The notes: generated from the sequence alone by a model not told the origin. A DNA stretch of 64,000 nucleotides from Natronomonas salsuginis (GCF_005239135.1 NZ_QKNX01000002.1:310001-374000); one strand, 5' to 3'; counted from the stretch's first letter, positions 1 to 64,000 are shown. Translations and numbers: made by a program.

Positions 1-133
1 GGTGATACCGACCGGCTTCGGCCTCGTCGGGATCGACTCGGTCGCGGAACGACGTCGGCTGTCGCTGAAACGAGCCGTCCTCGTCGGTGGCTTCGTACTC
101 GCTTACCCACTCGCCGTCGACGAACTGATGCAT
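1..133 (-). CDS. Glutathionyl-hydroquinone reductase-like protein (GST superfamily), N-terminal fragment
   Basis: Only the first 44 codons are in the window; the gene runs off the left edge. The start is the ATG at 133-131. The visible residues begin MHQFVDGEW, continue with an acidic EATDEDGSF segment and a TSFRDRV motif, and end in EAGRYH. This is the opening of the YqjG/ECM4 type of glutathione S-transferase, where the next segment would carry the redox cysteine (SxxCPWAHR). In that family the enzyme reduces glutathionyl-hydroquinones; haloarchaea lack glutathione, so another thiol such as gamma-glutamylcysteine may be used (inference). It is divergent from the yjbQ gene, and the two share a roughly 155 bp promoter region. 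The active site cannot be checked here. Confidence 0.75.
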   Translation of the reverse strand, partial: MHQFVDGEWVSEYEATDEDGSFQRQPTSFRDRVDPDEAEAGRYH

Positions 134-288
134 ACTTCGGGTAGGCGTCGAGCACGGATAGGTGTCCGGTCGGAGACGGATCCTTGCCGGATTCAGTATG
201 GACGTCGTCCGTGATGTGGAGTTTGCCGGCAGACACGCGCCCGATACCGTGAGCTAGCACTTAGTCGAACCGGAACCTACGACACCCC

Positions 289-675
289 ATGAACGTATCC
301 ACCGAGCACCGGATCGACGTCGTCGACGTGACCGAGCGAGTCGAAGCCGAACTTCCGGCCGTCGATCACGGACTCTGTACGGTGTTCGTCGAACACACGA
401 CGGCGGCGCTCTCGATCAACGAAGCCGAACCGCACCTAGTGGACGACATCGAGGCGTTCGTCGCCGAGCTGTCCGCCTCGGACGGCTGGAAACACGACGC
501 GCTCGACGGCAACGCCGATTCACATCTCCGGTCATCGCTGTTCGGTCGCAGCGTCTGCGTCCCGATACGCGACGGGAAACTGGCGTTGGGAACGTGGCAG
601 TCGGTTTTGCTGATCGAGTGCGACGGTCCCCGGACCCGGTCGCTATCGGTGACTGCGACGCCGAGCGTCGAGTAG
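289..675 (+). CDS. YjbQ family protein (UPF0047)
   Basis: This 128-residue protein matches the usual length of the YjbQ/UPF0047 family, a small trimeric fold with a metal- or phosphate-binding histidine cluster. The motif VEHTTAALSINE lies at residues 35-46, and a DGNADSHLRSSLFG segment at about 72-85 supplies more conserved His/Asp/Asn residues. The closing LGTWQSVLLIECDGPR is also typical. Some bacterial members have weak thiamine-phosphate synthase activity, but the physiological role is unsettled. It is monocistronic in appearance, 69 bp upstream of the DehI-family gene on the same strand. Confidence 0.9.
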   Translation: MNVSTEHRIDVVDVTERVEAELPAVDHGLCTVFVEHTTAALSINEAEPHLVDDIEAFVAELSASDGWKHDALDGNADSHLRSSLFGRSVCVPIRDGKLALGTWQSVLLIECDGPRTRSLSVTATPSVE

Positions 676-744
676 AGTGCGGCGCGGAAAGCCGCGTACA
701 CCCCAGCAGCAGCTTTTTGCGCTGTTCCCGTCTCTCATCGGAGA

Positions 745-1629
745 ATGGACACGAGCAAACAGCTGTACGAGCACGAGGCGACCGGGTGGAAGCGCGGGCT
801 CTACGACGACGTCAAGCACACGTTTCGAGCGCCGATCGTCAACTGGATATTCCGGACGACGATGGCGAACCATCCCGAGTTCGTCCGCCACATGTGGGGG
901 CAGGTGAAGCCGGCGTTTCAGACGCGAGCGTTCGGCCGCGTCTCGATCGAGTATCGCGACGCCGTGTTGGGTGCCGTCGAGTCAGAACGCGACCTCCCGG
1001 CGTACGGTCGAGAGGAGATCGACGTCTCGCCGGCCGAATACGCGGAACTCCGCCGACAGCTCGCGACGTTCGACGTGGTCGCACCGCGGCTCGCGGTGTT
1101 GTTCGAACTCGTCGACCGATCGCTCTCCGAGCAGCCGGTCGGAACGGCGACGATGGACGCGTCGAGCGCGACCGAACCGTTGCCGCCGGCGCTCGACCGG
1201 GACCGGGGAGCACCGCCGACGCTTGCGGCGTTCGACGATCCGCCGACCGACCTCGCCGGAACGATCGAGTCGATCCGGGCGTTTCACGGCATCGACGAGG
1301 GGCTCCCCAGCGTCCACCGATGTCTGGCGCAGTGGCCCGAGTATCTCTCGCGGGCCTGGACAGATATCGAGCCGGCGCTCCGGGACGAGACGTTCGACGA
1401 CGGTCGTGCTGCTGCTCGCCGAGTCGTCGAGGAATACGTCGGGTCGCTTCCGTACGTGCCGCAGCTCGGGGCGGACGTGTTAGCTTCGCGCGGACTGGAC
1501 GAGGACGCGATCGAGGAGCTCCGCGCGCTGTTCAGGGAGTTCAACCGCGGCGCGATCGAGACGGTCGTCCCGTCGATCCACGTGTTTGCGGACACGCTGA
1601 GAGTCGCGGGACGACGGGACGGCTGGTGA
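745..1629 (+). CDS. DehI-family halocarboxylic acid dehalogenase
   Basis: A 294-residue protein of the group I (DehI) haloacid dehalogenase family, which hydrolyses D- and L-2-haloalkanoic acids without a covalent enzyme-substrate ester. Family members have two tandem, similar halves. Here the segment near residues 45-75 (HPEFVRHMWGQVKPAFQTRA) is echoed near 195-215 (QWPEYLSRAWTDIEPALRDE), which shows the internal duplication directly. A proline/alanine-rich linker joins the halves around residues 135-160. The protein has no signal peptide and should be cytosolic. I did not locate the catalytic aspartate with certainty. It converges on a fluoroacetyl-CoA-thioesterase-like gene that ends 24 bp downstream. 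Substrate range in haloarchaea is not established, so activity on halogenated acids is inferred from family. Confidence 0.78.
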   Translation: MDTSKQLYEHEATGWKRGLYDDVKHTFRAPIVNWIFRTTMANHPEFVRHMWGQVKPAFQTRAFGRVSIEYRDAVLGAVESERDLPAYGREEIDVSPAEYAELRRQLATFDVVAPRLAVLFELVDRSLSEQPVGTATMDASSATEPLPPALDRDRGAPPTLAAFDDPPTDLAGTIESIRAFHGIDEGLPSVHRCLAQWPEYLSRAWTDIEPALRDETFDDGRAAARRVVEEYVGSLPYVPQLGADVLASRGLDEDAIEELRALFREFNRGAIETVVPSIHVFADTLRVAGRRDGW

Positions 1630-1653
1630 GCCGGCACGTTCGCACGTGCGGCG

Positions 1654-2103
1654 TCAGGGGTCTTCGGCATCGATCCGGTCGAGGAACGCCTCGCGCTCGA
1701 CCACCCGAAGCGTGTTCACCACCTCGCCGACAAGTTGGTCCGAGTCGACGAGAGACAGCGTCCCCTCGATCGTGAGCGTCCGGTCCGTCACGTCGGTCAG
1801 TTCCGTTCGAACGAGCACGGAACGGTCGACCGAGACGGCTCGACGGTGTCGAACCTCCGCGCTCGTTCCGGCGACACCGGTGCCGTCGGGGAGCGTCCCA
1901 CGCAGCGATTCGCGGCCCAGAAACTCGACTTCGGCGAGCAGTTGTGGCGTGCCGAGCACCCGCATCGAATCCCCGTCGTCAGCGTCGGCTGCGGCGGGCA
2001 AGCCGGGGGGATGCTTCTGTGTGCCGAATAGGTGTGTCGTGTGGCGACGCTCGACGCGAAACGTCCGCTCGGCGGTGATTCCGGGGCGCGGGAGACCGTC
2101 CAT
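1654..2103 (-). CDS. Hotdog-fold thioesterase of the fluoroacetyl-CoA thioesterase (FlK) type
   Basis: A 149-residue single hotdog-domain protein. FlK of Streptomyces cattleya uses a Thr42-Glu50-His76 triad. Here the segment VLGTPQLLAEVEF places Thr52 and Glu60 eight residues apart, and AEVRHRRAV places His86 twenty-six residues after the Glu, so the spacing is the same as in FlK. The N-terminal 45 residues include a glycine/aspartate-rich stretch that may be a surface loop. It should cleave small acyl-CoA thioesters in the cytosol; the substrate cannot be read from sequence. It faces the DehI-family gene tail to tail, which suggests handling of toxic halo-acids, but the two genes are not in one operon. 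Confidence 0.75.
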   Translation of the reverse strand: MDGLPRPGITAERTFRVERRHTTHLFGTQKHPPGLPAAADADDGDSMRVLGTPQLLAEVEFLGRESLRGTLPDGTGVAGTSAEVRHRRAVSVDRSVLVRTELTDVTDRTLTIEGTLSLVDSDQLVGEVVNTLRVVEREAFLDRIDAEDP

Positions 2104-2329
2104 GGCTGCCGGACGGGCGGGCGGACGGGTAATAGTGATTGCGTCGGTCGGCGGAGCGTGGCCATCCCTACCGACTGAGAATCACGGCCGGATTCAGGGT
2201 CAGTGGCCGGCGTCGGGCGGCGATTTACCACTCGTATAACAAAGTCGCTCTCGTCGGTATACAGCGTATGTTCTCGCGATCGTGCGACGAAACAGCGGTG
2301 GGCCACGCGTTCGCGGAGGCAGAGTCGTG

Positions 2330-3475
2330 ATGGCCACGACGGAGCGAATTCTGCTCAAAAACGGGCGTGTCGTCACGCCCGACCGCGTCATCGAGGGCGG
2401 GTGCGTCGTCATCTCCGGGTCGCGAATCGAAACCGTCGAGACGGCGTCGAGGGCGTCGGACGTGTCGGCGACGACGACGATCGACGTCGAGGGGCGCGTC
2501 GTGATGCCGGGCTTGGTCGACCTACACGGTGACGACATCGAACAGCAGTATCATCCGCGGGCGGAGGCACGGGTGGACACCGCAACGGCGCTGGTCACGA
2601 CCGATCGACTCAATCTGTGCAACGGCGTGACGACGAAGTTCCACGCGATCGCCTTCGAGGACGATCCGACCGAGACCCGGAGCCCGGAGGGCGCCACGGA
2701 GCTCTGTCAGGAAATTTCGAGCGCCGAGTACACGCTCGGGGACCAACGCGTCCACGCACGCTGTGAACTCACGACTGAGAGCGTCTCCGCCGTCGAGCGA
2801 TTGATCGACGACGTTGCTGTCGATCTCGTCTCGGTGATGCACCACGCACCCGGCGATGGACAGTTCGACGAGGCTGGCTTCGAACGACACTACACGGCGA
2901 ACCGGAACTGTTCGACCGAGGAGATCGAGACGTTCGCGATGAAGCGGCGCACGGCGTCGCAAACGGTTCTCAGGAGCCAACTCGAGCGCGTAGCAGAGCT
3001 CGCGCACTCGCGGGGGATTCCGTTGGCCTCTCACGACGACGAGACGCCGCCGCGCGTCGACGCCATGGCGGACCTCGGCGTCGAACTGAGCGAGTATCCG
3101 ATAACGCTCGCCGCGGCGAGACGGGCCACAGAGCGCGGGCTCACGACGGTGATGGGAGCGCCGAATCTGGTCCGCGGACACAGTCTGTGGGGAAATCTGG
3201 GCGTTCGAACCGCGATCGATCACGGTGCGGTTGACGTTCTGTGCAGCGATTATCATCCTCCGTCGCTGCTCGCGGCACCGTTCGTCGAGACGGGCGAGTC
3301 GCTGGTTGATCGCGTCCGACGTGTGACCGCCGCTCCGGCCACCGCGGTCGGACTGACGGATCGCGGCCGACTCGAACCCGGTGCGAGAGCCGACGTGATC
3401 GTCGTCGACCCGCACCCGATCCCGACGATCGAGCGCGTTTTCGTCGAGGGGGCAGACGCGCTTCGGGCCGGATGA
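2330..3475 (+). CDS. phnM: Alpha-D-ribose 1-methylphosphonate 5-triphosphate diphosphatase (PhnM)
   Basis: An amidohydrolase-superfamily enzyme of about 381 residues, the normal PhnM length. In the C-P lyase pathway PhnM removes pyrophosphate from ribose methylphosphonate triphosphate. The N-terminal beta-domain ends in a VVMPGLVDLHGDDIEQ motif at about residues 55-70, the PhnM form of the metal-binding HxD region. Other expected elements are an SHDDETP segment in the middle and a CSDYHPPSLL motif near residue 305. A glycine-rich ADVIVVDP strand closes the barrel domain. The start was placed at the ATG preceding ATTERILLKNGR; an in-frame GTG sits directly before it. No other phn gene lies nearby, so PhnM is an orphan in this window. 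Confidence 0.9.
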   Translation: MATTERILLKNGRVVTPDRVIEGGCVVISGSRIETVETASRASDVSATTTIDVEGRVVMPGLVDLHGDDIEQQYHPRAEARVDTATALVTTDRLNLCNGVTTKFHAIAFEDDPTETRSPEGATELCQEISSAEYTLGDQRVHARCELTTESVSAVERLIDDVAVDLVSVMHHAPGDGQFDEAGFERHYTANRNCSTEEIETFAMKRRTASQTVLRSQLERVAELAHSRGIPLASHDDETPPRVDAMADLGVELSEYPITLAAARRATERGLTTVMGAPNLVRGHSLWGNLGVRTAIDHGAVDVLCSDYHPPSLLAAPFVETGESLVDRVRRVTAAPATAVGLTDRGRLEPGARADVIVVDPHPIPTIERVFVEGADALRAG

Positions 3476-3638
3476 ACTGCTCGACGAAACCATCCAATCG
3501 GTGCCATGAGCGGGCGAAACTCGATACCGCGTCCACGCGTCGCTTATTTCACCTCAGAAGGCGTGAAATAGCCCTCAAGCAACTGCGTAGTGATTCTCAT
3601 AAGAGTTATACGATATGGCAATAACGTGGAGGTAGTCA

Positions 3639-3965
3639 ATGAGCGACGAATTCAAGACACCATCCATGCCGGAACGTGATCTCATCACGGCCACCGATGA
3701 GACGAATGTCGTTCGCGCACAGTACGAGTGGTCCTCGACGGATCCCTCGACGGCGGTCATCGAAGCCGTTTCCGCGGTCGTCGAGCGAGAACCGACCAAG
3801 ATCGAACCGCTGTACAGCACCATCGATCCGGACGCGCTGAACGCGGCCATTCGGTCGGGGTCGGATGCCGCGACCACCGTGTCGTTTCCCTTTGCCGGTC
3901 GGCGCGTGACCGTACACGGAACAGGGGAGATTGCCGTCCGATCGGGAACACAGAACTTCGAGTAG
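3639..3965 (+). CDS. HalOD1 output-domain protein (left flank of glycan locus)
   Basis: A 108-residue soluble acidic protein made almost entirely of one HalOD1 domain, a haloarchaeal output domain often found at the end of signalling proteins or alone. Landmarks are the aromatic strand VVRAQYEWSSTDPSTAVIEA (about 25-45), IEPLYSTIDPDALNAAIRSG (about 53-72) and a closing GRRVTVHGTGEIAVR strand. A clear Shine-Dalgarno GGAGG sits at 3628-3632, six bases before the ATG, which is unusual in a region of leaderless genes. The next gene is a DUF7344 regulator. A second HalOD1 protein stands at the other end of the locus. The function is probably regulatory (inference). Confidence 0.82.
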   Translation: MSDEFKTPSMPERDLITATDETNVVRAQYEWSSTDPSTAVIEAVSAVVEREPTKIEPLYSTIDPDALNAAIRSGSDAATTVSFPFAGRRVTVHGTGEIAVRSGTQNFE

Positions 3966-4132
3966 GAAGACCATTCTGCGGAGACATCGCTGAAACGGAG
4001 AGCGAGAGCGATCGGGGGGATCTCGGCGGGGACCGTGTTCTGAGGACTCGTGAGGTAGTCGACACCTAACAAAGCGGCTGTCCGGAGAACGTACAGTCGG
4101 CACCACGCACGATCGGGCTACTCTCGAAAACG

Positions 4133-4660
4133 ATGGACACAGAATCAACGAAACTTCCCCAGGACACGGCGTTCGATCTGTTGAGCAACGGTCGACGGCG
4201 CCTGCTCTTACGGCGTCTGCAGGGCACCGACGGGATCGAACTCGGCGAGTTGGCGACGGAGCTAGCGGCCATCGAGAACGATCGCTCTCCCGAGGAGCTT
4301 TCGGCACAGCAGCGAAAACGAACCTACGTGTCGTTGTACCAAACGCACGTCCCGAAACTGGAGGACTCCGGCGTGGTCACCTTCGATCCGGAATCAGGGC
4401 TCGTCAGTCCGACCGATCGCGTCGACGGGCTCGTCGCGTACTTCGATACGGAGACGAACGACGTCTCCTGGCACCGGGTGTATCTCGTCGTCGCCATCGT
4501 GGGGCTGTTCGTGTACGCCCTCGCAAGCCTCCTCGGAACCCAACTCGTGCGCCCGATCTACGTCGGAACGGTCGTTCTGATCGGGATCGTCGTCGTGAGC
4601 CTCGTCCACCGGCGGTACGCCGCCCATTCCGACGCACCGACGCCAGCGATTCCGGAGTGA
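4133..4660 (+). CDS. DUF7344 winged-helix protein with two membrane segments
   Basis: A 175-residue protein. Residues about 10-105 form the haloarchaeal DUF7344 winged helix: AFDLLSNGRRRLLLRRL helix, then the hallmark QQRKRTYVSLYQTHVPKLED and a wing ending in a VVTFDPESG strand. Two hydrophobic segments follow, VYLVVAIVGLFVYALASLL and VGTVVLIGIVVVSLV, so the DNA-binding domain would be tethered to the cytoplasmic face of the membrane. It lies directly upstream of the glycan genes and has a paralogue at 33100-33780 on the far side. A role in controlling the locus is inferred from position. Confidence 0.82.
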   Translation: MDTESTKLPQDTAFDLLSNGRRRLLLRRLQGTDGIELGELATELAAIENDRSPEELSAQQRKRTYVSLYQTHVPKLEDSGVVTFDPESGLVSPTDRVDGLVAYFDTETNDVSWHRVYLVVAIVGLFVYALASLLGTQLVRPIYVGTVVLIGIVVVSLVHRRYAAHSDAPTPAIPE

Positions 4661-4900
4661 GCGTCCGACGGCTCGCCACGGAACGGACTGCAATGTTGAA
4701 ACGACGGGCGATCCACTGGGCTGTACAGTACATTTATCATCGTTGGCACGAGATATCAAGACGGCACCTCCGTACTCGCCTGTCAGCCTGTGTGCCAGCA
4801 CCTGCGGGCGCGCTTCGGGGGGCCTTTTCTGATGGAGACTCGTTCAGCAGGCGTAGAAACCGACGATGAGCGCCCGAACCGGCGATTAGCCGATATATAC

Positions 4901-4907
4901 TATTTAA
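4901..4907 (+). promoter_or_regulatory. TATA box for the oxidoreductase gene at 4930
   Basis: The sequence TATTTAA, within an AT-rich run that starts near 4892, ends 22 bp before the ATG at 4930. The spacing predicts a leaderless or nearly leaderless transcript, the usual haloarchaeal arrangement. It marks a start point for transcription of the glycan locus. Confidence 0.6.
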
Positions 4908-4929
4908 CCGCGTCGGTGTAGTTGACCCG

Positions 4930-6108
4930 ATGACATATCGTGTTGCGATAGTGGGAACCGGGGCGAATCCGGAGACACGCGGCCGCGATGGGTACGCGAT
5001 GGCGTACCGCCACGCGAAGGGGTACGAGCGCCTCGAATCGTGTTCGCTCGTCGCGTGTGCGGACATCGTCCGGGAGAACGCGGAGGCCTTCGCCGAACAC
5101 CACGATATTGAGGAGGTGTACGAGGACCACGAGGAGATGTTGGCGGCGGTAGAGCCCGACATCGTCAGCGTCTGCGTTCCGCCGGCGATCCACGCGGAGT
5201 TGGTTATCGACTGTGCGCGAGCACCGGGCGTCGAGGCCGTTCACTGTGAGAAGCCGATGGCCACCACGTGGGCGGACTGTCGGCGGATGGTGGCGATCTG
5301 TGAGGCCGAGAGCGTCCAGTTGACCATCGACCACCAGCGTCGGTTCGCGATGCCGGTGGTACGCGCGAAGGAACTGCTCGCAGCCGGGGAGATCGGGGAG
5401 CTACGGCGGCTCGAGTGGTCCGAAGTGAACCTCTTCGACGCCGGGTCTCACCTGTTCGATCTCTGCGATCTGTTCACCGACGGCGAGCGGGTCGAGTGGG
5501 TTCTCGCCGGGATCGATTACGCGCGCGAGAACCGGTGGTTCGGGGCGATCAACGAGACGCGAGCGATCTCACAGTGGCGGTACGGTGACGGGACGATGGG
5601 GTTCGCCTCGACCGCCGAAGAGGGGCCGACGCTGGTGGACGCGTACTGCAGACTCGTCGGTACCGAGGGCGAAATCGAGATCCAACCCGACGGTGGACCG
5701 CCGCTGCGGATGCGAACCGACGGAGGGTGGAAATCTATCGACACGGCCAACGAGACGGTGTACAGCTACTCGCCGGGCATCGTTACGGCGACGGCAAAGA
5801 AACTCGCGGGTGTGCTCCCGGTGACGATCGAGCGATTCGAGGACCCCCCGACGCACTACGAGCGGGCGATCGAACACCTCGTCTCGTCGCTCTCGTCGGG
5901 CGAAGAGCCGACCATATCCGGTCAGTCCGTGCTTCGGGGGACCGAACTCGTGTTCGCGAGTTGGCAATCGGCCCGTCAGCGTGGACGAGTTCATCTCCCA
6001 CTCGAGATCGACGACAATCCGCTCGAGGCGATGTACGAGGCAGGCGCACTGAACGCACCGAGAGAAACCGAGACGGACGCGACAGAGGGGGAACTGGCAG
6101 CCGACTAA
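4930..6108 (+). CDS. Gfo/Idh/MocA family NAD(P)-dependent oxidoreductase
   Basis: A 392-residue sugar-type dehydrogenase. A Rossmann fold opens with YRVAIVGTGANPETRGRDGY, continues through a DIVSVCVPPAIHAEL strand (about residues 77-91), and reaches the family signature CEKPMATTW near 107-115. The C-terminal alpha/beta domain begins after DHQRRFAMPVVRAK (about 134-147). Such enzymes oxidise, epimerise or dehydrate (often nucleotide-linked) sugars and are common in polysaccharide clusters. Substrate cannot be assigned. It is the first structural gene after the DUF7344 regulator, with its own TATA box, and probably makes or modifies a sugar precursor for the locus. Confidence 0.85.
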   Translation: MTYRVAIVGTGANPETRGRDGYAMAYRHAKGYERLESCSLVACADIVRENAEAFAEHHDIEEVYEDHEEMLAAVEPDIVSVCVPPAIHAELVIDCARAPGVEAVHCEKPMATTWADCRRMVAICEAESVQLTIDHQRRFAMPVVRAKELLAAGEIGELRRLEWSEVNLFDAGSHLFDLCDLFTDGERVEWVLAGIDYARENRWFGAINETRAISQWRYGDGTMGFASTAEEGPTLVDAYCRLVGTEGEIEIQPDGGPPLRMRTDGGWKSIDTANETVYSYSPGIVTATAKKLAGVLPVTIERFEDPPTHYERAIEHLVSSLSSGEEPTISGQSVLRGTELVFASWQSARQRGRVHLPLEIDDNPLEAMYEAGALNAPRETETDATEGELAAD

Positions 6109-6261
6109 ACGCGGGACTGAAAACCGCAACCCGGCCGTTCGATCGTCCTCCGTAGGAGTCGGACGGGGCAAAAGAGCCGCTGTTCCCGATCGGTAAGACG
6201 CGATTACCGGCCTACACATAACATATCGGGACAGTCACGTATCGCGAAACATGTAATAAAC

Positions 6262-6309
6262 AAAACACTTATCCCAATTAGGTGCAGATTACCGACCGCA
6301 TGGCACACA
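6262..6309 (+). repeat. Conserved promoter/start block, copy 1
   Basis: About 48 bp covering the promoter, the start codon (6300) and the first three codons of the secreted protein downstream. It is closely matched at 20768-20815 upstream of the other Tat-signal gene. Differences are few and lie mostly between the ACTTAT box and CAGATTACC; the tract ACCGCATGGCACACAGG differs at one position or none. It contains a TATA-like CACTTAT about 30 bp before the ATG. Confidence 0.65.
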
Positions 6310-6782
6310 GGCGGACACAGGAGACAAGTACGGACGCGCCCGATCCGGAGCGAACGACGGGAGAGAGCGACGATACGTTCAGCTTACCGCGCAGGCGGTA
6401 CGTTCGAAACGGGGCCGCGACGCTCGCAGCGCTCGTCGGCATCGCGGGACGAACCACAGCACGGCCCACGGCCGGGGAGACGGAACACCACGTCCTGATT
6501 CAGGGGACAGAGGCGGTGTCGAGATACGAACTCACCGTGGACGGCGAGCTCAAACCCGAGCGTAGAGCGAGCGAGGGCGCGAGTGCCCGGATCTCCGGGA
6601 GCAGCGCCGAGGGCGTCGTGAGAGACGGAAGCCGACGGTACCGATTCAGCGGTGGGATTCGGGACGTGGCGGTCGACGGCGACGCCGATATCTACGTCGC
6701 GACCGAACGGATCGATCCGGCGCAGGACGGCATCGAACTGCTCCGTCGGGACGTTCCGGATTTCAGCGGGCGACCCCGCTGA
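6300..6782 (+). CDS. Tat-exported small protein with haloarchaeal beta-rich domain
   Basis: A 160-residue predicted exported protein. A polar N-terminus is followed by LPRRRYVRNGAATLAALVGI, a Tat-type signal (residues about 30-50) ending near TTARPTAG. The mature part is about 105 residues, with alternating short strands: HVLIQGTEAVSRYELTVDG, SGSSAEGVVRDGSRRYRFSG and DVAVDGDADIYVATERIDP. Similar SGSS/FSGDI-type domains occur on secreted haloarchaeal surface proteins, sometimes repeated. The start at 6300 is preferred over an in-frame ATG at 6282 because the leader and first codons are conserved with 20768-20815. The function is unknown; it may bind surface polysaccharide (inference). Confidence 0.7.
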   Translation: MAHRRTQETSTDAPDPERTTGESDDTFSLPRRRYVRNGAATLAALVGIAGRTTARPTAGETEHHVLIQGTEAVSRYELTVDGELKPERRASEGASARISGSSAEGVVRDGSRRYRFSGGIRDVAVDGDADIYVATERIDPAQDGIELLRRDVPDFSGRPR

Positions 6783-6899
6783 GCGTCGGTCACGGACAGC
6801 GGAGAGCGTCGCCGTGGCTGGAACCTTGAGATCCGGAGCGGTCCGCGGACGGATAGCACCATCATAACTATCGGCCGATCACGACAGCTTCGGACACGA

Positions 6900-7493
6900 A
6901 TGTGGCCCTGGGAGCACGTCCTCTTCGCGTACATCTTTCTCTCGCTGTACATGCACGTCCGCCACCGGGCTCCGCCGGAACACCGCCCGACCGTGCTACT
7001 CGCGTTCGGATCGCTCTTTCCCGACCTCGTCGACAAGCCGCTGGCGTGGCAGTACGGGCTGTTCGAAACCGGATGGGGGATCGCACACTCGGTGTTCGTC
7101 GCAACCGCCGTCTCGTTGCTCGGCTACGTGGTGACGAGGCGGGCCAGCGCCGGGCGGGTCGGCGTCGGGTTCGGCGTGGGGTATCTCCTCCACCTCGTCG
7201 GGGATGTGATCCCGGCCTCGCTCTCGAGGGGGCGGCTGTATCTCGACCCCGTCCTGTGGCCGTTCGGGGATCCAATCACCGACATGGCGCACGAGTCGTT
7301 CCTCGGCGGCGTCGGGACGCTTTTGTTCGAGTACACGACGCAGCTCCTCGCACTGGAGATCACGCCGATCGTCGTGTTACAACTCGGGTCGGTCGCCCTC
7401 GGCGGGGCGCTGTGGATCTACGACGGTTGCCCGGGGCTCCGGGGTATCGTCGTGTGGATCCACCGCTCGATCGTCCGAGACGGGTCAGCGTGA
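6900..7493 (+). CDS. YdjM/DUF457-type membrane metal-dependent hydrolase
   Basis: A 197-residue polytopic membrane protein. It starts MWPWEHVLFAYIFLSLYMH, has the motif FGSLFPDLVDKPL at about 39-51, and then HSVF (about 64-67) and LLHLVGDVIP (about 97-106). These scattered His/Asp residues in membrane context define the YdjM/DUF457 family of inner-membrane hydrolases. About four or five hydrophobic segments are visible. Its substrate is unknown. It converges with the isomerase gene, and the coding regions overlap by 9 bp at their 3' ends. Confidence 0.85.
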   Translation: MWPWEHVLFAYIFLSLYMHVRHRAPPEHRPTVLLAFGSLFPDLVDKPLAWQYGLFETGWGIAHSVFVATAVSLLGYVVTRRASAGRVGVGFGVGYLLHLVGDVIPASLSRGRLYLDPVLWPFGDPITDMAHESFLGGVGTLLFEYTTQLLALEITPIVVLQLGSVALGGALWIYDGCPGLRGIVVWIHRSIVRDGSA

Positions 7494-8411
7494 TCGAGGA
7501 CGCTCCTCGACCGGAACCTCGCTACCGAGGAGATCGATTCCGCGCTGGATCGTACCCGCTGGATCGGCCGCCGTGTCGTCCTCGAAGACCAACCACTCGG
7601 CGTCCGTTTCGCGTGCGGCCGCGACCGCTCCCGAGAGATCGACGATGCCCTCGCCCGGCGAGGTCGAACGATAGGTTCTCGGGAAGCGCCGCGCGATCGC
7701 GACGTCGGAGACGTGGACGGACACCAATCGGTCGCCGAGCAGTTCGAACACCGACGTCGGATCGTACCCGGCGGCGACGACCCATCCCACGTCGATCTCG
7801 AACGTGAGTCCGGGCGAGGTCCGTTCGAGGAGCCGTCCGAAGCCGGTTCGATCCGAGATATCGTCACCGGAGACGAGGAGTCGCCCGAGCGCGGTCGCCG
7901 TTCGATGCCAGCCGTCCATCGGAAGTGGCACGGCGGTCACCGCGGACGGGACGAACCGATCGAGTGGCGGTGAAAAGGAGTGTCGGGCGTTGTGGTACGT
8001 GAACTCGATATTGTCCATCTCGAAGCGCTCGACGAGCGTCGTGAGCCGGTCCGCGAGCGCGTCCGTCCGCCCCGTCGTTCGGAAGTGTCCCGAGCCGGCG
8101 TGGGGGACGACGACCCGACGACAACCCGCGGTCCGACACCGATCGACGATCGCTTCGGGGTTCTCCTCGATCCGCCCCAGACCGACGTGGGCGGCGACCG
8201 GGGCGATCCCCGTCTCATCGAGGGCTGATCGAACGGTGTGCGGATCGGTTTCGAGGAACCGACCGGCGAATTCGACGCCCTCGTACCCCGCGGCAGCGAC
8301 GCGACGGATCGTCTCGGGGAGCGGTTCGGTGGCCGTCCTGAGAGAGTGAAGCTGGATCGCCGATCGGGGCGATGACGAGCGTGCGGTCGCCGGGAGAGAC
8401 TCCGATATCAT
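7485..8411 (-). CDS. Sugar phosphate isomerase/epimerase (TIM barrel, AP-endonuclease 2 family)
   Basis: About 308 residues. After a short N-terminal tail the barrel opens with SAIQLHSLRTATEPLPETIRR and AGYEGVEFAGRF. Likely metal ligands follow the family pattern: Glu in the EFAGRF strand, His in VVVPHAGSGHF, Glu in GLTFEIDVGWVV, His in LVSVHVSDVA and Glu in EWLVFEDDTA. Family members isomerise or epimerise sugars or inositols. The chosen ATG at 8411-8409 begins MISESLPATARS; a longer in-frame extension upstream lacks family resemblance. It lies downstream of, and probably co-transcribed with, the GT4 gene at 8486-9619. Confidence 0.82.
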   Translation of the reverse strand: MISESLPATARSSSPRSAIQLHSLRTATEPLPETIRRVAAAGYEGVEFAGRFLETDPHTVRSALDETGIAPVAAHVGLGRIEENPEAIVDRCRTAGCRRVVVPHAGSGHFRTTGRTDALADRLTTLVERFEMDNIEFTYHNARHSFSPPLDRFVPSAVTAVPLPMDGWHRTATALGRLLVSGDDISDRTGFGRLLERTSPGLTFEIDVGWVVAAGYDPTSVFELLGDRLVSVHVSDVAIARRFPRTYRSTSPGEGIVDLSGAVAAARETDAEWLVFEDDTAADPAGTIQRGIDLLGSEVPVEERPRSR

Positions 8412-8485
8412 TGGGTCACGTCGGCCCAGGAGACTCTTGGTAATGGATGGCTTATCGTCGCCAACGCCGAGCGCGGGGGACGATC

Positions 8486-9619
8486 TCATGCGCGTTCGAA
8501 GATCGGGCCTGAGCCCGAGCGGTCGAGTGCGAGGCGATAGACGCCGGTCAACCGCGCGGCCGCAGTCTCCCAATCCTGTTCGACGGCGTGTTCGTGGTTC
8601 GATCGACCGATGGCTTCGAGATCGGGATGCTCCCGAGCGCGACGGAGCGCTCTCGCGAGCCCGTCTGGGTCGTCCGGATCGTACAGGAAGTTCTCCCCCG
8701 GCAGCGTCTCGGGGAGACAGCCGATCGTCGGTGCGACGACCGGTATCCCGTAGGAGAGGCCGAGGTGTGCCGATCCGGAGTTGAGGATGTTCCGGTACGG
8801 TAACGCGAGGACGTCGGCTGCGTTCATGTAGTGCTGTATCCGATCGTCGGGGACGAACTCGAAGACCGTCTCGACGCCGCCGATGCCGTACGAGAGCGTC
8901 TCGAGTTCCCGCCGTAGCTCGTCCGTGTGCGGGTTACCGACGATCCACAGCTCCGTGTCGGGCGCGTCGAGCTCGACGAACGCCTCGATGAGCTCGGGGA
9001 TGCCCTTGTACTCGCGGACCAACCCGAAGAAGAGACAGACGAACGCGTCCTCGGGGATTGAGAGCTCCTCTCTGGCTATCTCCTCCGAGGCCTCGTTTTC
9101 GTACGCGGCGATGAAGTTCCCGTCCGGAACGACCGAAACGTCTGCCGGATCCGCGAACGAGTACGTCGACGCGATCGTCTCGATCGCGGCGTGGCATTTG
9201 ACCGTCACGGCGTCGGCGACCGAAAAGAGGAGTTCGTTGACGACCCGCTCGATCCGTCGATACTTCCCCTCGTGGTGCCGTTCGTTGTGAACCGTCCAGA
9301 CGACGGCGACCGGGAGCAAAGAGACGATGACGAGATCGACGAGCATCGTCACGGCGCGCAGTACCGTGGCAGCTCGATCGATCAGTTCGTCCCCGGTCGG
9401 GCTGATGATGTAGTAGTCATAGACCCAATCGAGTTGCATCACGTCGGCGTCGCGATGCGCGAGCGCGGTCCGAGTCAGCGGGAACAACAGCGGCAGTTCG
9501 GGCGTTCTGACGTCCGCACCCAGCTCCCGAAGCGCGCCTGTCGACAGCGACATGTAAGGGTTCTCCGGATAGCGCTCGCCGTCCATGAGGAGCACGGTGA
9601 GATCGTCGGCCCGGCTCAT
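8486..9619 (-). CDS. Glycosyltransferase, GT-B fold (GT4-like)
   Basis: A 377-residue GT-B protein. The N-terminal domain is atypical and carries a hydrophobic stretch, TVLRAVTMLVDLVIVSLLPV (about 93-112), that could lie at the membrane. The C-terminal donor domain is clear: VCLFFGLVREYKGIPELIEAF (about 204-224), LWIVGNP, YMNAADVLALPYRNILNSG and SYGIPVVAPTIGCLPETL, with the acidic/glycine pattern of GT4 enzymes. Acceptor and sugar cannot be assigned. It transcribes away from the flippase gene, with a 259 bp divergent promoter region between them. Confidence 0.82.
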   Translation of the reverse strand: MSRADDLTVLLMDGERYPENPYMSLSTGALRELGADVRTPELPLLFPLTRTALAHRDADVMQLDWVYDYYIISPTGDELIDRAATVLRAVTMLVDLVIVSLLPVAVVWTVHNERHHEGKYRRIERVVNELLFSVADAVTVKCHAAIETIASTYSFADPADVSVVPDGNFIAAYENEASEEIAREELSIPEDAFVCLFFGLVREYKGIPELIEAFVELDAPDTELWIVGNPHTDELRRELETLSYGIGGVETVFEFVPDDRIQHYMNAADVLALPYRNILNSGSAHLGLSYGIPVVAPTIGCLPETLPGENFLYDPDDPDGLARALRRAREHPDLEAIGRSNHEHAVEQDWETAAARLTGVYRLALDRSGSGPIFERA

Positions 9620-9878
9620 CGGTCCTCAGTGGGGGCAGTGGGGTCGAGGCTGTAGAGCGTGTGTACGTGCCCGAGAAGCGCCGAGACGTGTGCGGACATG
9701 TGAGAACGCACGGCGAATCGGATGGTAAGTATGGACCGCTTATCGGACGGTACGGAATCGCGGATCGGTGAACGCCCGACGTTACGTCCAGAATAACAAT
9801 CGTCACCTCATGCCGAGACCCGTCAATGAGCGGCGTACGATTCGACGAACACCGCCGACAGTGCACAGTGGTTCGGAG

Positions 9879-11381
9879 ATGAGAGACCGGCTGGAGCGAC
9901 TCGTCGCGCGACTGGTTCCGACCGGATCCGTGCTGCAGCGGACGGTCAAAAGCGGCATCTGGGTGTCGGCGACGAAGATGTCGCTTCGGCTGTCACAGAT
10001 GCTAATGTTGGTCATTCTCGCTCGGTTGCTCGCGCCGCGCGACTTCGGGTTGATGGGCGTCGCGCTGTTGACGCTCGCGGCGACCGAACGGTTCACCGAC
10101 ATCGGTCTCAATGCCGCGCTCATCCAACAGAAGGAGACGAACGTCGACGGGTATCTCAACACCACGTGGTGTCTCGAGATCGCGCGGGGCGTGTTGGCGT
10201 TCGGGGTCGTGTTCCTCTCGGCGCCGTTCATCGCGGCGTTCTTCAGCGAACCGGGAGCGACGAACGTCGTCCGCGTCCTCGCGCTCGTTCCGGTCCTCTA
10301 CGGTCTCCGTAACCCAGCAGTGGTGTACTTTCAGAAGGACCTCTCGTTTCACAAGGACTTCATATACAACGCGGCGGGTGCGATCTCACAGCTCGTCGTT
10401 GGCGTCGGCTACGCGCTGTACTCCCCGACCGTGTGGGCGCTCGTGTTCGCGACGATGAGCCAGCCCGCGGTCCGACTCGTTCTCTCGTACGTCCTCCACG
10501 AGTACCGACCGTGGCCGTCGTTCAACCCCGAGATGGCCAGAGAGCTCATCCACTACGGCAAGTGGATCACCGGCGCGTCGATCATGGGCTACCTCTACAG
10601 CCAGGGCGACGACGTGTTCGTCGGCTGGTATCTTTCCGCCACGGCGCTTGGATTTTACCAGTACGCCTACCGGCTGGCGGACCTTCCCGCCGCGGAGGTG
10701 TCCGGTATCATCTCGAAGGTCACGTTCCCGGCGTATTCGCGGATCCAGAGCGATATGGACGCACTCAGGGACGCGCTCTTGCAGTCGACGCGTCTCACCG
10801 CGTTCGTCGCGTTTCCGTTAACCTTCGGAATCGCACTCGTCGCCCCGAGTTTCGTCCCCGCGATCCTCGGCGAGCAGTGGACGCCGATGATCCTGACGAT
10901 GCAACTGCTCGCCATATACGGGCTGTTACACGCGATCACGCGAAACTTCGGATCGCTCTGGAAGGCGCTCAATCATCCCGATTACGTCGCAAAGCTCGGA
11001 CTCTTGCGGGTGATCTGCATCGCGATCTTGATCTGGCCGGCGACGGCCCGATGGGGCATCGAGGGGACCGCGGTGGTCGTCGTCGGCGTCTACATCTTCC
11101 CGATGTTGCCGCTCGACGTGTATCTCTCGGCGAAGGTCGTCGAGGGCCGTTCGATGCAGATCTACCGCGAATACCTCTACCCGTTCGTCGCCGCCGCCAC
11201 GATGTTCGGGAGCCTCTGGTACGCGCGCGGACTCGTCGATCTGTCACCGCTCGTCGAGTTCGCGTTCCTCGTTCCGGCGGGGACGGTGGTGTATCTCGCG
11301 GTCGCGCTCGTGTTGGAGCGGCAGTTCGACTGGGGAATCGAACGCATCATTCGGATGATATCGAACGGACTCCGGGGATGA
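9879..11381 (+). CDS. Wzx-like polysaccharide flippase (MATE/MVF superfamily)
   Basis: About 500 residues with roughly a dozen or more hydrophobic segments along its length. It opens with an amphipathic VLQRTVKSGIWVSATKMSLRL region and the helix MLMLVILARLLAPRDFGLMG, the signature start of lipopolysaccharide-biosynthesis flippases, where RLLxPxDFGL is conserved. YGKWITGASIMGYLYSQGDD (about 226-245) starts the second half repeat. It would flip a lipid-linked oligosaccharide across the cytoplasmic membrane. The ATG at 9879 was chosen; an in-frame upstream start at 9768 would add a poorly conserved basic tail. It heads a run of same-strand glycan genes. Confidence 0.9.
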   Translation: MRDRLERLVARLVPTGSVLQRTVKSGIWVSATKMSLRLSQMLMLVILARLLAPRDFGLMGVALLTLAATERFTDIGLNAALIQQKETNVDGYLNTTWCLEIARGVLAFGVVFLSAPFIAAFFSEPGATNVVRVLALVPVLYGLRNPAVVYFQKDLSFHKDFIYNAAGAISQLVVGVGYALYSPTVWALVFATMSQPAVRLVLSYVLHEYRPWPSFNPEMARELIHYGKWITGASIMGYLYSQGDDVFVGWYLSATALGFYQYAYRLADLPAAEVSGIISKVTFPAYSRIQSDMDALRDALLQSTRLTAFVAFPLTFGIALVAPSFVPAILGEQWTPMILTMQLLAIYGLLHAITRNFGSLWKALNHPDYVAKLGLLRVICIAILIWPATARWGIEGTAVVVVGVYIFPMLPLDVYLSAKVVEGRSMQIYREYLYPFVAAATMFGSLWYARGLVDLSPLVEFAFLVPAGTVVYLAVALVLERQFDWGIERIIRMISNGLRG

Positions 11382-11451
11382 GCCCACCGACAGGTTCGAA
11401 CGCCTACCCGATCGATCACGGCCTGTCGGGGGCGATGGCGGTTAGCAACAG

Positions 11452-11459
11452 TATACTAA
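11452..11459 (+). promoter_or_regulatory. TATA box for the FG-GAP gene
   Basis: TATACTAA lies 28 bp before the ATG at 11488, consistent with a leaderless transcript starting at or near that codon. It indicates a separate promoter inside the glycan locus for the FG-GAP, glycosyltransferase and heparinase run. Confidence 0.6.
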
Positions 11460-11487
11460 CCACGATCGCTCGCATCGCTTCAACGAG

Positions 11488-12741
11488 ATGAAGTTCGAAC
11501 ACGAGCATATCGACTCGTTGCCACCCTGTGGTCGGCTCTTCGTCTGTCAGCCGATCGATCTCACCGACAACGGTCGACCGGATCTCATCGTCGGCGGTGC
11601 GGGCAGCGAAACGCTCCCGATACTCGGCGTCGAGGGCGTCCCGCTGTTCGGGCGGTTGTTCCGGCAGCTCGAGAACGATCTGTTCTGGTACGAGAACCCC
11701 GGCTGGGAGCGACACGTCATCTCCTCGCGGTCGGATCTCAACGTGAATGGGAACGCGCTCGGCGATATCTCCGGGAACGGACGGCTCGACCTCCTCGTCG
11801 GACAGGCTCTCGGCGACCGCGACATCTACTGGTTCGAACAGCCGGCCGATCCGCGCGAGCCGTGGACGGAGCACCTGATCGGCGGCGAGTTCGAAAAGTA
11901 CCACGACCTCGCGTTCGGCGACGTCGACAACGACGGCGAACCGGAGGTGGTCGGTGCCTCCCAGCGGAGCGAGGTCGTGTTCTACTACGACGTACCCGAC
12001 GATCCGTACCAGTCGCCGTGGCCGAGCGAGTGTCTTCACGTGATCGACCGGGGGAGACACGTCGAGGGGCTCGAGATCGTCGATATCGACGGCGATGGGC
12101 GGAACGAACTCATCGCGGGGACGGGCGTCTACCGGTGCGACGAGGCGGTGGCGGCTGCCGCCGAATCGACCGCGACGACGGACGGGGGACAGCGATCGTC
12201 CGTCGAAATCGAACGGACGGGGGAACCAGATGGCGGTCCGGACGCACGATCGAACGGCGACCGAGCGCTGACCGACGGCTGGCGGCGCGAGGACATCGCC
12301 GTCGGCTGGGAGTGGACCCGGGTTGCCGTCGGGGATATCGACGACGACGGCGACTTCGAGGTGGTGTTCACCGAGGGCGACCTCCCGGAGCTCGGCGACC
12401 GGATGGGGCGGGTCGGCTGGTTCGATCCCCCTGAGTGGACGGCCCACATCCTCCGCGACGACCTCCACTGTCCGCACTCGGTACAGCTCGCCGATTTCGA
12501 CGACACCGGACGACTCGACATATACGTCGCCGAGATGGGCCTCGACCGCCACGACGACGAGGCGAAACACTTCGTCTTTCGCAACCTCGGCGAGGGCCGC
12601 TTCGAGGAGACCGTCGTCGCTTCGGGGATCCCAACACACGAAGCGAAGGCCGTCGACGTGGACGGCGATGGACGGATCGACATCATCGGCAAGTCCTACG
12701 AGCCGAACACGCACGTCGATGTCTGGTACAACGGGGCCTGA
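11488..12741 (+). CDS. FG-GAP/VCBS repeat beta-propeller protein without signal peptide
   Basis: A 417-residue protein with repeated Asp-rich, calcium-binding-type loops: LTDNGRPDLIVG (about 30-41), ISGNGRLDLLVG, DVDNDGEPEVVG, DIDGDGRNELIAG, DIDDDGDFEVVF, DFDDTGRLDIYV and DVDGDGRIDIIG. Seven blade-like units fit a beta-propeller. A low-complexity Ser/Asp/Arg-rich insertion occupies about residues 220-262. FG-GAP proteins are usually extracellular, but this one begins MKFEHEHIDSLPP with no Sec or Tat signal and no lipobox. It precedes a GT2 gene by five bases and is probably in the same operon. It might scaffold the glycan machinery inside the cell or leave by another route (inference). Confidence 0.82.
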   Translation: MKFEHEHIDSLPPCGRLFVCQPIDLTDNGRPDLIVGGAGSETLPILGVEGVPLFGRLFRQLENDLFWYENPGWERHVISSRSDLNVNGNALGDISGNGRLDLLVGQALGDRDIYWFEQPADPREPWTEHLIGGEFEKYHDLAFGDVDNDGEPEVVGASQRSEVVFYYDVPDDPYQSPWPSECLHVIDRGRHVEGLEIVDIDGDGRNELIAGTGVYRCDEAVAAAAESTATTDGGQRSSVEIERTGEPDGGPDARSNGDRALTDGWRREDIAVGWEWTRVAVGDIDDDGDFEVVFTEGDLPELGDRMGRVGWFDPPEWTAHILRDDLHCPHSVQLADFDDTGRLDIYVAEMGLDRHDDEAKHFVFRNLGEGRFEETVVASGIPTHEAKAVDVDGDGRIDIIGKSYEPNTHVDVWYNGA

Positions 12742-12746
12742 ACGCG

Positions 12747-13766
12747 ATGTCATCCGAGACGACACATCCCAGGACGAACGGATCAGCCGCGACGTATCGA
12801 ACCGAACACGAGATCGACCGAAACGCGACCGACGAGTCGTCACGGTCGCCGCTCGTGAGCGTCGTGATCACCACGTACAACAGACCGTCGTATCTCCGCG
12901 ACGCGGTCGAGAGCGTGTTCGAACAGCGCTACGAGGCGATCGAACTCATCGTCGTCGACGATCACTCCGAGACGGACACGCGAGCAGCGATCGCAGCGCT
13001 CGATGTCTCGTCGTTGACCGAGTTTCAGTACATTCGCCACGACGAAAACCGCGGCGCGAACGCGGCCAGAAATACAGGGATCGAGGCCGCAACGGGCGAG
13101 TACGTCGCCTTCCTCGACGACGACGACCGATGGGTTCCCGGGAAGATCGACCGGCATGTCGAGGCCTTCGAGACGGCCGGTTCGGACGTCGGCGTGGTCT
13201 ACACCGGCATCGAGGCGATCCGACCCGAGGGCCGCGTGATCGAGATCCCACCGCCGATCGAGGGGGACATGACGAAGGCGTTGCTCTGCCGCAACGTCGT
13301 CGGGACGATGTCTGTCGTCATGGTCCGGACGGATGTTGCCAACGACGTCCCGCTCGACGAGGCGTTTCCGGCGTGGGCCGACCTCGAGTGGTATATCAAT
13401 CTCTCGCGTCGAACCGAGTTCAAACGGCTCCCGGAGCCGCTGACGGTGTACGAGTTCACGTCGCACGACCGCCTGAGCGACGACATCGAAAAGAAGCTTC
13501 GCGCCTACGAACTGTTCGTCGACCGGTTCGATTCGCTCGCGGCGTCGTACGGGCGGCTGTTTCGGCGCAAAATGCGCGGTTGGGCCGCCTATCGAGCCGG
13601 GAACGCGGCACTCATGGCCGGACGGTACGATCGCGCCCGCCGGTTCTTCGCGACTGCGCTCGTCTCGTACCCGTTCGAACCGACGTTCGCCACGCATTTT
13701 CTCGCCTCCACGGGCGGCCACGTCACGCACGGCCTCGCCAGGTGGATCAGACGCGTCACCACCTGA
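12747..13766 (+). CDS. Glycosyltransferase family 2
   Basis: A 339-residue GT-A fold enzyme. A polar N-terminal tail of about 35 residues is followed by LVSVVITTYNRPSYLRDAVE, LIVVDDHSETD (first acidic site), ENRGANAARNTGIEAATGEY and the DxD-type FLDDDDRWVPGK near residue 115. The C-terminal part has a helix-rich extension ending TGGHVTHGLARWIRR. It uses a nucleotide sugar as donor; the acceptor is unknown. Its ATG follows the FG-GAP stop codon by five bases, so the two should be co-transcribed. Confidence 0.9.
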   Translation: MSSETTHPRTNGSAATYRTEHEIDRNATDESSRSPLVSVVITTYNRPSYLRDAVESVFEQRYEAIELIVVDDHSETDTRAAIAALDVSSLTEFQYIRHDENRGANAARNTGIEAATGEYVAFLDDDDRWVPGKIDRHVEAFETAGSDVGVVYTGIEAIRPEGRVIEIPPPIEGDMTKALLCRNVVGTMSVVMVRTDVANDVPLDEAFPAWADLEWYINLSRRTEFKRLPEPLTVYEFTSHDRLSDDIEKKLRAYELFVDRFDSLAASYGRLFRRKMRGWAAYRAGNAALMAGRYDRARRFFATALVSYPFEPTFATHFLASTGGHVTHGLARWIRRVTT

Positions 13767-13928
13767 TGGTTCGCCTCGAAGCGATCGAGCCGGAGTTAGC
13801 CGGTTCGTAAGTAAGTACGACAGCGACCAAGCCCGACCAATGCGTACGACGAACGTCGAGGTGCCGAGTGGTCGCGTCGTGAACCCGACCGGACCGGCAG
13901 CCGACCGAGGGGCGGGAGGACAGCAGGC

Positions 13929-15266
13929 GTGACCGCGACGAACCGCCGCGTGGTGTTCGTCTCACAGATGTTCCCGCCGGAAACGGGCGGGAACGCGTCC
14001 CGTATCCACGACACCGCGACCAACATCCAGAGGGACGACTGGGCCGTGACCGTCCTCGCGCCGCCGCCGAGCTATCCGCCGGGGGCGTTCGACCGGAGCT
14101 GGCGGCGCTCGCGGACCGAGGACGTCGACGGCGTCACCGTACACCGGCTGTGGACGTGGCAGCCGACCTCCGAAAATCCGGGGATGGCAAAGCGGCTCCC
14201 CTACTACCTGATCTTCGGGATCCACGCCATGGTCTGGCTCCTCTGGAACGTTCGGAACTACGACATCGTGATCACCTCCACACCGCCGATCTCAACCGGC
14301 GCGCCCGGGCTCGTCGCGTCTGCGCTCGGCACGCCCTGGATCGTCGACATCAGGGATCTGTGGATCGACGCGTCGATCTCGCTCGGGTACCTCGAATCGG
14401 GAAGCGCGGTCGAGCGAGCCAGCCGCCGATTCCAGCGGCTGGTGTTGCACCGCGCGGATCGGCTCACCGTGACCACAGAAACCCTTGGACGAGCCGTTGC
14501 CAGGCGGTACGGTGAGGGACTCGAACTGAAGACGGTCATCGTGCCGAACGGGGTCGACACGGAACGGTTCCGGCCGGCGACCGCGGTGGCCGCCGAAAGC
14601 GGGATCGAGGCCGCAAGCCGATTGGTGACCGACGGACTCGCCTCGAACGGTTTCGGTGGCGGGTCGACGACCGAGGACGATGGTCGTGAGCCGTCGACCG
14701 ACTCGCCGCCGACGATCGTCTACACCGGCAACCTGGGGACCGCTCAGAACCTCGAAGCCTGTGTCGAGGCGATGCGACACGTCTCCGAGCCCGCCGTGTT
14801 TCGGCTCGTCGGGAGCGGTGACGTGGAATCGAAGCTCCGCCGGCTGGTCGACGACCTCGGGGTCGGGGACCGAGTCGAGTTCACCGGACTCGTCTCGCGC
14901 GACGAGGTCCCCGAGATCCTCGGGGACGCGACGATCGGTGTCGCACCGCTCGAGGAGACCGAAACGCTGGCGTACGCGATGCCGACGAAGGTGTACGAGT
15001 ACATGGCCTGCGGGCTTCCGACCGTCGTCACGGGGCGTGGCGAGATCCGCCGGTTCGTCACCGAGTCGGATGTCGGTGTCCACGCCGAGGGCGACCCCGA
15101 AGCGCTCGCCGACCGGTTCGACGAACTGCTCGCGGATCGCGGGCGTCGAAACGAGCTCGCGGTCCGGAGTCGCGAACACGTCGTCGAGCACTACGACCGG
15201 ACGGCCATCGCGCGTCGGCTGAGCGACGAACTGCGCACACTCGTCGGGGACCATGAGTCGGCGTAG
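13929..15266 (+). CDS. Glycosyltransferase family 4 (WbuB-like)
   Basis: A 445-residue GT-B enzyme starting at a GTG preceded by GGGAGG at 13914-13919. The N-terminus VVFVSQMFPPETGGNASRIH resembles the WbuB-like subgroup, and IVITSTPPISTGAPG and TPWIVDIRDLWIDASI follow. The donor domain has PPTIVYTGNLGTAQNLE (about 258-274), FRLVGSGD and MPTKVYEYMACGLPTV, with the catalytic E-x7-E-like acidic pattern. A Ser/Gly/Asp-rich linker at about 220-257 is a halophile-specific insertion. Its 3' end overlaps the heparinase gene by 14 bp. WbuB-type enzymes next to heparinase II/III-like genes are a recurring pairing in bacterial capsule loci (established knowledge, as I recall it). Confidence 0.88.
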   Translation: MTATNRRVVFVSQMFPPETGGNASRIHDTATNIQRDDWAVTVLAPPPSYPPGAFDRSWRRSRTEDVDGVTVHRLWTWQPTSENPGMAKRLPYYLIFGIHAMVWLLWNVRNYDIVITSTPPISTGAPGLVASALGTPWIVDIRDLWIDASISLGYLESGSAVERASRRFQRLVLHRADRLTVTTETLGRAVARRYGEGLELKTVIVPNGVDTERFRPATAVAAESGIEAASRLVTDGLASNGFGGGSTTEDDGREPSTDSPPTIVYTGNLGTAQNLEACVEAMRHVSEPAVFRLVGSGDVESKLRRLVDDLGVGDRVEFTGLVSRDEVPEILGDATIGVAPLEETETLAYAMPTKVYEYMACGLPTVVTGRGEIRRFVTESDVGVHAEGDPEALADRFDELLADRGRRNELAVRSREHVVEHYDRTAIARRLSDELRTLVGDHESA

Positions 15267-17199
15267 CCGGGTCGTTCGGGAGGTTCCCGCAGCGAGGACG
15301 CTGTACCTCGGCGCGCACACGCTCGGGCGGATGCGGCCGCAACAGATCGCCGGCATCGGTCTCAGAAACGCCCGCGAACAGCTCCTGCCCCGGCTGCCGA
15401 TCGACTTCGATCGGCGCTACGATCGTCGGGTGCCGTCGGATCCGGTGGCGTCGACCGACGCGATCGCGGACAACACCGCCGTCCTTCGCGACAGTCTGGA
15501 CGACGACGACCGACGGCGGCGGAGAGACCGCGCGTGTGCCGTCGCCGATGGGCGAGTGGTGTTGATGAACCAAACCGTTCGGCTCGAACGCGGCGAGCCG
15601 ATCGATTGGCAGGACGATCGATTCGAGGATCGATCGCCGCTGTGGCGATCGAAGCTGTACGCGTTCGAGCCGTTGGCGGACGTCGCGCTCGGGGTCGAAC
15701 CGACGGCGTCCGACAACGACGTTCGAAACGCCTTCGACACGTGGATCGACGCGTGGATCGACACGGTCGACGTGGGCGGCCAGAACTACCTCCGGCGGCT
15801 GTGGACCCCGTGGTCGGTCTCGCTGCGGATCCAACGCTGGCTCCGGTATCTCGCCTGGCGACGAGCGGACCCGGCGTGGGTCGACCCGGACGCCGACGCC
15901 GCGCTTCGGCGCGAGACATATAAGAACGCGTGTTTCCTGCGGAACCACGTCGAGCGGGACGTCGGCGGCAACCATCTGATCGAGAACGGGGCCGCGCTGC
16001 TCGTGGCGGGACTCGCCTTCGAGGCGCACGACACCGACTGGATCGAGACGGGGCTGTCGATACTCGACTCGGCGGCCGAACGGCAGTTCCTCGACGACGG
16101 CTGCCACTTCGAGCGGAGTCCGATGTATCACGCCCTGGTCCTCACCCGGTTTCTGACCGCACAGGACCTCCTCGAACGGACGGGGCGACCGGTACCGCCG
16201 GGGATCGCGTCCGTGGCGACGGTGGCCACCGGCTTTCTCGAACGGCTCCGGCCGCCGGACGGGCGGATTCCGCTGTTGAACGACGCCGTCTACGGGGAGG
16301 CGCTCCCGCTGGACGCCTGCCTCCGGTACGCCGACCGCGTCGGCGTCGGCCGGGTCGAGTCCCGCGACGAGGTCCCCCGAACGGTTCGCGACGTTCCGCC
16401 GACGATTTCGGGATACGAGTGGCTCCGGACGGAGATCGGGTCGATGCTCGTCGACGGCGGTCCGGTCGGTCCGCGGCACCTCCCCGGGCACTCCCACAGC
16501 GACACGCTCGGGGTCCTCCTGTGGATCGGCGATCACCCAGTCGTCACCGACACCGGAACGTTCGACTACGTTGCCGGACCTCGGCGCGAATACGCCCGCG
16601 GCGTTCGGGGGCACAACACGGTACAGGTGGGAACGTCGGAGCCGATCGCGATCGGCGGGAAGTACTTGATGGGGCCGCGCCCACGACCGACCGCGAGCGT
16701 TCGCTCGGGTGAGGTGTCGCTGTTCGAGGGGCGCTACGAGGCGAATCCGCTCGGCGAGTCGCCGTACGCGCACCACCGCGCGATCTACGCGGGGGACGAC
16801 TGGTGGGTCATCGACGACACAGTCCGCGGCGACGGCGCGTCCCGGGCGCGAGGCCGCCTCCACCTCCACCCCGACGTCGTCCCCGCCATTGAGGACGACG
16901 GCGTGTCGCTACGGATACCGGGCGAACGGACGATTTGGATTCACGCGCTCAGCGGCGCGACGATCGATCTCGAAGACGGCTGGTACTACCCCCGGTTCGG
17001 CGAAGCGATCGAACGACCGGTGCTGCGGTTCGAATCGAGCGACACCGATCCCGCGACGATCGGGGCGGCACTCACGACCGACGCTGTGGAGAGCGCCGAG
17101 TGGACGATGGACGGGGGGCAGCGGGTGCGATTCGACCGCACCGAACACCGACTCCCGACGCCGAAGTTACGCGCCGCGGAGTTCCGAACCCGGCGTTAG
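15253..17199 (+). CDS. Heparinase II/III-like protein (polysaccharide lyase fold)
   Basis: A 648-residue protein with the usual two-part layout: an N-terminal helical toroid (about 20-370; note the NGAALLVAG and ERSPMYHALVL segments) and a C-terminal beta-sandwich. The sandwich begins at GHSHSDTLGVLLWIGDHPV, with His413 and His415 in the conserved GHSHSD motif, and continues with RGHNTVQVG. Enzymes of this family cleave uronic-acid-containing polysaccharides by beta-elimination. No signal peptide is visible, which is usual for versions inside biosynthesis clusters. It might edit or control the length of the polymer, and a uronate such as ManNAcA made by WecB/WecC would suit it (inference). 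It overlaps the preceding GT4 gene, so expression is coupled. Confidence 0.85.
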   Translation: MSRRSRVVREVPAARTLYLGAHTLGRMRPQQIAGIGLRNAREQLLPRLPIDFDRRYDRRVPSDPVASTDAIADNTAVLRDSLDDDDRRRRRDRACAVADGRVVLMNQTVRLERGEPIDWQDDRFEDRSPLWRSKLYAFEPLADVALGVEPTASDNDVRNAFDTWIDAWIDTVDVGGQNYLRRLWTPWSVSLRIQRWLRYLAWRRADPAWVDPDADAALRRETYKNACFLRNHVERDVGGNHLIENGAALLVAGLAFEAHDTDWIETGLSILDSAAERQFLDDGCHFERSPMYHALVLTRFLTAQDLLERTGRPVPPGIASVATVATGFLERLRPPDGRIPLLNDAVYGEALPLDACLRYADRVGVGRVESRDEVPRTVRDVPPTISGYEWLRTEIGSMLVDGGPVGPRHLPGHSHSDTLGVLLWIGDHPVVTDTGTFDYVAGPRREYARGVRGHNTVQVGTSEPIAIGGKYLMGPRPRPTASVRSGEVSLFEGRYEANPLGESPYAHHRAIYAGDDWWVIDDTVRGDGASRARGRLHLHPDVVPAIEDDGVSLRIPGERTIWIHALSGATIDLEDGWYYPRFGEAIERPVLRFESSDTDPATIGAALTTDAVESAEWTMDGGQRVRFDRTEHRLPTPKLRAAEFRTRR

Positions 17200-17239
17200 G
17201 CGTCGCTTAGCTATCATAGCGTCTCTCGAAAGGCGCGAT

Positions 17240-18223
17240 ATGTCAGCATCGGAATCGAGTACCCGTACGGCAGTTTCGTTCGATCTCTTGGCGATATCGA
17301 TCGTTTCGATCGCGATCGTTGGGATCTCCTCCGCGCCGGTGCTCGTCGCTCCGTTCGTACGGGTCAGTCTGGGGATCGTGTTCGTCCTGTTCGCACCCGG
17401 ATACGCGCTTGTCTCGGTGCTCCTCCCCGAGCGAACGGCGATCGAATCCGGCCGAGCGCGGCAGATCACGATCGCCGAACGGCTCGTCATGTCGATCGGA
17501 TTGAGCGCCATAATCGTCCCGCTCGTCGGGTACGCGCTCCACTACGCGACGCTTCGGATCGACGGGGCGGCGATGGTCAGCTTCGTGGGCGCGATCACGG
17601 TCGCGCTGGCGGTGCTCGCATGGGGGCGACGCCGATTGGCGAGCGACCCCTTCGGGATCGATCCCTTCGGGGCGATGGATCGCACGAAGGCGTTTCTCGT
17701 CGTCCCACGGCAGAGGCGTGAAACCGCGCTCAACGCGGCTATCGTCGTCGGGATCGTCGTCGCGGCGGCGACCATTGGGGTCACGGCCGCGACGAACGAA
17801 AACGGCGAACGGTACACCGAGTTCTATCTCCTCTCGGGGGGCGCAGAGACCGAAGGCGCGGTAGCTGACGGATATCCCGTCGAGGTGACGAGCGGGGATT
17901 CAGCGGCGTTCGTGGTCGGGATCGCGAACCACGAACGCGAATCGATCACGTACACGGTCGTCGTGCAACTGCAGCGGATCGATGCGGCGGCTGACGATCG
18001 GGCGATCACGGAGCGCGTCGTCCTCGATACGTTCGAGGTTTCAGTCGATAGCGGCGACTCCGTTGAGCGCGAACACGTGATCGAGCCGACCCTCGAGGGC
18101 GAGGACCTTCGGGTGACCTACCTGCTGTACGCGGAGACGCCCCTAGAGGATCCGACTGCCGAGAACGCCTACCGATCGACGCACGCGTGGATCGACGTGA
18201 CCGCATCGGTGACGGCGTCGTGA
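17240..18223 (+). CDS. DUF1616 membrane protein
   Basis: A 327-residue protein. Four N-terminal membrane helices are visible (about residues 14-35, 38-60, 80-105 and 110-130), with FVLFAPGYALVSVLLPER, the motif typical of DUF1616. A fifth helix, AIVVGIVVAAATIGVTAA (about 170-190), anchors a C-terminal domain of about 130 residues. That domain starts YTEFYLLSGGAETEG and has alternating strands such as VTSGDSAAFVVGIANHE and YTVVVQLQRID, an Ig-like layout predicted to lie outside the cell. The family occurs in archaeal glycan loci; its role is unknown. It starts 40 bp after the heparinase-like gene and is probably co-transcribed. Confidence 0.82.
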   Translation: MSASESSTRTAVSFDLLAISIVSIAIVGISSAPVLVAPFVRVSLGIVFVLFAPGYALVSVLLPERTAIESGRARQITIAERLVMSIGLSAIIVPLVGYALHYATLRIDGAAMVSFVGAITVALAVLAWGRRRLASDPFGIDPFGAMDRTKAFLVVPRQRRETALNAAIVVGIVVAAATIGVTAATNENGERYTEFYLLSGGAETEGAVADGYPVEVTSGDSAAFVVGIANHERESITYTVVVQLQRIDAAADDRAITERVVLDTFEVSVDSGDSVEREHVIEPTLEGEDLRVTYLLYAETPLEDPTAENAYRSTHAWIDVTASVTAS

Positions 18224-18261
18224 GTCCCGCGGCGTCTCCGCATCGCGCGTTCCTAACGCCC

Positions 18262-18519
18262 TCAGAACGTGACGATTCGGAGGTACACGATGTAGCCGAA
18301 GACGAGAAAACAGGCGGCCTCGACCCACATGAGGCCCTGCCACCACGTCGGCCGCTCGGTCGTGGGAGCGTACAGCTGCATCATCGCGACGAGGCCGATA
18401 AACGAGACCGTGAAGTACGTCTCAATGGAGAAGTGCCCCAACACGAAGAGGCCAACCAGTCCAACGAACATCCACGCGGACATGGATAGCAGGAATCCGT
18501 TCCGCAGTTCGGCGGTCAT
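18262..18519 (-). CDS. Small three-helix membrane protein, function unknown
   Basis: An 85-residue protein with three hydrophobic stretches: LLSMSAWMFVGLVGLFVLGH, TVSFIGLVAMMQLYA and GLMWVEAACFLVFGYIVYL, separated by a short TTERPTWW loop. I recognise no family. The codon pattern looks like real coding sequence and a start ATG is present. It converges with DUF1616 (38 bp apart) and is divergent from the large membrane protein at 18788, the only reverse-strand gene in this part of the locus. It could be a small accessory membrane subunit, but nothing shows this directly. Confidence 0.6.
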   Translation of the reverse strand: MTAELRNGFLLSMSAWMFVGLVGLFVLGHFSIETYFTVSFIGLVAMMQLYAPTTERPTWWQGLMWVEAACFLVFGYIVYLRIVTF

Positions 18520-18787
18520 CGTTCCGAAAAGACCGGCGATACGCCTTGTTATGAACGTCGTAATCGGTCGAACGTCACCGAAGGAATCGTCTCATTCACC
18601 GGACTGCGTGTGCGTGACGTGGCAGTGGAGACCCGCGCTCGCGGGATCGGGATTCGCGGCGAAATTCGGTCACCGTTCGGCCCAGAAACGTGGGTTAAGC
18701 CCGCCATTACTACACCGATATGGGGTGAGAACGTAGACGGGGGAGAACCGAATCGCCGCCCCGCCGCGGTCTACGGAGTTGGGAGGA

Positions 18788-20581
18788 ATGACAGACGAGA
18801 CACCGACGCGAGGGATGCACGCACTCGCACTGATCGGGGTTGGATTTTTGATATCGATAGCGGCGACCGTGTACGTGACGCCGCCGGCGTCAGGGTACGA
18901 GGTGGAGATCTATGCGAGCTATCCGATCCAGTTTTGGATATCGGTAGTCGGCGCGATCTTCGTCGGACAGCTGTTGGTTCTGCAGAGCGTCGGGTCGAGA
19001 GGCGACGGCGGAGGACGTGTATTCGGCATCGCGTTCAGCCTCGTTGGCATACTCACGCTGTTGCTTCTGCCGTACATACGTGGCTACCCGGTGTACGGAC
19101 GCGCGGACGTACTCACACACATCGGGCTCGTTAGCGATCTCGGCGTATACGGCATTGAGGGGAACATCTATCCGCCGATGCACATCCTGGTGGCGTCGTT
19201 GGCCGGAGCCACGGGCGTCGAGCCGATCGCGCTCATCAACCTCTTGTCGGTCGTCTTTACGCTCCTGCTCGTCGGGTCGATGTATTTCCTCGTCACGCAG
19301 CTCTTTTCGAACCGAAGGGTCGTCACGTTCGCCCTTCCGTTCGCGTTGTTTCCAGTGGCTGGGGCGGCTCACGTGACGTCGGTACCGTACGGGCTGAGCC
19401 TTCTCATGGTCCCGTTTGTCGTGTATCTCCTCTTCAAAGAGCAACGGGCGCAGGTGATGTCGCTCCGCGTGATGCTGCTGTTCGCGATCGTCGGGGTGGT
19501 GTTGTTCCACCCGCTGACGGCGATGTTCGTGTCCATCGCGTTGGTGGTGTACGCCGCGGTCAAACGCATCCCGGCGTTCGAGACGGATCACTTGGGCCCG
19601 ACCCACGCGGCGTCGTTTTCGCTTCTCGTCTTCGGCGGATGGTATCTCGACAACGCAGGGATCATCATTCGGTTCCGGACGGTCACGACGGATTTCTTGA
19701 ATCCGGATTCGGGGGGCTCCGAGCTCGCCAGCACGGCCGAGACGGTGAACCGAACCGGTGCGGAGCTGAGCGATATCCTCCGTATCGCGGTCTTCCAGTA
19801 CGGTAGCGAGGTGATACTGTTCGGCCTGGCGACGATATTCGTCGCGATCGTGATCACGCTGTGGATACGAAGCGGAGAAGCACCCGGCGTGTTCGCGTTT
19901 GCCTTCGGCTGTACGGTGGTGCTGTTCGCGGGGATCGGCGTCCTCTTTTTGACCAACGATTTCATCGTCGGCTTCGGTCGTCCGTTGGGCTTCGGCGAGC
20001 TGTTCGCCGCGCCGCTCGCGGGCGCATTCTGGTACGTCGCGTGGCAATCGAAAGACGCGCCCGCGTGGCGGACGGCCACGACGGTGGCGTTCTCGGTCGT
20101 GTTGCTGATCGTGGTCAGCCTCACGGTTGTCGGCATGTTCACGTCCCCGCTCACCGCCGAGACGAATCAACAGACGACGCAGATGGAACTGGACGGTATG
20201 GAGTGGTTCTTCGAGCACCGGAACGACGACTTCCTCATCGAGGAGTTCGGGATCCGTCAGTATCGGTTCGACCACGCGCTGCACGGGGTGGAAGGGGAAT
20301 CACAGATGATCAGGCGGAGCGATACGCGACCGCCGGATCACTTCAATTACACCACCTACGACACGCTTGGTGAGAGCTACGCCGACGATCGGTACCTGCT
20401 TTTGACCCGGCTGGGTCGAGTCACCTACCCGGCGAAGTTCCCCGACTACAGGGACCAGTGGCGCTTCACCGGGGACGACTTCGAACGCTTGGAGTACGAT
20501 CGATCGGTCGCGCGCGTGTACGACAACGGGGAGTTCGACATCTACCGAATCAACGGGTCGGAGACGCCGCCTCCGGAGTAA
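18788..20581 (+). CDS. Large polytopic membrane protein, candidate polysaccharide polymerase or GT-C enzyme
   Basis: A protein of about 597 residues. The first 455 or so residues hold roughly 11-13 hydrophobic helices; the last 140 are soluble, starting after LTAETNQQTTQMELDGMEWF. The first large loop contains YGRADVLTHIGLVSDLGVYG and NIYPPMHILVASLAGATG, an acidic loop with an Asp as in GT-C transferases and Wzy-like polymerases. I chose the ATG at 18788, preceded by GGGAGG at 18781-18786; a TTG nine bases upstream is less likely. It is a reasonable candidate for the missing polymerase of the locus, but no family can be named with confidence. Confidence 0.6.
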   Translation: MTDETPTRGMHALALIGVGFLISIAATVYVTPPASGYEVEIYASYPIQFWISVVGAIFVGQLLVLQSVGSRGDGGGRVFGIAFSLVGILTLLLLPYIRGYPVYGRADVLTHIGLVSDLGVYGIEGNIYPPMHILVASLAGATGVEPIALINLLSVVFTLLLVGSMYFLVTQLFSNRRVVTFALPFALFPVAGAAHVTSVPYGLSLLMVPFVVYLLFKEQRAQVMSLRVMLLFAIVGVVLFHPLTAMFVSIALVVYAAVKRIPAFETDHLGPTHAASFSLLVFGGWYLDNAGIIIRFRTVTTDFLNPDSGGSELASTAETVNRTGAELSDILRIAVFQYGSEVILFGLATIFVAIVITLWIRSGEAPGVFAFAFGCTVVLFAGIGVLFLTNDFIVGFGRPLGFGELFAAPLAGAFWYVAWQSKDAPAWRTATTVAFSVVLLIVVSLTVVGMFTSPLTAETNQQTTQMELDGMEWFFEHRNDDFLIEEFGIRQYRFDHALHGVEGESQMIRRSDTRPPDHFNYTTYDTLGESYADDRYLLLTRLGRVTYPAKFPDYRDQWRFTGDDFERLEYDRSVARVYDNGEFDIYRINGSETPPPE

Positions 20582-20767
20582 CCGCGAGCCCTGTTGTGAT
20601 ATAACGGACCGCTCCGAATAACTGGGGAATACCGACTGCGGACCGACGGTATCCGGTGCTTTCCGAGACACGATCACGGATCGTTCGAAACGGTTCTTCA
20701 TCCGTACAGTCAGTATTATTTAGGTAACTATCGAGGGAATTCATCAAAAAGACAATATGTAAGAATC

Positions 20768-20815
20768 AAAATACTTATTCCGGTTAGCTCCAGATTACCA
20801 ACCGCATGGCACACA
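20768..20815 (+). repeat. Conserved promoter/start block, copy 2
   Basis: The partner of 6262-6309. The match includes the TATA-like ATACTTAT box, CAGATTACC, the start codon at 20806 and the codons for MAHR. Outside this block the two genes share only a general Tat-signal layout, so the conservation is local to the promoter and start. Confidence 0.65.
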
Positions 20816-21033
20816 GGCAGGCAGGTCCTAGCGGCCCCGACAGCGATGAGCCCTCGGAGGCAAAATCGGGCACAGGGAGCGCGAAAGAACTGATTAATCG
20901 CCGAAAGTACCTCACACTGGGAGCCACCGCAACAGCGGCGCTCTTCGTGACCGGGACCGCCTACAGCGCGGGGGGGGATCCCGGAGACGGTGAAAACACC
21001 TACTGGACGGACTTCAGCGAGGGGGCGTTATGA
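20806..21033 (+). CDS. Tat signal peptide segment, separated from its beta-helix domain
   Basis: A 75-residue reading frame made of a polar tail, a Tat signal NRRKYLTLGATATAALFVTG (about residues 31-50) and a short mature segment ending ENTYWTDFSEGAL. It stops at TGA 21031-21033, overlapping the ATG of the beta-helix gene by 4 bp (ATGA). Inserting one G into the GGGGG run at 21021-21025 would join it in frame to the next gene. The beta-helix lipoprotein at 23792-25213 has its own signal fused directly to the same domain. I therefore think this is the 5' end of the next gene, split by a frameshift, but translational coupling of a real 75-residue protein is possible. Confidence 0.55.
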   Translation: MAHRQAGPSGPDSDEPSEAKSGTGSAKELINRRKYLTLGATATAALFVTGTAYSAGGDPGDGENTYWTDFSEGAL

Positions 21034-23729
21034 CGATCCTAAACGTCCGAGATTACGGGGCGAGAGGCGACGGAAGCGCGGACGATACGGCGGCGATCCA
21101 GCGCGCGATCGACGACGCGAGCGATGGGGACACCGTGTACGTTCCGGCCGGGACGTACGTGCTCGATCGACACGCTGGTGAGGGGATCATCGTCTACGAC
21201 GGTGACGACCACGCCAGTCCGCTCACCATCGAAGGCGACGGGCCGGAGACGGTGTTGAAGATGCAAGGCGGACAGTCCGACACCTACCGAATGATCCGAC
21301 ACCTCCGCCCGAGGGGGAACGAGGTGCTGCTTCGGAACATGGTGTTCGACGGGAACAAAAGCGAGCACCCGAGCGTGAGCGGGACCGCAGTCGAATACCG
21401 ATCGACCGACGCGAGCGGGACCGGCGACATGCGGGTCGAAGACGTCGAGATCAGAGACTGCGCGTCCAACGGGATGATAATCCAATACGGCGGGGTCACC
21501 GCCGAGCGAGTCACAGTCCACGGATGCCACGGTCACGGGATCGCCGTCCACACCGACAGCTCGGGACACAACGACCCACCCGCCACGCTCCGGCGAATTC
21601 ACTCCTACGAGAACGCCGAAAACGGCGGTCGATACGCTGTCGACATGTCCGGCGGGAAGGGGATCATCGAAGACAGCGTGATCGGAGAAAGCGTCAACGG
21701 CGGTGGGACGAAAGTCTCGAGAGGCGCGATCAAGATGGAGTATCACCGCGTCCAAATCACATCAAGCCCCTCACACGCCTTCCAGAACACCGGCGGCGGG
21801 AACGGCGTACACGTCGTGTTCGACGACGTGGTCTTCGAGGAGTGTGGCCGAAACGTCAGACTCGACGACGACGGCCGCTACGAGATCCCCGACGGGAGCG
21901 CGCTAATCGCCACCGGTTTCTACGGCGACGATCGCGGACAGATACACCTCCTGGACGACGCCACGCTGGACGCCGGTGGTGGGACCATCTACTCGAACCA
22001 GGCGGGCGACGGCGCTGCCGGACTGAATTCCGAAACGTCGTTTGATAGTGCCATCGGCGCGTATTACCACTCGCAGAACGACGGCGGGAGCATAGAGAAT
22101 CAACGCAACCTCAAGATTGGCACCCAAGGCGAGCGCGACAAGAGGAGTCTGGCGACCGTTCCGACCGCCGACGAGGTCGGTGCCTGGACGGACGGCAACC
22201 GAGAGGAAACCGAAGGCGAAAACGGAGAAGAGTCGTGGAGCGAACCAACGGAACCGGACGAAAAGACGGCGTTCGAATCGTGGACACCCCGCTGGGAAGC
22301 CGCCGACGGTGACTGGCGTGTCGTAACGGGATCCGGATACGAAGGCGAGCACGCGCTGGAGTTCGAACACGACGGGTCGGAACGGACGCGATACGCGATC
22401 TCGTGGGACGCCGTGGGGGAACCGTCCGATGTTGAGGTGCTCGATAAGTTCCGAGTCCCGGAGTTCAACGAGGACGACGCGCTCGGGTTTCACGGACGGG
22501 TACACCTCCGCTCTTCGATTGACGGCGGCCAGGAGGGCGGCTACTGGATCGAGACCGAGGCGAGAGAGAACGCGTTCCGTCTCGGGAAGTACACCGACGG
22601 CGACCTGACGACGCTGGGTCGCTTCGGAACGCCAGCCGAGAACACGTTCTTCTACCGGCGGTTCAGAGCCGAAGGAGAGACGCTTCGAGCCAAAGTCTGG
22701 GAGGTAACAGAGGCGGAACCAGCGGGTTGGGACATCGAAGTGACCGACGGCGATCATTCGGAGGGTTGGGTCGGTCTCGGCTCGTTCGGTACGGAAGCGG
22801 TCGAAACGGACGTTCTAAGCGTCGGTATCGACGGGGAGACCGCACCGGGACCGTTCTCCGACGTATCGCGCCCCCCGTCTCTCTCGTGGGAGACGCCCGA
22901 CGATGGTGCCACCGCGGACGGTGCCGTCTCGATCGCGATCGACGTTACCCACGCCAACGAGGCGTCGCCAACCGTCGAGTACAGAGTCGACGACGGAACG
23001 TGGTCGTCGGCATCGTACGAGTCGGGATCGAGGTACGTCGATACCTGGAACACGACGACGGTTCGAGACGGTTCGCACACCCTCGAAGCCCGCGTGGTTG
23101 ACGGGGATGCCACGGTCACCGAAAGCATCGAAGTAACGGTCGAAAACGGCGTCATCGTCGGGTCGAAGCGGGCTCGCTCCGCGACCGAGGACGGCGTGAC
23201 GCTGGTCGGAGAACTGATCGCGATCGGTACCCTCGACGACGTTTCATGTTACTTCGAGTGGCGGACGACCGGCTCCGATTCGTGGAACGTCGCTGGGGCG
23301 ACGACGAAGGGGTCGACCGGTGAGTTCGAGGCGGAACTCGACGGTCTCGAAGCCAAAACCGACTACGAGTTCCGGGCCGTCGCGGACGGAAGCCAAGAGC
23401 ACGGACGGACGATCTCGTTCCGAACGTCGGCGAACGGTGTAGAGGAACGCGGCCTCAGTATCGACCGGTTCGACGTGAACGATAGGAGCGACTCGACCCG
23501 TAGCTGGTTCAATATCCAGTGGGCAGTCTCCGACGACGACGGCGAACTCGATACGGTCGTCACGGAGCTGCGGTACGGTGGAACGACGGTCGCGGCCGAT
23601 AGCACCAGAGTCAGCGGCGAAACCGCGAGCTTCTCCCACAACCTGCACGTTCGTGGCGACGTGGACGAGGTTCGACTGTCGGTCAACGACACGTCGAACG
23701 AAACCCGCACTGAGACGAAACCGCTGTAA
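21030..23729 (+). CDS. Right-handed parallel beta-helix protein with LamG-like, Ig-like and FN3-like domains
   Basis: An 899-residue protein, probably extracellular. Residues 1-370 form a pectate-lyase-type beta-helix that opens ILNVRDYGARGDGSADDTAA and includes GDTVYVPAGTYVLDR. A linker rich in Glu/Asn follows. Residues about 410-600 look like a LamG/concanavalin-like sandwich (WRVVTGSGYEGEHALEFEHD, then GRVHLRSSIDG). Residues about 615-710 are Ig-like (PDDGATADGAVSIAIDVTHA), and about 720-800 FN3-like, ending in another beta domain. It lacks its own signal peptide; the Tat signal lies in the overlapping frame just upstream. The likely role is binding or cleaving surface polysaccharide. No catalytic residues were identified. 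Confidence 0.82.
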   Translation: MTILNVRDYGARGDGSADDTAAIQRAIDDASDGDTVYVPAGTYVLDRHAGEGIIVYDGDDHASPLTIEGDGPETVLKMQGGQSDTYRMIRHLRPRGNEVLLRNMVFDGNKSEHPSVSGTAVEYRSTDASGTGDMRVEDVEIRDCASNGMIIQYGGVTAERVTVHGCHGHGIAVHTDSSGHNDPPATLRRIHSYENAENGGRYAVDMSGGKGIIEDSVIGESVNGGGTKVSRGAIKMEYHRVQITSSPSHAFQNTGGGNGVHVVFDDVVFEECGRNVRLDDDGRYEIPDGSALIATGFYGDDRGQIHLLDDATLDAGGGTIYSNQAGDGAAGLNSETSFDSAIGAYYHSQNDGGSIENQRNLKIGTQGERDKRSLATVPTADEVGAWTDGNREETEGENGEESWSEPTEPDEKTAFESWTPRWEAADGDWRVVTGSGYEGEHALEFEHDGSERTRYAISWDAVGEPSDVEVLDKFRVPEFNEDDALGFHGRVHLRSSIDGGQEGGYWIETEARENAFRLGKYTDGDLTTLGRFGTPAENTFFYRRFRAEGETLRAKVWEVTEAEPAGWDIEVTDGDHSEGWVGLGSFGTEAVETDVLSVGIDGETAPGPFSDVSRPPSLSWETPDDGATADGAVSIAIDVTHANEASPTVEYRVDDGTWSSASYESGSRYVDTWNTTTVRDGSHTLEARVVDGDATVTESIEVTVENGVIVGSKRARSATEDGVTLVGELIAIGTLDDVSCYFEWRTTGSDSWNVAGATTKGSTGEFEAELDGLEAKTDYEFRAVADGSQEHGRTISFRTSANGVEERGLSIDRFDVNDRSDSTRSWFNIQWAVSDDDGELDTVVTELRYGGTTVAADSTRVSGETASFSHNLHVRGDVDEVRLSVNDTSNETRTETKPL

Positions 23730-23791
23730 GTGCGGCTGACCGACGATCCGTTTCGATCGTCAGGACGGCTTCGGTGCGGTCGCCACACCGG

Positions 23792-25213
23792 TCATTCGAA
23801 CCGGGAGCGGTCGCCCGAACCGGCGCCGACATCGCTGGCGGTCGGGATCGCTCGGTCGATGCTGTCGAACTGTTCTCTCGCCAGCGTGCGTGCGTCACCG
23901 AGACCGATCGCGTTTTGCGTGTGAAAACGGTAGTACTCCTCTCTCGTGTACTGGTTGAGGATCTCGAGCCCGTCGCGCTCGATCGCGAGGTCACCCGCCG
24001 GGTTCCCGGCGTAAACGTACGTGTCGATCGTCGACGGCTGCGTGCTGCCGAATCGAAGCCCCTCCCCGTGGACGGCATCGTACGAGAGGACGAGGCCCGC
24101 GTCGACGGAGGAGTCGTCCCGTATCATGATGTTCGCGGGGTTCTGGTTGCTGCTGTTGTTTCGACGCGAAACGATCCGGTCGACCTCGTAGTCGGTGTCG
24201 GAGCCGAACCGGAAGCCGGTCTGCCCGTTCCCCTCGGCGATGACGTCGACGAAACGCACTTGCGCGCGCTGTCCGACGACGGACTCGGTCGTCGGCCGGT
24301 TGTAACCGAGCGTGTTGTTGTGCTTGAAGCGGCATCGACGATACGTGGTCTCGACGATCTCCTCCGTGGTTTTCGTCCCCTGCTCGTTGTTCTCCGAAAC
24401 GAAGTCCTCGACGATGATCTTCCCGCCGGAGCAGTCGATCCCGTACAGGCCGTTTCCGCTGGCATAACACTGGCGGACTTCGATCGGCGGATCCATGTTT
24501 CGGGACTCACCATCGCCCCACGAGTCGATCGCGAACCCGTGGAGCTCCGCATCGAGGGCGGTACACCGGACGTGCGAACAGCCGCCGAACGCCGTGTGGA
24601 ACCCGTTTTGGTTCGCATTAACGGACCAGATGTCGCAAAACGTGATGTCCACGGTGATCTCCTTGCTGTTCGCTTTGCCGACATCGAAGTTCCAACCGCC
24701 CATCCCGGCGTCCTGCGTCTGGTCGGATTTCGACCCGTCGACTTTGAAGTTCTCGAGCACCAGGCCGTCGATACCGGGACCGATCGCGACCTCGATCACG
24801 GTGTGGTTGCTCACGTGGCCGCCGTCCATTTTGATGACGCTCTCTTCACCTTCTCCCCTGATTGTCAGATTGTTGGGATGGGTGTTGCCATCGATGACGA
24901 TCGCGGCAGTCCCGGCCTGTTTTTTGTTCGCGCCCGAAACGAGCGCAGTACCCGCCGGTAGGTGAACCGTATCGCCCTCCTCGGCGGCGTCGATCGCGGC
25001 CTGAATCGCCCGCGCGTCATCTGTTTGGCCGTCGATCGTCGCACCGAAGTCCCTGACGTCGAGGATAGAGTCATCACGTGATGGTTGCGGCGTCTCGTCG
25101 CCCGGCGCTGGCGTGGGCGACGGATCCGGATCAGTTCGATTACAGCCAGCAAGTGCCACGAGGGGAAGCGAACAGAGTCCCAAAAGCTTCCGACGTGAGA
25201 TCACGGATGCCAC
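23792..25213 (-). CDS. Beta-helix lipoprotein (pectate lyase superfamily)
   Basis: A 473-residue predicted lipoprotein starting at a GTG. SRRKLLGLCSLPLVALAGC holds a twin arginine at residues 7-8 and a lipobox cysteine at 24, so it should be Tat-exported and lipid-anchored outside. A Pro/Thr/Asp linker leads to SILDVRDFGATIDGQTDDAR and EGDTVHLPAGTALVSG, the same opening as the 899-residue beta-helix protein. Repeated short strands (CDIWSVNANQNGF, CYASGNGLYGIDCSGG, VIAEGNGQTGFRFG) fit helix coils. It converges on the larger paralogue with 62 bp between stops. Substrate is unknown; polysaccharide binding or lysis is inferred. Confidence 0.85.
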   Translation of the reverse strand: MASVISRRKLLGLCSLPLVALAGCNRTDPDPSPTPAPGDETPQPSRDDSILDVRDFGATIDGQTDDARAIQAAIDAAEEGDTVHLPAGTALVSGANKKQAGTAAIVIDGNTHPNNLTIRGEGEESVIKMDGGHVSNHTVIEVAIGPGIDGLVLENFKVDGSKSDQTQDAGMGGWNFDVGKANSKEITVDITFCDIWSVNANQNGFHTAFGGCSHVRCTALDAELHGFAIDSWGDGESRNMDPPIEVRQCYASGNGLYGIDCSGGKIIVEDFVSENNEQGTKTTEEIVETTYRRCRFKHNNTLGYNRPTTESVVGQRAQVRFVDVIAEGNGQTGFRFGSDTDYEVDRIVSRRNNSSNQNPANIMIRDDSSVDAGLVLSYDAVHGEGLRFGSTQPSTIDTYVYAGNPAGDLAIERDGLEILNQYTREEYYRFHTQNAIGLGDARTLAREQFDSIDRAIPTASDVGAGSGDRSRFE

Positions 25214-25278
25214 GTTACCGCCGCCACAGCATAGTTATGGAGCTTATACCGACCTACTGAACGCCGATGGACGTCGAA

Positions 25279-26109
25279 TTAGTCACCCGTCGACGGGGGC
25301 CGAACCGATCGAGGCAGCAGGTGTTTGAGATCCGGATGTTCGGCTCTAATCGCGCGTTCTGGGGTCTCGACGGCGGCGACCCGTTTGCGCTGCCACTCTC
25401 GGTGACGGGCGAAGATTCGAACCGGGACTCGATCGATGCCGAGTATCTTCGCGATGGCGAGGCGGTGTCGGCCGTTGAAATTAAACAACAGCTCCCCGGA
25501 CCGACCGATGTTGACATCGATTTCGTAGTGTTCGGGGTGCGGAAAGGTCGACTGTTTGAGTGGTATGTTCCCGTAACTTTCCAGTTCGCGCTGGGTTTTG
25601 TAGCCGTTCGATCGGATGAACTCGAAGAGTTCGTCGACGCGCCCCAGCCGTTCGACCGTCGACTCGGCGGTCGGATACTGACCGACGGTCCCGGGATGCT
25701 TATCGACCCAGTGGTACCATTCGGTATCCTCCCACGGGACTCCCTCGTCGAAGTGAGCCCGCATCGATCGGTAGAGCGCGTGCGACTCGAACGGTGCGAT
25801 GACCGGCGGGTCGAACGCTCGCGTGTACCAGACATCGTCGTATCTCACGAGTCGATCCCAGCCGCCGCCGACGACGTGGGTGCCGTACTGAGAGAGGTTC
25901 AGCTGACCCATCAGCGACGGAAGGGTGCAGTACTCGATGTCGGCCGGATCGACCCAGACGAGTTCGTACGGGGAGGGGGCGGCGTCGCCGTAGCGAGCGG
26001 CGTGTCGCAGATGTCGAGCCTTCGCGATCACGATACCCAGCAGCGCTTTCGAACCGCCCTGCAGCGCCGTTGAACCGTCCCGTATGACCGAAGACGGGTT
26101 TCGGAGCAT
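25279..26109 (-). CDS. ParB/GRHR-motif protein of glycan loci, function unknown
   Basis: About 276 residues from the ATG at 26109-26107; an in-frame extension to 26253 is possible. The C-terminal half contains HYEIDVNIGRSGELLFNFNG then RHRLAIAKILGIDRVPVRIF, which resembles the ParB-type nucleotide-binding GxxRxxA motif found in several proteins encoded in polysaccharide clusters. Aromatic-rich stretches precede it (WYHWVDKHPG; YGNIPLKQSTFPHP). No signal or membrane helix is seen. ParB-type folds can hydrolyse CTP or act as kinases, so a nucleotide-dependent transfer is possible, but nothing here proves it. Confidence 0.55.
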   Translation of the reverse strand: MLRNPSSVIRDGSTALQGGSKALLGIVIAKARHLRHAARYGDAAPSPYELVWVDPADIEYCTLPSLMGQLNLSQYGTHVVGGGWDRLVRYDDVWYTRAFDPPVIAPFESHALYRSMRAHFDEGVPWEDTEWYHWVDKHPGTVGQYPTAESTVERLGRVDELFEFIRSNGYKTQRELESYGNIPLKQSTFPHPEHYEIDVNIGRSGELLFNFNGRHRLAIAKILGIDRVPVRIFARHREWQRKRVAAVETPERAIRAEHPDLKHLLPRSVRPPSTGD

Positions 26110-26501
26110 TCGAATGCGATTCACGCCTCCAATCTCACCCCTTCGCTGAGGAAGACGGCCCGCGATCCGTGAGCGCACGGCGTCTCGCTTCGTACCGAGA
26201 GGGAATCGGCTCCGAGAGCCCCCAGTTGAAGGTCGCCGCGAACCCCGTAGCACGATACGGCCCAGTACATGGAGTCGGCTCGAACCGGGAGTACGTAGTT
26301 ATATATACTTTAATATAGCCGACATGAGCGGTACGCGCGTTCGATCGTGTGAGTGCCGCCTCAGCGCCTTCTCACTGGAAGCGCCTATATCCGCTTTGGT
26401 GAGCCGCACGGCCGGGTCCTCGGCGATCGCCGCGAGAGGTGAAAATCCACGTCGACGGCGCCCGCCGAAACGCCAGGGGAAACGGCGTATAAACTGACCG
26501 T

Positions 26502-27629
26502 TCAGCGGATGTCACGAACGAAAGCAGACAGAAACGACCCCAGTCTGTCACTGATCGCTTCCGGATCGTTCTCCCGACGCGCCCGCAGTCGCGCTCGCGC
26601 TCCGATCCGACGTCGCATGGTGGGATTTTCGAGCAACAGCTCGATCCGACGTCGCAACGCACCGGGGGATTCAGAATCGACGAGAAAGCCGGTATCGCCG
26701 TCCGCGATCTGATCGCGCATCCCGTACGCGTCGTTCGCGACGACCGGGAGGCCGGCGGTCTGTGCCTCCAAGACGACGTTCGGATAGCCGTCGAGGTCCG
26801 AGACGTACGCGAACACGTCCGCCAGGGCGTACAGATCCGCGACGGTCTCGACGTGGCCGAGAGCGTGAACGCGCCGACGGATCGCCGGATCGTCGATCCG
26901 ATCGTCGAGATCGGCCACGAGTCGCTCGTGGTACTGGCCGCCGCCGGCAACGACGTAGGAGAGCTCGTCGTCCGCACGGAGCAGCGGCAACACCTCAGGG
27001 AGGATCGTCCGAACGCCGTCGTATTTGGCGCGGAACGTGAGGTTCGTCACTGTGAGCAGGACGAGGTCGGTATCGATACCGAACGCCGCCCGCGCCGCCG
27101 CGGCCGAGCCGGTTCGAAACGCGTCGGTCGTGATCGGGATTGGGACGACGCCGATACGCTCGTGTTGACACCCGGTTCGATCGGTAACGACATCGCGTAA
27201 CGCGGTCGAGACGGTCACGAACCCGTCTGCCCGGTCGAAGATGTAGCAATTCAACGCCTGGCTGGTGCGGTGTCGAAGGTACGCCGGGGCGTCGCGACGC
27301 TTTCGAGCCGGCGCGAGTCGCTCCTCCTCGATCGTTCGCCAGTGGTCGCCGACGAGTCGGACGACGATCGGCACCTCGCGTCGCGACGCGACCCAGACCG
27401 CCGGTGCGCCGATCGTTTCGAAGCAATCGAGCAGAACGAGATCGGGGCGATGCCGACGGATCGCGGCGTCCGTCCGACGGAGGGCCGCCAGCGCGCGGAT
27501 CGGCGGCGCGGCGTCGGCGTCGAGCGAGAGGACGTTCGTCTCCGCGTCCAGCCCCGAGATCGAGTGTATCACCTCCGCCGGACGATGGGAGGTGATCACG
27601 AGTATGGAGAAGGCGTCGGTTGCGGTCAT
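26502..27629 (-). CDS. Glycosyltransferase family 4
   Basis: A 375-residue GT-B enzyme. The N-terminal domain starts FSILVITSHRPAEVIHSISG and includes RHRPDLVLLDCFETIG and VVRLVGDHWRTIEEE. The donor domain has VLLTVTNLTFRAKYDGVRTI (about 190-210), YVVAGGGQYHERLVADL, LYALADVFAYVSDLDGYPNV and EAQTAGLPVVANDAYGM, the normal GT4 acidic pattern. Its ATG (27629-27627) overlaps the stop of the upstream GT4 gene by 4 bp (ATGA), so the two are translationally coupled. Sugar specificity is not readable. Confidence 0.87.
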   Translation of the reverse strand: MTATDAFSILVITSHRPAEVIHSISGLDAETNVLSLDADAAPPIRALAALRRTDAAIRRHRPDLVLLDCFETIGAPAVWVASRREVPIVVRLVGDHWRTIEEERLAPARKRRDAPAYLRHRTSQALNCYIFDRADGFVTVSTALRDVVTDRTGCQHERIGVVPIPITTDAFRTGSAAAARAAFGIDTDLVLLTVTNLTFRAKYDGVRTILPEVLPLLRADDELSYVVAGGGQYHERLVADLDDRIDDPAIRRRVHALGHVETVADLYALADVFAYVSDLDGYPNVVLEAQTAGLPVVANDAYGMRDQIADGDTGFLVDSESPGALRRRIELLLENPTMRRRIGARARLRARRENDPEAISDRLGSFLSAFVRDIR

Positions 27630-28804
27630 TCGATCGCCGCCAGATGGAGTTCTCGAAGTCGTCTCGCGTGACCGTCCCAGGTCCACTCCTGCTCGAGGAG
27701 CCGATCGTAGCCGGCCCGCCCGAACCGGTGGAGTCGATCCGAATTGCTCGACAGACGTTCCAGCGCGTCGCGAAGCGCCGCCACGTCGCCCGGCGGGACC
27801 AAGTGGCCGGTTACCCCGTCGACGACCTGTTCGGCGACGCCGCCGACGTCGGAGGCCAACACGGCCGTTTCGCTCGCCATCGCCTCGTAGATGACTGTCG
27901 GCCGCCCCTCGGCGTGGCTCGGGAGCAAGAGGAGATCTGCCGCGGCGTACCACTCTCGAAGCGTCTCCGACGGCATCCCCGTGTAGACGTGTTCGGAGAA
28001 CTCGCTCCTCGCGATCGCGCGTCGGAAGTCGTCTTCGAGGGGGCCGCCGTGGCCGACGAAGGCGAACGTCACGTCCGAGACGTCGAGATCCGGGAGCAGT
28101 TCGATGAGCTCCGCGATCCCCTTGCGCTCCGAGAACTCCCCCACGAAGAGGACGACCGTCTCGTCGGGATCGACGTTCAGCTCGCGGCGTATCCGCGCGC
28201 GTTCCTCGACCGGAAACTCGTCGGGGTCGGCACCGATCGGAACCGTGGTTACCTTCGCCGGATCCGTGAGCGAACGGGCCGTCTCCGCGAGCGCGTCGCT
28301 CACGCAGAGCACGCCGGTCGCCGCCGACAGCGTCTCGCGAACCCGAGCGTCGACGCCCGGGGGATGCTCTCCGAACCCGTTGAGGAGTGCGCCGTGTGAG
28401 ACGACGAACAGCGGCACGTCGTGTTCGCGAACGTACGGGAGCATGCCGTAGCCGTCGGGAAAGATGTGGCAGGCGTGCACCACGTCCGGCGTCTCGAACG
28501 TTCGCTCGACGTACCGCGGGACCCGCCGAGCGTACGAGTCGCCGGAGAGACCGTACAGTAGCCGCTTGGGGAGCAGATACCAGAATCGCGGACGGTGAAC
28601 GGTGTACGCGCCGCACTCCTCGATGTCGGGGATCGAGGCATACTCCGAATACGGGCCGATCGGCGGTGCGAACGGCCGCGGAGACACCGCATCGACCGGG
28701 AGCCCGGACGCCGCGAGCGATTCGATGATGCGGTGGTTGAACAGCCCTCGGTACGGATTGATCCCGTCTGGATGGTTGATCGCGCTCGTGAGGACGGAGT
28801 ACAT
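27626..28804 (-). CDS. Glycosyltransferase family 4
   Basis: A 392-residue GT-B enzyme starting MYSVLTSAINHPDGINPYRG; an upstream ATG at 28852 would add 16 unlikely residues. N-terminal elements are VVHACHIFPDGYGMLPY and LFVVSHGALLNGFGEH. The donor domain is textbook GT4: VVLFVGEFSERKGIAELIEL (about 220-240), FAFVGHGGPLEDDFR, WYAAADLLLLPSHAEGRPTV and EAMASETAVLASDVGG. It lies between the polyprenyl-phosphate GT2 gene and the coupled second GT4, all on the reverse strand, forming a three-gene transferase operon. Confidence 0.9.
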   Translation of the reverse strand: MYSVLTSAINHPDGINPYRGLFNHRIIESLAASGLPVDAVSPRPFAPPIGPYSEYASIPDIEECGAYTVHRPRFWYLLPKRLLYGLSGDSYARRVPRYVERTFETPDVVHACHIFPDGYGMLPYVREHDVPLFVVSHGALLNGFGEHPPGVDARVRETLSAATGVLCVSDALAETARSLTDPAKVTTVPIGADPDEFPVEERARIRRELNVDPDETVVLFVGEFSERKGIAELIELLPDLDVSDVTFAFVGHGGPLEDDFRRAIARSEFSEHVYTGMPSETLREWYAAADLLLLPSHAEGRPTVIYEAMASETAVLASDVGGVAEQVVDGVTGHLVPPGDVAALRDALERLSSNSDRLHRFGRAGYDRLLEQEWTWDGHARRLRELHLAAIE

Positions 28805-28888
28805 TGCTGTCTTCAGCGTGAGTGGGGGGGGCGGATGCCCAAGAGTATGCACCGATTATCGGCGACCGACGGCCACCGAACGGTTCGA

Positions 28889-29926
28889 TCACCGATTGGC
28901 GAATTTGAGGACCGACCGGGGGGCGTTCGGATACGCGAGCCAGGTGGCGACGATGAGGCCGCCCGCCGCCAGCCCGACCGCCTGGGTTGTTCCACCCAGC
29001 CCGAACACCGCGGCCGCCGACGCGAACGCCAGGAGGCCCACGAGAGCCCCCGCGAGGAACCGGATGGATCGCGTCGAGAACAACTCCGCGAAGATCGCTT
29101 TGAGGAGCGCCAGCCCGTGCGTGATCGGATGGTGGCTGCTCGGCTCATCGATGTCGTACTCGATGATCGTCGAAACCTCCTCGACCTCGAACCCCTCGCG
29201 GGCCGCGCGAAAGAGGATGTCGAGGCTGGCACCCATCCCCTCTCCGATCTCCCCGCTCCGTGCGAAGGTTTCAATCGCGTCGCGTCTGTACGCCCGGAAC
29301 CCGCTTTGGGTGTCCGCGGCGGTCGTCGTCGAGTAGCGGAGCCAGATACCGGCGTTCGTCAGCGCGTTGATCACGAGGAGGCCGAGGCGGCGGTACGCCG
29401 GAAGGCTGGTTTCGGAGTCGCCGACGAATCGACTACCGACGACGATCTCCGCCCCGTTCGCCCGCTGGACATCGAGGAGTTTCGGGATGTCGTCCGGGTC
29501 GTGCTGTCCATCCCCGTCGAGGATCACGAGCTGTTCGCTACCGGTCTCTCGCGCGCGCTCGAAGATTGTCCGCAGGGTCGCGCCGTATCCCCGGTTGCTC
29601 GAATGTGCGACGACCGTCGCACCCGCATCGCGTGCGCGCTCCACCGTTTCGTCCTCGCTCCCGTCGTCGACGACGACCACTTCGTCGGCGTATCGGGCGG
29701 CCGCGGTCACGACGTCTGCGATCATCTCTGCCTCGTTGTATGCCGGAATACCGACCATGACGATCCCGGTCGAGCGTCGGCTGTCGACCGCCCGAACGGC
29801 CGCGCTCGATCCCCGCCGCGCCCGATGATCCCGTTCGTACTCGAAGGGGCGACGAGCGTGTCCGATGGAGGGGTCGTCCATACGAGCCATCAGGCGCCGG
29901 TCTCGGCGGGGAATGCGTCTTGTCAT
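28889..29926 (-). CDS. Polyprenyl-phosphate glycosyltransferase (GT2, AglJ/DPM1-like)
   Basis: About 345 residues. GIVMVGIPAYNEAEMIADVV, EVVVVDDGSEDET, SSNRGYGATLRTIFERA, LVILDGDGQHDPDDIPKLL and EIVVGSRFVGD give a complete GT-A core of the dolichyl-phosphate hexosyltransferase type. Two C-terminal hydrophobic helices follow (FLAGALVGLLAFASAAAVFG and QAVGLAAGGLIVATWLAYP). It would charge a lipid phosphate with a sugar, possibly the first sugar of the repeat unit. The start is uncertain: ATGs at 29926, 29890 and 29881 are in frame before the core. An AT-rich promoter-like stretch lies at about 29987-30010. Confidence 0.82.
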   Translation of the reverse strand: MTRRIPRRDRRLMARMDDPSIGHARRPFEYERDHRARRGSSAAVRAVDSRRSTGIVMVGIPAYNEAEMIADVVTAAARYADEVVVVDDGSEDETVERARDAGATVVAHSSNRGYGATLRTIFERARETGSEQLVILDGDGQHDPDDIPKLLDVQRANGAEIVVGSRFVGDSETSLPAYRRLGLLVINALTNAGIWLRYSTTTAADTQSGFRAYRRDAIETFARSGEIGEGMGASLDILFRAAREGFEVEEVSTIIEYDIDEPSSHHPITHGLALLKAIFAELFSTRSIRFLAGALVGLLAFASAAAVFGLGGTTQAVGLAAGGLIVATWLAYPNAPRSVLKFANR

Positions 29927-30598
29927 CGTTACTCTGCCCCGTCGGAGTGACACCCGAACCGGGGCATACCGGAGGTTGGTCAAAGACGGAAATTGTTACA
30001 AACAACATAATCGCCGCCCCCGTCGAATCGTTCGAAATCCGGGGACGACTGGTCGAACGGATCGGTCAACGGGTGGGGGGAAGCCTCGACCGTTCACGGA
30101 CCCGTGATGCGGTCCATCACGGGGTAACGAACACATACCGGAGCCGCGCTTGGGAACGCCAGTGGTTCAGCAGCGCACACGGTAGCAACAACTCTCGAGC
30201 GAGCGAACAGACGTGCACGGCTGAAAAGCGTCGACACCCGTTCGCCGAGCGGTACCCCCGGGCGGTACTTGCGCGACTGACCGGCGATGGAGAGGACCGT
30301 CTGCTCGGTTGGGGGGCGAACGCGTTCGCGAGGCGGGTGGCGAAGACGGTGTATAACAAAGCCTGAAACTGCGGTTGTGACGAACGACAGTGACCGACGG
30401 CCGCCGAGGATCGGCGTCGATCGGACACCGACTATCCATGTCACACAACACACCACGAGCCACCCCACAGGTCGTCGACGGAGTAGCGGCGAAATCGCCC
30501 GTGGTCGCGGCGTTACCGACCGCGAAACGACTCGGGTGGGCCGCCCACAGCTCGACGGACCCCCGACGGCGGGGGGATCTCTCAGCAAGGAGCTCACA
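29927..30598. other. Divergent intergenic region without a supported gene
   Basis: About 670 bp between the reverse-strand glycosyltransferase operon and wecB. Reading frames on both strands lack family resemblance and carry arginine/serine-rich shadow composition. An AT-rich stretch at about 29987-30010 probably holds the reverse promoter. A GTGTATAACAAAG stretch at about 30350-30362 resembles a forward TATA box, which would give wecB a leader of some 210 nt. No hairpin of note was seen. It might hold a decayed gene or a long regulatory leader. Confidence 0.4.
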
Positions 30599-31699
30599 AT
30601 GAGCGAACACGTCGCCTTCGTGTTAGGAACCCGCCCGGAGATCATCAAGCTCGCCCCGGTGATCCACGCCTGTTCGGACGCGATGCTCCCGTACACGATC
30701 GTTCACACCGGGCAACACTACTCGGAGTCGCTGGACTCCGTGTTCTTCGAACAGTTGGATCTACCCGACCCGGCGTACAATCTCGGCGTCGGTTCGGGAA
30801 GCCACGGCAAACAGACCGGCGAGATGCTGATTCGAATCGAGGAGACGCTCGAGGAGATCGACCCCGATACCGTCCTGGTTCAGGGGGACACGAACAGCGT
30901 GCTCGCCGGGGCCATCGCGACGAGTAAAACCGACATCGACCTCGGCCACGTCGAGGCGGGACTGCGGAGCTTCGATCGACGCATGCCGGAGGAGACGAAC
31001 CGGGTCGTCGCCGACCACGTCTCCGAACACCTGTTCGCGCCGACGGCACAGAGCGAACGGCAGCTCCGCCGCGAGGGGATCGAGGCGGAACGGATCACGG
31101 TGACTGGGAACACCGTGGTCGACGCGGTGTATCGGAACCGCGAACTCGCCCGCGAGAAGAGTACGGTGCTCTCGACGCTGGGGCTCGACGGACGGGCATT
31201 CGTGTTGATGACGGCCCACCGAGCCGAGAACGTCGACGACGAGGCGCGGTTTCGCTCGATACTGCGCGGCGTCGACCGGGCGGCGCGAGAACGCGATGTC
31301 GAGGTCGTGTACCCGATACACCCGCGTGCGGCGAAGCGACTCGACGACTTCGGAATCGATGTCCCGGACCGAATCCGGACGATCGAGCCCCGAGAGTACC
31401 TCGACTTCCTTCGGCTGGAGGCGGAGGCAGACCTGATCGTCACCGACTCCGGGGGCGTTCAGGAGGAGGCCTGCATCCTCGGCGTCCCGTGCGTGACGAT
31501 GCGCGACAACACGGAGCGTCCCGAGACCATCGAAGTCGGAGCCAATCGGCTCTGCGGTGCCGATCCGGAGGCGATCGTCCGGATAGTGGACGAGATGTGG
31601 GACGTCACCTCCGACTGGGAGAACCCGTTCGGCGACGGGGACGCGAGCGAGCGCATCCTCGAAACGCTCGGCGTGAGCGTCGAGCGAGGTGTCGCATGA
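30599..31699 (+). CDS. wecB: UDP-N-acetylglucosamine 2-epimerase (non-hydrolysing, WecB)
   Basis: A 366-residue enzyme of standard length that interconverts UDP-GlcNAc and UDP-ManNAc in the cytosol. Motifs are FVLGTRPEIIKLAPVIHAC (about 6-24), VHTGQHYSESLD, VLVQGDTNSVLAG, GHVEAGLRSFDRRMPEE, MTAHRAENVDDEARF and LIVTDSGGVQEEACILG, including the conserved Asp, Glu and His catalytic residues. The ATG at 30599 follows a GGAG stretch. Its stop overlaps the start of wecC (ATGA), so the pair is coupled and together makes UDP-ManNAcA. Confidence 0.95.
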   Translation: MSEHVAFVLGTRPEIIKLAPVIHACSDAMLPYTIVHTGQHYSESLDSVFFEQLDLPDPAYNLGVGSGSHGKQTGEMLIRIEETLEEIDPDTVLVQGDTNSVLAGAIATSKTDIDLGHVEAGLRSFDRRMPEETNRVVADHVSEHLFAPTAQSERQLRREGIEAERITVTGNTVVDAVYRNRELAREKSTVLSTLGLDGRAFVLMTAHRAENVDDEARFRSILRGVDRAARERDVEVVYPIHPRAAKRLDDFGIDVPDRIRTIEPREYLDFLRLEAEADLIVTDSGGVQEEACILGVPCVTMRDNTERPETIEVGANRLCGADPEAIVRIVDEMWDVTSDWENPFGDGDASERILETLGVSVERGVA

Positions 31700-32991
31700 G
31701 CACCGTCTGCGTCCACGGGATGGGCTACATCGGCCTCCCGACGGCGACGATGCTGGCCAACTACGACCACCGGGTGTTCGGCTACGACACGGACGCCGAG
31801 GTCCGTTCGAAACTCCGAAACGGGAACGTCCACTTCGAGGAGCCGGGACTCCGCGCGTTCGTCACGCAGGCGCTCGAATCCGAGCAGTTGGAGATCACGG
31901 ACGAAGTGCTCCCGGCGAAGTATCACGTCATCTGCGTCCCAACGCCGTTCGACGAGGAGTCGAAGGAGGCGGATCTCGCGTACGTCCGGTCGGCCGGGCG
32001 AGCGGTCGCCGAACACCTGCGTCGCGGCGACACCGTGATCTTGGAATCGACGGTACCGCCGGGAACGACCGAGGGGGTGTTGGGCCCGATCCTCGAGGAG
32101 TCGTCGCTGTCGGCGGGCGACGACTTCTCGCTCGTTCACTGCCCCGAGACGGTACTCCCCGGCAACATCATCACCGAACTCCGGGAGAACAACCGGATCG
32201 TCGGCGGCGTCAACGCCGTCTCGGCCGAATCGGCGGTGCGACTCTACGAGTCGTTCGTCGACGGCGACATACGGACCGCGACGGACGCGACGGTGGCCGA
32301 GTTCGTCAAACTGATTCAGAACACGTTCCGCGACGTCAATATCGCGTTAGCCAACGAGATAGCGATGCTCGCCGACGATTACGGGGTCGACGCCCGCGGC
32401 GCGATCGATCTCGCCAACAGCCATCCGCGGGTCGACATCCTCCAGCCTGGCCCCGGCGTCGGCGGCCACTGTCTGCCGATCGATCCGTGGTTCCTGGGCG
32501 ACGGATCGGATCGCCTCGACCTCATCTCGACCGCGCGTCGGATAAACGACGGGATGCCGGGGTACATCATCGAGCTACTCCGCGATGAGCTCGGCGATCT
32601 CAGGGGCCGGACCATCGCGATCCTCGGCGTGGCGTACAAGGGCGACGTCGGCGACACGCGAATGAGCCCAGGGCTGGCGTTGGCCACCCAACTACAGCGC
32701 GCCGACATCGCGCAGCCGGCCGCGACCGACGGTGGGGCCGAAACCGCGAGTGGGCCCGCGGTGACGATCCACGACCCACACGTGGCCGACTCGACGCTCA
32801 ATCTCTCCGATCTGAAGACCGCGACGACGGGCGCGGACGCGATCGTCATCGCGACCGATCACGACGAGTTTGAGTCGCTCGATCCCGACGACCTCCGCGC
32901 GTGGATGGCGGGCGACGTGGTGATCGACGCGAAAGGAGCGCTATCGGCATCGGCGTGGCAGCGATCAGGATTCACCGTTCGTTGTATTTAA
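31696..32991 (+). CDS. wecC: UDP-N-acetyl-D-mannosamine dehydrogenase (WecC)
   Basis: A 431-residue nucleotide-sugar dehydrogenase that oxidises UDP-ManNAc to UDP-ManNAcA with NAD. The Rossmann start is VCVHGMGYIGLPTATMLANY, followed by CVPTPFD (about 76-82) and ILESTVPPGTTEGV. The catalytic cysteine lies in GPGVGGHCLPIDPWFLG near residue 259, with the Lys/Asn region EFVKLIQNTFRDVNIALANE before it. ILGVAYKGDVGDTRMSP opens the C-terminal domain. An Ala/Thr/Gly-rich insertion of about 20 residues (about 340-355) is a halophile feature. It is coupled to wecB by a 4 bp overlap and is the last structural gene of the glycan locus. Confidence 0.94.
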   Translation: MSTVCVHGMGYIGLPTATMLANYDHRVFGYDTDAEVRSKLRNGNVHFEEPGLRAFVTQALESEQLEITDEVLPAKYHVICVPTPFDEESKEADLAYVRSAGRAVAEHLRRGDTVILESTVPPGTTEGVLGPILEESSLSAGDDFSLVHCPETVLPGNIITELRENNRIVGGVNAVSAESAVRLYESFVDGDIRTATDATVAEFVKLIQNTFRDVNIALANEIAMLADDYGVDARGAIDLANSHPRVDILQPGPGVGGHCLPIDPWFLGDGSDRLDLISTARRINDGMPGYIIELLRDELGDLRGRTIAILGVAYKGDVGDTRMSPGLALATQLQRADIAQPAATDGGAETASGPAVTIHDPHVADSTLNLSDLKTATTGADAIVIATDHDEFESLDPDDLRAWMAGDVVIDAKGALSASAWQRSGFTVRCI

Positions 32992-33007
32992 ATGCTTGTT
33001 CTCGCGA

Positions 33008-33035
33008 ATTTCTTTAATATTTAAGTTTTAATATG
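33008..33035 (+). terminator. T-rich stretch after wecC, probable terminator
   Basis: Just past the wecC stop there is an AT-rich stretch containing several short T runs (TTTCTTTAATATTTAAGTTTT). Archaeal termination generally follows T-rich tracts rather than hairpins, so transcription of wecBC probably ends here. The same AT-rich stretch may also belong to the promoter of the DUF7344 gene downstream. Confidence 0.4.
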
Positions 33036-33099
33036 TAATTAACCGATCTCGGGCTGTCGATACTAGAGAGTAGTTACCTACTAACAAGGACCCTTAGAG

Positions 33100-33780
33100 A
33101 TGTTAGCGACTCCTATGGCAACTGATGGTAGGGGAGGGATGGTAGAATGGTCCACGGACGAAAACGCGGTCTCGCCGAACCCGAACGGTCGGGAGTTGTC
33201 GATAGACGCCGAGCAGCTCGACGACCTGCCGGGGAAGAAGCGACAATGCGACGGCGAACTCGACATCGGGGACGTCTTCGAGCTGTTGAAAAACGAACGG
33301 CGACGGCGAGTCATACGGTTCTTGAACGAACAGGAGGACGGCGTGACGACGCTGAACGTGATGGCCGAACACATCGCCGCACTCGAAAACGACATCGACG
33401 TGTCGCAGCTCTCGTCGAGTCAACGCAAGCGCGTGTATATCGGGCTCTACCAGTGTCATCTCCCGAAGATGGACGAGTACGGCGTCATAGATTTCCAGAA
33501 GAACCGCGGTATCATTACGCTCAAGAACACGACGCAGCTCGAATCGTATCTCCCGAACGAAGACGGCGAGGGATCGGCCACGGAGGACCGAACCGAGACA
33601 GGCGACGTGGGCGACGTGGACGCGGAAGCGAACCTCGAACGGTCCGATCTGTTCGCCGCCTCGGCGATCGCGGCGGCGGTGGCGATCGGCGCGGTGGGGC
33701 TCGGCCCGCTCGCCGCCGTCCCCAGCGGACTCTGGATCGCCGTGAGCCTCGTCGCGCTCCTCTGGTTCGCGCGAAACTGA
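33100..33780 (+). CDS. DUF7344 winged-helix protein, right-flank paralogue
   Basis: A 226-residue protein. The DUF7344 domain lies at about 55-145: VFELLKNERRRRVIRFLNEQ, then SSQRKRVYIGLYQCHLPKMD and YGVIDFQKNRGIITL. An acidic linker leads to two C-terminal hydrophobic segments (ASAIAAAVAIGAVGLGPLAA; GLWIAVSLVALLWFA). Layout and motif match the protein at 4133-4660, though the N-terminal tail is longer. An ATG at 33115 is an alternative start. Placed directly after wecC and before a PadR regulator, it likely takes part in controlling the locus (inference). Confidence 0.8.
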   Translation: MLATPMATDGRGGMVEWSTDENAVSPNPNGRELSIDAEQLDDLPGKKRQCDGELDIGDVFELLKNERRRRVIRFLNEQEDGVTTLNVMAEHIAALENDIDVSQLSSSQRKRVYIGLYQCHLPKMDEYGVIDFQKNRGIITLKNTTQLESYLPNEDGEGSATEDRTETGDVGDVDAEANLERSDLFAASAIAAAVAIGAVGLGPLAAVPSGLWIAVSLVALLWFARN

Positions 33781-33992
33781 TCCGCACACACTTCCGAACA
33801 CGGACCGTGTACGGAGCGGCGTATCGTTCGGCGTACTCCGCGAGCCGATCGGTTAGTGTCAGCGTTTCGCGGCGACGGGCGTTGGTGGGTGCGGCTTACC
33901 GGCTGGCGGGCGGCTCGGCCGCCGAGACGAATCGAACCGGTTCACTCGTTTTCATATTCCTAACAATATACCGTGAGATTCCCATTGTGTAC

Positions 33993-34277
33993 ATGTTCGA
34001 TCTCACCGCCTTTCAGCGAGATGTGCTGTACGTTACGGCAGGGCTGGACCGGCCGTCCGGACAGCGGATCAAGTCCGAACTGCAGAAGTCGATCGACAGG
34101 ATCACCCACGGACGGCTGTATCCGAATCTCGATACACTCGTCGAACAGGGGTATCTCAGCCAGGGACAGATCGACCGGCGAACGAACTACTACGAGTTGA
34201 CCGACCAAGGCGAGAGCATCATCGTCGATCGGCGCCGGTGGGAAGACTCCTACGTCGACATCGATGCGATGTCGTAA
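33993..34277 (+). CDS. PadR family winged-helix transcriptional regulator
   Basis: A 94-residue single-domain PadR regulator. FDLTAFQRDVLYVTAGLD forms the first helix, HGRLYPNLDTLVEQGYLSQG the recognition helix and turn, and TNYYELTDQGESIIVDRRRW the wing; YELTDQG is the family hallmark. It has no ligand domain beyond the short C-terminal helix. It lies between the right DUF7344 and right HalOD1 genes, completing a small cluster of regulators beside the glycan locus. The upstream 212 bp show no other gene. Confidence 0.88.
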   Translation: MFDLTAFQRDVLYVTAGLDRPSGQRIKSELQKSIDRITHGRLYPNLDTLVEQGYLSQGQIDRRTNYYELTDQGESIIVDRRRWEDSYVDIDAMS

Positions 34278-34284
34278 GTAACGG

Positions 34285-34623
34285 TCAGCGGCTCCGAAGC
34301 GGCGTCTCGCCGTCGGTGGGGGGATACGCGATGACCTGCCCGCTTCGATAGACGGTGATGGTGCATCCGTCGTGTGTGAACGTCAGATGGTCGTTCGAGC
34401 GATCGTCGAGACACTTGTTCCGGAACAGCTGGTCGAGCGCGTCCGGATCGACCGACTCCGAGAGCGGCGGTCCGGAGCTCGGCTCCTCGCCGGAAAGAGC
34501 CAAGATCACGTACGTGACGGTTTGGCTGAGTGGATTCGACGATGTCCAGTCGTGGTGAAGGTGATACGACCCCCGGATCGGATCGTATCCGAGTTCATCG
34601 GCTTCGTGTTCTGGTTTCGCCAT
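34285..34623 (-). CDS. HalOD1 output-domain protein (right flank of glycan locus)
   Basis: A 112-residue HalOD1 protein. GSYHLHHDWTSSNPLSQTVT, SESVDPDALDQLFRNKC and CTITVYRSGQVIAYPPT align in order with the domain of the left-flank protein at 3639-3965 (DPDAL and the closing strand are the clearest matches). It converges on the PadR gene, with 7 bp between the stops. No sensory domain is attached. Its role is presumably regulatory through a partner protein. Confidence 0.8.
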   Translation of the reverse strand: MAKPEHEADELGYDPIRGSYHLHHDWTSSNPLSQTVTYVILALSGEEPSSGPPLSESVDPDALDQLFRNKCLDDRSNDHLTFTHDGCTITVYRSGQVIAYPPTDGETPLRSR

Positions 34624-34810
34624 GATCGAGTGCCCGTTTCGTGATCATTGATAAACACCCACGCACCTTTGTTAGCCCCCCACAATAGTCGGTAATTCCG
34701 TCGTTTACCGAGGTAATAGCCAATTTATCGTGAGGATCACGACGTTCGATATGGCCGAGCGGGGGATCGATCCCGGCAGTTTCAATCCGGATCGATTCGA
34801 ACGCGGGTCC

Positions 34811-36109
34811 ATGAGCACGCTACAAATTGCGGACGGAGCGGTCCTCGCTGCGGATATGAGCGTCCGATCGGCGGACGTTCTGGCCGATCGCGAGACGGGA
34901 CGAATCGTCGAGGTCGGCGATACCGCACGGGGCGACGAGATCCTCGACGCCGACAGTGGGCTCGTGATTCCGGGACTGGTCAACGCTCACTGTCACGTCG
35001 CCATGACGCTCCTTCGCGGCTACGCGGACGACAAACCGCTCGACGCGTGGCTCCGAGAAGATATCTGGCCGACGGAAACCGAGCTCGAGACGGACGACAT
35101 CGTCGCCGGAACCCGCCTCGGGGCGGTCGAGCTGCTGAAAAACGGCGTGACCGCGCTCGGCGATATGTACTTCGAGGTGCCGGAGAGCGCCGCCGCGCTC
35201 GCCGAGGCCGGCCTCAGAGCCCGCGTCGGCCACGGGATCGTCACGGTCGGCAAGGAGGAAGTCACCGCGCGGGCGGACTTCGAGACGGGGCTCGACGTCG
35301 CGCGAGAGCTCGACGGTGCGTTCGACGGTCGGATCGCGACGGCGCTGATGCCGCACTCGCTCACGACCGCCGCCGCCGACCTCCTCGCGGAGTACGTCCC
35401 TCGCGCGAGAGAGGCGGGAATCCCGCTGCACTACCACGCCAACGAGACGCGCGACGAGGTCGAGCCGATCGTCGAGGAGCGCGGCGTTCGACCGCTCGAG
35501 TACGCCGACGAACTCGGCATGCTCGAGGAAGGGGACTTCATCGCACACGGCGTCCACACCGACCGAACGGAGATCGAGCTGCTCGCCGAGCGCGGCGTCG
35601 GCGTCGCCCACTGTCCGGCCTCGAACATGAAGCTCGCGAGCGGGATCGCCCCCGTTCAGGAACTACTCGACGCCGGGGTGACCGTCGGGATCGGCACCGA
35701 CGGCGCGGCCTCGAACAATGACCTCGACGCGTTCGACGAGCTCCGCGACGCCGCGATGGTAGGCAAACTGAAGGCCGACGACGCCTCGGCCGTATCCGCC
35801 CCCGAGGTCGTTCGAGCGGCGACTGCGGGCGGAGCCGACCTGCTCGGCTTCGATTCGGGTCGGATCGAGCCGGGGGCACTCGCGGACCTCGCCGTGATCG
35901 ACCTCGAAGCGGCCCACCTCACACCGGCCCACGACCTCGTCAGCCACCTCGCCTACGCGGTTCGGGGCTCGGACGTGCGCCACACCGTCGTCGACGGCGA
36001 CGTGATCGTCCGTGATCGCGAGATCCTCACCCTCGACGAGGCGGCCGTCCGACGGGAGGCCGAACGCCACGCCGAGTCGTTGATCGCGCGCGCCGAATCG
36101 AACCGTTGA
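34811..36109 (+). CDS. 5-methylthioadenosine/S-adenosylhomocysteine deaminase-like amidohydrolase
   Basis: A 432-residue metal-dependent deaminase. PGLVNAHCHVAMTLLRGYAD gives metal ligands His60 and His62. HYHANETRDEVEP (about 212-224), FIAHGVHTD and the closing GIGTDGAASNNDLDAFDEL give the remaining His and Asp ligands. Enzymes of this family deaminate methylthioadenosine, S-adenosylhomocysteine or adenosine. A TATA-like AATTTAT lies at 34722-34728, about 25 bp before an in-frame ATG at 34751, so a longer leaderless form is possible; 34811 is where family similarity begins. The adenosylhomocysteinase gene lies 1.1 kb downstream, so both deal with SAM-cycle by-products. Confidence 0.88.
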   Translation: MSTLQIADGAVLAADMSVRSADVLADRETGRIVEVGDTARGDEILDADSGLVIPGLVNAHCHVAMTLLRGYADDKPLDAWLREDIWPTETELETDDIVAGTRLGAVELLKNGVTALGDMYFEVPESAAALAEAGLRARVGHGIVTVGKEEVTARADFETGLDVARELDGAFDGRIATALMPHSLTTAAADLLAEYVPRAREAGIPLHYHANETRDEVEPIVEERGVRPLEYADELGMLEEGDFIAHGVHTDRTEIELLAERGVGVAHCPASNMKLASGIAPVQELLDAGVTVGIGTDGAASNNDLDAFDELRDAAMVGKLKADDASAVSAPEVVRAATAGGADLLGFDSGRIEPGALADLAVIDLEAAHLTPAHDLVSHLAYAVRGSDVRHTVVDGDVIVRDREILTLDEAAVRREAERHAESLIARAESNR

Positions 36110-36235
36110 ACGCTCACAGGGGCCGATAAACGATATACACCATTCTCCTGCGGTCGTAAACTCGCACCACCCCCGGTGAACGAAATGAACGGGTACCCCG
36201 GTTTAGGGACGGCGTACCTGTACGGGAGGATGCAT

Positions 36236-37174
36236 ATGAACCCGAATACACGGCTCATCGCAGTCAGCCTATCGGCGCTGTTGATGCTGTCAGCCCTCGG
36301 TCCCGGACTGGCGATGGCGGACGCCGCATCCGCGAGCGGCAATTTGAGCATCAACGTCGCCCAGAACGACGGCGTCCTCGTGACGGTGAGTGACGACGAC
36401 GGTGGCGTGACGAACGCGTCGGTGAACGTGACCGTCGACGACGCGAACGCCACGTACGGAGGCGCTGGAACGCACACGACCGACGAGAACGGAACGGTCG
36501 GACTCCCGACCCCCGATGAGACGGTGGCCGTGACGATCGACGCCGAATCGGGGAACCGAACTGCGACGACGAGCGCGACGTTAACCGCCGAATCCGAGCC
36601 AACGGGCGGAACGCCGTTCGGGCTTCGCGTGACCGAGTTCGTCTACTCGCTGGTGAACGGCAACGGGGACGACGACCGAAGCATCAGTGAGCGCGTCTCC
36701 GGTTTCGTCACGTCGAACAACCCGGGGAACGCCTCGGATCGGTCCGGACCCGAGGACCGACGCGGTCCGCCGGAATCGAGCGATTCGGATGAGCCGAACG
36801 AGACGGCTGACGACGCCGACGAACGGCGCGGCCTGCCGACGCACGCCGGACCGGACGGCGAGGTCGGCCCACCGGCACACGCAGGCCCCGATGGTGACGA
36901 AGGTGACGCCGTGGACGACGAACCGGAGGACGAAGGTGATGATGCTGGCGAGGGCGAAGAAGGCGGAGCGAATGACGTAGATAGCGACTCCGAAGACGAC
37001 GCCGAGGCGGGAGACGAGACCGAGCCGGAAGACAGCGACGCGGATGCCGAGCGTTCGAGCGATGAGCACGAACGCGGCGACGAGTCCGACGGCGGCTCCG
37101 AAAGCAACGGGGGACCGAGCGACGCTCCCGGAAACAGCGGGAACGCCCCCAGAAACGGACCGCCCGATCGGTGA
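36236..37174 (+). CDS. Secreted, highly acidic low-complexity protein
   Basis: About 312 residues. A Sec-type signal, LIAVSLSALLMLSALGPGLA (about 8-27), ends near AMADAASA. Residues about 30-120 form a Thr/Asn/Val-rich beta domain with several potential N-glycosylation sites (NASVNVTV, DANATYG, ENGTVG). From residue 160 the sequence is almost all Asp, Glu, Gly, Ser and Pro. It includes a near repeat, THAGPDGEVGPPAHAGPDGD, and ends in a Gly/Asn/Pro tail. No lipobox or membrane anchor is visible. It is likely an exported or cell-surface protein of unknown role. ATGs at 36176 and 36230 are alternative starts. Confidence 0.65.
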   Translation: MNPNTRLIAVSLSALLMLSALGPGLAMADAASASGNLSINVAQNDGVLVTVSDDDGGVTNASVNVTVDDANATYGGAGTHTTDENGTVGLPTPDETVAVTIDAESGNRTATTSATLTAESEPTGGTPFGLRVTEFVYSLVNGNGDDDRSISERVSGFVTSNNPGNASDRSGPEDRRGPPESSDSDEPNETADDADERRGLPTHAGPDGEVGPPAHAGPDGDEGDAVDDEPEDEGDDAGEGEEGGANDVDSDSEDDAEAGDETEPEDSDADAERSSDEHERGDESDGGSESNGGPSDAPGNSGNAPRNGPPDR

Positions 37175-37246
37175 TCGGGCGGACCGTCACCGCGGGTCGA
37201 ACCGGCCTTCGGTAGCGTTTTCCCGCGCTCGCTCCTCGTGACGAGT

Positions 37247-38527
37247 ATGAGTCACCTGACGATCATCGAACAGCTCGACGATCCGGAGGAGGCCCGCCAG
37301 TCGGGCCGAAAGAAGATCGAGTGGGCCCGCCAGCACATGCCCATTATGACCGCCGTCGCCGAGGAGTTCGGCGCGGAGAAACCGCTCGACGGAGAAGTGA
37401 TCGCCATGGCGATGCACGTCGAGGCGAAGACAGCCGTCCTGACCGAAGTGCTCGCCGAAGCGGGCGCGGAGGTGGCGATCACCGGCTGTAACCCGCTGTC
37501 GACCCACGACGACGTGAGCGCGGCGCTCGACGCGAACGACGCGATTACCTCCTACGCCAAGCGCGAGGTCGACGAGGAGGAGTACTACGCCGCCATCCAG
37601 GCGACGCTGGAACACGATCCGACGGTCACGGTCGACGACGGCGGCGACCTGGTGATGGCGATCCACGAGGACTACCCCGAGCTCATCGACTCGATCGTCG
37701 GCGGCTGTGAGGAGACGACGACGGGCGTCCACCGCTTGCGCGCGATGGATGACGACGGCGCGTTGCGCTACCCGATGTTCGCGGTCAACGACACGCCGAT
37801 GAAGCGGCTGTTCGACAACGTCCACGGGACGGGCGAGGCCTCGCTGTCGAACATCGCCATGACGACGAACCTCTCGTTCGCCGGCAAGACAGTCGTCGTC
37901 GCGGGCTACGGCTACTGCGGGAAAGGCGTCGCGATGAAGGCGAAGGGGCAGAACGCCCACGTGGTCGTCACCGAGGTCGAGCCCCGAAGCGCTCTCGAAG
38001 CGCACATGGAGGGCTACGAGGTCTGTCCGATGGCAGAGGCCGCCGAGAAGGGCGACATCTTCGTGACGACGACCGGAAACCGCGACGTGATCGTCGAGGA
38101 GCACTTCGAGCGGATGGCGGACGGCGTCGTCCTCGCGAACGCCGGCCACTTTAACGTCGAGATCAACCTCGATGAGTTGGACGACCTCGCCGTCTCGCGC
38201 CGCGAGGTCCGCGACGGCGTCGAGGAGTTCGAGCTGGACGACGGCCGCCGGATCAACGTCCTCGCCGACGGCCGCCTCGTGAACCTCGCCTCGCCGGTCG
38301 CCATGGGCCACCCGGTCGAAGTGATGGATCAGAGCTTCGGGATTCAGGCCGTCTGCGTCCGCGAGATGGTCGAAAATGGCGACGCGTACGACGCCGGCGT
38401 GCACGACGTGCCGGACGATCTCGACCGGGAAGTCGCCGAGATCAAACTCGCCGCCGAGGGCGTCGAGTTCGATGGCCTGAGCGACGAACAGGTCGAGTAC
38501 ATGGGCAGCTGGCAGCACGGAACCTGA
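37247..38527 (+). CDS. ahcY: Adenosylhomocysteinase
   Basis: A 426-residue archaeal-type S-adenosylhomocysteine hydrolase, which splits SAH into adenosine and homocysteine with bound NAD. Landmarks are WARQHMPIMTAVAEEFG, the substrate segment ITGCNPLSTHDDVSAAL, and the NAD-binding VVVAGYGYCGKGVAMKAKG (about 219-237), followed by VTEVEPRSALEAHMEGY and TTTGNRDVIVEEHF. A GTG three codons upstream is a possible start, but the ATG at 37247 fits the family. The protein ends YMGSWQHGT, like other archaeal enzymes. It probably has its own promoter. Confidence 0.96.
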   Translation: MSHLTIIEQLDDPEEARQSGRKKIEWARQHMPIMTAVAEEFGAEKPLDGEVIAMAMHVEAKTAVLTEVLAEAGAEVAITGCNPLSTHDDVSAALDANDAITSYAKREVDEEEYYAAIQATLEHDPTVTVDDGGDLVMAIHEDYPELIDSIVGGCEETTTGVHRLRAMDDDGALRYPMFAVNDTPMKRLFDNVHGTGEASLSNIAMTTNLSFAGKTVVVAGYGYCGKGVAMKAKGQNAHVVVTEVEPRSALEAHMEGYEVCPMAEAAEKGDIFVTTTGNRDVIVEEHFERMADGVVLANAGHFNVEINLDELDDLAVSRREVRDGVEEFELDDGRRINVLADGRLVNLASPVAMGHPVEVMDQSFGIQAVCVREMVENGDAYDAGVHDVPDDLDREVAEIKLAAEGVEFDGLSDEQVEYMGSWQHGT

Positions 38528-38560
38528 TCGACCGGTCGATCCGCGGGGCCACGGCGGCGC

Positions 38561-38959
38561 TCACAGCTCGTTTTTTACGTAGCCGCCGAGATAGCCGCCG
38601 AGCGCGCCCAGACCAATCGTGTACGCGGCGACGAACACCAGCGCGAGAACGCCGACGATGCCGATCGCTCTCGGGACGCCCGCGAAACCGAGCAAAAAGA
38701 GTGCGAAGAACATGATGAGGACGAACGGGAGGAGCATGACGAGCCCCGCGAGCGTGCCGACCCGAAGGCCCGCCTTTGGATCACTCCCCTCCAGATAGCC
38801 GGCGACGCCGCCGCCGAGGATCGTCGAGAACGGGAGAAACGCGAGGACGATGCCGACGAGACCGCCGAGAAGGGCGTTGATACCGGAAGACGTTCCCGTG
38901 GTGGTTCGCTGCCGGTCGGGAGGCGTCGAGTCGGACGGCGTGGAGGGCTCGGAGACCAT
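38561..38959 (-). CDS. DUF5518 membrane protein
   Basis: About 132 residues with a polar Ser/Thr-rich N-terminus and four hydrophobic segments rich in glycine: INALLGGLVGIVLAFLPFST, GLRVGTLAGLVMLLPFVLIM, FALFLLGFAGVPRAIGIVGV and LVFVAAYTIGLGALGGYLGG. The LGGGVAGYLEG motif is typical of DUF5518, a small haloarchaeal membrane family of unknown role. It lies between ahcY (convergent) and htpX (divergent) with no operon partner. Confidence 0.8.
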   Translation of the reverse strand: MVSEPSTPSDSTPPDRQRTTTGTSSGINALLGGLVGIVLAFLPFSTILGGGVAGYLEGSDPKAGLRVGTLAGLVMLLPFVLIMFFALFLLGFAGVPRAIGIVGVLALVFVAAYTIGLGALGGYLGGYVKNEL

Positions 38960-39022
38960 ACGGGACGCTACCCCATCGATACACAAAAACCCGGTGGCGA
39001 TACCGCTCCCCGACTGCGATAC

Positions 39023-39030
39023 TTTTTATT
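39023..39030 (+). promoter_or_regulatory. TATA box for htpX
   Basis: TTTTTATT ends 22 bp before the htpX ATG at 39053. The spacing implies a short or absent 5' leader. Confidence 0.55.
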
Positions 39031-39052
39031 CGGTCGGAACGAACGGTGCCGT

Positions 39053-39919
39053 ATGGAATGGCAAACCGACTGGGGACTGCGGTTTCGCATGGGCTTTACC
39101 ATGTTTTTGCTCTTCGCCCTCTATTTGATCTTCATCGGGATACTGACGGCGTACTTCGGGAATCTCCTGTTCGCCGCGGTCATGCTCGGAGCGTTCTCGA
39201 TCGTCCAGTTCTTTTTCAGCGACAAGCTCGCGCTCCGGTCGATGGGCGCACGGACCGTCACGGAGGAGGAGTACCCGAAGCTCCACGCCCAGATATCGCG
39301 GCTCGCCCAGCAGGCTGACCTGCCGAAGCCGACGGTCGCCATCGCCGAGAACCGGACGCCGAACGCCTTCGCGACCGGCCGGTCGCCCTCGAACGCGTCG
39401 GTCTGCGTGACGACCGGGATCCTCTCGACGCTCGACGACGACGAACTGGAGGGCGTGTTGGCACACGAACTCGCCCACATCAAAAACCGCGACGTGGCCG
39501 TAATGACGATCGCCTCCTTTCTTTCGACGATTGCCTTCCTCATCGTCCGATGGGGGTGGCTCTTCGGCGGGCGGGATCGAAACGGGGCTCCGATGATCGT
39601 CGCCATCCTCGTCTCGCTGCTCGTGTGGGTGATTTCGTTCCTGCTCATCCGCGCGCTCAGCCGGTATCGCGAGTACAGCGCCGACCGCGGCGCGGCGATG
39701 ATCACCGGCAATCCGTCGGCGCTCGCGACGGCGCTGATGAAGATCTCCGGGCGGATGGACCAAGTGCCCGACGAGGATTTGCGCGAGCAAGCGGAGATGA
39801 ACGCCTTCTTCATCATCCCGATCACGCGCGGGTTCATCGGCCGGATCGCGTCGACGCACCCACCGACCGAAACCCGGATCGAGAAGCTCCGGGAACTCGA
39901 ACGAGAGATGGAGCGTTAA
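39053..39919 (+). CDS. htpX: HtpX-type M48 membrane zinc metalloprotease
   Basis: A 288-residue membrane protease. Two N-terminal helices (FTMFLLFALYLIFIGILTAY; LLFAAVMLGAFSIVQFFF) precede the protease domain. The zinc site HELAH lies at residues 138-142 within VLAHELAHIKNRD, and the third ligand is in the YREYSADRGAAM segment. Two more helices separate them. The family degrades misfolded membrane proteins under stress. Length and order match HtpX. The gene ends 33 bp before an IS-like hairpin. Confidence 0.92.
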   Translation: MEWQTDWGLRFRMGFTMFLLFALYLIFIGILTAYFGNLLFAAVMLGAFSIVQFFFSDKLALRSMGARTVTEEEYPKLHAQISRLAQQADLPKPTVAIAENRTPNAFATGRSPSNASVCVTTGILSTLDDDELEGVLAHELAHIKNRDVAVMTIASFLSTIAFLIVRWGWLFGGRDRNGAPMIVAILVSLLVWVISFLLIRALSRYREYSADRGAAMITGNPSALATALMKISGRMDQVPDEDLREQAEMNAFFIIPITRGFIGRIASTHPPTETRIEKLRELEREMER

Positions 39920-39952
39920 CCGCCCGCTCTGTCGTGGTTGCTGAGTGAACCA

Positions 39953-39973
39953 CCTCGGGGTCAAGCCCCGAGG
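39953..39973. repeat. Perfect hairpin resembling an IS200/IS605-type transposon end
   Basis: CCTCGGGG and CCCCGAGG form an 8 bp stem with a TCAAG loop. Similar subterminal hairpins occur at ends of haloarchaeal IS200/IS605 and IS1341-type elements. It sits between htpX and the truncated AI-2E gene, where homology to that transporter stops. No transposase is left. It could instead be a simple transcription-terminator hairpin between convergent genes. Confidence 0.45.
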
Positions 39974-39994
39974 CACTCGGCCTGCTCCGTCCGT

Positions 39995-40472
39995 AGAGGA
40001 TGAGCACGAACAGCGAGAACTCCAGGGTGATGGAGAGCGCATCGGCGGCCAGGGAGAGGGCGAGCGGTCGGAGGAAGTCGTTGGCGGCGGTCGTGAGCTC
40101 CGCGATGCCGACCTCGTAGGCGAAGCCGAGGACCTCGACCGGAAGCTCGTCGGGGAGGTTGTTGAGCAGTTCGATGGGCGTGCCGCGGCGCTCGAACAGC
40201 GCGAGGGCGATCGGGAGCAAGAGAAGAATTACGACGAGGAAGGCAGCGATCGTGACCGCCGCGCTCGCGAGTCGCCGTGGGACACCATGAGCGACGAGTC
40301 GCTGTCAGAGCGGATAGAGCACGTACGCGACCGTGATTGTGAAAAAGACGACCTCGACGACGTTCCAGAGGACCGCGACCGCCAGCGCCCCGACGGCGAC
40401 CAGGAGTCCGGCGATGACATGACAGCGCCGTCGGAGCGAGGGCACACGTCCAGATGCCTCCCCGAACACAAA
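39995..40472 (-). pseudogene. AI-2E family transporter, nonsense mutation and 3' truncation
   Basis: Reading one frame on the reverse strand from a GTG at 40472 or 40445 gives VIAGLLVAVGALAVAVLW and VVFFTITVAYVLYPL, then an in-frame TGA at 40307-40305. The same frame continues QRLVAHGVPRRLASAAVTIA, AFLVVILLLLPIALALFERR and IAELTTAANDFLRPLALSLA. This is the N-terminal half of an AI-2E/PerM-type membrane transporter, in unbroken frame apart from the stop. Homology ends near LFVLILYGR at about 39995, beside the IS-like hairpin, although family members run to over 320 residues. The gene therefore appears dead twice over. Confidence 0.72.
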
Positions 40473-40522
40473 CTCGTTCCCGGGAAGACGAACGCCGACG
40501 GCGCAACGTCGGCGACCGGGAT

Positions 40523-40530
40523 ACTTACAT
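40523..40530 (+). promoter_or_regulatory. TATA box for the thiamine-type ABC transporter operon
   Basis: ACTTACAT ends 24 bp before the ATG at 40555, preceded by GGGAT. It should drive a leaderless transcript of the three transporter genes. I saw no riboswitch-like structure in the short space. Confidence 0.5.
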
Positions 40531-40554
40531 ACCACCGAGTGTAACCACGCAGTA

Positions 40555-41670
40555 ATGAGACGACGAACGTTCGTTTCGGTCGCCGGGGGGAGCCTTGCCG
40601 CGCTGTCGGGCTGTCTGGGCAACGGCGGCGAAAACGGGAACGGTAACGGTGGAAACGGCGATAGTACCGACACCAGGGACGCAACCGAGACCGAAGACGG
40701 CGGGACGGCAACCCCGGTCGAGGATCCGACGATCACGATCGCCACCTACGACTCCTTTGTCGACGGCGAGGACCCGGTCGGGCCGTGGCTCAAATCGGAG
40801 TTTGAGGCCGAGTACGACGCGACAGTCGAGTTCCGGACGCCGAGTTCGGGGATCAATCAGTACATCCAGCGTGCCCAGCAGGGTGCGGAGATCGACGTCG
40901 ACCTGTACGTCGGGCTGAACGTCGACGAACTCATCCGGATCGACGAGCAGCTCGATTCGGCGCTGTTCGACTCGCTCGACGGGGAGATCGACGGCTCGGA
41001 TCGAGTCCGCGACGAGCTCCGATTCGACCCGGACGGGCGGGCGATCCCGTACGACACCGGCTACATCAGCCTCGTCTACGACGAGCGCGAGGTCACCCCC
41101 AAGACGTTCGAAGACCTCACGGACTCCGAAAACGCGGGGGAGCTCATTGTCCAGAACGCCCAGCAGTCCGACCCGGGCGTCGCGTTCCTGCTGTGGACGA
41201 TCCACGAGTTCGGTGCCGACGGGTATCTCGACTACTGGAGCGACCTGCAGGACAACGACGTTCGCGTCCTCGGCTCGTGGGACGACGCGTACAACGCTTA
41301 CCTCAACGAGGAGGCCAGCATGGTCGTCTCCTACTCGACCGACCAGGTCTACTACGGGGACCAACCGCGACACCAGGTCGGCTTTCTGAACGATCAGGGC
41401 TACGCCCAACCGGAGGGGATGGCCCGCTTCGCCGACGCCCCGAACCCCGACGCCGCACGGGAGCTGATGGAGTTCATGCTCCGCCCCGACGTGCAGGGCG
41501 TCATCGCCCAGAAGAACGTCCAGTTCCCCGCGGTCGCCGACGCCGACCTCGACGAGGAGTTCGACGCGGTCGCGCACGTTCCGCCCGAACCCGTCACCTT
41601 CGGCTACGACGAACTCGCCGGCAACCTCGACGGCTGGATTGAAGCGTGGGCCCGACAGATCGTCGGGTGA
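40555..41670 (+). CDS. thiB: Thiamine-type ABC transporter substrate-binding lipoprotein
   Basis: A 371-residue binding protein. RRRTFVSVAGGSLAALSGC gives a Tat-type lipoprotein signal with the lipobox Cys at 20. A Gly/Asn/Thr-rich linker follows to about residue 58. The domain ITIATYDSFVDGEDPVGPWL and the later YISLVYDEREVTPKTFEDLT, GSWDDAYNAYLNEE and VSYSTDQVYYGDQPRHQVGF match the TbpA/ThiB family. It would capture thiamine or a relative outside the membrane. Its stop overlaps the permease start (TGATG), so the genes are coupled. Specificity is inferred from family. Confidence 0.88.
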   Translation: MRRRTFVSVAGGSLAALSGCLGNGGENGNGNGGNGDSTDTRDATETEDGGTATPVEDPTITIATYDSFVDGEDPVGPWLKSEFEAEYDATVEFRTPSSGINQYIQRAQQGAEIDVDLYVGLNVDELIRIDEQLDSALFDSLDGEIDGSDRVRDELRFDPDGRAIPYDTGYISLVYDEREVTPKTFEDLTDSENAGELIVQNAQQSDPGVAFLLWTIHEFGADGYLDYWSDLQDNDVRVLGSWDDAYNAYLNEEASMVVSYSTDQVYYGDQPRHQVGFLNDQGYAQPEGMARFADAPNPDAARELMEFMLRPDVQGVIAQKNVQFPAVADADLDEEFDAVAHVPPEPVTFGYDELAGNLDGWIEAWARQIVG

Positions 41671-43343
41671 TGCGTCGTCGGCCTCGACTCTCCGAGCTGC
41701 CCGTACTCGTCGCCGCAGTCGCCACGGCGGTCCTGCTCGCGGTCATGCTGTACTACCCGGTCGCGAGTGTGCTCGCCGGAGCCGTCCTCGTCGACGGACG
41801 CCCGACGCTCGAACCGATCCGTTCTATCGTCACGGATTCCTTTTATTTGCGGCTGTTCCGATTCACCGCCTACCAGGCGCTGTTGTCGACGATCGCGAGC
41901 CTCGCGCTCGGGCTCCCGGGCGCGTACCTCCTGTCGCGATACGAGTTCCCGGGGCGACGGACGATCCGCTCGCTGACGCTCGTGCCGTTCGTGCTCCCGT
42001 CGATCATGGTCGCCGTCGGCTTCGCCGCGATGTTCGGCACCGGGGGGCCGCTGAACCGCGCGCTCGCGGCGTTCGGGCTGCCGCCGATCGAGCTGCTGTT
42101 CACGCTCAAGATCATCGTCCTCGCGCACGCGTTTTACAACGCGCCGCTGGTCGTCCGTGTCGTCGCGGCCGCCTGGGAGACCGTCGATGCACGGACCGTC
42201 GAAACCGCCCGAAGCCTCGGGGCGTCGCCGCGGCGCGCCTTCCTCGACGTGGTCGTGCCGCAGCTCCTGCCGGCTGCGCTGACGAGCGCGCTGTTGATCT
42301 TCATATTCACGTTCATGTCGTTCCCGATCGTGTTGGCCCTCGGCGGCCTCCAACTCGCGACCGTCGAGGTGTGGCTCTACGATCGGATCACGAGCCTTCG
42401 GCTCGACGAGGCCGCCGCGCTCGCGGTCATCGAAGCGGCGATCACGCTCGGACTGACGTACGCGTATCTGCGATACGAGACGGCGCAAGCGGCGTCGCGA
42501 AGCGTCGCGCGTCGCACCCGAAAGCGGCTGTTCGGTACCCTCGACCTCGATCGGATCGCGATCGGCGCGTACGGCATCGTCGTGCTCGTCGTCTTTCTCG
42601 GGCCAATCGTCTCGATGCTGCTGGCGAGCGTCACGAGCGTGAGCGGGGGGATCACGCTCGAACACTACGAGCTTCTCTTCGCCCGACGGGAGACGGTCGT
42701 CGGCACCCGACCGGATCTCGCGATCTGGAACTCGCTCGTGTTCGCCGTCGGGACGCTCGCGCTCGCGGTTCCGATGGGCGTCGTGCTATCGATGCTGACC
42801 GCGCGGGACACGCTCACGGCGAGAGTCGTCGGAACGCTCGCCATGGTCCCCTTCGCGGTCTCCGGAATCGTCGTGGGGCTCGGGCTGTTGCAGACGGTGG
42901 TCTTCGGCGTCGATGTGTTCGGCTATCGAGTGCAGGTGACCGGCGCGGTCGCGATCGTCGCCGCCCACGCCGTCGGCGCGTACCCCTTCGTCGTCCGCAC
43001 GGTCGCGCCGGCGCTCGCGTCGATGGACGACCGACTCGTCGAATCCGCCCGGGCGCTCGGCGCGTCTCGAACCCGCGCGCTCGTCGACGTCGAACTGCCG
43101 CTCGTGATGCCAGCGGTCGCGGCGGGTGCTGCCTTCGCCTTCGCGATCAGCATCGGCGAGTTCAACTCCACGATCGTGCTGGTGGAGGGCGGGGACGCTT
43201 ACACGATGCCCGTCGCCGTCGAACGGTATCTCGCTGACCGGACGCTCGGTCCGGCGACCGCGATGGGGTCGGTACTTTTAGTCGTCACGAGCGTCAGCTT
43301 CGTCGTGATCGAGCGCGTCGGGGCGTACGGAGGGATCGAGTGA
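41670..43343 (+). CDS. thiP: ABC transporter permease, two fused ThiP-type domains
   Basis: A 557-residue permease with two halves of about six helices. Each half has an EAA-type loop: ARTVETARSLGASPRRAFLD (about 172-191) and RLVESARALGASRTRALVD (about 457-475). Between them PLDRIAI-type arginine-rich cytoplasmic residues occur (RRTRKRLFGTLDLDRIAIGA). Such fused permeases serve thiamine and iron importers of the Thi/Fbp type. The ATG shares its A with the preceding TGA stop. It pairs with the binding protein and ATPase in one operon. Confidence 0.9.
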   Translation: MRRRPRLSELPVLVAAVATAVLLAVMLYYPVASVLAGAVLVDGRPTLEPIRSIVTDSFYLRLFRFTAYQALLSTIASLALGLPGAYLLSRYEFPGRRTIRSLTLVPFVLPSIMVAVGFAAMFGTGGPLNRALAAFGLPPIELLFTLKIIVLAHAFYNAPLVVRVVAAAWETVDARTVETARSLGASPRRAFLDVVVPQLLPAALTSALLIFIFTFMSFPIVLALGGLQLATVEVWLYDRITSLRLDEAAALAVIEAAITLGLTYAYLRYETAQAASRSVARRTRKRLFGTLDLDRIAIGAYGIVVLVVFLGPIVSMLLASVTSVSGGITLEHYELLFARRETVVGTRPDLAIWNSLVFAVGTLALAVPMGVVLSMLTARDTLTARVVGTLAMVPFAVSGIVVGLGLLQTVVFGVDVFGYRVQVTGAVAIVAAHAVGAYPFVVRTVAPALASMDDRLVESARALGASRTRALVDVELPLVMPAVAAGAAFAFAISIGEFNSTIVLVEGGDAYTMPVAVERYLADRTLGPATAMGSVLLVVTSVSFVVIERVGAYGGIE

Positions 43344-43368
43344 TGGACGAGGTCGGGGGATCGAGCCG

Positions 43369-44451
43369 ATGAGAGTCGAACTCGACGGCGTCTCGAAGCG
43401 CTACGGCGAGACGACGGCGCTCGAATCGGCGTCCATCACCGTCGAGGACGGCGAGTTCTTCACGCTCGTCGGCCCGTCGGGATGTGGGAAGACGACGACG
43501 CTCCGCCTGCTCGCGGGGTTCGAGGAACCGACCGAGGGAGCGATCCGCTTCGACGGCGAGTCGGTCGCCGGAACGCCGCCGGAAGACCGCTCCGTCGGCC
43601 TCGTTTTCCAGAGCTACGCGCTGTTTCCGCACATGAGCGTCGCCGAGAACGTCGCCTACGGGCTGAATTTCGCCGATCCGCCGGACGGCGTCTCGACTGA
43701 CGAGCGCGTCGTCGAACTCCTCGAGTTGGTCGGGCTCTCGGGGTTCGACGACCGCGACCCGTCCGAGTTATCGGGCGGCCAACAGCAGCGCGTCGCGCTG
43801 GCGCGGGCGCTCGCGCCCGGCCCCGATCTATTGCTGCTCGACGAGCCGATGAGCGCGCTCGACGCCCGGCTCAGACAGCGTCTGCGGCGGGAGCTCAGGG
43901 AGATCCAACGCAACCTCGAGATCACGACGGTCTACGTCACCCACGATCAGGCCGAAGCGCTCGCGGTGTCGGATCGGCTGGCGGTGCTCTCTGACGGGAC
44001 CGTCGAACAGACGGGCGAACCCACGCGGCTGTATCGCCGCCCCGAGAGCCGATTCGTCGCGGATTTTCTCGGCGAGAACAACGTCTTCGAAGCGGAGGTG
44101 TGCAACTCAACGGGAACGGGTGAGCGAGGCCAGACACGCACCGTCGTTCGCGTCGACGGCCGCGAGTTCGAACTGGCCACGGACGGGGCGATCACCGGCG
44201 GCGTCACCTTCTGCGTCCGGCCGAGCGCGTTCGGAACGGACGTCGACCGGAACCGAATCACCGGCGACGTCCTCGACAGCGAGTTCCTCGGCGAGACGGT
44301 ACGAGCCCGACTGTCGTGGAGGGACCGCCGACTCGTCGTTTCGCTCTCGGAGCCGCCGGCGAGCGATGAGCTGACGGTCGGCTTCGATCCGGCCGACGCG
44401 TGGATTATCGGTGAAGAAGCGAGCGGAAACGCGACCGAGCGCGAAGGGTGA
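43369..44451 (+). CDS. ABC transporter ATP-binding protein with C-terminal TOBE-like domain
   Basis: A 360-residue ATPase. Walker A GPSGCGKTT is at 35-43, the Q-loop FQSYALFPHMSVAENVAYGL follows, then the signature SELSGGQQQRVALARAL and Walker B LLLLDEPMSALDAR. His of the switch loop is in VYVTHDQAEALAVSDRL. After about residue 235 a regulatory TOBE-type beta domain follows, which makes it longer than bacterial ThiQ and like PotA/FbpC. It energises the permease. It follows the permease gene by 25 bp. Confidence 0.93.
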   Translation: MRVELDGVSKRYGETTALESASITVEDGEFFTLVGPSGCGKTTTLRLLAGFEEPTEGAIRFDGESVAGTPPEDRSVGLVFQSYALFPHMSVAENVAYGLNFADPPDGVSTDERVVELLELVGLSGFDDRDPSELSGGQQQRVALARALAPGPDLLLLDEPMSALDARLRQRLRRELREIQRNLEITTVYVTHDQAEALAVSDRLAVLSDGTVEQTGEPTRLYRRPESRFVADFLGENNVFEAEVCNSTGTGERGQTRTVVRVDGREFELATDGAITGGVTFCVRPSAFGTDVDRNRITGDVLDSEFLGETVRARLSWRDRRLVVSLSEPPASDELTVGFDPADAWIIGEEASGNATEREG

Positions 44452-44461
44452 GCGGACGCGA

Positions 44462-44715
44462 CTACTCGCCGTCGAGCGGTTCGCCGCGGCGGTCGACCCG
44501 CGTGGCCGGCAGACCGGCGCGCTCGGCGTGCTCGTGGATCGTCGCCTCGTCTTCGGCTTGGTAGTAACGGAACGTTCCCGTGACTGCGCCATCGTCGTTC
44601 GTCAGTACTTCGGAGTCGACCCACCAGATGCCGACGTCCCCCTCGCGGAGCGATTTGACCGCCTCAGCGGAGCTCTCTCCAGTTCGCGAAGGATCAGAAA
44701 GTCGTCGCCAGTCAT
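44462..44715 (-). pseudogene. DUF4242 (nickel-binding-like) protein with frameshift near its N-terminus
   Basis: From the ATG at 44715-44713 the frame reads MTGDDFLILRELE, the expected start of haloarchaeal DUF4242 proteins. The rest of the domain is in another frame: SSAEAVKSLREGDVGIWWVD, SEVLTNDDGAVTGTFRYYQA, EDEATIHEHAERAGLPATRV, ending PLDGE at 44462. The switch falls at about 44670-44680, where some 10-14 residues also seem missing, so a small out-of-frame deletion is likely. The alternative is a TTG start at 44725 giving an unbroken 87-residue protein with an odd N-terminus. It converges on the transporter operon. Confidence 0.5.
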
Positions 44716-44778
44716 CGAGATCCAACGGCGATTCGAGAGATCGGCGTACAAAAGTGGGGAATCGGCGGCGCCCGGCGG

Positions 44779-45093
44779 TTACCCGAACGTCCGTTCGAGT
44801 TCGGCTTCGAGTTTCTCGACGTAGGTGTCCAGTACGGTCTGGAAGCGCTCCTGCTCGACGACGACCCCCGATCCGTCGAGTCGTCCGTAGGGGTTCTCGG
44901 GCACGTCGAGGGAGAACGACCCCGATTCGTCGTCGTAGAACGGCTCGGACTCGTTGAGCACGTACTGATCGATCCCGTGGATCAGCGTCGAGTCGTACTC
45001 GTCGTTCATCCGGTTGAACACGTTCTTGTACGCTTGCTGAAGCTGCGGGAAGAAGTCGACGTACTTCTTTTCGTCGAAGGTTTCGGCGTCCAT
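44779..45093 (-). CDS. DUF5783 family protein
   Basis: A 104-residue acidic soluble protein. KKYVDFFPQLQQAYKNVFNR (about 9-28), IHGIDQYVLNESEPFYD (about 38-54) and ERFQTVLDTYVEKLEAELER (about 81-100) are the recognisable blocks of the haloarchaeal DUF5783 family. It is mostly helical by appearance, without cysteines or membrane segments. The function is unknown. It is divergent from the dUTPase/dCTP deaminase gene across about 115 bp. Confidence 0.85.
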   Translation of the reverse strand: MDAETFDEKKYVDFFPQLQQAYKNVFNRMNDEYDSTLIHGIDQYVLNESEPFYDDESGSFSLDVPENPYGRLDGSGVVVEQERFQTVLDTYVEKLEAELERTFG

Positions 45094-45207
45094 GGGCGCG
45101 GTTGGGAACGGACGGGCAAAAAGCGGTCGGACCGGGGCTCGGCGCTCGACTGAGGCGGGCGTCGGGGCGAACGCAACCGATTTGAGCCCGCCCGGTGATC
45201 GACGCGT

Positions 45208-45681
45208 ATGTTCCGAAGCGGCCGTTTCGTCGCCGGCCACATCGATCCGACGACCGACGCGCAGCGCCAACCGAACGGGACCGATCTGACGCTCGACGCG
45301 GTGTTTCAGCAGGTTGAGCCGGGGCGAATCACCCGTGACGGTAAGACGATCGGCGAACGGGAGGAACTCGAGCCGGACGCCGACGGAGAGCGCGACGTCT
45401 ACCGCCTCCCGCCGGGCGGTTACGTAGTCCGCTACTGCGAGACGGTCTCGATCCCGGAGGGCCACATCGGCTTCATCTACCCGCGTTCCTCGCTAATGCG
45501 GAACTCCTGTATGCTCAATACGGCCGTCTGGGACGCCGGCTACGAGGGAAAAGGCGAGGGACTGCTCGAGGTTCATCACCACGTCGAACTGGAGGCGGGC
45601 GCGCGGATCGCACAGATCGTCCTCGCCGAGGCCGGTCACGAGGGAACCTACGACGGGAGCTATCAGGGCGAAAACCTCTGA
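45208..45681 (+). CDS. dUTP diphosphatase / dCTP deaminase family
   Basis: A 157-residue protein of the dUTPase fold. GYVVRYCETVSIPEGHIGFI, YPRSSLMRNSCMLNTAVWDA and GYEGKGEGLLEVHHHVELEA match the archaeal Dcd/Dut family motifs, with PRSSL being the phosphate-binding Ser motif. The Tyr/Glu-rich GQxxFxxG tail is replaced by EGTYDGSYQGENL. It keeps dUTP low, or deaminates dCTP; I cannot tell which from sequence alone, though the annotation dUTPase is usual for this short form. Confidence 0.9.
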   Translation: MFRSGRFVAGHIDPTTDAQRQPNGTDLTLDAVFQQVEPGRITRDGKTIGEREELEPDADGERDVYRLPPGGYVVRYCETVSIPEGHIGFIYPRSSLMRNSCMLNTAVWDAGYEGKGEGLLEVHHHVELEAGARIAQIVLAEAGHEGTYDGSYQGENL

Positions 45682-45693
45682 GTCCGAAAACCG

Positions 45694-46377
45694 TCACGAG
45701 GGCGCGACGCCGACCGTCAGGAGCGTTCCGAGCTCGCGGTAGCGCTCGACCATCGCCGCGCGAGCCTCCCACTCCTCGGTTGGGAACGCCGACTCGTCGG
45801 GGATCTCGGTCTCGGTGTCGGGGACGTTTTCTTGTCCCGCGACGAACAGGCCGGCCTCGCGGAACGCGTCGCGATACTCGGGGGCGGACCACCGGGTCAT
45901 CTCGATGGAGATGTTCTCCTGCCAGACGTGTGAGTGGACGTTCTCCTCGTAGTAGTTGACCGCACAGTAGAACGTCCCGCCAGGGCGGAGCACGCGGCGG
46001 ATCTCCCGAAGCGTCTGAATGGGATTTTGCGCGTAGTAGAACGCCTCCATCGAGAAGACGTGATCGACCGAGTCGGTGGCGAAGGGGAGGGCGTCGAAGT
46101 CGCCCCGGACGAACCCGATCGCGTCGTCGTCGGTGTAGTCTCGGGCGTTTCGAAGCATCTCCGGCGCGCCGTCGAGGCCATAACACTGGCCGGCGCTTCT
46201 GGTCTCCCGGAGCGCCCGCAGCGCGTACCCGGATCCGGTACCGAGATCGAGCACCGTCTCTCCCGCCTCGACGGGCATTCTGGCGAGGACGTGCTTCGCG
46301 GTGTGCCAGTGGCGTTCCTCCATCCCGCGGTCCCGCCCCTCAGCGGCCCACGAATCGAACTCCGTCGCGACGTTCAT
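45694..46377 (-). CDS. Class I SAM-dependent methyltransferase
   Basis: A 227-residue methyltransferase. ETVLDLGTGSGYALRALRET (about 39-58) is the SAM-binding motif I, YGLDGAPEMLRNARDY motif II and GDFDALPFATDSVDHVFSME motif IV, followed by ALREIRRVLRPGGTFYC. The start ATG at 46377-46375 was chosen because the family begins there; an upstream in-frame ATG adds 25 unlikely residues. It is the last gene of a reverse-strand group with DUF1684 and DHFR. The substrate is unknown. Confidence 0.87.
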   Translation of the reverse strand: MNVATEFDSWAAEGRDRGMEERHWHTAKHVLARMPVEAGETVLDLGTGSGYALRALRETRSAGQCYGLDGAPEMLRNARDYTDDDAIGFVRGDFDALPFATDSVDHVFSMEAFYYAQNPIQTLREIRRVLRPGGTFYCAVNYYEENVHSHVWQENISIEMTRWSAPEYRDAFREAGLFVAGQENVPDTETEIPDESAFPTEEWEARAAMVERYRELGTLLTVGVAPS

Positions 46378-46448
46378 ACGCGTACCGAGCGCGCGACGGC
46401 ACAAAACAGTACAGAAACTGGCCTGGATCGCGTCACCGATCGTCGGGG

Positions 46449-46535
46449 TCATCCTTCATTGCCGCAGGCCTTGCACGTGACGACCATCTCCGCTAGCTCG
46501 GGCGTGGCGATCGACGCGATCGCCTCGTCCGCCAC
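46449..46535 (-). CDS. Possible 28-residue protein with CxxC
   Basis: A GTG at 46535-46533 shares a base with the DHFR stop TAG and begins a short frame reading [18 protein letters not shown] then VTCKACGNEG and a TGA at 46451-46449. The paired cysteines suggest half of a zinc knuckle or a metal/thiol site. The overlap with DHFR suggests translational coupling. It is very short, has no family I recognise, and could be the remnant of a longer gene. Confidence 0.3.
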   Translation of the reverse strand: MADEAIASIATPELAEMVVTCKACGNEG

Positions 46536-47032
46536 TACGGGGTCGACGCGTGTCGCCACTCCTCGAGCGTGAATCCCTCGTGCTCCGTTTCGCGCTCCAG
46601 TAGCCACTCGTTGGGAGCGAAGTTGGGGTAGTACGCGTCGCCGTCGTACTCGCCGGGAACGCGGCTCAGCAGCATTCGATCGACGCGCGGTTGGAACAGT
46701 TCGTAGATCCTGCCGCCGCCGAGTACGTACACCGTCTCGGTACCCAGCGACGCCGCGAGTTCCGTCCCGAGCTCCAGCGCCGCCTCGACGCTTCCAGCGT
46801 GGTGAGCCGTCTCGACGTCGTACTCGCGCTTGGTGCGGCTCAGGACGACCTGTGCACGGCCGGGGAGGTCATCGAGCATCGACTCGAACGTCCGGCGGCC
46901 GAGGGTAACCGGCGAGTCGGCGACGCGGGCTCGGTACTGCTCTTTGTCCGCCGGGATCGAGTCCCAGGGGAGTTCGCCGTCAGCGCCGATCACGCTATTT
47001 TCCGCCACCGCGGCCACGGAGACCAGTTGCAT
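46535..47032 (-). CDS. folA: Dihydrofolate reductase
   Basis: A 165-residue DHFR of standard length. [20 protein letters not shown] (about 3-22) carries the NADPH/substrate motif and the conserved Trp follows at 23. The acidic residue lies in [12 protein letters not shown], and [11 protein letters not shown] gives the glycine-rich loop. [20 protein letters not shown] (about 98-117) forms the second cofactor loop. It reduces dihydrofolate to tetrahydrofolate. Its ATG follows the DUF1684 gene by 3 bp, so the two are co-transcribed. Confidence 0.94.
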
Positions 47033-47035
47033 GGG

Positions 47036-47602
47036 CTACGCCTCGTACCGTTCGCCGGCCGGGATCGCGATCTCCAGCCAGTTCTCCTGCGGCGGCAGCG
47101 GGCACTCGTAGGCCTCGGTGAACGCGCAGAAGGGGTTGTACGCGAGGTTGAAATCGAGCGTGAAGGTGAAGCCGTCCTCGAGTGTCCCCTGATAGTGCAG
47201 TTCCATGTACCGACCGCCGGGGTAGGTTTGCTGCCCAGTCGTCTTATCGCGGAACGGGACGAACAGCGAGCCGTCGTCCTGATCGACGCGGCGGTAGCCG
47301 ACGAGGGTCTGCTCGGTGGGCTCGCCGCGCTGGTCGGGGATTTCGAAGTGCAGCCGCGCCACCCGCTCGTACAGCTGTTCGCCGTCGGTGCTCGTCGCCA
47401 TCGTCACCGTCTCGTCGCTCTCGTCGAGTTCGACCGTCGCCTCGACGCGGTAGTGGGGATCGGGCTCGAAGTAGTCGAGGCCGTCGAACTCTCGCCGCCC
47501 GTCAGGCCCGAGCGGCGAGGAGTGCGGCGTCTCGAACTGCTCGTCCTTGCGTTCACGATACGATTCGAGCTCCTCTCGCCACTCGTCGACGTCGAATGCC
47601 AT
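47036..47602 (-). CDS. DUF1684 family protein
   Basis: A 188-residue soluble protein. WREELESYRERKDEQFETP (about 8-26) opens the family, then PLGPDGRREFDGLDYFEPDP, VPFRDKTTGQQTYPGGRYME and FTLDFNLAYNPFCAFTEAYE, with the C-terminal CPLPPQENWLEIAIPAGE being the clearest DUF1684 mark. The family fold is beta-rich and its function is unknown. It is the first gene of the DHFR operon, divergent from the helicase across about 97 bp. Confidence 0.9.
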   Translation of the reverse strand: MAFDVDEWREELESYRERKDEQFETPHSSPLGPDGRREFDGLDYFEPDPHYRVEATVELDESDETVTMATSTDGEQLYERVARLHFEIPDQRGEPTEQTLVGYRRVDQDDGSLFVPFRDKTTGQQTYPGGRYMELHYQGTLEDGFTFTLDFNLAYNPFCAFTEAYECPLPPQENWLEIAIPAGERYEA

Positions 47603-47699
47603 ACCCGAACGTCGACGCGGCGGTCAATAAGCCGTCCGGGACGCCCCGAGCTGTGCCGCGGTCGATACGTCTTTAGGTGAAGACGAGCCAGTTCCGGTC

Positions 47700-50042
47700 G
47701 TGTCCTCGGAGTCCGACTGGCGGCCGATCTTCGGCCACGACGAGCCCTACGACGATCAGATCGACGGCATCGACGCCGCGATCGAAACCGCCGAGCGATC
47801 GGGCTTTCTGGCGCTCGAAGGAGCCTGCGGAACGGGAAAGACGATGCTCGCGCTCACCGCGGGCATCTCGCTCGTCCGCGATCCGGACTCGCCGTTCGAG
47901 CGCGTCTTCGTTCTGACGAGCGTCAAACAACAGCTCAAACAGTTCGAGAAGGATCTCCGGACGATCAACGCGAACCTTCCCGACGACTGGCGAGCGGTCT
48001 CGGCGATGACGCTCGTCGGGAAGGCCGACGTCTGCCCGTACAACCTCGCCGGCTCGGGTGGCATCGACGATCGGAACGTCTACGAGCGGTGCGAGGGATT
48101 GCGGGACCGAACGCGCGGACTCGTTTCGGAGGAGACGACGGCCGGATCGCTCGTCGCAGACGCGAAGAGCCAACAGGTCGGACTGGCTGATTCCCAGCGC
48201 GGAGCGACGTATCTCGAAGCCGCCGACGAGCCGACGCCGTACCCGAAAGAGATGCCGGAGTACGGCGGAACAGTCGAGTACTGCCCCTTTTACGCGCAGT
48301 ATCTCGACGACCTGCCCGAGGACGGCGATCCCGTGGAGGCAGTTCCGTTCGATCCGACCGATCGCGGGCTCATCGAGACCGACGACCTCGTTCGGCTGGC
48401 GGCGGGCCGGGGGAGCTGTCCGCACTCGGTGATGGGCGCGCTGTTGCCGCACGTCGAGGTGCTCGTCGGTAACTACTACCACGCGTTCGATCCGACGACG
48501 GTCGAATCGTTCACCGGCGAACTCATCGACGAAGAGACGTTCGTCGTCTGTGACGAAGCCCACATGCTCGAACCGCGGGTCAGAGAGCTCGTTGGCGACG
48601 GCGTCTCCGATCGGGCGCTCTCGAACGCCGAGAACGAGCTCTCGCGGGTCATCGAACCGGTCGCGGCGGTCGAAGAGGCCGGCACTGAGGCGCGATACGG
48701 TTCGGATGCGAAACAGCAGGCCACAGCGATCCGCGAGGCGCTCGCCGAGACCGACGTGACGCTCGGCGAACTCCGCGATACCCGCCGGTTTTTGGCCGCG
48801 CTCGTCGATCGACTCGACGATCGAGTGACGGCACACCTCGACGAGGAGCGACCACGGTGGCGCGAGAACCTCGCGGAACTCGACGACGACGAACTCCCGC
48901 TTCGCGACCCCGAGACGCCGGCGACGGACGAACTGACGCGGTGGGCAGAGCAGAACGGATTCGACGCGCGGATCTGGACCCGCGCCGAGAGCGTCTGTGC
49001 GGTGACCGGCCGGATACTCGACACGATCGAAGAGGAAGACAAACGCCGGGCCGCGCCGCCGGTCGGTCGGACGCTCGGACGGTGGTATCGAGCCGATCAC
49101 ACGGAGTTCTTCCGCGAAATCGAATTGGAGCGGACGTGGGACGATATCCACCCCGACGGCTCGTGGCGGCGCGCGTACACCGCGACGTACCGCCTGCATA
49201 ACTGTCTCCCCGCCGGGGCGATCGGCGACCGACTCGACGCGTTCGGCGGTGGCGTGTTGATGAGCGCGACGCTGGAGCCGCTCGACGTGTTCGCCGAGGT
49301 GACGGGACTCGACCACCTCGAATCGGAGGCCGAACGCCCCGTTCGAACGCGCACCTACGGACTCGAGTTTCCGGCGGAGAATCGGGCGTCGTTCGCACTC
49401 GCTGCGCCGAAGTTCACGTACAGCAACCGTGGCGACACGGACGAGGCGACGCCGACGCGACGCGCACACGCCAGGGCGATCAGACAGGTCGCCACGAGCC
49501 CCGGGAACGTGTTGGTCGGGATGCCCTCCTACCGAGAGGCCGAGTGGGCCGCCTCGGTGCTCTCGGCGGTCGACAAGCCCGTCCTCCTCGACGAGGCGAC
49601 CGACGACGTCGCGACCGAGCGGTTGAAACGGGAGTTCTTCGAGGGCGGGCCGAAGGTGTTGGTGACGAGTCTCCGCGGAACGCTCACGGAGGGCGTCGAC
49701 TATCGCGGCGACCGACTCTCCGCGGCGATCGTCTGCGGGGTCCCGATCATCAACACGGCGAGTCCGCGGATCCGCGCGGTCAGGACCGCCTACGACCGGG
49801 CCTTCGGTGACGGGTTCGAATACGCGCTCGCCGTCCCGGCCGTCAGGAAGGCGAGACAGGCGATCGGTCGGGTCATCCGCGGGACCGACGAGCGCGGCGT
49901 TCGGGTGCTCTGTGACGAACGCTACGCGAAGGAGTCGTGGGATAGCGTTCGCGACCTGCTCGGCGAAGCCGAGCGAGAGGAGTTCAACCCCGTCGGAACG
50001 GACATGTTCGACTACGCGTTAGAGCAGTTCTGGGGCGAGTGA
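47700..50042 (+). CDS. XPD/DinG-like superfamily 2 ATP-dependent DNA helicase
   Basis: A 780-residue helicase starting at a GTG. Walker A GACGTGKT is at 41-48 and the Walker B box CDEAHML at about 284. Cysteines in [16 protein letters not shown] and [12 protein letters not shown] (about 112-250) are spaced as in iron-sulphur XPD/DinG helicases. The C-terminal domain has [57 protein letters not shown] and [20 protein letters not shown]. It unwinds DNA 5' to 3' in repair or replication. A CTTTAGG box about 25-30 bp upstream of the GTG is a possible TATA element. Confidence 0.92.
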
Positions 50043-50407
50043 GTCGGACGCGCTGCTCACAGATACAGTTTCGACATAAGCCGTCCGCGTCCGCTCGGGA
50101 CGCCTTCTGGCGAGCGCGCCCCTTCGCCTTTCCGGACGAACACCGACGGCCGTCGGCTCGCATATCCGGCTACGATGAGATTTTCTCAGTCCCAATACAA
50201 AAATTCGATGGCCGACTCAGCGATCGATACGGCGACCCGGGGGCGCTCGCACGGCCAACAGGGCGACGGCGGCGACATCGATCGTTGGACGAATCGCTCG
50301 CCCGCAGGGGGACGACCGGACCGCCAGCGGGGCGCTCACCGAAAACGGGGCAAAAAGCCAGGTGTGCAAAGCATTTATATGTAGAGTCGTCAAACCATAT
50401 AAGTATA
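50043..50407. other. Intergenic region upstream of tfb
   Basis: 365 bp with no supported gene. A 69-codon frame at 50175-50384 is present but has no family resemblance and overlaps the promoter. The last 35 bp hold the TATA box of the TFB gene. A C-run-rich region before it shows nothing further of note. Confidence 0.4.
50374..50380 (+). promoter_or_regulatory. TATA box for the tfb gene
   Basis: TTTATAT ends 27 bp before the ATG at 50408, in a clear AT-rich interruption of the GC-rich background. The transcript should start within a few bases of the start codon. Confidence 0.65.
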
Positions 50408-51364
50408 ATGCCAGGACCCACCCGCCAGCGAGAGCGTACCAGCGAGGAGGAGACAGAAACGGAGGAAGAGACCGGCTGTCCGGAGTGTGAGTCGGATTCT
50501 CTGGTACGGAGCGCTGACGGAGGGGGTGAACTCGTCTGTGAGGACTGCGGGCTCGTCATCGAGGAGGAGAACATCGACCGCGGACCGGAGTGGCGGGCGT
50601 TCAACCACTCCGAGCGCCAGTCGAAGTCCCGCGTCGGCGCACCGACGACGCAGACGATGCACGACAAGGGACTCACGACGCAGATCGACTGGAAAGACAA
50701 GGACGCCTACGGCCGTTCGATATCCTCGGAGAAACGCTCACAGATGCACCGCCTCCGGAAGTGGCAAGAGCGGATCCGAACCAAAGACGCGGGCGAGCGG
50801 AACCTCCAGTTCGCGCTGTCGGAGATCGACCGGATGTCGTCGGCCCTCGGCGTCCCCCGATCGGTCCGGGAGGTCGCCTCGGTCATCTACCGTCGCGCGC
50901 TCGACGACGACCTGATCCGCGGCCGCTCGATCGAGGGCGTCGCCACGGCCGCCCTCTACGCCGCCTGCCGGCAGGAGGGCATTCCGCGCAGCCTCGACGA
51001 GGTCGCGGAGGTCGCCCGCGTCGAACAGAAGGAGATCGGTCGCACGTATCGCTACATCGCACAGGAGCTCTCGCTCGGGCTCGAACCGGTCGATCCGGTC
51101 CAGTACGTCCCCCGCTTTTGCTCGGAACTCGGCCTGAGCGAGGAGGTCGAGCAGAAGACCCGCGAGATCATCGAAGTGACCGCCGAGAAAGGGATGTTGT
51201 CGGGGAAATCTCCCACCGGCTACGCGGCCGCCGCGATCTACGCCGCCTCGCTGCTCTGTAACGAGAAGAAGACCCAACGCGAGGTCGCCGAGGTGGCACA
51301 GGTGACGGAAGTCACGATCCGAAACCGGTATCAAGAGCAGATCGAAGCGCTCGGCATCCACTGA
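50408..51364 (+). CDS. tfb: Transcription initiation factor IIB (TFB)
   Basis: A 318-residue TFB. The zinc ribbon cysteines are at 24, 27, 44 and 47 (CPEC and CEDCG). The B-reader/linker follows with [20 protein letters not shown], and [19 protein letters not shown] the B-linker region. Two cyclin-like repeats follow: [20 protein letters not shown] with [20 protein letters not shown], then [20 protein letters not shown] with [20 protein letters not shown]. It recruits RNA polymerase to TBP-bound promoters. Haloarchaea carry several TFBs; which paralogue this is cannot be told. Full length and all key residues are present. Confidence 0.96.
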
Positions 51365-51462
51365 TCGCACGTCCCCGTTTTCGTGATCGCGCCTGTCGGG
51401 CTGAAGCGGCCGTATAGCCGTATCGACTGCATACTCTTGACCGAAGCGCCCCTGTCTCCGGT

Positions 51463-51891
51463 GTGAAAACCGTCGAACACGAGATCCGCATCGCGGCGTC
51501 TCCCGAGACCGTCTGGAATATTCTCACCGATCTGGAATCGTACGCAGACTGGAATCCGTTTATACCGAACGCCGAGGGGACGATCGAGCGCGACGCGCGC
51601 TTACGCGTCAGGGTCGAACCGCCGGGCAATCGACCGATGACGTTCAAGCCGCGGGTGAAGATCGTCGAACCGAACGGTCGGCTCGTCTGGCTCGGGCGGC
51701 TGTTCGTTCCGAATCTCTTCGACAGCCGCCACGAGTTCATCATCGAGCCGGCGGTCGACGGCGTCCGGTTCCTCCAGCGCGAGACGTTCGCGGGAGTTCT
51801 CATCCCGATCGCACTGGATGTCGAGTCCGCCGAACGAGGATTCGAGGAGATGAACGAGGCGCTGAAGCGGCAGGCGGAGACGGTAGCATAG
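51463..51891 (+). CDS. SRPBCC (START/Bet v1-like) protein
   Basis: A 142-residue protein of the helix-grip fold. EHEIRIAASPETVWNILTDL (about 4-23), YADWNPFIPNAEGTIERDAR and the central WLGRLFVPNLFDSRHEFIIE are the typical strands, with GVRFLQRETFAG and a C-terminal helix FEEMNEALKRQAETV. It should bind a small hydrophobic ligand. It starts at a GTG preceded by an AT-rich GCATACTC box about 30 bp upstream. It converges on purA, 10 bp between stops. Confidence 0.88.
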   Translation: MKTVEHEIRIAASPETVWNILTDLESYADWNPFIPNAEGTIERDARLRVRVEPPGNRPMTFKPRVKIVEPNGRLVWLGRLFVPNLFDSRHEFIIEPAVDGVRFLQRETFAGVLIPIALDVESAERGFEEMNEALKRQAETVA

Positions 51892-51901
51892 CCGGGATCG
51901 C

Positions 51902-53272
51902 TCAGAACGGCGACTCGACGATGATGGTCTCCTCTCGACCGGGGCCAACTCCCACGACGTAGATCGGCGTGTCGAGTTCGTCGGCGACGTAGTCCAGGTA
52001 CGTTCGGGCGTTTTGGGGTATGGCGTCGTAGCCCTCCGCGGCGACGGCGGACCAGTCGACGTCGTCCCAACCGTCGAACGTCCGGAACTCGGCCTCACAG
52101 TCGCCCCACTTCTCGGTCGTCGCGGGCATCGAGAGCAGCTCCTCGCCGTCGAGGACGTAGCTGTGGCCGACGCGAACCTCGTCGAGGCCGGCGAGCACGT
52201 CGATGTGGTTGATCGCGAGACCGGTGAAGCCGTTCGCGCGCGCCGCGTGGCGGAGCATCGGCATGTCGAGCCAACCGACCCGTCGCGGGCGACCGGTGAC
52301 GGTGCCGTACTCGCCGCCCTTGTCGCGGATGAACGTCGCGAGTTCGGACTCCCCGGGACGACCGCCGTTCTCCGGCGTCTGGCCGTCGACGGAACCGAGT
52401 TCGGTCGGGAGCGGGCCGGTCCCGACGCGGGAGAGATACGCCTTGACGATCCCGATCACTTCGCCCCGACCGACGACGGACGGGCCGACACCGGTGCCGA
52501 CCGCAGCGCCCCCGGCGGTGGGGTTCGAGGAGGTGACGTAGGGGTAGATCCCGTGGTCGATATCGATCGAGGTGCCCTGTGCGCCCTCGAACATGATCTC
52601 GTCGCCCGCGTCGAGTCGACGCTGGAGGAGCTCGCCGCAGTTGACGGCCATTCCCTCGCGTTCGATCCGCTCGCCGAAGCCACGATACGTCTCGAAGAGC
52701 GCGTCGATGTCGAATGCCTCGGCATCGACGTCCCCGCCAAGTTCGATCCCGTAGACGTCCTCGACGAGCGCTCGTTTCTGTGGGACGACGTACTCGAGTC
52801 GATCGCGGAGCGTCTCCGGGTCGAGCAGGTCGCCGATCCGAACGCCGCGTCGGCCCGCCTTGTCCTCGTAGGTCGGGCCGATTCCGCGACCGGTGGTTCC
52901 GGCGGCGAGGTCGTCGTCGGATTTCACGTCCTCTTCCATCCCGTCGATGATCCGATGGTACGGAAGGATGACGTGAGCGCGCTCTGCGACGCGGACGTCC
53001 GGGGAAAGCCCGCGTTTGGAGAGCGCATCGAGTTCCTCGAAGAGCGTGTTCGGATTGACCACACAGCCGTTGCCGAGAACGCCGATCTTGCCGCGGACGG
53101 CACCCGACGGAACGAGAGAGAGTTTGTACTCGTCGCCCTCGTAGACGACGGTATGGCCGGCATTGTCGCCGCCCTGATAGCGCACGACGACGTCGACGGC
53201 ATCGCCGTACACGTCGACGATGCCGCCTTTCCCTTCGTCGCCGAGCTGTGAACCGACGATGGTTACGGTCAT
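51902..53272 (-). CDS. purA: Adenylosuccinate synthase
   Basis: A 456-residue PurA that joins IMP and aspartate with GTP, the first step from IMP to AMP. The N-terminal VGSQLGDEGKGGIVDVYGDA includes the GDEGKG GTP-binding loop, followed by VRYQGGDNAGHTVVYEGDEY. Later motifs are TGRGIGPTYEDKAGRRGVRI, EGAQGTSIDIDHGIYPYVTS and TGRPRRVGWLDMPMLRHAAR. Length and order are normal. The start is the ATG at 53272. The 5' side holds a run of three hairpin repeats upstream of the predicted promoter. Confidence 0.96.
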   Translation of the reverse strand: MTVTIVGSQLGDEGKGGIVDVYGDAVDVVVRYQGGDNAGHTVVYEGDEYKLSLVPSGAVRGKIGVLGNGCVVNPNTLFEELDALSKRGLSPDVRVAERAHVILPYHRIIDGMEEDVKSDDDLAAGTTGRGIGPTYEDKAGRRGVRIGDLLDPETLRDRLEYVVPQKRALVEDVYGIELGGDVDAEAFDIDALFETYRGFGERIEREGMAVNCGELLQRRLDAGDEIMFEGAQGTSIDIDHGIYPYVTSSNPTAGGAAVGTGVGPSVVGRGEVIGIVKAYLSRVGTGPLPTELGSVDGQTPENGGRPGESELATFIRDKGGEYGTVTGRPRRVGWLDMPMLRHAARANGFTGLAINHIDVLAGLDEVRVGHSYVLDGEELLSMPATTEKWGDCEAEFRTFDGWDDVDWSAVAAEGYDAIPQNARTYLDYVADELDTPIYVVGVGPGREETIIVESPF

Positions 53273-53312
53273 CGAGACGACGTTGCCACCAATGGGGTAA
53301 ACCGATTACGGT

Positions 53313-53492
53313 ATGTGGGAGGCGCGAGCAGCGCGAGCGCCTCCAAGTGTGAACGGGGAGCAACGCGACCCGTGAACTGGGAGAGACGAGCGAAGCGAGT
53401 CTCTCAGTGTATCGATCGGCGACGAAAGAGCCGCGAGATGTGGGAGGCGCGAGCAGCGCGAGCGCCTCCAAGTGTGAACAGGGAGCAACGCG
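53313..53492. repeat. Three-copy hairpin array upstream of purA
   Basis: Two 55 bp direct repeats (53313-53367 and 53438-53492) differ at one base, 125 bp apart. Each holds a hairpin with the stem GGAGGCGC/GCGCCTCC and an 11-base loop GAGCAGCGCGA. Midway, at 53381-53405, is a third hairpin with a different stem GAGAGAC/GTCTCTC but an 11-base loop GAGCGAAGCGA, followed by the same AGTGT. The spacing is about 62-63 bp, so the array is three tandem units. The remaining intergenic bases up to 53660 hold no gene. Confidence 0.8.
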
Positions 53493-53627
53493 CACGCCCG
53501 GACGTCGGTATCTTTTACCATTGAACCGGTACCATGCGTGTATTGGTCACAAGGGCTTTATACACCTAACGCGAATCTGTGTCACGGTTCGGTTGGGACA
53601 CTGATTTTGCTCGTGCGGACAGCAACA

Positions 53628-53634
53628 TTTAAAA
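53628..53634 (+). promoter_or_regulatory. TATA box for the HTH regulator gene
   Basis: TTTAAAA ends 26 bp before the ATG at 53661. A second AT-rich box, TTTATAC at 53557-53563, lies further upstream and could be an alternative promoter or serve a short untranslated RNA. Confidence 0.6.
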
Positions 53635-53660
53635 CCTGCAAACACAAGTTAACAAATGCC

Positions 53661-53966
53661 ATGATAGATAGACTAGAGAAGGAAGTAGACATGCTCGAAC
53701 GGCACCTTCGGGTGCTCCGAATGGTGATCGAGAACGAACCGATCGGTATCGTCAAGATGTCGAACGAAACGGGCTATCCACACCACAAGGTCCGGTACTC
53801 GCTCCGCGTACTCGAAGAAGAGAACCTCATCGAGCCGTCGAGCCAGGGTGCGATCACGACCGAAGACACGGGCGACTTCGTCGACGATCTCGACTCGAAG
53901 ATCGACGACATCATCGACAAACTCGAAGGCATGAAAATCGACGACATGCCGGAGATCCAAGGCTGA
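53661..53966 (+). CDS. Small haloarchaeal winged-helix regulator
   Basis: A 101-residue protein. LEKEVDMLERHLRVLRMVIE is a leading helix, and GIVKMSNETGYPHHKVRYSL forms the helix-turn-helix with RVLEEENLIEPSSQGAITTE as the wing. A short helical tail DLDSKIDDIIDKLEGMKID follows and may dimerise. No ligand domain is seen. It is a conserved-looking haloarchaeal DNA-binding protein of unknown target, between purA and the DUF7527 gene, with its own TATA box. Confidence 0.8.
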   Translation: MIDRLEKEVDMLERHLRVLRMVIENEPIGIVKMSNETGYPHHKVRYSLRVLEEENLIEPSSQGAITTEDTGDFVDDLDSKIDDIIDKLEGMKIDDMPEIQG

Positions 53967-54023
53967 TTCGGATCTGTTCTGACGTTTTCTCACGCCGATA
54001 GCCGCGGCCGCCGACGGTGACCG

Positions 54024-56225
54024 CTACAACTCCGGGACGGTCAGGTTGAACGAACCGTCTCTCGCCTCGACTAGACAGAGATGGTACCCGTTCGCCCGCG
54101 AGAGTTTCACGTAACTCCGGTGTTTGCTGCGGCTGAGCAGACTCGTACTGGTCGCCTCCTCGACGGCACCCATCGCGTCGGACTCGAAGTAACTCGACGT
54201 GATTGCGACCGCGCACGCGAGTGATTCGTGGTCTTCGCACACGTCGGAGGCATCGGTGACGAACGGTTCGATCGCCTCCGCCCGCGTCGGGTCGCGTTGT
54301 CGGTCGAACTCGATGATGACGAGGGGATTCCCCTTTTTGTTGCGGGCGACGATGTCGAAGGAGACCTCGTGGCCGTCCGTGCCGTCGCCGACCGCGATCG
54401 TCTCCTCGAAGCCGATCCGATCGATCCCAGGGAGCGCATCGTAGAGCGGTCGCAGCCCCTCGACCGAACCGGTTGATCGGATCTCAAAGAGCAGTTCCAT
54501 CACGAGCCACTCGGCGAACGCGTGCGTGTCCGAGGCGTGGAGCCACGATTCGAACGGCTCGCCGTCGACCGAGACCGCGCCGTCGTCGAACGTCGTGTGG
54601 TACTCGATGCGGAGATTCGAGGCGACCGTCTCCCGATCCGCGTTGCCGTCGTGTGCGTCCTCGAGCGTGGCCTCGCCGCGGGTCGTCTCCCGAACGAACA
54701 GGCTCGTTCCGGCGAGTGCCTCGGTCGCCGACATCGAGCGCGTACCGGGGGCGCTGTCCACCGCGTCGAGACGCGCCTGCAGCTCGTCGCGTTCCGACCG
54801 AATCGCCTCGATTTCGGTCTCCAACTCCTCGATTCGCGCGTCGGCGTCGTCGAGTTCGTCCTCTAACTCCTCGATCCGGGACTCGTAGGTTTCGAGCTTC
54901 GATTCGTACTCCTCGCGTCGTTCGGCATCTCGATCCGAGGCGGAGGGACTCGTCTCGGCGCGCGAGTCGGAGCGCGTGTCCGTCGGCTGCGACCGCGGCG
55001 ACGGTTGCGAACTGGGCGTGTCCGTCGGCCCCGAGGAATCGTCGCTCCGACCGCTGTTTTCGGGGTCGAGCGACGGGACCGTCCGGGTCGTGACCGCTTC
55101 GATCCCGCCCGCCCCTCGGCTATCGCTCCGGTTCGAGTGCCCGGTGCTGTCCTCGGACCCACGTCCCGGTGTTTCGGACGTCGCGACGGTCGTATCGGGG
55201 GCGGAGTCGGCGCGCGCGTTCGAAGAACGGGGCGACCCCGAGTCCGTCGAGCCGGCCGCGGGGTCGGCGGACGAGTCCTCGGTGTCAGCGTGCGCGCTCG
55301 CGGACTCGGTAGGCACGGGATCTTCGGTGTCCGACTCCGACGGTGTGTCCGCCGGATCCGAGTTGACGTCGGCAACCGAATCAGCGCCGGCATCCGTGAC
55401 AGCGTCCGCGTGCGCATCCGTAACGGCGACCGAAGCGGAGTCCGCGGGTTCGACGTCGGTGTCGGCATCGGTCGGCGGTTCGGAGCTGGTGGCTGCCGGC
55501 GAACTCTCGGTCGGATCCGATTTCGAGTCGTCGTCCGGTTCGGCGCGTTCGGTGTCGCCGGCCGTCGGTTCGTCGGTGAGGTCGGATCCCGATACCGGGG
55601 CGGGGTCGGACGCTGATTCTGAACCCGGTGCCGGTTCGGGGTCGTCTTTCGGTTCTGGGTCCGGTTCCGGGGGCGCGGGCAGCTCGGGGTGCGGGAGCCG
55701 GACCGCGGTGACGGCGTAAATGCCGACTTCGTCGGTGGCCCGCGATTCAGCGTCCTCGCCGAGAAGCAACTGCGAGGAGCCGACGAATCCGACGTGGTCG
55801 ACTTCGCCGTCGACGTAGACGAAGTAGTAATCGCCGCTGAGCACGTTCTCGGAGAGCTCGACGTAGCCGGTGAACCCACCGCCCGAGAGCGTTTCGTCCA
55901 CGGCCTCGATGGGCGTGTCGTCGGTGAAGTACTGCCCGCGAACGTCGCCGTCGAGAGCCAGCATCGCGGCGAGCGTCGCCACGGTCGGATTCGGGGCCTC
56001 GTGTTGCTGTCCCGAAGCCTCGTCGAACGTATCGATATCGCCGGAATGAGGGGCGGTGTCGAGATCGGAAACGACGGCGAGCGGCTCCCCCTCCCGGAGG
56101 AACAGCCACGTCCCGCGGGCCTCCACAGCGCCGCTGAATCCCCGCGAAGCCAGTTCGTCGAGTCCTGCGAACCCACCGTCGAACGGCGCGGCGTCCCAGT
56201 CGTCGACAACGGAGTGGGCGTCCAT
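54024..56225 (-). CDS. DUF7527 modular protein with acidic linker, coiled coil and nuclease-like C-terminus
   Basis: A 733-residue protein. Residues 1-180 are a folded N-terminal part (WDAAPFDGGFAGLDELASRG; GYVELSENVLSGDYYFVYVD). About 180-430 are nearly all Asp, Glu, Ser, Thr, Pro and Ala. About 440-500 form a coiled coil (YESRIEELEDELDDADARIE). The C-terminal 200 residues contain EETIAVGDGTDGHEVSFDIV then ARNKKGNPLVIIEFDRQRDP, whose Glu/Asp and Glu after a hydrophobic strand resemble a PD-(D/E)xK nuclease core, though I cannot confirm catalysis. No signal peptide is present. It is convergent with the HTH regulator gene, 57 bp between stops. Confidence 0.78.
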   Translation of the reverse strand: MDAHSVVDDWDAAPFDGGFAGLDELASRGFSGAVEARGTWLFLREGEPLAVVSDLDTAPHSGDIDTFDEASGQQHEAPNPTVATLAAMLALDGDVRGQYFTDDTPIEAVDETLSGGGFTGYVELSENVLSGDYYFVYVDGEVDHVGFVGSSQLLLGEDAESRATDEVGIYAVTAVRLPHPELPAPPEPDPEPKDDPEPAPGSESASDPAPVSGSDLTDEPTAGDTERAEPDDDSKSDPTESSPAATSSEPPTDADTDVEPADSASVAVTDAHADAVTDAGADSVADVNSDPADTPSESDTEDPVPTESASAHADTEDSSADPAAGSTDSGSPRSSNARADSAPDTTVATSETPGRGSEDSTGHSNRSDSRGAGGIEAVTTRTVPSLDPENSGRSDDSSGPTDTPSSQPSPRSQPTDTRSDSRAETSPSASDRDAERREEYESKLETYESRIEELEDELDDADARIEELETEIEAIRSERDELQARLDAVDSAPGTRSMSATEALAGTSLFVRETTRGEATLEDAHDGNADRETVASNLRIEYHTTFDDGAVSVDGEPFESWLHASDTHAFAEWLVMELLFEIRSTGSVEGLRPLYDALPGIDRIGFEETIAVGDGTDGHEVSFDIVARNKKGNPLVIIEFDRQRDPTRAEAIEPFVTDASDVCEDHESLACAVAITSSYFESDAMGAVEEATSTSLLSRSKHRSYVKLSRANGYHLCLVEARDGSFNLTVPEL

Positions 56226-56289
56226 GTGCACGGAAAGCCACAGGACAGACATATAGCTACCGACCGATTGGGCCATCGAGCCGTCGCCC

Positions 56290-56559
56290 TTACATTCCCA
56301 TGTCCGCGGCGTCATCGGGGATCGGCAGCGCCGCCGAGTCGACCCCGAGCAGCTCGGCGGCGTGATCGAGCGCCATGTCGAAGCCGTAGTAGCGCTCTAG
56401 TTCGTCGCCGTCGGCGCTCGGTCGCACCTTCAACATCGCGTAGCCCTCGATGTTCTGGGCGATGACAGCGGTCCGGCCGTCGCGTTCGAACGCCAGCAGG
56501 CGTTCGCCGTTCCGTTCGTCGTAGCGAGCGAGTATTCCGTCGGATTCTGCGGTCGACAT
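56290..56559 (-). CDS. DUF7111 family protein
   Basis: An 89-residue protein. GILARYDERNGERLLAFERD (about 9-28), IAQNIEGYAMLKVRPSADGD and LERYYGFDMALDHAAELLGV followed by the tail IPDDAADMGM are the hallmarks of this small haloarchaeal family. It looks like a compact alpha/beta domain with no known function. It lies 64 bp upstream of the DUF7527 gene on the same strand and may be co-transcribed with it, and is divergent from the PadR gene at 56650. Confidence 0.85.
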   Translation of the reverse strand: MSTAESDGILARYDERNGERLLAFERDGRTAVIAQNIEGYAMLKVRPSADGDELERYYGFDMALDHAAELLGVDSAALPIPDDAADMGM

Positions 56560-56649
56560 ACTCGCCGGTACGGATCGACCGGTTGCCAAACTACCGATCC
56601 CGGCCGCACGATCCGGTGGGTCTTTCGGGCCGCCTCGCCGAACGCACGT

Positions 56650-56925
56650 ATGGAGTGGCTCACGAGCGGCCTCCGTCGCGACATCTGCGTGTTGCTGTAC
56701 GGTGAGGAGCGGCGCGCGCAGGCGCTGAAATCCGCGATGGAGTCGCACTACGACCGCCGGATCAAACCGGATCGTTTCTACGGTGCCCTCGACGCTCTCG
56801 AATCGAAGGGGTTCGTCCGAAAGCGCGTCGAGGGGCTTGAGGACGTCTACTCGCTGACCGAGGCGGGACGAGAGCGCGTCGAAACCCAGCTCGAGTGGAT
56901 GCGATCGCGGGTCGATGACACGTGA
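56650..56925 (+). CDS. PadR family transcriptional regulator
   Basis: A 91-residue winged helix. LTSGLRRDICVLLYGEERRA, IKPDRFYGALDALESKGFVR and the wing EGLEDVYSLTEAGRERVETQ fit the PadR family, with the helix DRFYGALDALESKGFV for DNA recognition. It has only a short C-terminal dimer helix. Its 3' end overlaps the tail of the broken TlpA gene on the other strand. Targets are unknown. Confidence 0.87.
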   Translation: MEWLTSGLRRDICVLLYGEERRAQALKSAMESHYDRRIKPDRFYGALDALESKGFVRKRVEGLEDVYSLTEAGRERVETQLEWMRSRVDDT

Positions 56926-57640
56926 GTGCGATAGGGCCAGACCGACAGGCCACCGTAGAGCTGGCCAATGCCCGCGAACACGAGCACGGTACCCGCGAGC
57001 CGCGTGAGCGTGCCGACGCGCCCGGCGATCGGACGAGCGAGCGCGCTCCGAATCTGCGAGGTCATCTCCTCGGCGCTCGATCGCCGGCGACTCCGCCAGA
57101 CGACCCAGTTTCGCTGGACGAGCGAACTTGTAGGGGACCCCGGAAGGGGCAAGCGCACGCCTCAGTTGGAGGTTACGGTCGGCGGCGACCGGCCAGGAGC
57201 CGTCGTGCCCAGCCCACAACTCGGCGACGTCTTCGCGCGTCACGGTGCCGCCCAGGGGTTCGCTCGTCACCGAGACGAACTGGACCTCGTCGCCGACCGA
57301 CTCGTGCGTGGCCGCCAGTTCCGGCATCATCGACTCACAGACCGTACACCACGTCGCGAACAGCTCGACGAGCGTGACTCAGCCGATTTCGGGAACCGTC
57401 GTGGTCCCGGCGGTGCTTCCGGGCGCGCCGATCGTGTCTAGCTCGATCGGTGTCGACCGACTTCGCAGGATCCAGCCCCTCGTCTTGCGACCGGGGCTGC
57501 GCCTCCGCAGAAGCCTCCTCCGCACCGTTGCTGGTACAGCCGGCGAGGGGGAGTGCACTCCCCGCACCCGCCGCCTTCAGGAACGTCCGTCGGTGGGTGT
57601 TGGTTTTGGATTGGGTCACGCTCGTTCCACACCCGTACAT
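56847..57640 (-). pseudogene. TlpA-family thioredoxin lipoprotein, three lesions
   Basis: The gene starts THRRTFLKAAGAGSALPLAG with Cys (Tat lipobox); a TATA box at about 57648-57655 favours the GTG at 57619 as start. The frame shifts near 57450, after LDPAKSV, into IELDTIGAPGSTAGTTTVPE. It then meets an in-frame TGA at 57381-57379, continues VTLVELFATWCTVCESMMPE with the CxxC redox site and VQFVSVTSEPLGGTVTRE. It shifts again near 57125, after SGVPYKF, into WVVWRSRRRSSAEEMTSQIR and a hydrophobic end GTVLVFAGIGQLYGGLSV. Each piece fits the order of a TlpA/ResA-type disulfide reductase. Its 3' limit is uncertain. Confidence 0.72.
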
Positions 57641-57814
57641 TACAGGTGTTTATACAAGAGCCGGGAAGTGGCGTTTCAGGGGTGGAAACGGACGCCCGTG
57701 ACCACCGCGGTGTCGGGAGAATTTACAAGTAAAAATGGTCGACCCGGGGACGGCTCTCGCGGCGGTATATAAATGCCGTGCGACGGAGGACGGTATCGAG
57801 GCGACGTGCGCCGA

Positions 57815-58957
57815 TCAGTCGAACAGTTCGTTCGCGATCGTGTTCCGGAGAACTTCGCTCGTCCCCTCGTAGATCTCGTTGAGTTTCGCGTCCCGGTAGA
57901 AGCGCTCGGCGGGGAAGTCCTTCGTGTAGCCGTAGCCGCCGTGGATCTGGATCCCCTCGTTGGCGACCTCACGGGAGATCTCCGACGCGTAGAGTTTGGC
58001 CTGCGCGGCCTCCTTGATGAAGTTCTCGCCGCGCATCTTCTTGTCCGCCGCCGAGTGCATGAGCAGCCGCGCCGCGCGCGTCTTCGTGTCCATGTCGGCG
58101 AGTTTGTGCTGGATCGCCTGGAACTCCGAGATCGGGCTGCCGAACTGCTCGCGCTGTTGGGCGTACTCGGTCGCCTCGTCCAACGCGGCTTGGGCGATAC
58201 CGACCGAGCGGGCGGCGATGGTGATTCGGCCGCCGTTGAGCGTCTTCAGCGCTTGCACGAAGCCGCGCCCCTCGTCGCCGAGACGGCGCGATTCGTGGAC
58301 GCGGACGTCGTCGAACCGGAGTTCGGCGGTCGGACAGCCCTTGTCGCCGAGTTTTTCCTCCGTCCCCTCGACGATGAACCCGTCGTCCTCCTCGGGGCGG
58401 ACGACGAACGATGAGATCCCCTTGTTTCCGGCGTCGGGGTCGGTCATCGCGAACACGGTGATAGTGTCGGCGACGGAGCCGTTCGAGATCCACAGCTTAC
58501 CGCCGTTGATCACGTACTCGTCGCCGTCGCGCTCCGCGGTGGTCCCCATCGCGGGCACGTCGCTGCCCGCGCCGGCCTCCGAGAGCGCGAACGCACCGAT
58601 GTCCTCACCCTGCGCCAGCGGCGTGAGGTACTCCTGTTTTTGTTCCTCGTCGCCAAACTGGTAGAGCATGTTTCCGGCAAGCGAGATGTGAGCGGCGAGG
58701 ATCGTCCCAAGGCCGCCTGAGCCGCGAGCGATCTCCGAAAGTGCCGCCGGATAGGCGTGGTAGTCGAGGCCGGCTCCGCCGTACTCTTCCGGGAATGGCA
58801 TCCCCATCAAGCCCAACTCGGCGAGTTCGTCGACGATCTCGGTCGGGAACTCGTCAGTCTTGTCGATCTCCGCCGCGTGCGGGACGACCTCCTCGTCGAC
58901 GAACTCGGCGACCATCTCGGTGATCTGCTTTTGTTCGGCGCTGAAGGCGAAATCCAT
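57815..58957 (-). CDS. Acyl-CoA dehydrogenase
   Basis: A 380-residue enzyme of standard length. FALSEAGAGSDVPAMGTTAE (about 125-144) and WISNGSVADTITVFAMTDPD are the FAD/substrate motifs. The C-terminal IYEGTSEVLRNTIANELF holds the catalytic base Glu364, and GIQIHGGYGYTKDFPAERFY precedes it. It oxidises an acyl-CoA to the enoyl-CoA and passes electrons to ETF. Chain length cannot be assigned. It points away from the NifU-like gene. Confidence 0.94.
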   Translation of the reverse strand: MDFAFSAEQKQITEMVAEFVDEEVVPHAAEIDKTDEFPTEIVDELAELGLMGMPFPEEYGGAGLDYHAYPAALSEIARGSGGLGTILAAHISLAGNMLYQFGDEEQKQEYLTPLAQGEDIGAFALSEAGAGSDVPAMGTTAERDGDEYVINGGKLWISNGSVADTITVFAMTDPDAGNKGISSFVVRPEEDDGFIVEGTEEKLGDKGCPTAELRFDDVRVHESRRLGDEGRGFVQALKTLNGGRITIAARSVGIAQAALDEATEYAQQREQFGSPISEFQAIQHKLADMDTKTRAARLLMHSAADKKMRGENFIKEAAQAKLYASEISREVANEGIQIHGGYGYTKDFPAERFYRDAKLNEIYEGTSEVLRNTIANELFD

Positions 58958-59089
58958 ACCTCATCATTATTTCGTCGGCACTTGACCTTTCCTTTCTCCG
59001 AACGGACCGCGAAAGCTCGGTCTCGGCGATGGTCACCCGGTTCGCCGCGGAGCCAAATGTTCATACGGGTGCACCACGTATACGTGCCC

Positions 59090-59452
59090 ATGAGCACGGA
59101 AACCGCCGACAGCGAAGACGAGCTCCGCGAACGAATCACCAACTTCCTTCGCCGGAACTTCCCGCAGATCCAGATGCACGGTGGCAGCGCCGCGATCCGA
59201 GACCTCGACCGCGAGGCGGGCGAAGTGACGGTGATGCTCGGGGGCGCGTGCTCCGGCTGTGGCATCTCACCGATGACCATCCAGGCGATCAAGAGCCGCA
59301 TGACTCAGGAGATTCCCGAGATCGATACCGTCCACGCTGACACCGGTATGGACGGCGGCAGCGAGGGCATGATGGGCGGTCAGGTGTCCCCATCGTTCCC
59401 CGGTGAGGGCGGCAGCGACGATAGCGACGAGGGACCGCAGGCACCCTTCTAG
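59090..59452 (+). CDS. NifU-like Fe-S scaffold protein
   Basis: A 120-residue protein with a NifU C-terminal domain: RITNFLRRNFPQIQMHGGSA (about 15-34) and VMLGGACSGCGISPMTIQAI, with Cys54 and Cys57 in the CSGC site that binds a labile iron-sulphur cluster. A Gly/Ser/Asp-rich tail follows residue 90. It hands clusters to target enzymes in the cytosol. A TATA-like TTCATACG box is about 25 bp upstream. It is flanked by acyl-CoA dehydrogenase on the other strand and an AT-rich gap downstream. Confidence 0.92.
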   Translation: MSTETADSEDELRERITNFLRRNFPQIQMHGGSAAIRDLDREAGEVTVMLGGACSGCGISPMTIQAIKSRMTQEIPEIDTVHADTGMDGGSEGMMGGQVSPSFPGEGGSDDSDEGPQAPF

Positions 59453-60195
59453 ACGGACGAACCGCGGAACTCCCCGCTCCGAGTCGGCGAGCTATGTTGA
59501 TGGACCGGCACGCGCGGAGCCGCGCCGCCGCCGAACCGCTCCCAGATCGGGCTCAGGACGGTGGAATCACCACGTGGATACCTGCTGGACCACATATGAC
59601 AATAAAATTTGAATAAATATATATTATAGATATAATAAAGATGGGAGTAGTCGTGTGAGAATATGTAAAAAGCGTTGAAAAGCTGAATTTTGCATAGTTG
59701 AGCAGAAGCGTGAGAACTACAACAAAAAGGTCGTGTGTGAATTAAACATACACGAATAAAGCAGCGAAAAATTTATTATCGCAAGCGTCTGTTGTACTCC
59801 ACTATCGAGACATATCGGGGAGTTTCTCCCATAAATAACTATTTTATGATACAAAAAACATCGAATATTTGTTACTTTGGGTCGGGCGAATCGCGATCGG
59901 CGTTCGGATACATTGTTCCGACATTCTCGGAGTAAAATGTCGCACCTCTACAGTAACAAAATTAAGTTTGTTACATAATCCGGGATCGGTCCGGGCACAA
60001 GCTGTATATACCGGAGTTGACGACAGTAGAGACGCGCGATCGCTTTGGCGAGCACCGCAGCGACCGCGCCGGTTCAGGGATCGTACGACTCACGCCCGAT
60101 GGAGCAACGGTCGTGAATGCGCTGTGAGGGGCGACTGGCCGCATATTCTTGCGGAGACGCGTCGCAGTGAAAGAATACATCGACGACGACGCGTA

Positions 60196-60214
60196 GTTCC
60201 GATAGTATCGGAAC
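60196..60214. promoter_or_regulatory. 19 bp perfect palindrome, candidate regulator operator
   Basis: GTTCCGATAGTATCGGAAC is a 9 bp inverted repeat about a single central base, ending 30 bp before the IclR start codon. IclR-type regulators bind such palindromes and often repress their own genes, and this one would cover or abut the promoter. Confidence 0.6.
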
Positions 60215-60220
60215 ACATTT

Positions 60221-60235
60221 GCGTCCAGTGGACGC
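60221..60235. promoter_or_regulatory. 15 bp perfect palindrome next to the first
   Basis: GCGTCCAGTGGACGC has 7 bp arms about one base and lies 6 bp downstream of the other palindrome, ending 9 bp before the start codon at 60245. A protein bound here would cover the transcription or translation start. The different sequence suggests a second regulator or a second mode of binding. Confidence 0.5.
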
Positions 60236-60244
60236 AGGCGGCGC

Positions 60245-61009
60245 ATGGGTAGCCCCAAAACGATCGCGACCATCGAGAAAGCCTTCGGCGTCGTCGAGGA
60301 GTTGGCGCGCATGGACGGCGGGCGCGCGACGGATCTCGCGGACCGATTGGAGATGCCGATCAGCACCGTCTACGACCACCTCACGACACTGGAGCAACTC
60401 GAGTACGTCGTCGAACGGGAGGACGGCTACCACCCGAGCATGCGATTTCTCAAGCTCGGAGCCGAGCGGCGCTCGAAACTCGGACTCTACGGGAGCGCCG
60501 CCGCGGAGGTGGCGGGGCTCGCCGACGAGACGGGCGAGCTCGCGAGCCTGATGATCGAGGAGCACGATCGGGGGGTCGTCCTGTCGCTCGAGGAAGGTGA
60601 CCGGGCGATCGACCCACACAACTTCGTGGGCATCCGAATGCCGCTTCACACGACGGCGTTGGGAAAGGCGATCTTGGCGCACCTCCCCGCCGAACGCCGG
60701 GCGTCGATACTGGACAGGTACGGCGACAAAAAGCTGACCGAGCGGACGATCACGGACCGAGAGACCCTCGAATCCCAACTCGAACGCGTCGCCGAACAGG
60801 GGTACGCTGTCGATCGAGGCGAGTTGATCGTCGGGGTGCTCTGCGTCGCGACGCCGATCGTGGACACCGACGACCGCGTTCACGGATCGATCTGCGTCTG
60901 CGGACCGATCAGTCGGCTGCGCGAGGCGGACGCGTTCGAGCGGATCAAGGACGCGGTGTTGCAGGCCGGAAACGTGATCGAAGTCAACCTCGGCTACTCG
61001 GCGCTGTGA
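60245..61009 (+). CDS. IclR family transcriptional regulator
   Basis: A 254-residue IclR protein. IATIEKAFGVVEELARMDGG (about 6-25), RATDLADRLEMPISTVYDHL and EREDGYHPSMRFLKLG form the winged helix. The ligand domain holds FVGIRMPLHTTALGKAILAH (about 123-142), then YGDKKLTERTITDRETLESQ and YAVDRGELIVGVLCVATPIV. The effector is unknown; its neighbours are acyl-CoA dehydrogenases and an acyl-CoA ligase, so a CoA ester or carboxylic acid is likely. The acyl-CoA dehydrogenase gene follows by 41 bp with its own TATA-like box. Confidence 0.92.
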   Translation: MGSPKTIATIEKAFGVVEELARMDGGRATDLADRLEMPISTVYDHLTTLEQLEYVVEREDGYHPSMRFLKLGAERRSKLGLYGSAAAEVAGLADETGELASLMIEEHDRGVVLSLEEGDRAIDPHNFVGIRMPLHTTALGKAILAHLPAERRASILDRYGDKKLTERTITDRETLESQLERVAEQGYAVDRGELIVGVLCVATPIVDTDDRVHGSICVCGPISRLREADAFERIKDAVLQAGNVIEVNLGYSAL

Positions 61010-61020
61010 CGCCCGGAAAG

Positions 61021-61027
61021 TGTTAAG
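61021..61027 (+). promoter_or_regulatory. TATA-like box for the acyl-CoA dehydrogenase at 61051
   Basis: TGTTAAG lies 23 bp before the ATG at 61051 and right after the IclR stop, giving this gene a possible leaderless promoter of its own. Confidence 0.4.
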
Positions 61028-61050
61028 TCGGCATCGATCAACGACCCGGT

Positions 61051-62187
61051 ATGGAGTTCGGCTTAAACCAGGTCCAGCGGATGTACCGCGATCAGCTTCG
61101 GACGTACGTCGAGGACAACGTCATCGGCGAGAACGCGACGTGGGACGACGACGAGGGCTTCCCGGAGGACGTCTGGGCGGACCTCTGTGCGCTGGGCGTC
61201 GTCGGGCTGTCGATCTCCGAGGAGCACGGCGGCGAGGGGCTCGATCCGATCACGGCCGGCGTCGTCTACGAGGAGTTGGGGCGGGGCGACGTGGGCTTCG
61301 CCACGCTCGTGTTGGCCGAGAACCTCGCCAATCACCTCCTCGCGGCGTACGGGAGCGAGCGACACCGAGAGATCGCGAGGGCGAACGCGAACGGCGACGT
61401 CCACCTCGCATTCGCGCTGACCGAGCCGGACCACGGCTCCGACGCGCAGGCCATCGAGACGACGGCCGAGCGCGACGGCGACGGCTGGATCCTCACTGGC
61501 GAGAAGACGGCGATCACCGGCGCGACGACGGCGGACCAGGTTCTCACGTACGCGCGCGAGACGGACACGGACGGGATCCGCGCGTTCTTGGTGCCGACCG
61601 CCGCCGACGGCGTCGAGTGCAAACCGTACCCTGCGCTGGGCTGTGAAGTGAGCGGGTGGGGGCAGGTTCACCTCGACGGCGTCCGCGTCGACGGCGACGC
61701 GCTCGTCTCCGAGGACAACGGGTTCAAGATGGCGATGCAAACGTTCGACAAGTCTCGCGCGTGGATCGGCCTCTACTGTCTCGGCGCGGCGCGACAGACG
61801 TTGGAGGAGACCCAACAGTATCTCGTCGACCGCGAGGCGTTCGGGAAGCCGCTGGCGGGGTACGAGGGACCGCAGTTCCAGATGGCCGAACTCGAAACGC
61901 ACCTCGATGCGGCGCGGCTGAAAGCCTACGAGGCGCTGTGGCGCGCTCGCGAGGGGAAACCCCACACCAAGGACGCCGCGATGGTAAAGTGGTACGCCCC
62001 GCAGATCGCCACGCGGACGATCCACGAGTGTCTCGTGTTGCACGGCCACTACGGCTACTCGAAGGACTTCGGCATCGAGAAGCGACTTAGGGACACGATA
62101 GGGCTGGAGATCGGCGACGGGACGCCGCACGTTCAGAAGCTGATCGTCGCCCGCGAGACGTTCGGCGCGGAGTATCTCCCCTACTGA
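61051..62187 (+). CDS. Acyl-CoA dehydrogenase with Asp in place of the catalytic Glu
   Basis: A 378-residue enzyme. FALTEPDHGSDAQAIETTAE (about 129-148) is the flavin-site region and VLHGHYGYSKDFGIEKRLRD the C-terminal HGGYGY-type element. The catalytic loop reads LEIGDGTPHVQKLIVARE, where canonical YEGTSEIQ has the base Glu; here that position is Asp356. Among known relatives, cyclohexane- and cyclohexene-carboxyl-CoA dehydrogenases use aspartate bases, so an alicyclic acyl-CoA is a possible substrate (inference). It follows the IclR gene and faces an acyl-CoA ligase, suggesting one inducible catabolic set. Confidence 0.88.
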   Translation: MEFGLNQVQRMYRDQLRTYVEDNVIGENATWDDDEGFPEDVWADLCALGVVGLSISEEHGGEGLDPITAGVVYEELGRGDVGFATLVLAENLANHLLAAYGSERHREIARANANGDVHLAFALTEPDHGSDAQAIETTAERDGDGWILTGEKTAITGATTADQVLTYARETDTDGIRAFLVPTAADGVECKPYPALGCEVSGWGQVHLDGVRVDGDALVSEDNGFKMAMQTFDKSRAWIGLYCLGAARQTLEETQQYLVDREAFGKPLAGYEGPQFQMAELETHLDAARLKAYEALWRAREGKPHTKDAAMVKWYAPQIATRTIHECLVLHGHYGYSKDFGIEKRLRDTIGLEIGDGTPHVQKLIVARETFGAEYLPY

Positions 62188-62232
62188 CGGAGGAATACGG
62201 AAAACGGTTCGTTCGGCGACGCTATCGGCGGC

Positions 62233-63759
62233 TCAATCGCGGTACTGATACCGCTGTTTCTTGCCGGTCGCCGTCCGTTCGAGCGAATCGACGAAGTGGT
62301 ACTGCCGGGGCCGTTTGTAATCGGCCAGCGAGTCGTGGTCCGCGCAGTACGTGTCGAGTTCGTCGGCCGAGGTGTCCCCCACGACGTACGCGGTGACGAG
62401 CTGGCCCCACTCCTCGTCGTCCTCGCCGACGACGACGGCACCTTCGACCGACTGGTGCTCCTCTAAGATCTCCTCGACCTCGATCGGGGAGACGAGTTCG
62501 CCCCCGCTGAGGATCATGTCGTCGGCGCGGCCGGTGACCGTGAGGAAGCCGTCCTCGTCGACGACGCCGAGATCGCTCGTGTAGTACCAGCCGTCCCGGA
62601 TGGAGTCTTTGGTCTTCGTCTCGCTGCCGAAGTAGTAGTCCATCACGGAGGCCCCCGAGACGATGATCTCGCCCTCCTCGCCGTGCGGCACGGTGGCGTC
62701 GGGATCCGCGGTCCCGCCCTGTCGGTACTCGATGAGTCGCATCTCGGTATCGTGGGTAGGCTGGCCCGCCGCGCCCGCCTTCTCCGGGAGGTCTTCGGGT
62801 CTGAGGACGCTGTCGAGCAGCGTCTCCGTCGTCCCGTACCCGTTGAATACGTTCGACGTGATGACCTCCAGCAGCGTCTCCGCAAGCCGTTTCGACAGCG
62901 GGGACCCCATGCACAACAGGCACTCCAGACTCGACAGGTCGCGATCGTCGATGTCGTCCAGCTCCGCCATCCGCTGGGCGACGGTCGGGACGCCGACGAT
63001 GTGGGTGATTCCCTTCGCCTCGACGAGGTCGGCGACGGGTTCTGGCTCCCAGTTTTCCGTCACGATGATCGTCCCACCGGCCTCGATCGTCGGGTGGACG
63101 GTCAGGTCGACCCCGCCGGCGTGGAACCACGGCGAGACCTGCAACGCGACACTGTTCTTCGAGAGGCCGAGACACCGCGACCCCTCCTGTGCGCGGTTCG
63201 ACGCCGTCTCGGTGGTGAACGTCACGCCCTTCGGCGCGCCCGTTGTCCCGCTGGTGTAGAGGATGTACGCCGGGTCGTCCGCGCGAACCGGGACCTCGGG
63301 CGGTGCCGCGGCGTCACCCTCGGCCGCGAGCGACTCGAACCCCTCGTCGGCGGCCGGGCACGAGCCGACGCCGATCCGACGGGCCGGCACGTCCGCGCGC
63401 TCCAGCGACGCTTCGACGTCCTCGGCGACGGTCTCGTCGTAGACGACCGCCTTCGGGACGACGTCGTCGAAGATGTACGCGAAATTGTCGCGCGCGAGCA
63501 TGAAATTGATCGGGACGGGAACGGCGCCGATCTTGTAGCACGCGTACAGCGTTATCGGGAACTCGGTCGTGTTGAAAAGCACCATCGCGACGCGGTCGCT
63601 CTTCCGGATGCCGCGATCGGCGAGCGCGTTCGCGACCCGGTTCACCTCGGCGTCGAACTCCCCATAGGAGTACGATTCGTTCGATTCGATGACTTCGAGG
63701 GCGGTCTCGTCACCACGCCACGTCGCATTCCGTTCGAGATACGTTCTGTGGGAGATCAC
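62233..63759 (-). CDS. Acyl-CoA synthetase (AMP-dependent ligase)
   Basis: A 508-residue class I adenylate-forming enzyme. YILYTSGTTGAPKGVTF (about 168-184) is the AMP-binding loop, VSPWFHAGGVDLTVHPTIEA and VFNGYGTTETLLDSVLRPED follow, and WYYTSDLGVVDEDGFLTVTG with GRADDMILSGGELVSPIEVE is the hinge region. The catalytic Lys lies in RTATGKKQRYQYR. It joins a carboxylic acid to CoA with ATP. The substrate could be a fatty, alicyclic or aromatic acid. It converges on the acyl-CoA dehydrogenase gene with 45 bp between stops. Confidence 0.92.
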   Translation of the reverse strand: MISHRTYLERNATWRGDETALEVIESNESYSYGEFDAEVNRVANALADRGIRKSDRVAMVLFNTTEFPITLYACYKIGAVPVPINFMLARDNFAYIFDDVVPKAVVYDETVAEDVEASLERADVPARRIGVGSCPAADEGFESLAAEGDAAAPPEVPVRADDPAYILYTSGTTGAPKGVTFTTETASNRAQEGSRCLGLSKNSVALQVSPWFHAGGVDLTVHPTIEAGGTIIVTENWEPEPVADLVEAKGITHIVGVPTVAQRMAELDDIDDRDLSSLECLLCMGSPLSKRLAETLLEVITSNVFNGYGTTETLLDSVLRPEDLPEKAGAAGQPTHDTEMRLIEYRQGGTADPDATVPHGEEGEIIVSGASVMDYYFGSETKTKDSIRDGWYYTSDLGVVDEDGFLTVTGRADDMILSGGELVSPIEVEEILEEHQSVEGAVVVGEDDEEWGQLVTAYVVGDTSADELDTYCADHDSLADYKRPRQYHFVDSLERTATGKKQRYQYRD

Positions 63760-63859
63760 GAATGCGGATAGCTAACGATACTACATAAATATACCTGCCA
63801 GCGATTCGCACGGGCGAGAGGCGCGACCGACTATCGGTCGAGACGGCTGGACGTGGCGC

Positions 63860-64000
63860 TTACAGCAACCGATCGGCGATGATGTTCTTTTGAATCTCGC
63901 TCGTCCCCTCGTAGATCTTCGTGATCCGGGCGTCGCGGTAGTAACGCTCGACGGGGTGGTCGGAGACGTAGCCTGCGCCGCCGTGGACCTGGATCGCCTC
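63860..64000 (-). CDS. Acyl-CoA dehydrogenase, C-terminal fragment
   Basis: The last 46 residues of a gene that runs off the right edge: [20 protein letters not shown] then [19 protein letters not shown] and a TAA stop. The EGTSEIQ loop with the catalytic Glu is intact, unlike in the enzyme at 61051-62187. It lies upstream of the acyl-CoA ligase on the same strand, so the two may be co-transcribed. Confidence 0.88.

Follow-up and report, generated by a model that had tools for sequence, protein, structure and literature searches.

The window analysed here, a stretch of 64,000 nucleotides from Natronomonas salsuginis, harbors a locus that is best explained, though by no means with certainty, as an acquired surface-glycan island (its loss in the congeners being the alternative to a gain here); this island is reasonably likely to be a self-contained regulon run by two paired, membrane-tethered winged-helix proteins of the DUF7344 family, hereafter A and B. 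Judged from the sequences, the recurrent combination of A and B with a shared promoter octamer, TAACAAAG, looks like a dedicated and previously undescribed on/off system for the sugar coat. To our knowledge, little is known about the control of surface polysaccharides in haloarchaea; the finding proposes named regulators (the DUF7344 proteins), a cis-element of defined sequence, and a limited set of target genes.

The host assembly is haloarchaeal, with a size of 2.9 Mb. An initial annotation had placed two HalOD1 genes (3639 and 34285), two DUF7344 genes (4133 and 33100), and a PadR gene (33993) at the flanks of a block of glycan genes, and Pfam retrieved all five regulators at these positions, with 33139 being a likelier start than 33100 for DUF7344-B. 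All these matches exceed the gathering scores of the families (27.8 bits for DUF7344, 26.3 for HalOD1, and 27 for PadR). Glycan genes fill positions 4930-32991 and code for a Gfo/Idh protein, a Wzx-like flippase, several GT4/GT2 glycosyltransferases, WecB, a UDP-sugar dehydrogenase, heparinase II/III-like and DUF1616 proteins, and two pectate-lyase-like proteins. The features are the following:

2119-34770, no strand: genomic island comprising the PhnM gene, the regulators, and the glycan genes, recognized by its absence from two congeners
2330-3475, plus strand: PhnM-like alpha-D-ribose 1-methylphosphonate 5-triphosphate diphosphatase (NCBIfam NF011990, 424 bits)
3639-3965, plus strand: left HalOD1 (PF18545, 75.1 bits)
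4133-4660, plus strand: DUF7344-A, winged helix and C-terminal membrane hairpin (PF24035, 96.4 bits)
4930-6108, plus strand: Gfo/Idh/MocA sugar oxidoreductase (PF01408, 82 bits)
8486-29983, both strands: glycosyltransferases and other glycan genes (Pfam GT1/GT2, heparinase II/III-like, DUF1616)
8486-9619, 26502-27629, 27626-28804, 28889-29758, minus strand: genes of that glycan set
12747-13766, 13929-15266, 15253-17199, 17339-18223, plus strand: genes of that glycan set
9879-11381, plus strand: Wzx-like polysaccharide flippase (PF13440, 274 bits)
30599-31699, plus strand: WecB, UDP-GlcNAc 2-epimerase (TIGR00236, 411 bits)
31699-32991, plus strand: UDP-sugar (UDP-ManNAc type) dehydrogenase (TIGR03026, 387 bits)
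33139-33780, plus strand: DUF7344-B, winged helix and C-terminal membrane hairpin (PF24035, 93.9 bits)
about 33990-34277, plus strand: PadR-type winged-helix regulator (PF03551, 44 bits)
34285-34623, minus strand: right HalOD1 (PF18545, 67.5 bits)

In two congeners (G009 and G029), the genes matching 1654-2103 and 34751-36109 lie close together, separated by one unrelated gene of ~1.3 kb and by none of the island genes. Since the flanks are nearly adjacent in these organisms, the island should correspond to about 2119-34770, with all the regulators inside it. This position argues against a further suggestion of the initial annotation, i.e., that the glycan genes were inserted between a duplicated pair of regulators. 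It is true that one similar gene is found at each end of the locus, but the left and right DUF7344 proteins share 39% identity over the domain, and among the paralogues of the left one, the right one ranks only seventh. In a tree of 88 DUF7344 proteins they fall into separate clades: clade A (20 rows, support 98/88) contains the left protein, and clade B (27 rows, support 99/92) the right protein; moreover, the two HalOD1 proteins of the window are not each other's closest relatives. A duplicated pair left behind by an insertion can, therefore, be given almost no credence. The QRKRxYxxLYQxHxPK core, also reported by the initial annotation as shared by the two DUF7344 proteins, is present in both; being the signature of the entire family, it provides no evidence for a special relationship of this pair.

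On the same tree the type of locus is strongly clustered, the glycan label requiring 14 changes vs. 28.5 after shuffling. The two C-terminal membrane segments previously noticed in both proteins were recovered by hydropathy and by AlphaFold2 models built on 13 sequences (pLDDT 83 for A and 76 for B), in which a winged helix is followed by a two-helix hairpin; the modelled linker from the wing to the first membrane helix has about 20 residues in A and 40 in B. Such C-terminal hydrophobic segments occur in nearly all the long DUF7344 proteins and not in the short ones. The assignment to the winged-helix (ArsR/MarR-like) fold is backed by VIA Z scores of 9-11.5 over about 72-97 residues, the best match, seen with A, being Halobacterium RosR (6qfd; Z 11.5, rmsd 2.4, 89 aligned), and by a Foldseek match to SrnR (7p6f, E=2e-3). 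The resemblance to RosR, ArsR/SmtB, and MarR is accompanied by a sequence identity of just ~17-24%. CsmR from Haloferax volcanii was considered as a candidate relative and dropped, as it is described as an Lrp/AsnC-like protein; a search of phages for relatives of DUF7344-A did not retrieve any.

The host genome carries 14 HalOD1 and 14 DUF7344 copies; thus, the closeness of the two families had to be tested against chance. In eight genomes, a HalOD1 gene lies within 2 kb of a DUF7344 cluster in 7 cases out of 49 (0.7 expected), two of which are the ends of the window locus, so that 5/47 are left without it. The pairing of HalOD1 with DUF7344 is, hence, beyond chance. In the same genomes, 9 of the 24 clusters of long, high-scoring DUF7344 genes have a glycosyltransferase within 10 kb (2.6 expected, P=3e-4); this proximity holds at 10 as well as at 20 kb, with no excess at 5 kb (2/24 vs. 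1.5 expected) and none for the short DUF7344 clusters.

The initial annotation had proposed a survey for enrichment of HalOD1/DUF7344 pairs near glycan clusters. At least two glycan genes are present in all 15 loci with both A and B, the window included, vs. 1/28 loci with other DUF7344 genes, and HalOD1 in 12/15 vs. 2/28 (Fisher test for A or B against other DUF7344, 3e-8 for glycan genes and 1e-4 for HalOD1). After collapsing near-duplicate loci, 12 out of 16 A loci contain B within the same 20 kb, vs. 8/36 loci of other DUF7344 genes (P=5e-4). As the sampled loci belong to a single taxonomic family and derive from high-scoring DUF7344 hits, these proportions are not population estimates. 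An origin of the whole picture by chance, in which members of abundant families happen to fall beside glycan loci, might be invoked from the copy numbers in the host genome and from the occurrence of HalOD1 at many unrelated loci; it is contradicted by the HalOD1-DUF7344, glycosyltransferase, and A/B enrichments and by the replicates in named organisms described below, and we regard it as very improbable.

The other regulators are less regular companions. The window HalOD1 proteins have 108 and 112 residues, HalOD1 is their sole Pfam match, and no receiver domain, as expected of a REC-HalOD1 response regulator, was detected in them by Pfam. Among HalOD1 clusters without a DUF7344 gene nearby, 6/39 have a glycosyltransferase within 5 kb (2.2 expected, P=0.02), with no excess within 20 kb (8/39 vs. 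6.9 expected). A dedicated clade for the HalOD1 proteins of A/B loci was looked for and not found. HalOD1 alone was discarded as a glycan-linked element, since none of 20 HalOD1-only loci has two or more glycan genes. HalOD1 is, thus, a looser partner than A and B. Homologs of PadR are present in five other DUF7344 loci and in none of 40 random loci. RdfA was likewise rejected as a general partner: among 34 RdfA loci from named genomes, A and B occur together only in four Halosimplex loci, and two other RdfA loci have a different DUF7344 gene about 7-10 kb off. RdfA/Sph genes adjoin A/B in Haloarcula and Halosimplex.

The arrangement of the window has replicates in named haloarchaea. A near-identical 30-kb arrangement, running from HalOD1-A to B, is found on plasmid pHH400 of Haloarcula hispanica, with the order RdfA/Sph, GAF, HalOD1 (plus), A (plus), AglF, a glycosyltransferase, Gfo, and the flippase, followed by glycosyltransferases, a sulfatase, AsnB, DUF1616, a winged-helix gene, B (plus), and PhnM; the identity between the window and pHH400 is 51% for Gfo, 49% for the flippase, 48% for PhnM (which adjoins DUF7344-B in pHH400), 42% for A, and 47% for B; the pHH400 genes for A and B are HAH_RS18910 and HAH_RS19015. 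Plasmid pNG700 of Haloarcula marismortui is arranged as pHH400, with 30 kb between HalOD1-A and B. In Halorientalis litorea the order is A, DegT, Gfo, dehydrogenase, B, PadR, and in Haloferax mediterranei and Haloferax alexandrinus (the A gene of the latter being assigned by position, without a profile score) A and B are adjacent and accompanied by PadR, HalOD1, and glmS/glmM/glmU. Further replicates come from Salinibaculum, Halobaculum, Halolamina, Halomarina, and Halobellus. In six more plasmid loci, A and B were recognized by profile score in 6/6, glycan genes are present in 6/6, and HalOD1 in 5/6. In other haloarchaea, the spacing of A and B extends from direct adjacency up to 36 kb, and they are found at or near sugar-nucleotide and glycosyltransferase genes; they are mostly divergent, with UDP-sugar genes or nothing between them, and sometimes 30 kb apart.

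The loci related to the window often reside on megaplasmids, and this, together with the absence of the island from two congeners, would fit a horizontally moving surface-variation cassette whose regulators are leftovers or selfish passengers that do not act jointly. Such a scenario appears improbable, because A and B persist as a pair from genus to genus while the intervening glycan genes vary, and because a conserved octamer stands before regulator genes and enzyme genes alike.

This octamer emerged from the regions upstream of the clade-A genes, where the motif GTAACAAA was found in 19 of 25 sequences (at most 5 after shuffling). The octamer TAACAAAG occurs 50 times in 316 kb of loci with A and B, as against one copy in 800 kb of random loci, one in 560 kb of loci with other DUF7344 genes, and two in 400 kb of loci that have HalOD1 only, corresponding to an about 100-fold enrichment in A/B loci, where it is oriented towards genes; six hold-out loci gave 15 copies in 164 kb (9.1 per 100 kb). 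The window has four exact copies (0.17 expected), all inside the island:

2237-2244, plus strand: octamer ahead of PhnM, exact match, A at -10 present
4067-4074, plus strand: octamer ahead of DUF7344-A, 66 bp before the gene
30354-30361, plus strand: octamer ahead of the WecB-dehydrogenase pair, 245 bp upstream of the chosen WecB start
34667-34674, minus strand: octamer ahead of the right HalOD1, without A at -10

No octamer precedes the left HalOD1 of the window. Of 64 sites in loci with A or B, 15 lie ahead of DUF7344-A, and the others mostly head acyltransferase, GlmS, Gfo, glycosyltransferase, DegT, DUF354, sulfatase, WecB, PadR, HalOD1, and DUF7344-B genes. The alignment of 92 sites revealed an A at -10 in 95% of them and almost never a G at -11, which points to a half-repeat 11 bp upstream of the octamer and to the extended element G[TA]A[AG]-N6-[AG]TAACAAAG. 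Three of the six extended sites of the host genome fall in the island, which represents 1.1% of the sequence (P=3e-5); in three relatives, the A/B loci hold 4/6, 3/6, and 3/5 of them, and two further relatives (G004 and G024) have many sites outside. A locus has on average 3.05 octamer sites with A and 0.17 without it, and B predicts the octamer nearly as well as A. Two A loci lack an exact octamer (L090 and L135), and L135 and Haloarcula carry GTAACAAAAC in place of TAACAAAG. Upstream of the B genes, no common motif was found beyond the divergent regions shared with A. No strong palindromic operator was detected upstream of A or B, the direct-repeat octamer emerging instead; the lack of a clear palindrome of the kind typical for a symmetric winged-helix dimer is an observation that counts against the best explanation.

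The distance from the octamer to the start codon peaks at about 30-39 bp. With leaderless transcripts, a style common in haloarchaea (PMC4574771), this spacing would place the octamer at about the position of the TATA box in many promoters. A different reading then deserves attention, that is, that a TBP/TFB paralogue or a local winged-helix protein (HVO_A0261 type or PadR) recognizes the octamer as a variant of the core promoter, with DUF7344 being present in the same loci and acting elsewhere, e.g., in envelope stress. The TATA-box position fits it, and so do an A/T enrichment 21-22 bp downstream of the octamer in the 92 sites, resembling a -10 element, the TFB genes near some loci (L131), and the use of several TBP/TFB proteins in haloarchaea (PMC4390858). 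Still, the octamer is absent from random loci with glycan genes and without A/B; sites confined to A/B islands are not what one would expect of a general factor; 7 of 8 A loci devoid of an HVO_A0261-type gene still have 2-6 sites, and PadR is missing from most of the loci with octamer sites. We consider this reading unlikely, yet the most serious of the alternatives.

According to the preferred reading, A and B, ancient and not duplicates of each other, would control the island promoters marked by the extended element. The candidate binder of the octamer is A together with B, which might form a heterodimer; as the two co-occur very often and B is nearly as good a predictor, the octamer may track either of them. 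Their membrane hairpin might sense or report the state of the envelope, HalOD1 might feed a signal into the A/B module, and PadR or HVO_A0261-type winged-helix proteins might adjust it. An octamer lies ahead of the A gene as well, so that self-control of the system is probable. The idea of a dedicated surface-polysaccharide switch, put forward in the initial annotation, is strongly supported on comparative grounds by the co-occurrence of A/B and glycan genes across genera, with HalOD1 following, and by the shared octamer; the looser part of it concerns HalOD1, which on its own is not consistently linked to glycan genes. A bolder version, which we hold to be rather doubtful, is that a membrane-tethered A-B heterodimer replaces or blocks TBP at the octamer, the envelope state switching the sugar-coat islands through DdfA-related HalOD1 proteins, and that other DUF7344 subfamilies act likewise at pilin/signal-peptidase (DUF1102/DUF5305) loci. 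Since cultured species, among them Haloarcula hispanica and Haloferax mediterranei, possess the system, a genetic test is possible, and the finding may connect surface sugars with genes for cell shape (RdfA, Sph, and DdfA-like HalOD1).

No mention of DUF7344 was found in the literature searched, which consisted of non-subscription papers. Stand-alone HalOD1 proteins are short, single-domain haloarchaeal signalling proteins (PMC5847659), and the accessible text of that source does not describe their association with DUF7344 or glycan islands. DdfA (HVO_2176) is a stand-alone HalOD1 protein for disk formation and shape in Haloferax volcanii (PMC10869688). The window HalOD1s are likewise stand-alone, and RdfA and Sph-like genes accompany some of the A/B loci; however, the two window proteins score 61.7 and 47.4 bits against the DdfA equivalog NF053557, under its 70-bit cut-off, and RdfA and Sph are missing from the window island. 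In haloarchaeal gas-vesicle clusters, the GvpE UAS consists of a pair of 8-nt boxes, spaced by 4 nt and adjoining the BRE (PMC4390858). As in the A/B loci, a regulator encoded by the locus is combined with a short two-part element adjoining the core promoter; GvpE, though, resembles a leucine-zipper protein, and the window element is an octamer with a 4-nt half repeat, an 11-bp period, and a TATA position. ArnR and ArnR1 of Sulfolobus acidocaldarius are paralogous membrane-bound one-component regulators of surface structures (PMC6396743) and resemble A and B in architecture, with an HTH at the N-terminus and a pair of membrane helices at the C-terminus. In ArnR, the part between the HTH and the membrane comprises a HAMP-like domain and a sensory domain, in place of which DUF7344 has only a short linker (no Pfam match to HAMP in the window proteins), and the ArnR boxes mark promoters for archaellum and pilus, while here a different octamer marks glycan islands. 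Although neither matches in domains or DNA element, ArnR/ArnR1 is the closest working analogue of the A/B system, and GvpE with its UAS is the closest haloarchaeal element.

A single PhnM gene (window 2330-3475) is located at the border of the glycan island, and a site of TAACAAAG, the promoter octamer enriched in loci harboring both DUF7344-A and DUF7344-B, lies 5' of it; the PhnM counterpart of Haloarcula (locus L249, 36818-37963) adjoins DUF7344-B. The island also embeds two convergent genes (window 21030-23729 and 23792-25213) coding for pectate-lyase-like proteins, which are possibly glycan-modifying enzymes.

Paralogous pairs of the cell-shape genes RdfA and Sph adjoin the DUF7344/HalOD1 sugar loci L104, L108, L115, L122, L135, L203-L206, L249, and L253, a proximity that hints at a link between cell shape and glycans. 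In the Halorubrum lacusprofundi plasmid pHLAC01 (L255, 25682-26368), DUF7344-B is apparently split into two reading frames, while the adjoining DUF7344-A is intact.

Other DUF7344 subfamilies are adjoined by a conserved module of signal peptidase, DUF1102, and DUF5305 (L083, L088, L089, L098, L101, L111, L123, L129, L217, and L257). The genes of one DUF7344 clade invariably neighbor a gene for a type IV pilin as well as an Mrp antiporter cluster (L105, L109, L125, and L134). An unnamed family of 390-aa proteins is found in tandem copies at L096, L102, L103, L126, and L130, most of which harbor two DUF7344 genes belonging to different subfamilies.

Lastly, about 6 kb on another contig of the genome from which the window comes (L084, G000:C1:417.5-423.8 kb) holds three short DUF7344 genes, three HalOD1 genes, and two TrmB-type regulators. 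This locus, at which glycan genes were not found, is a second HalOD1/DUF7344 cluster, different in kind from the island of the window.
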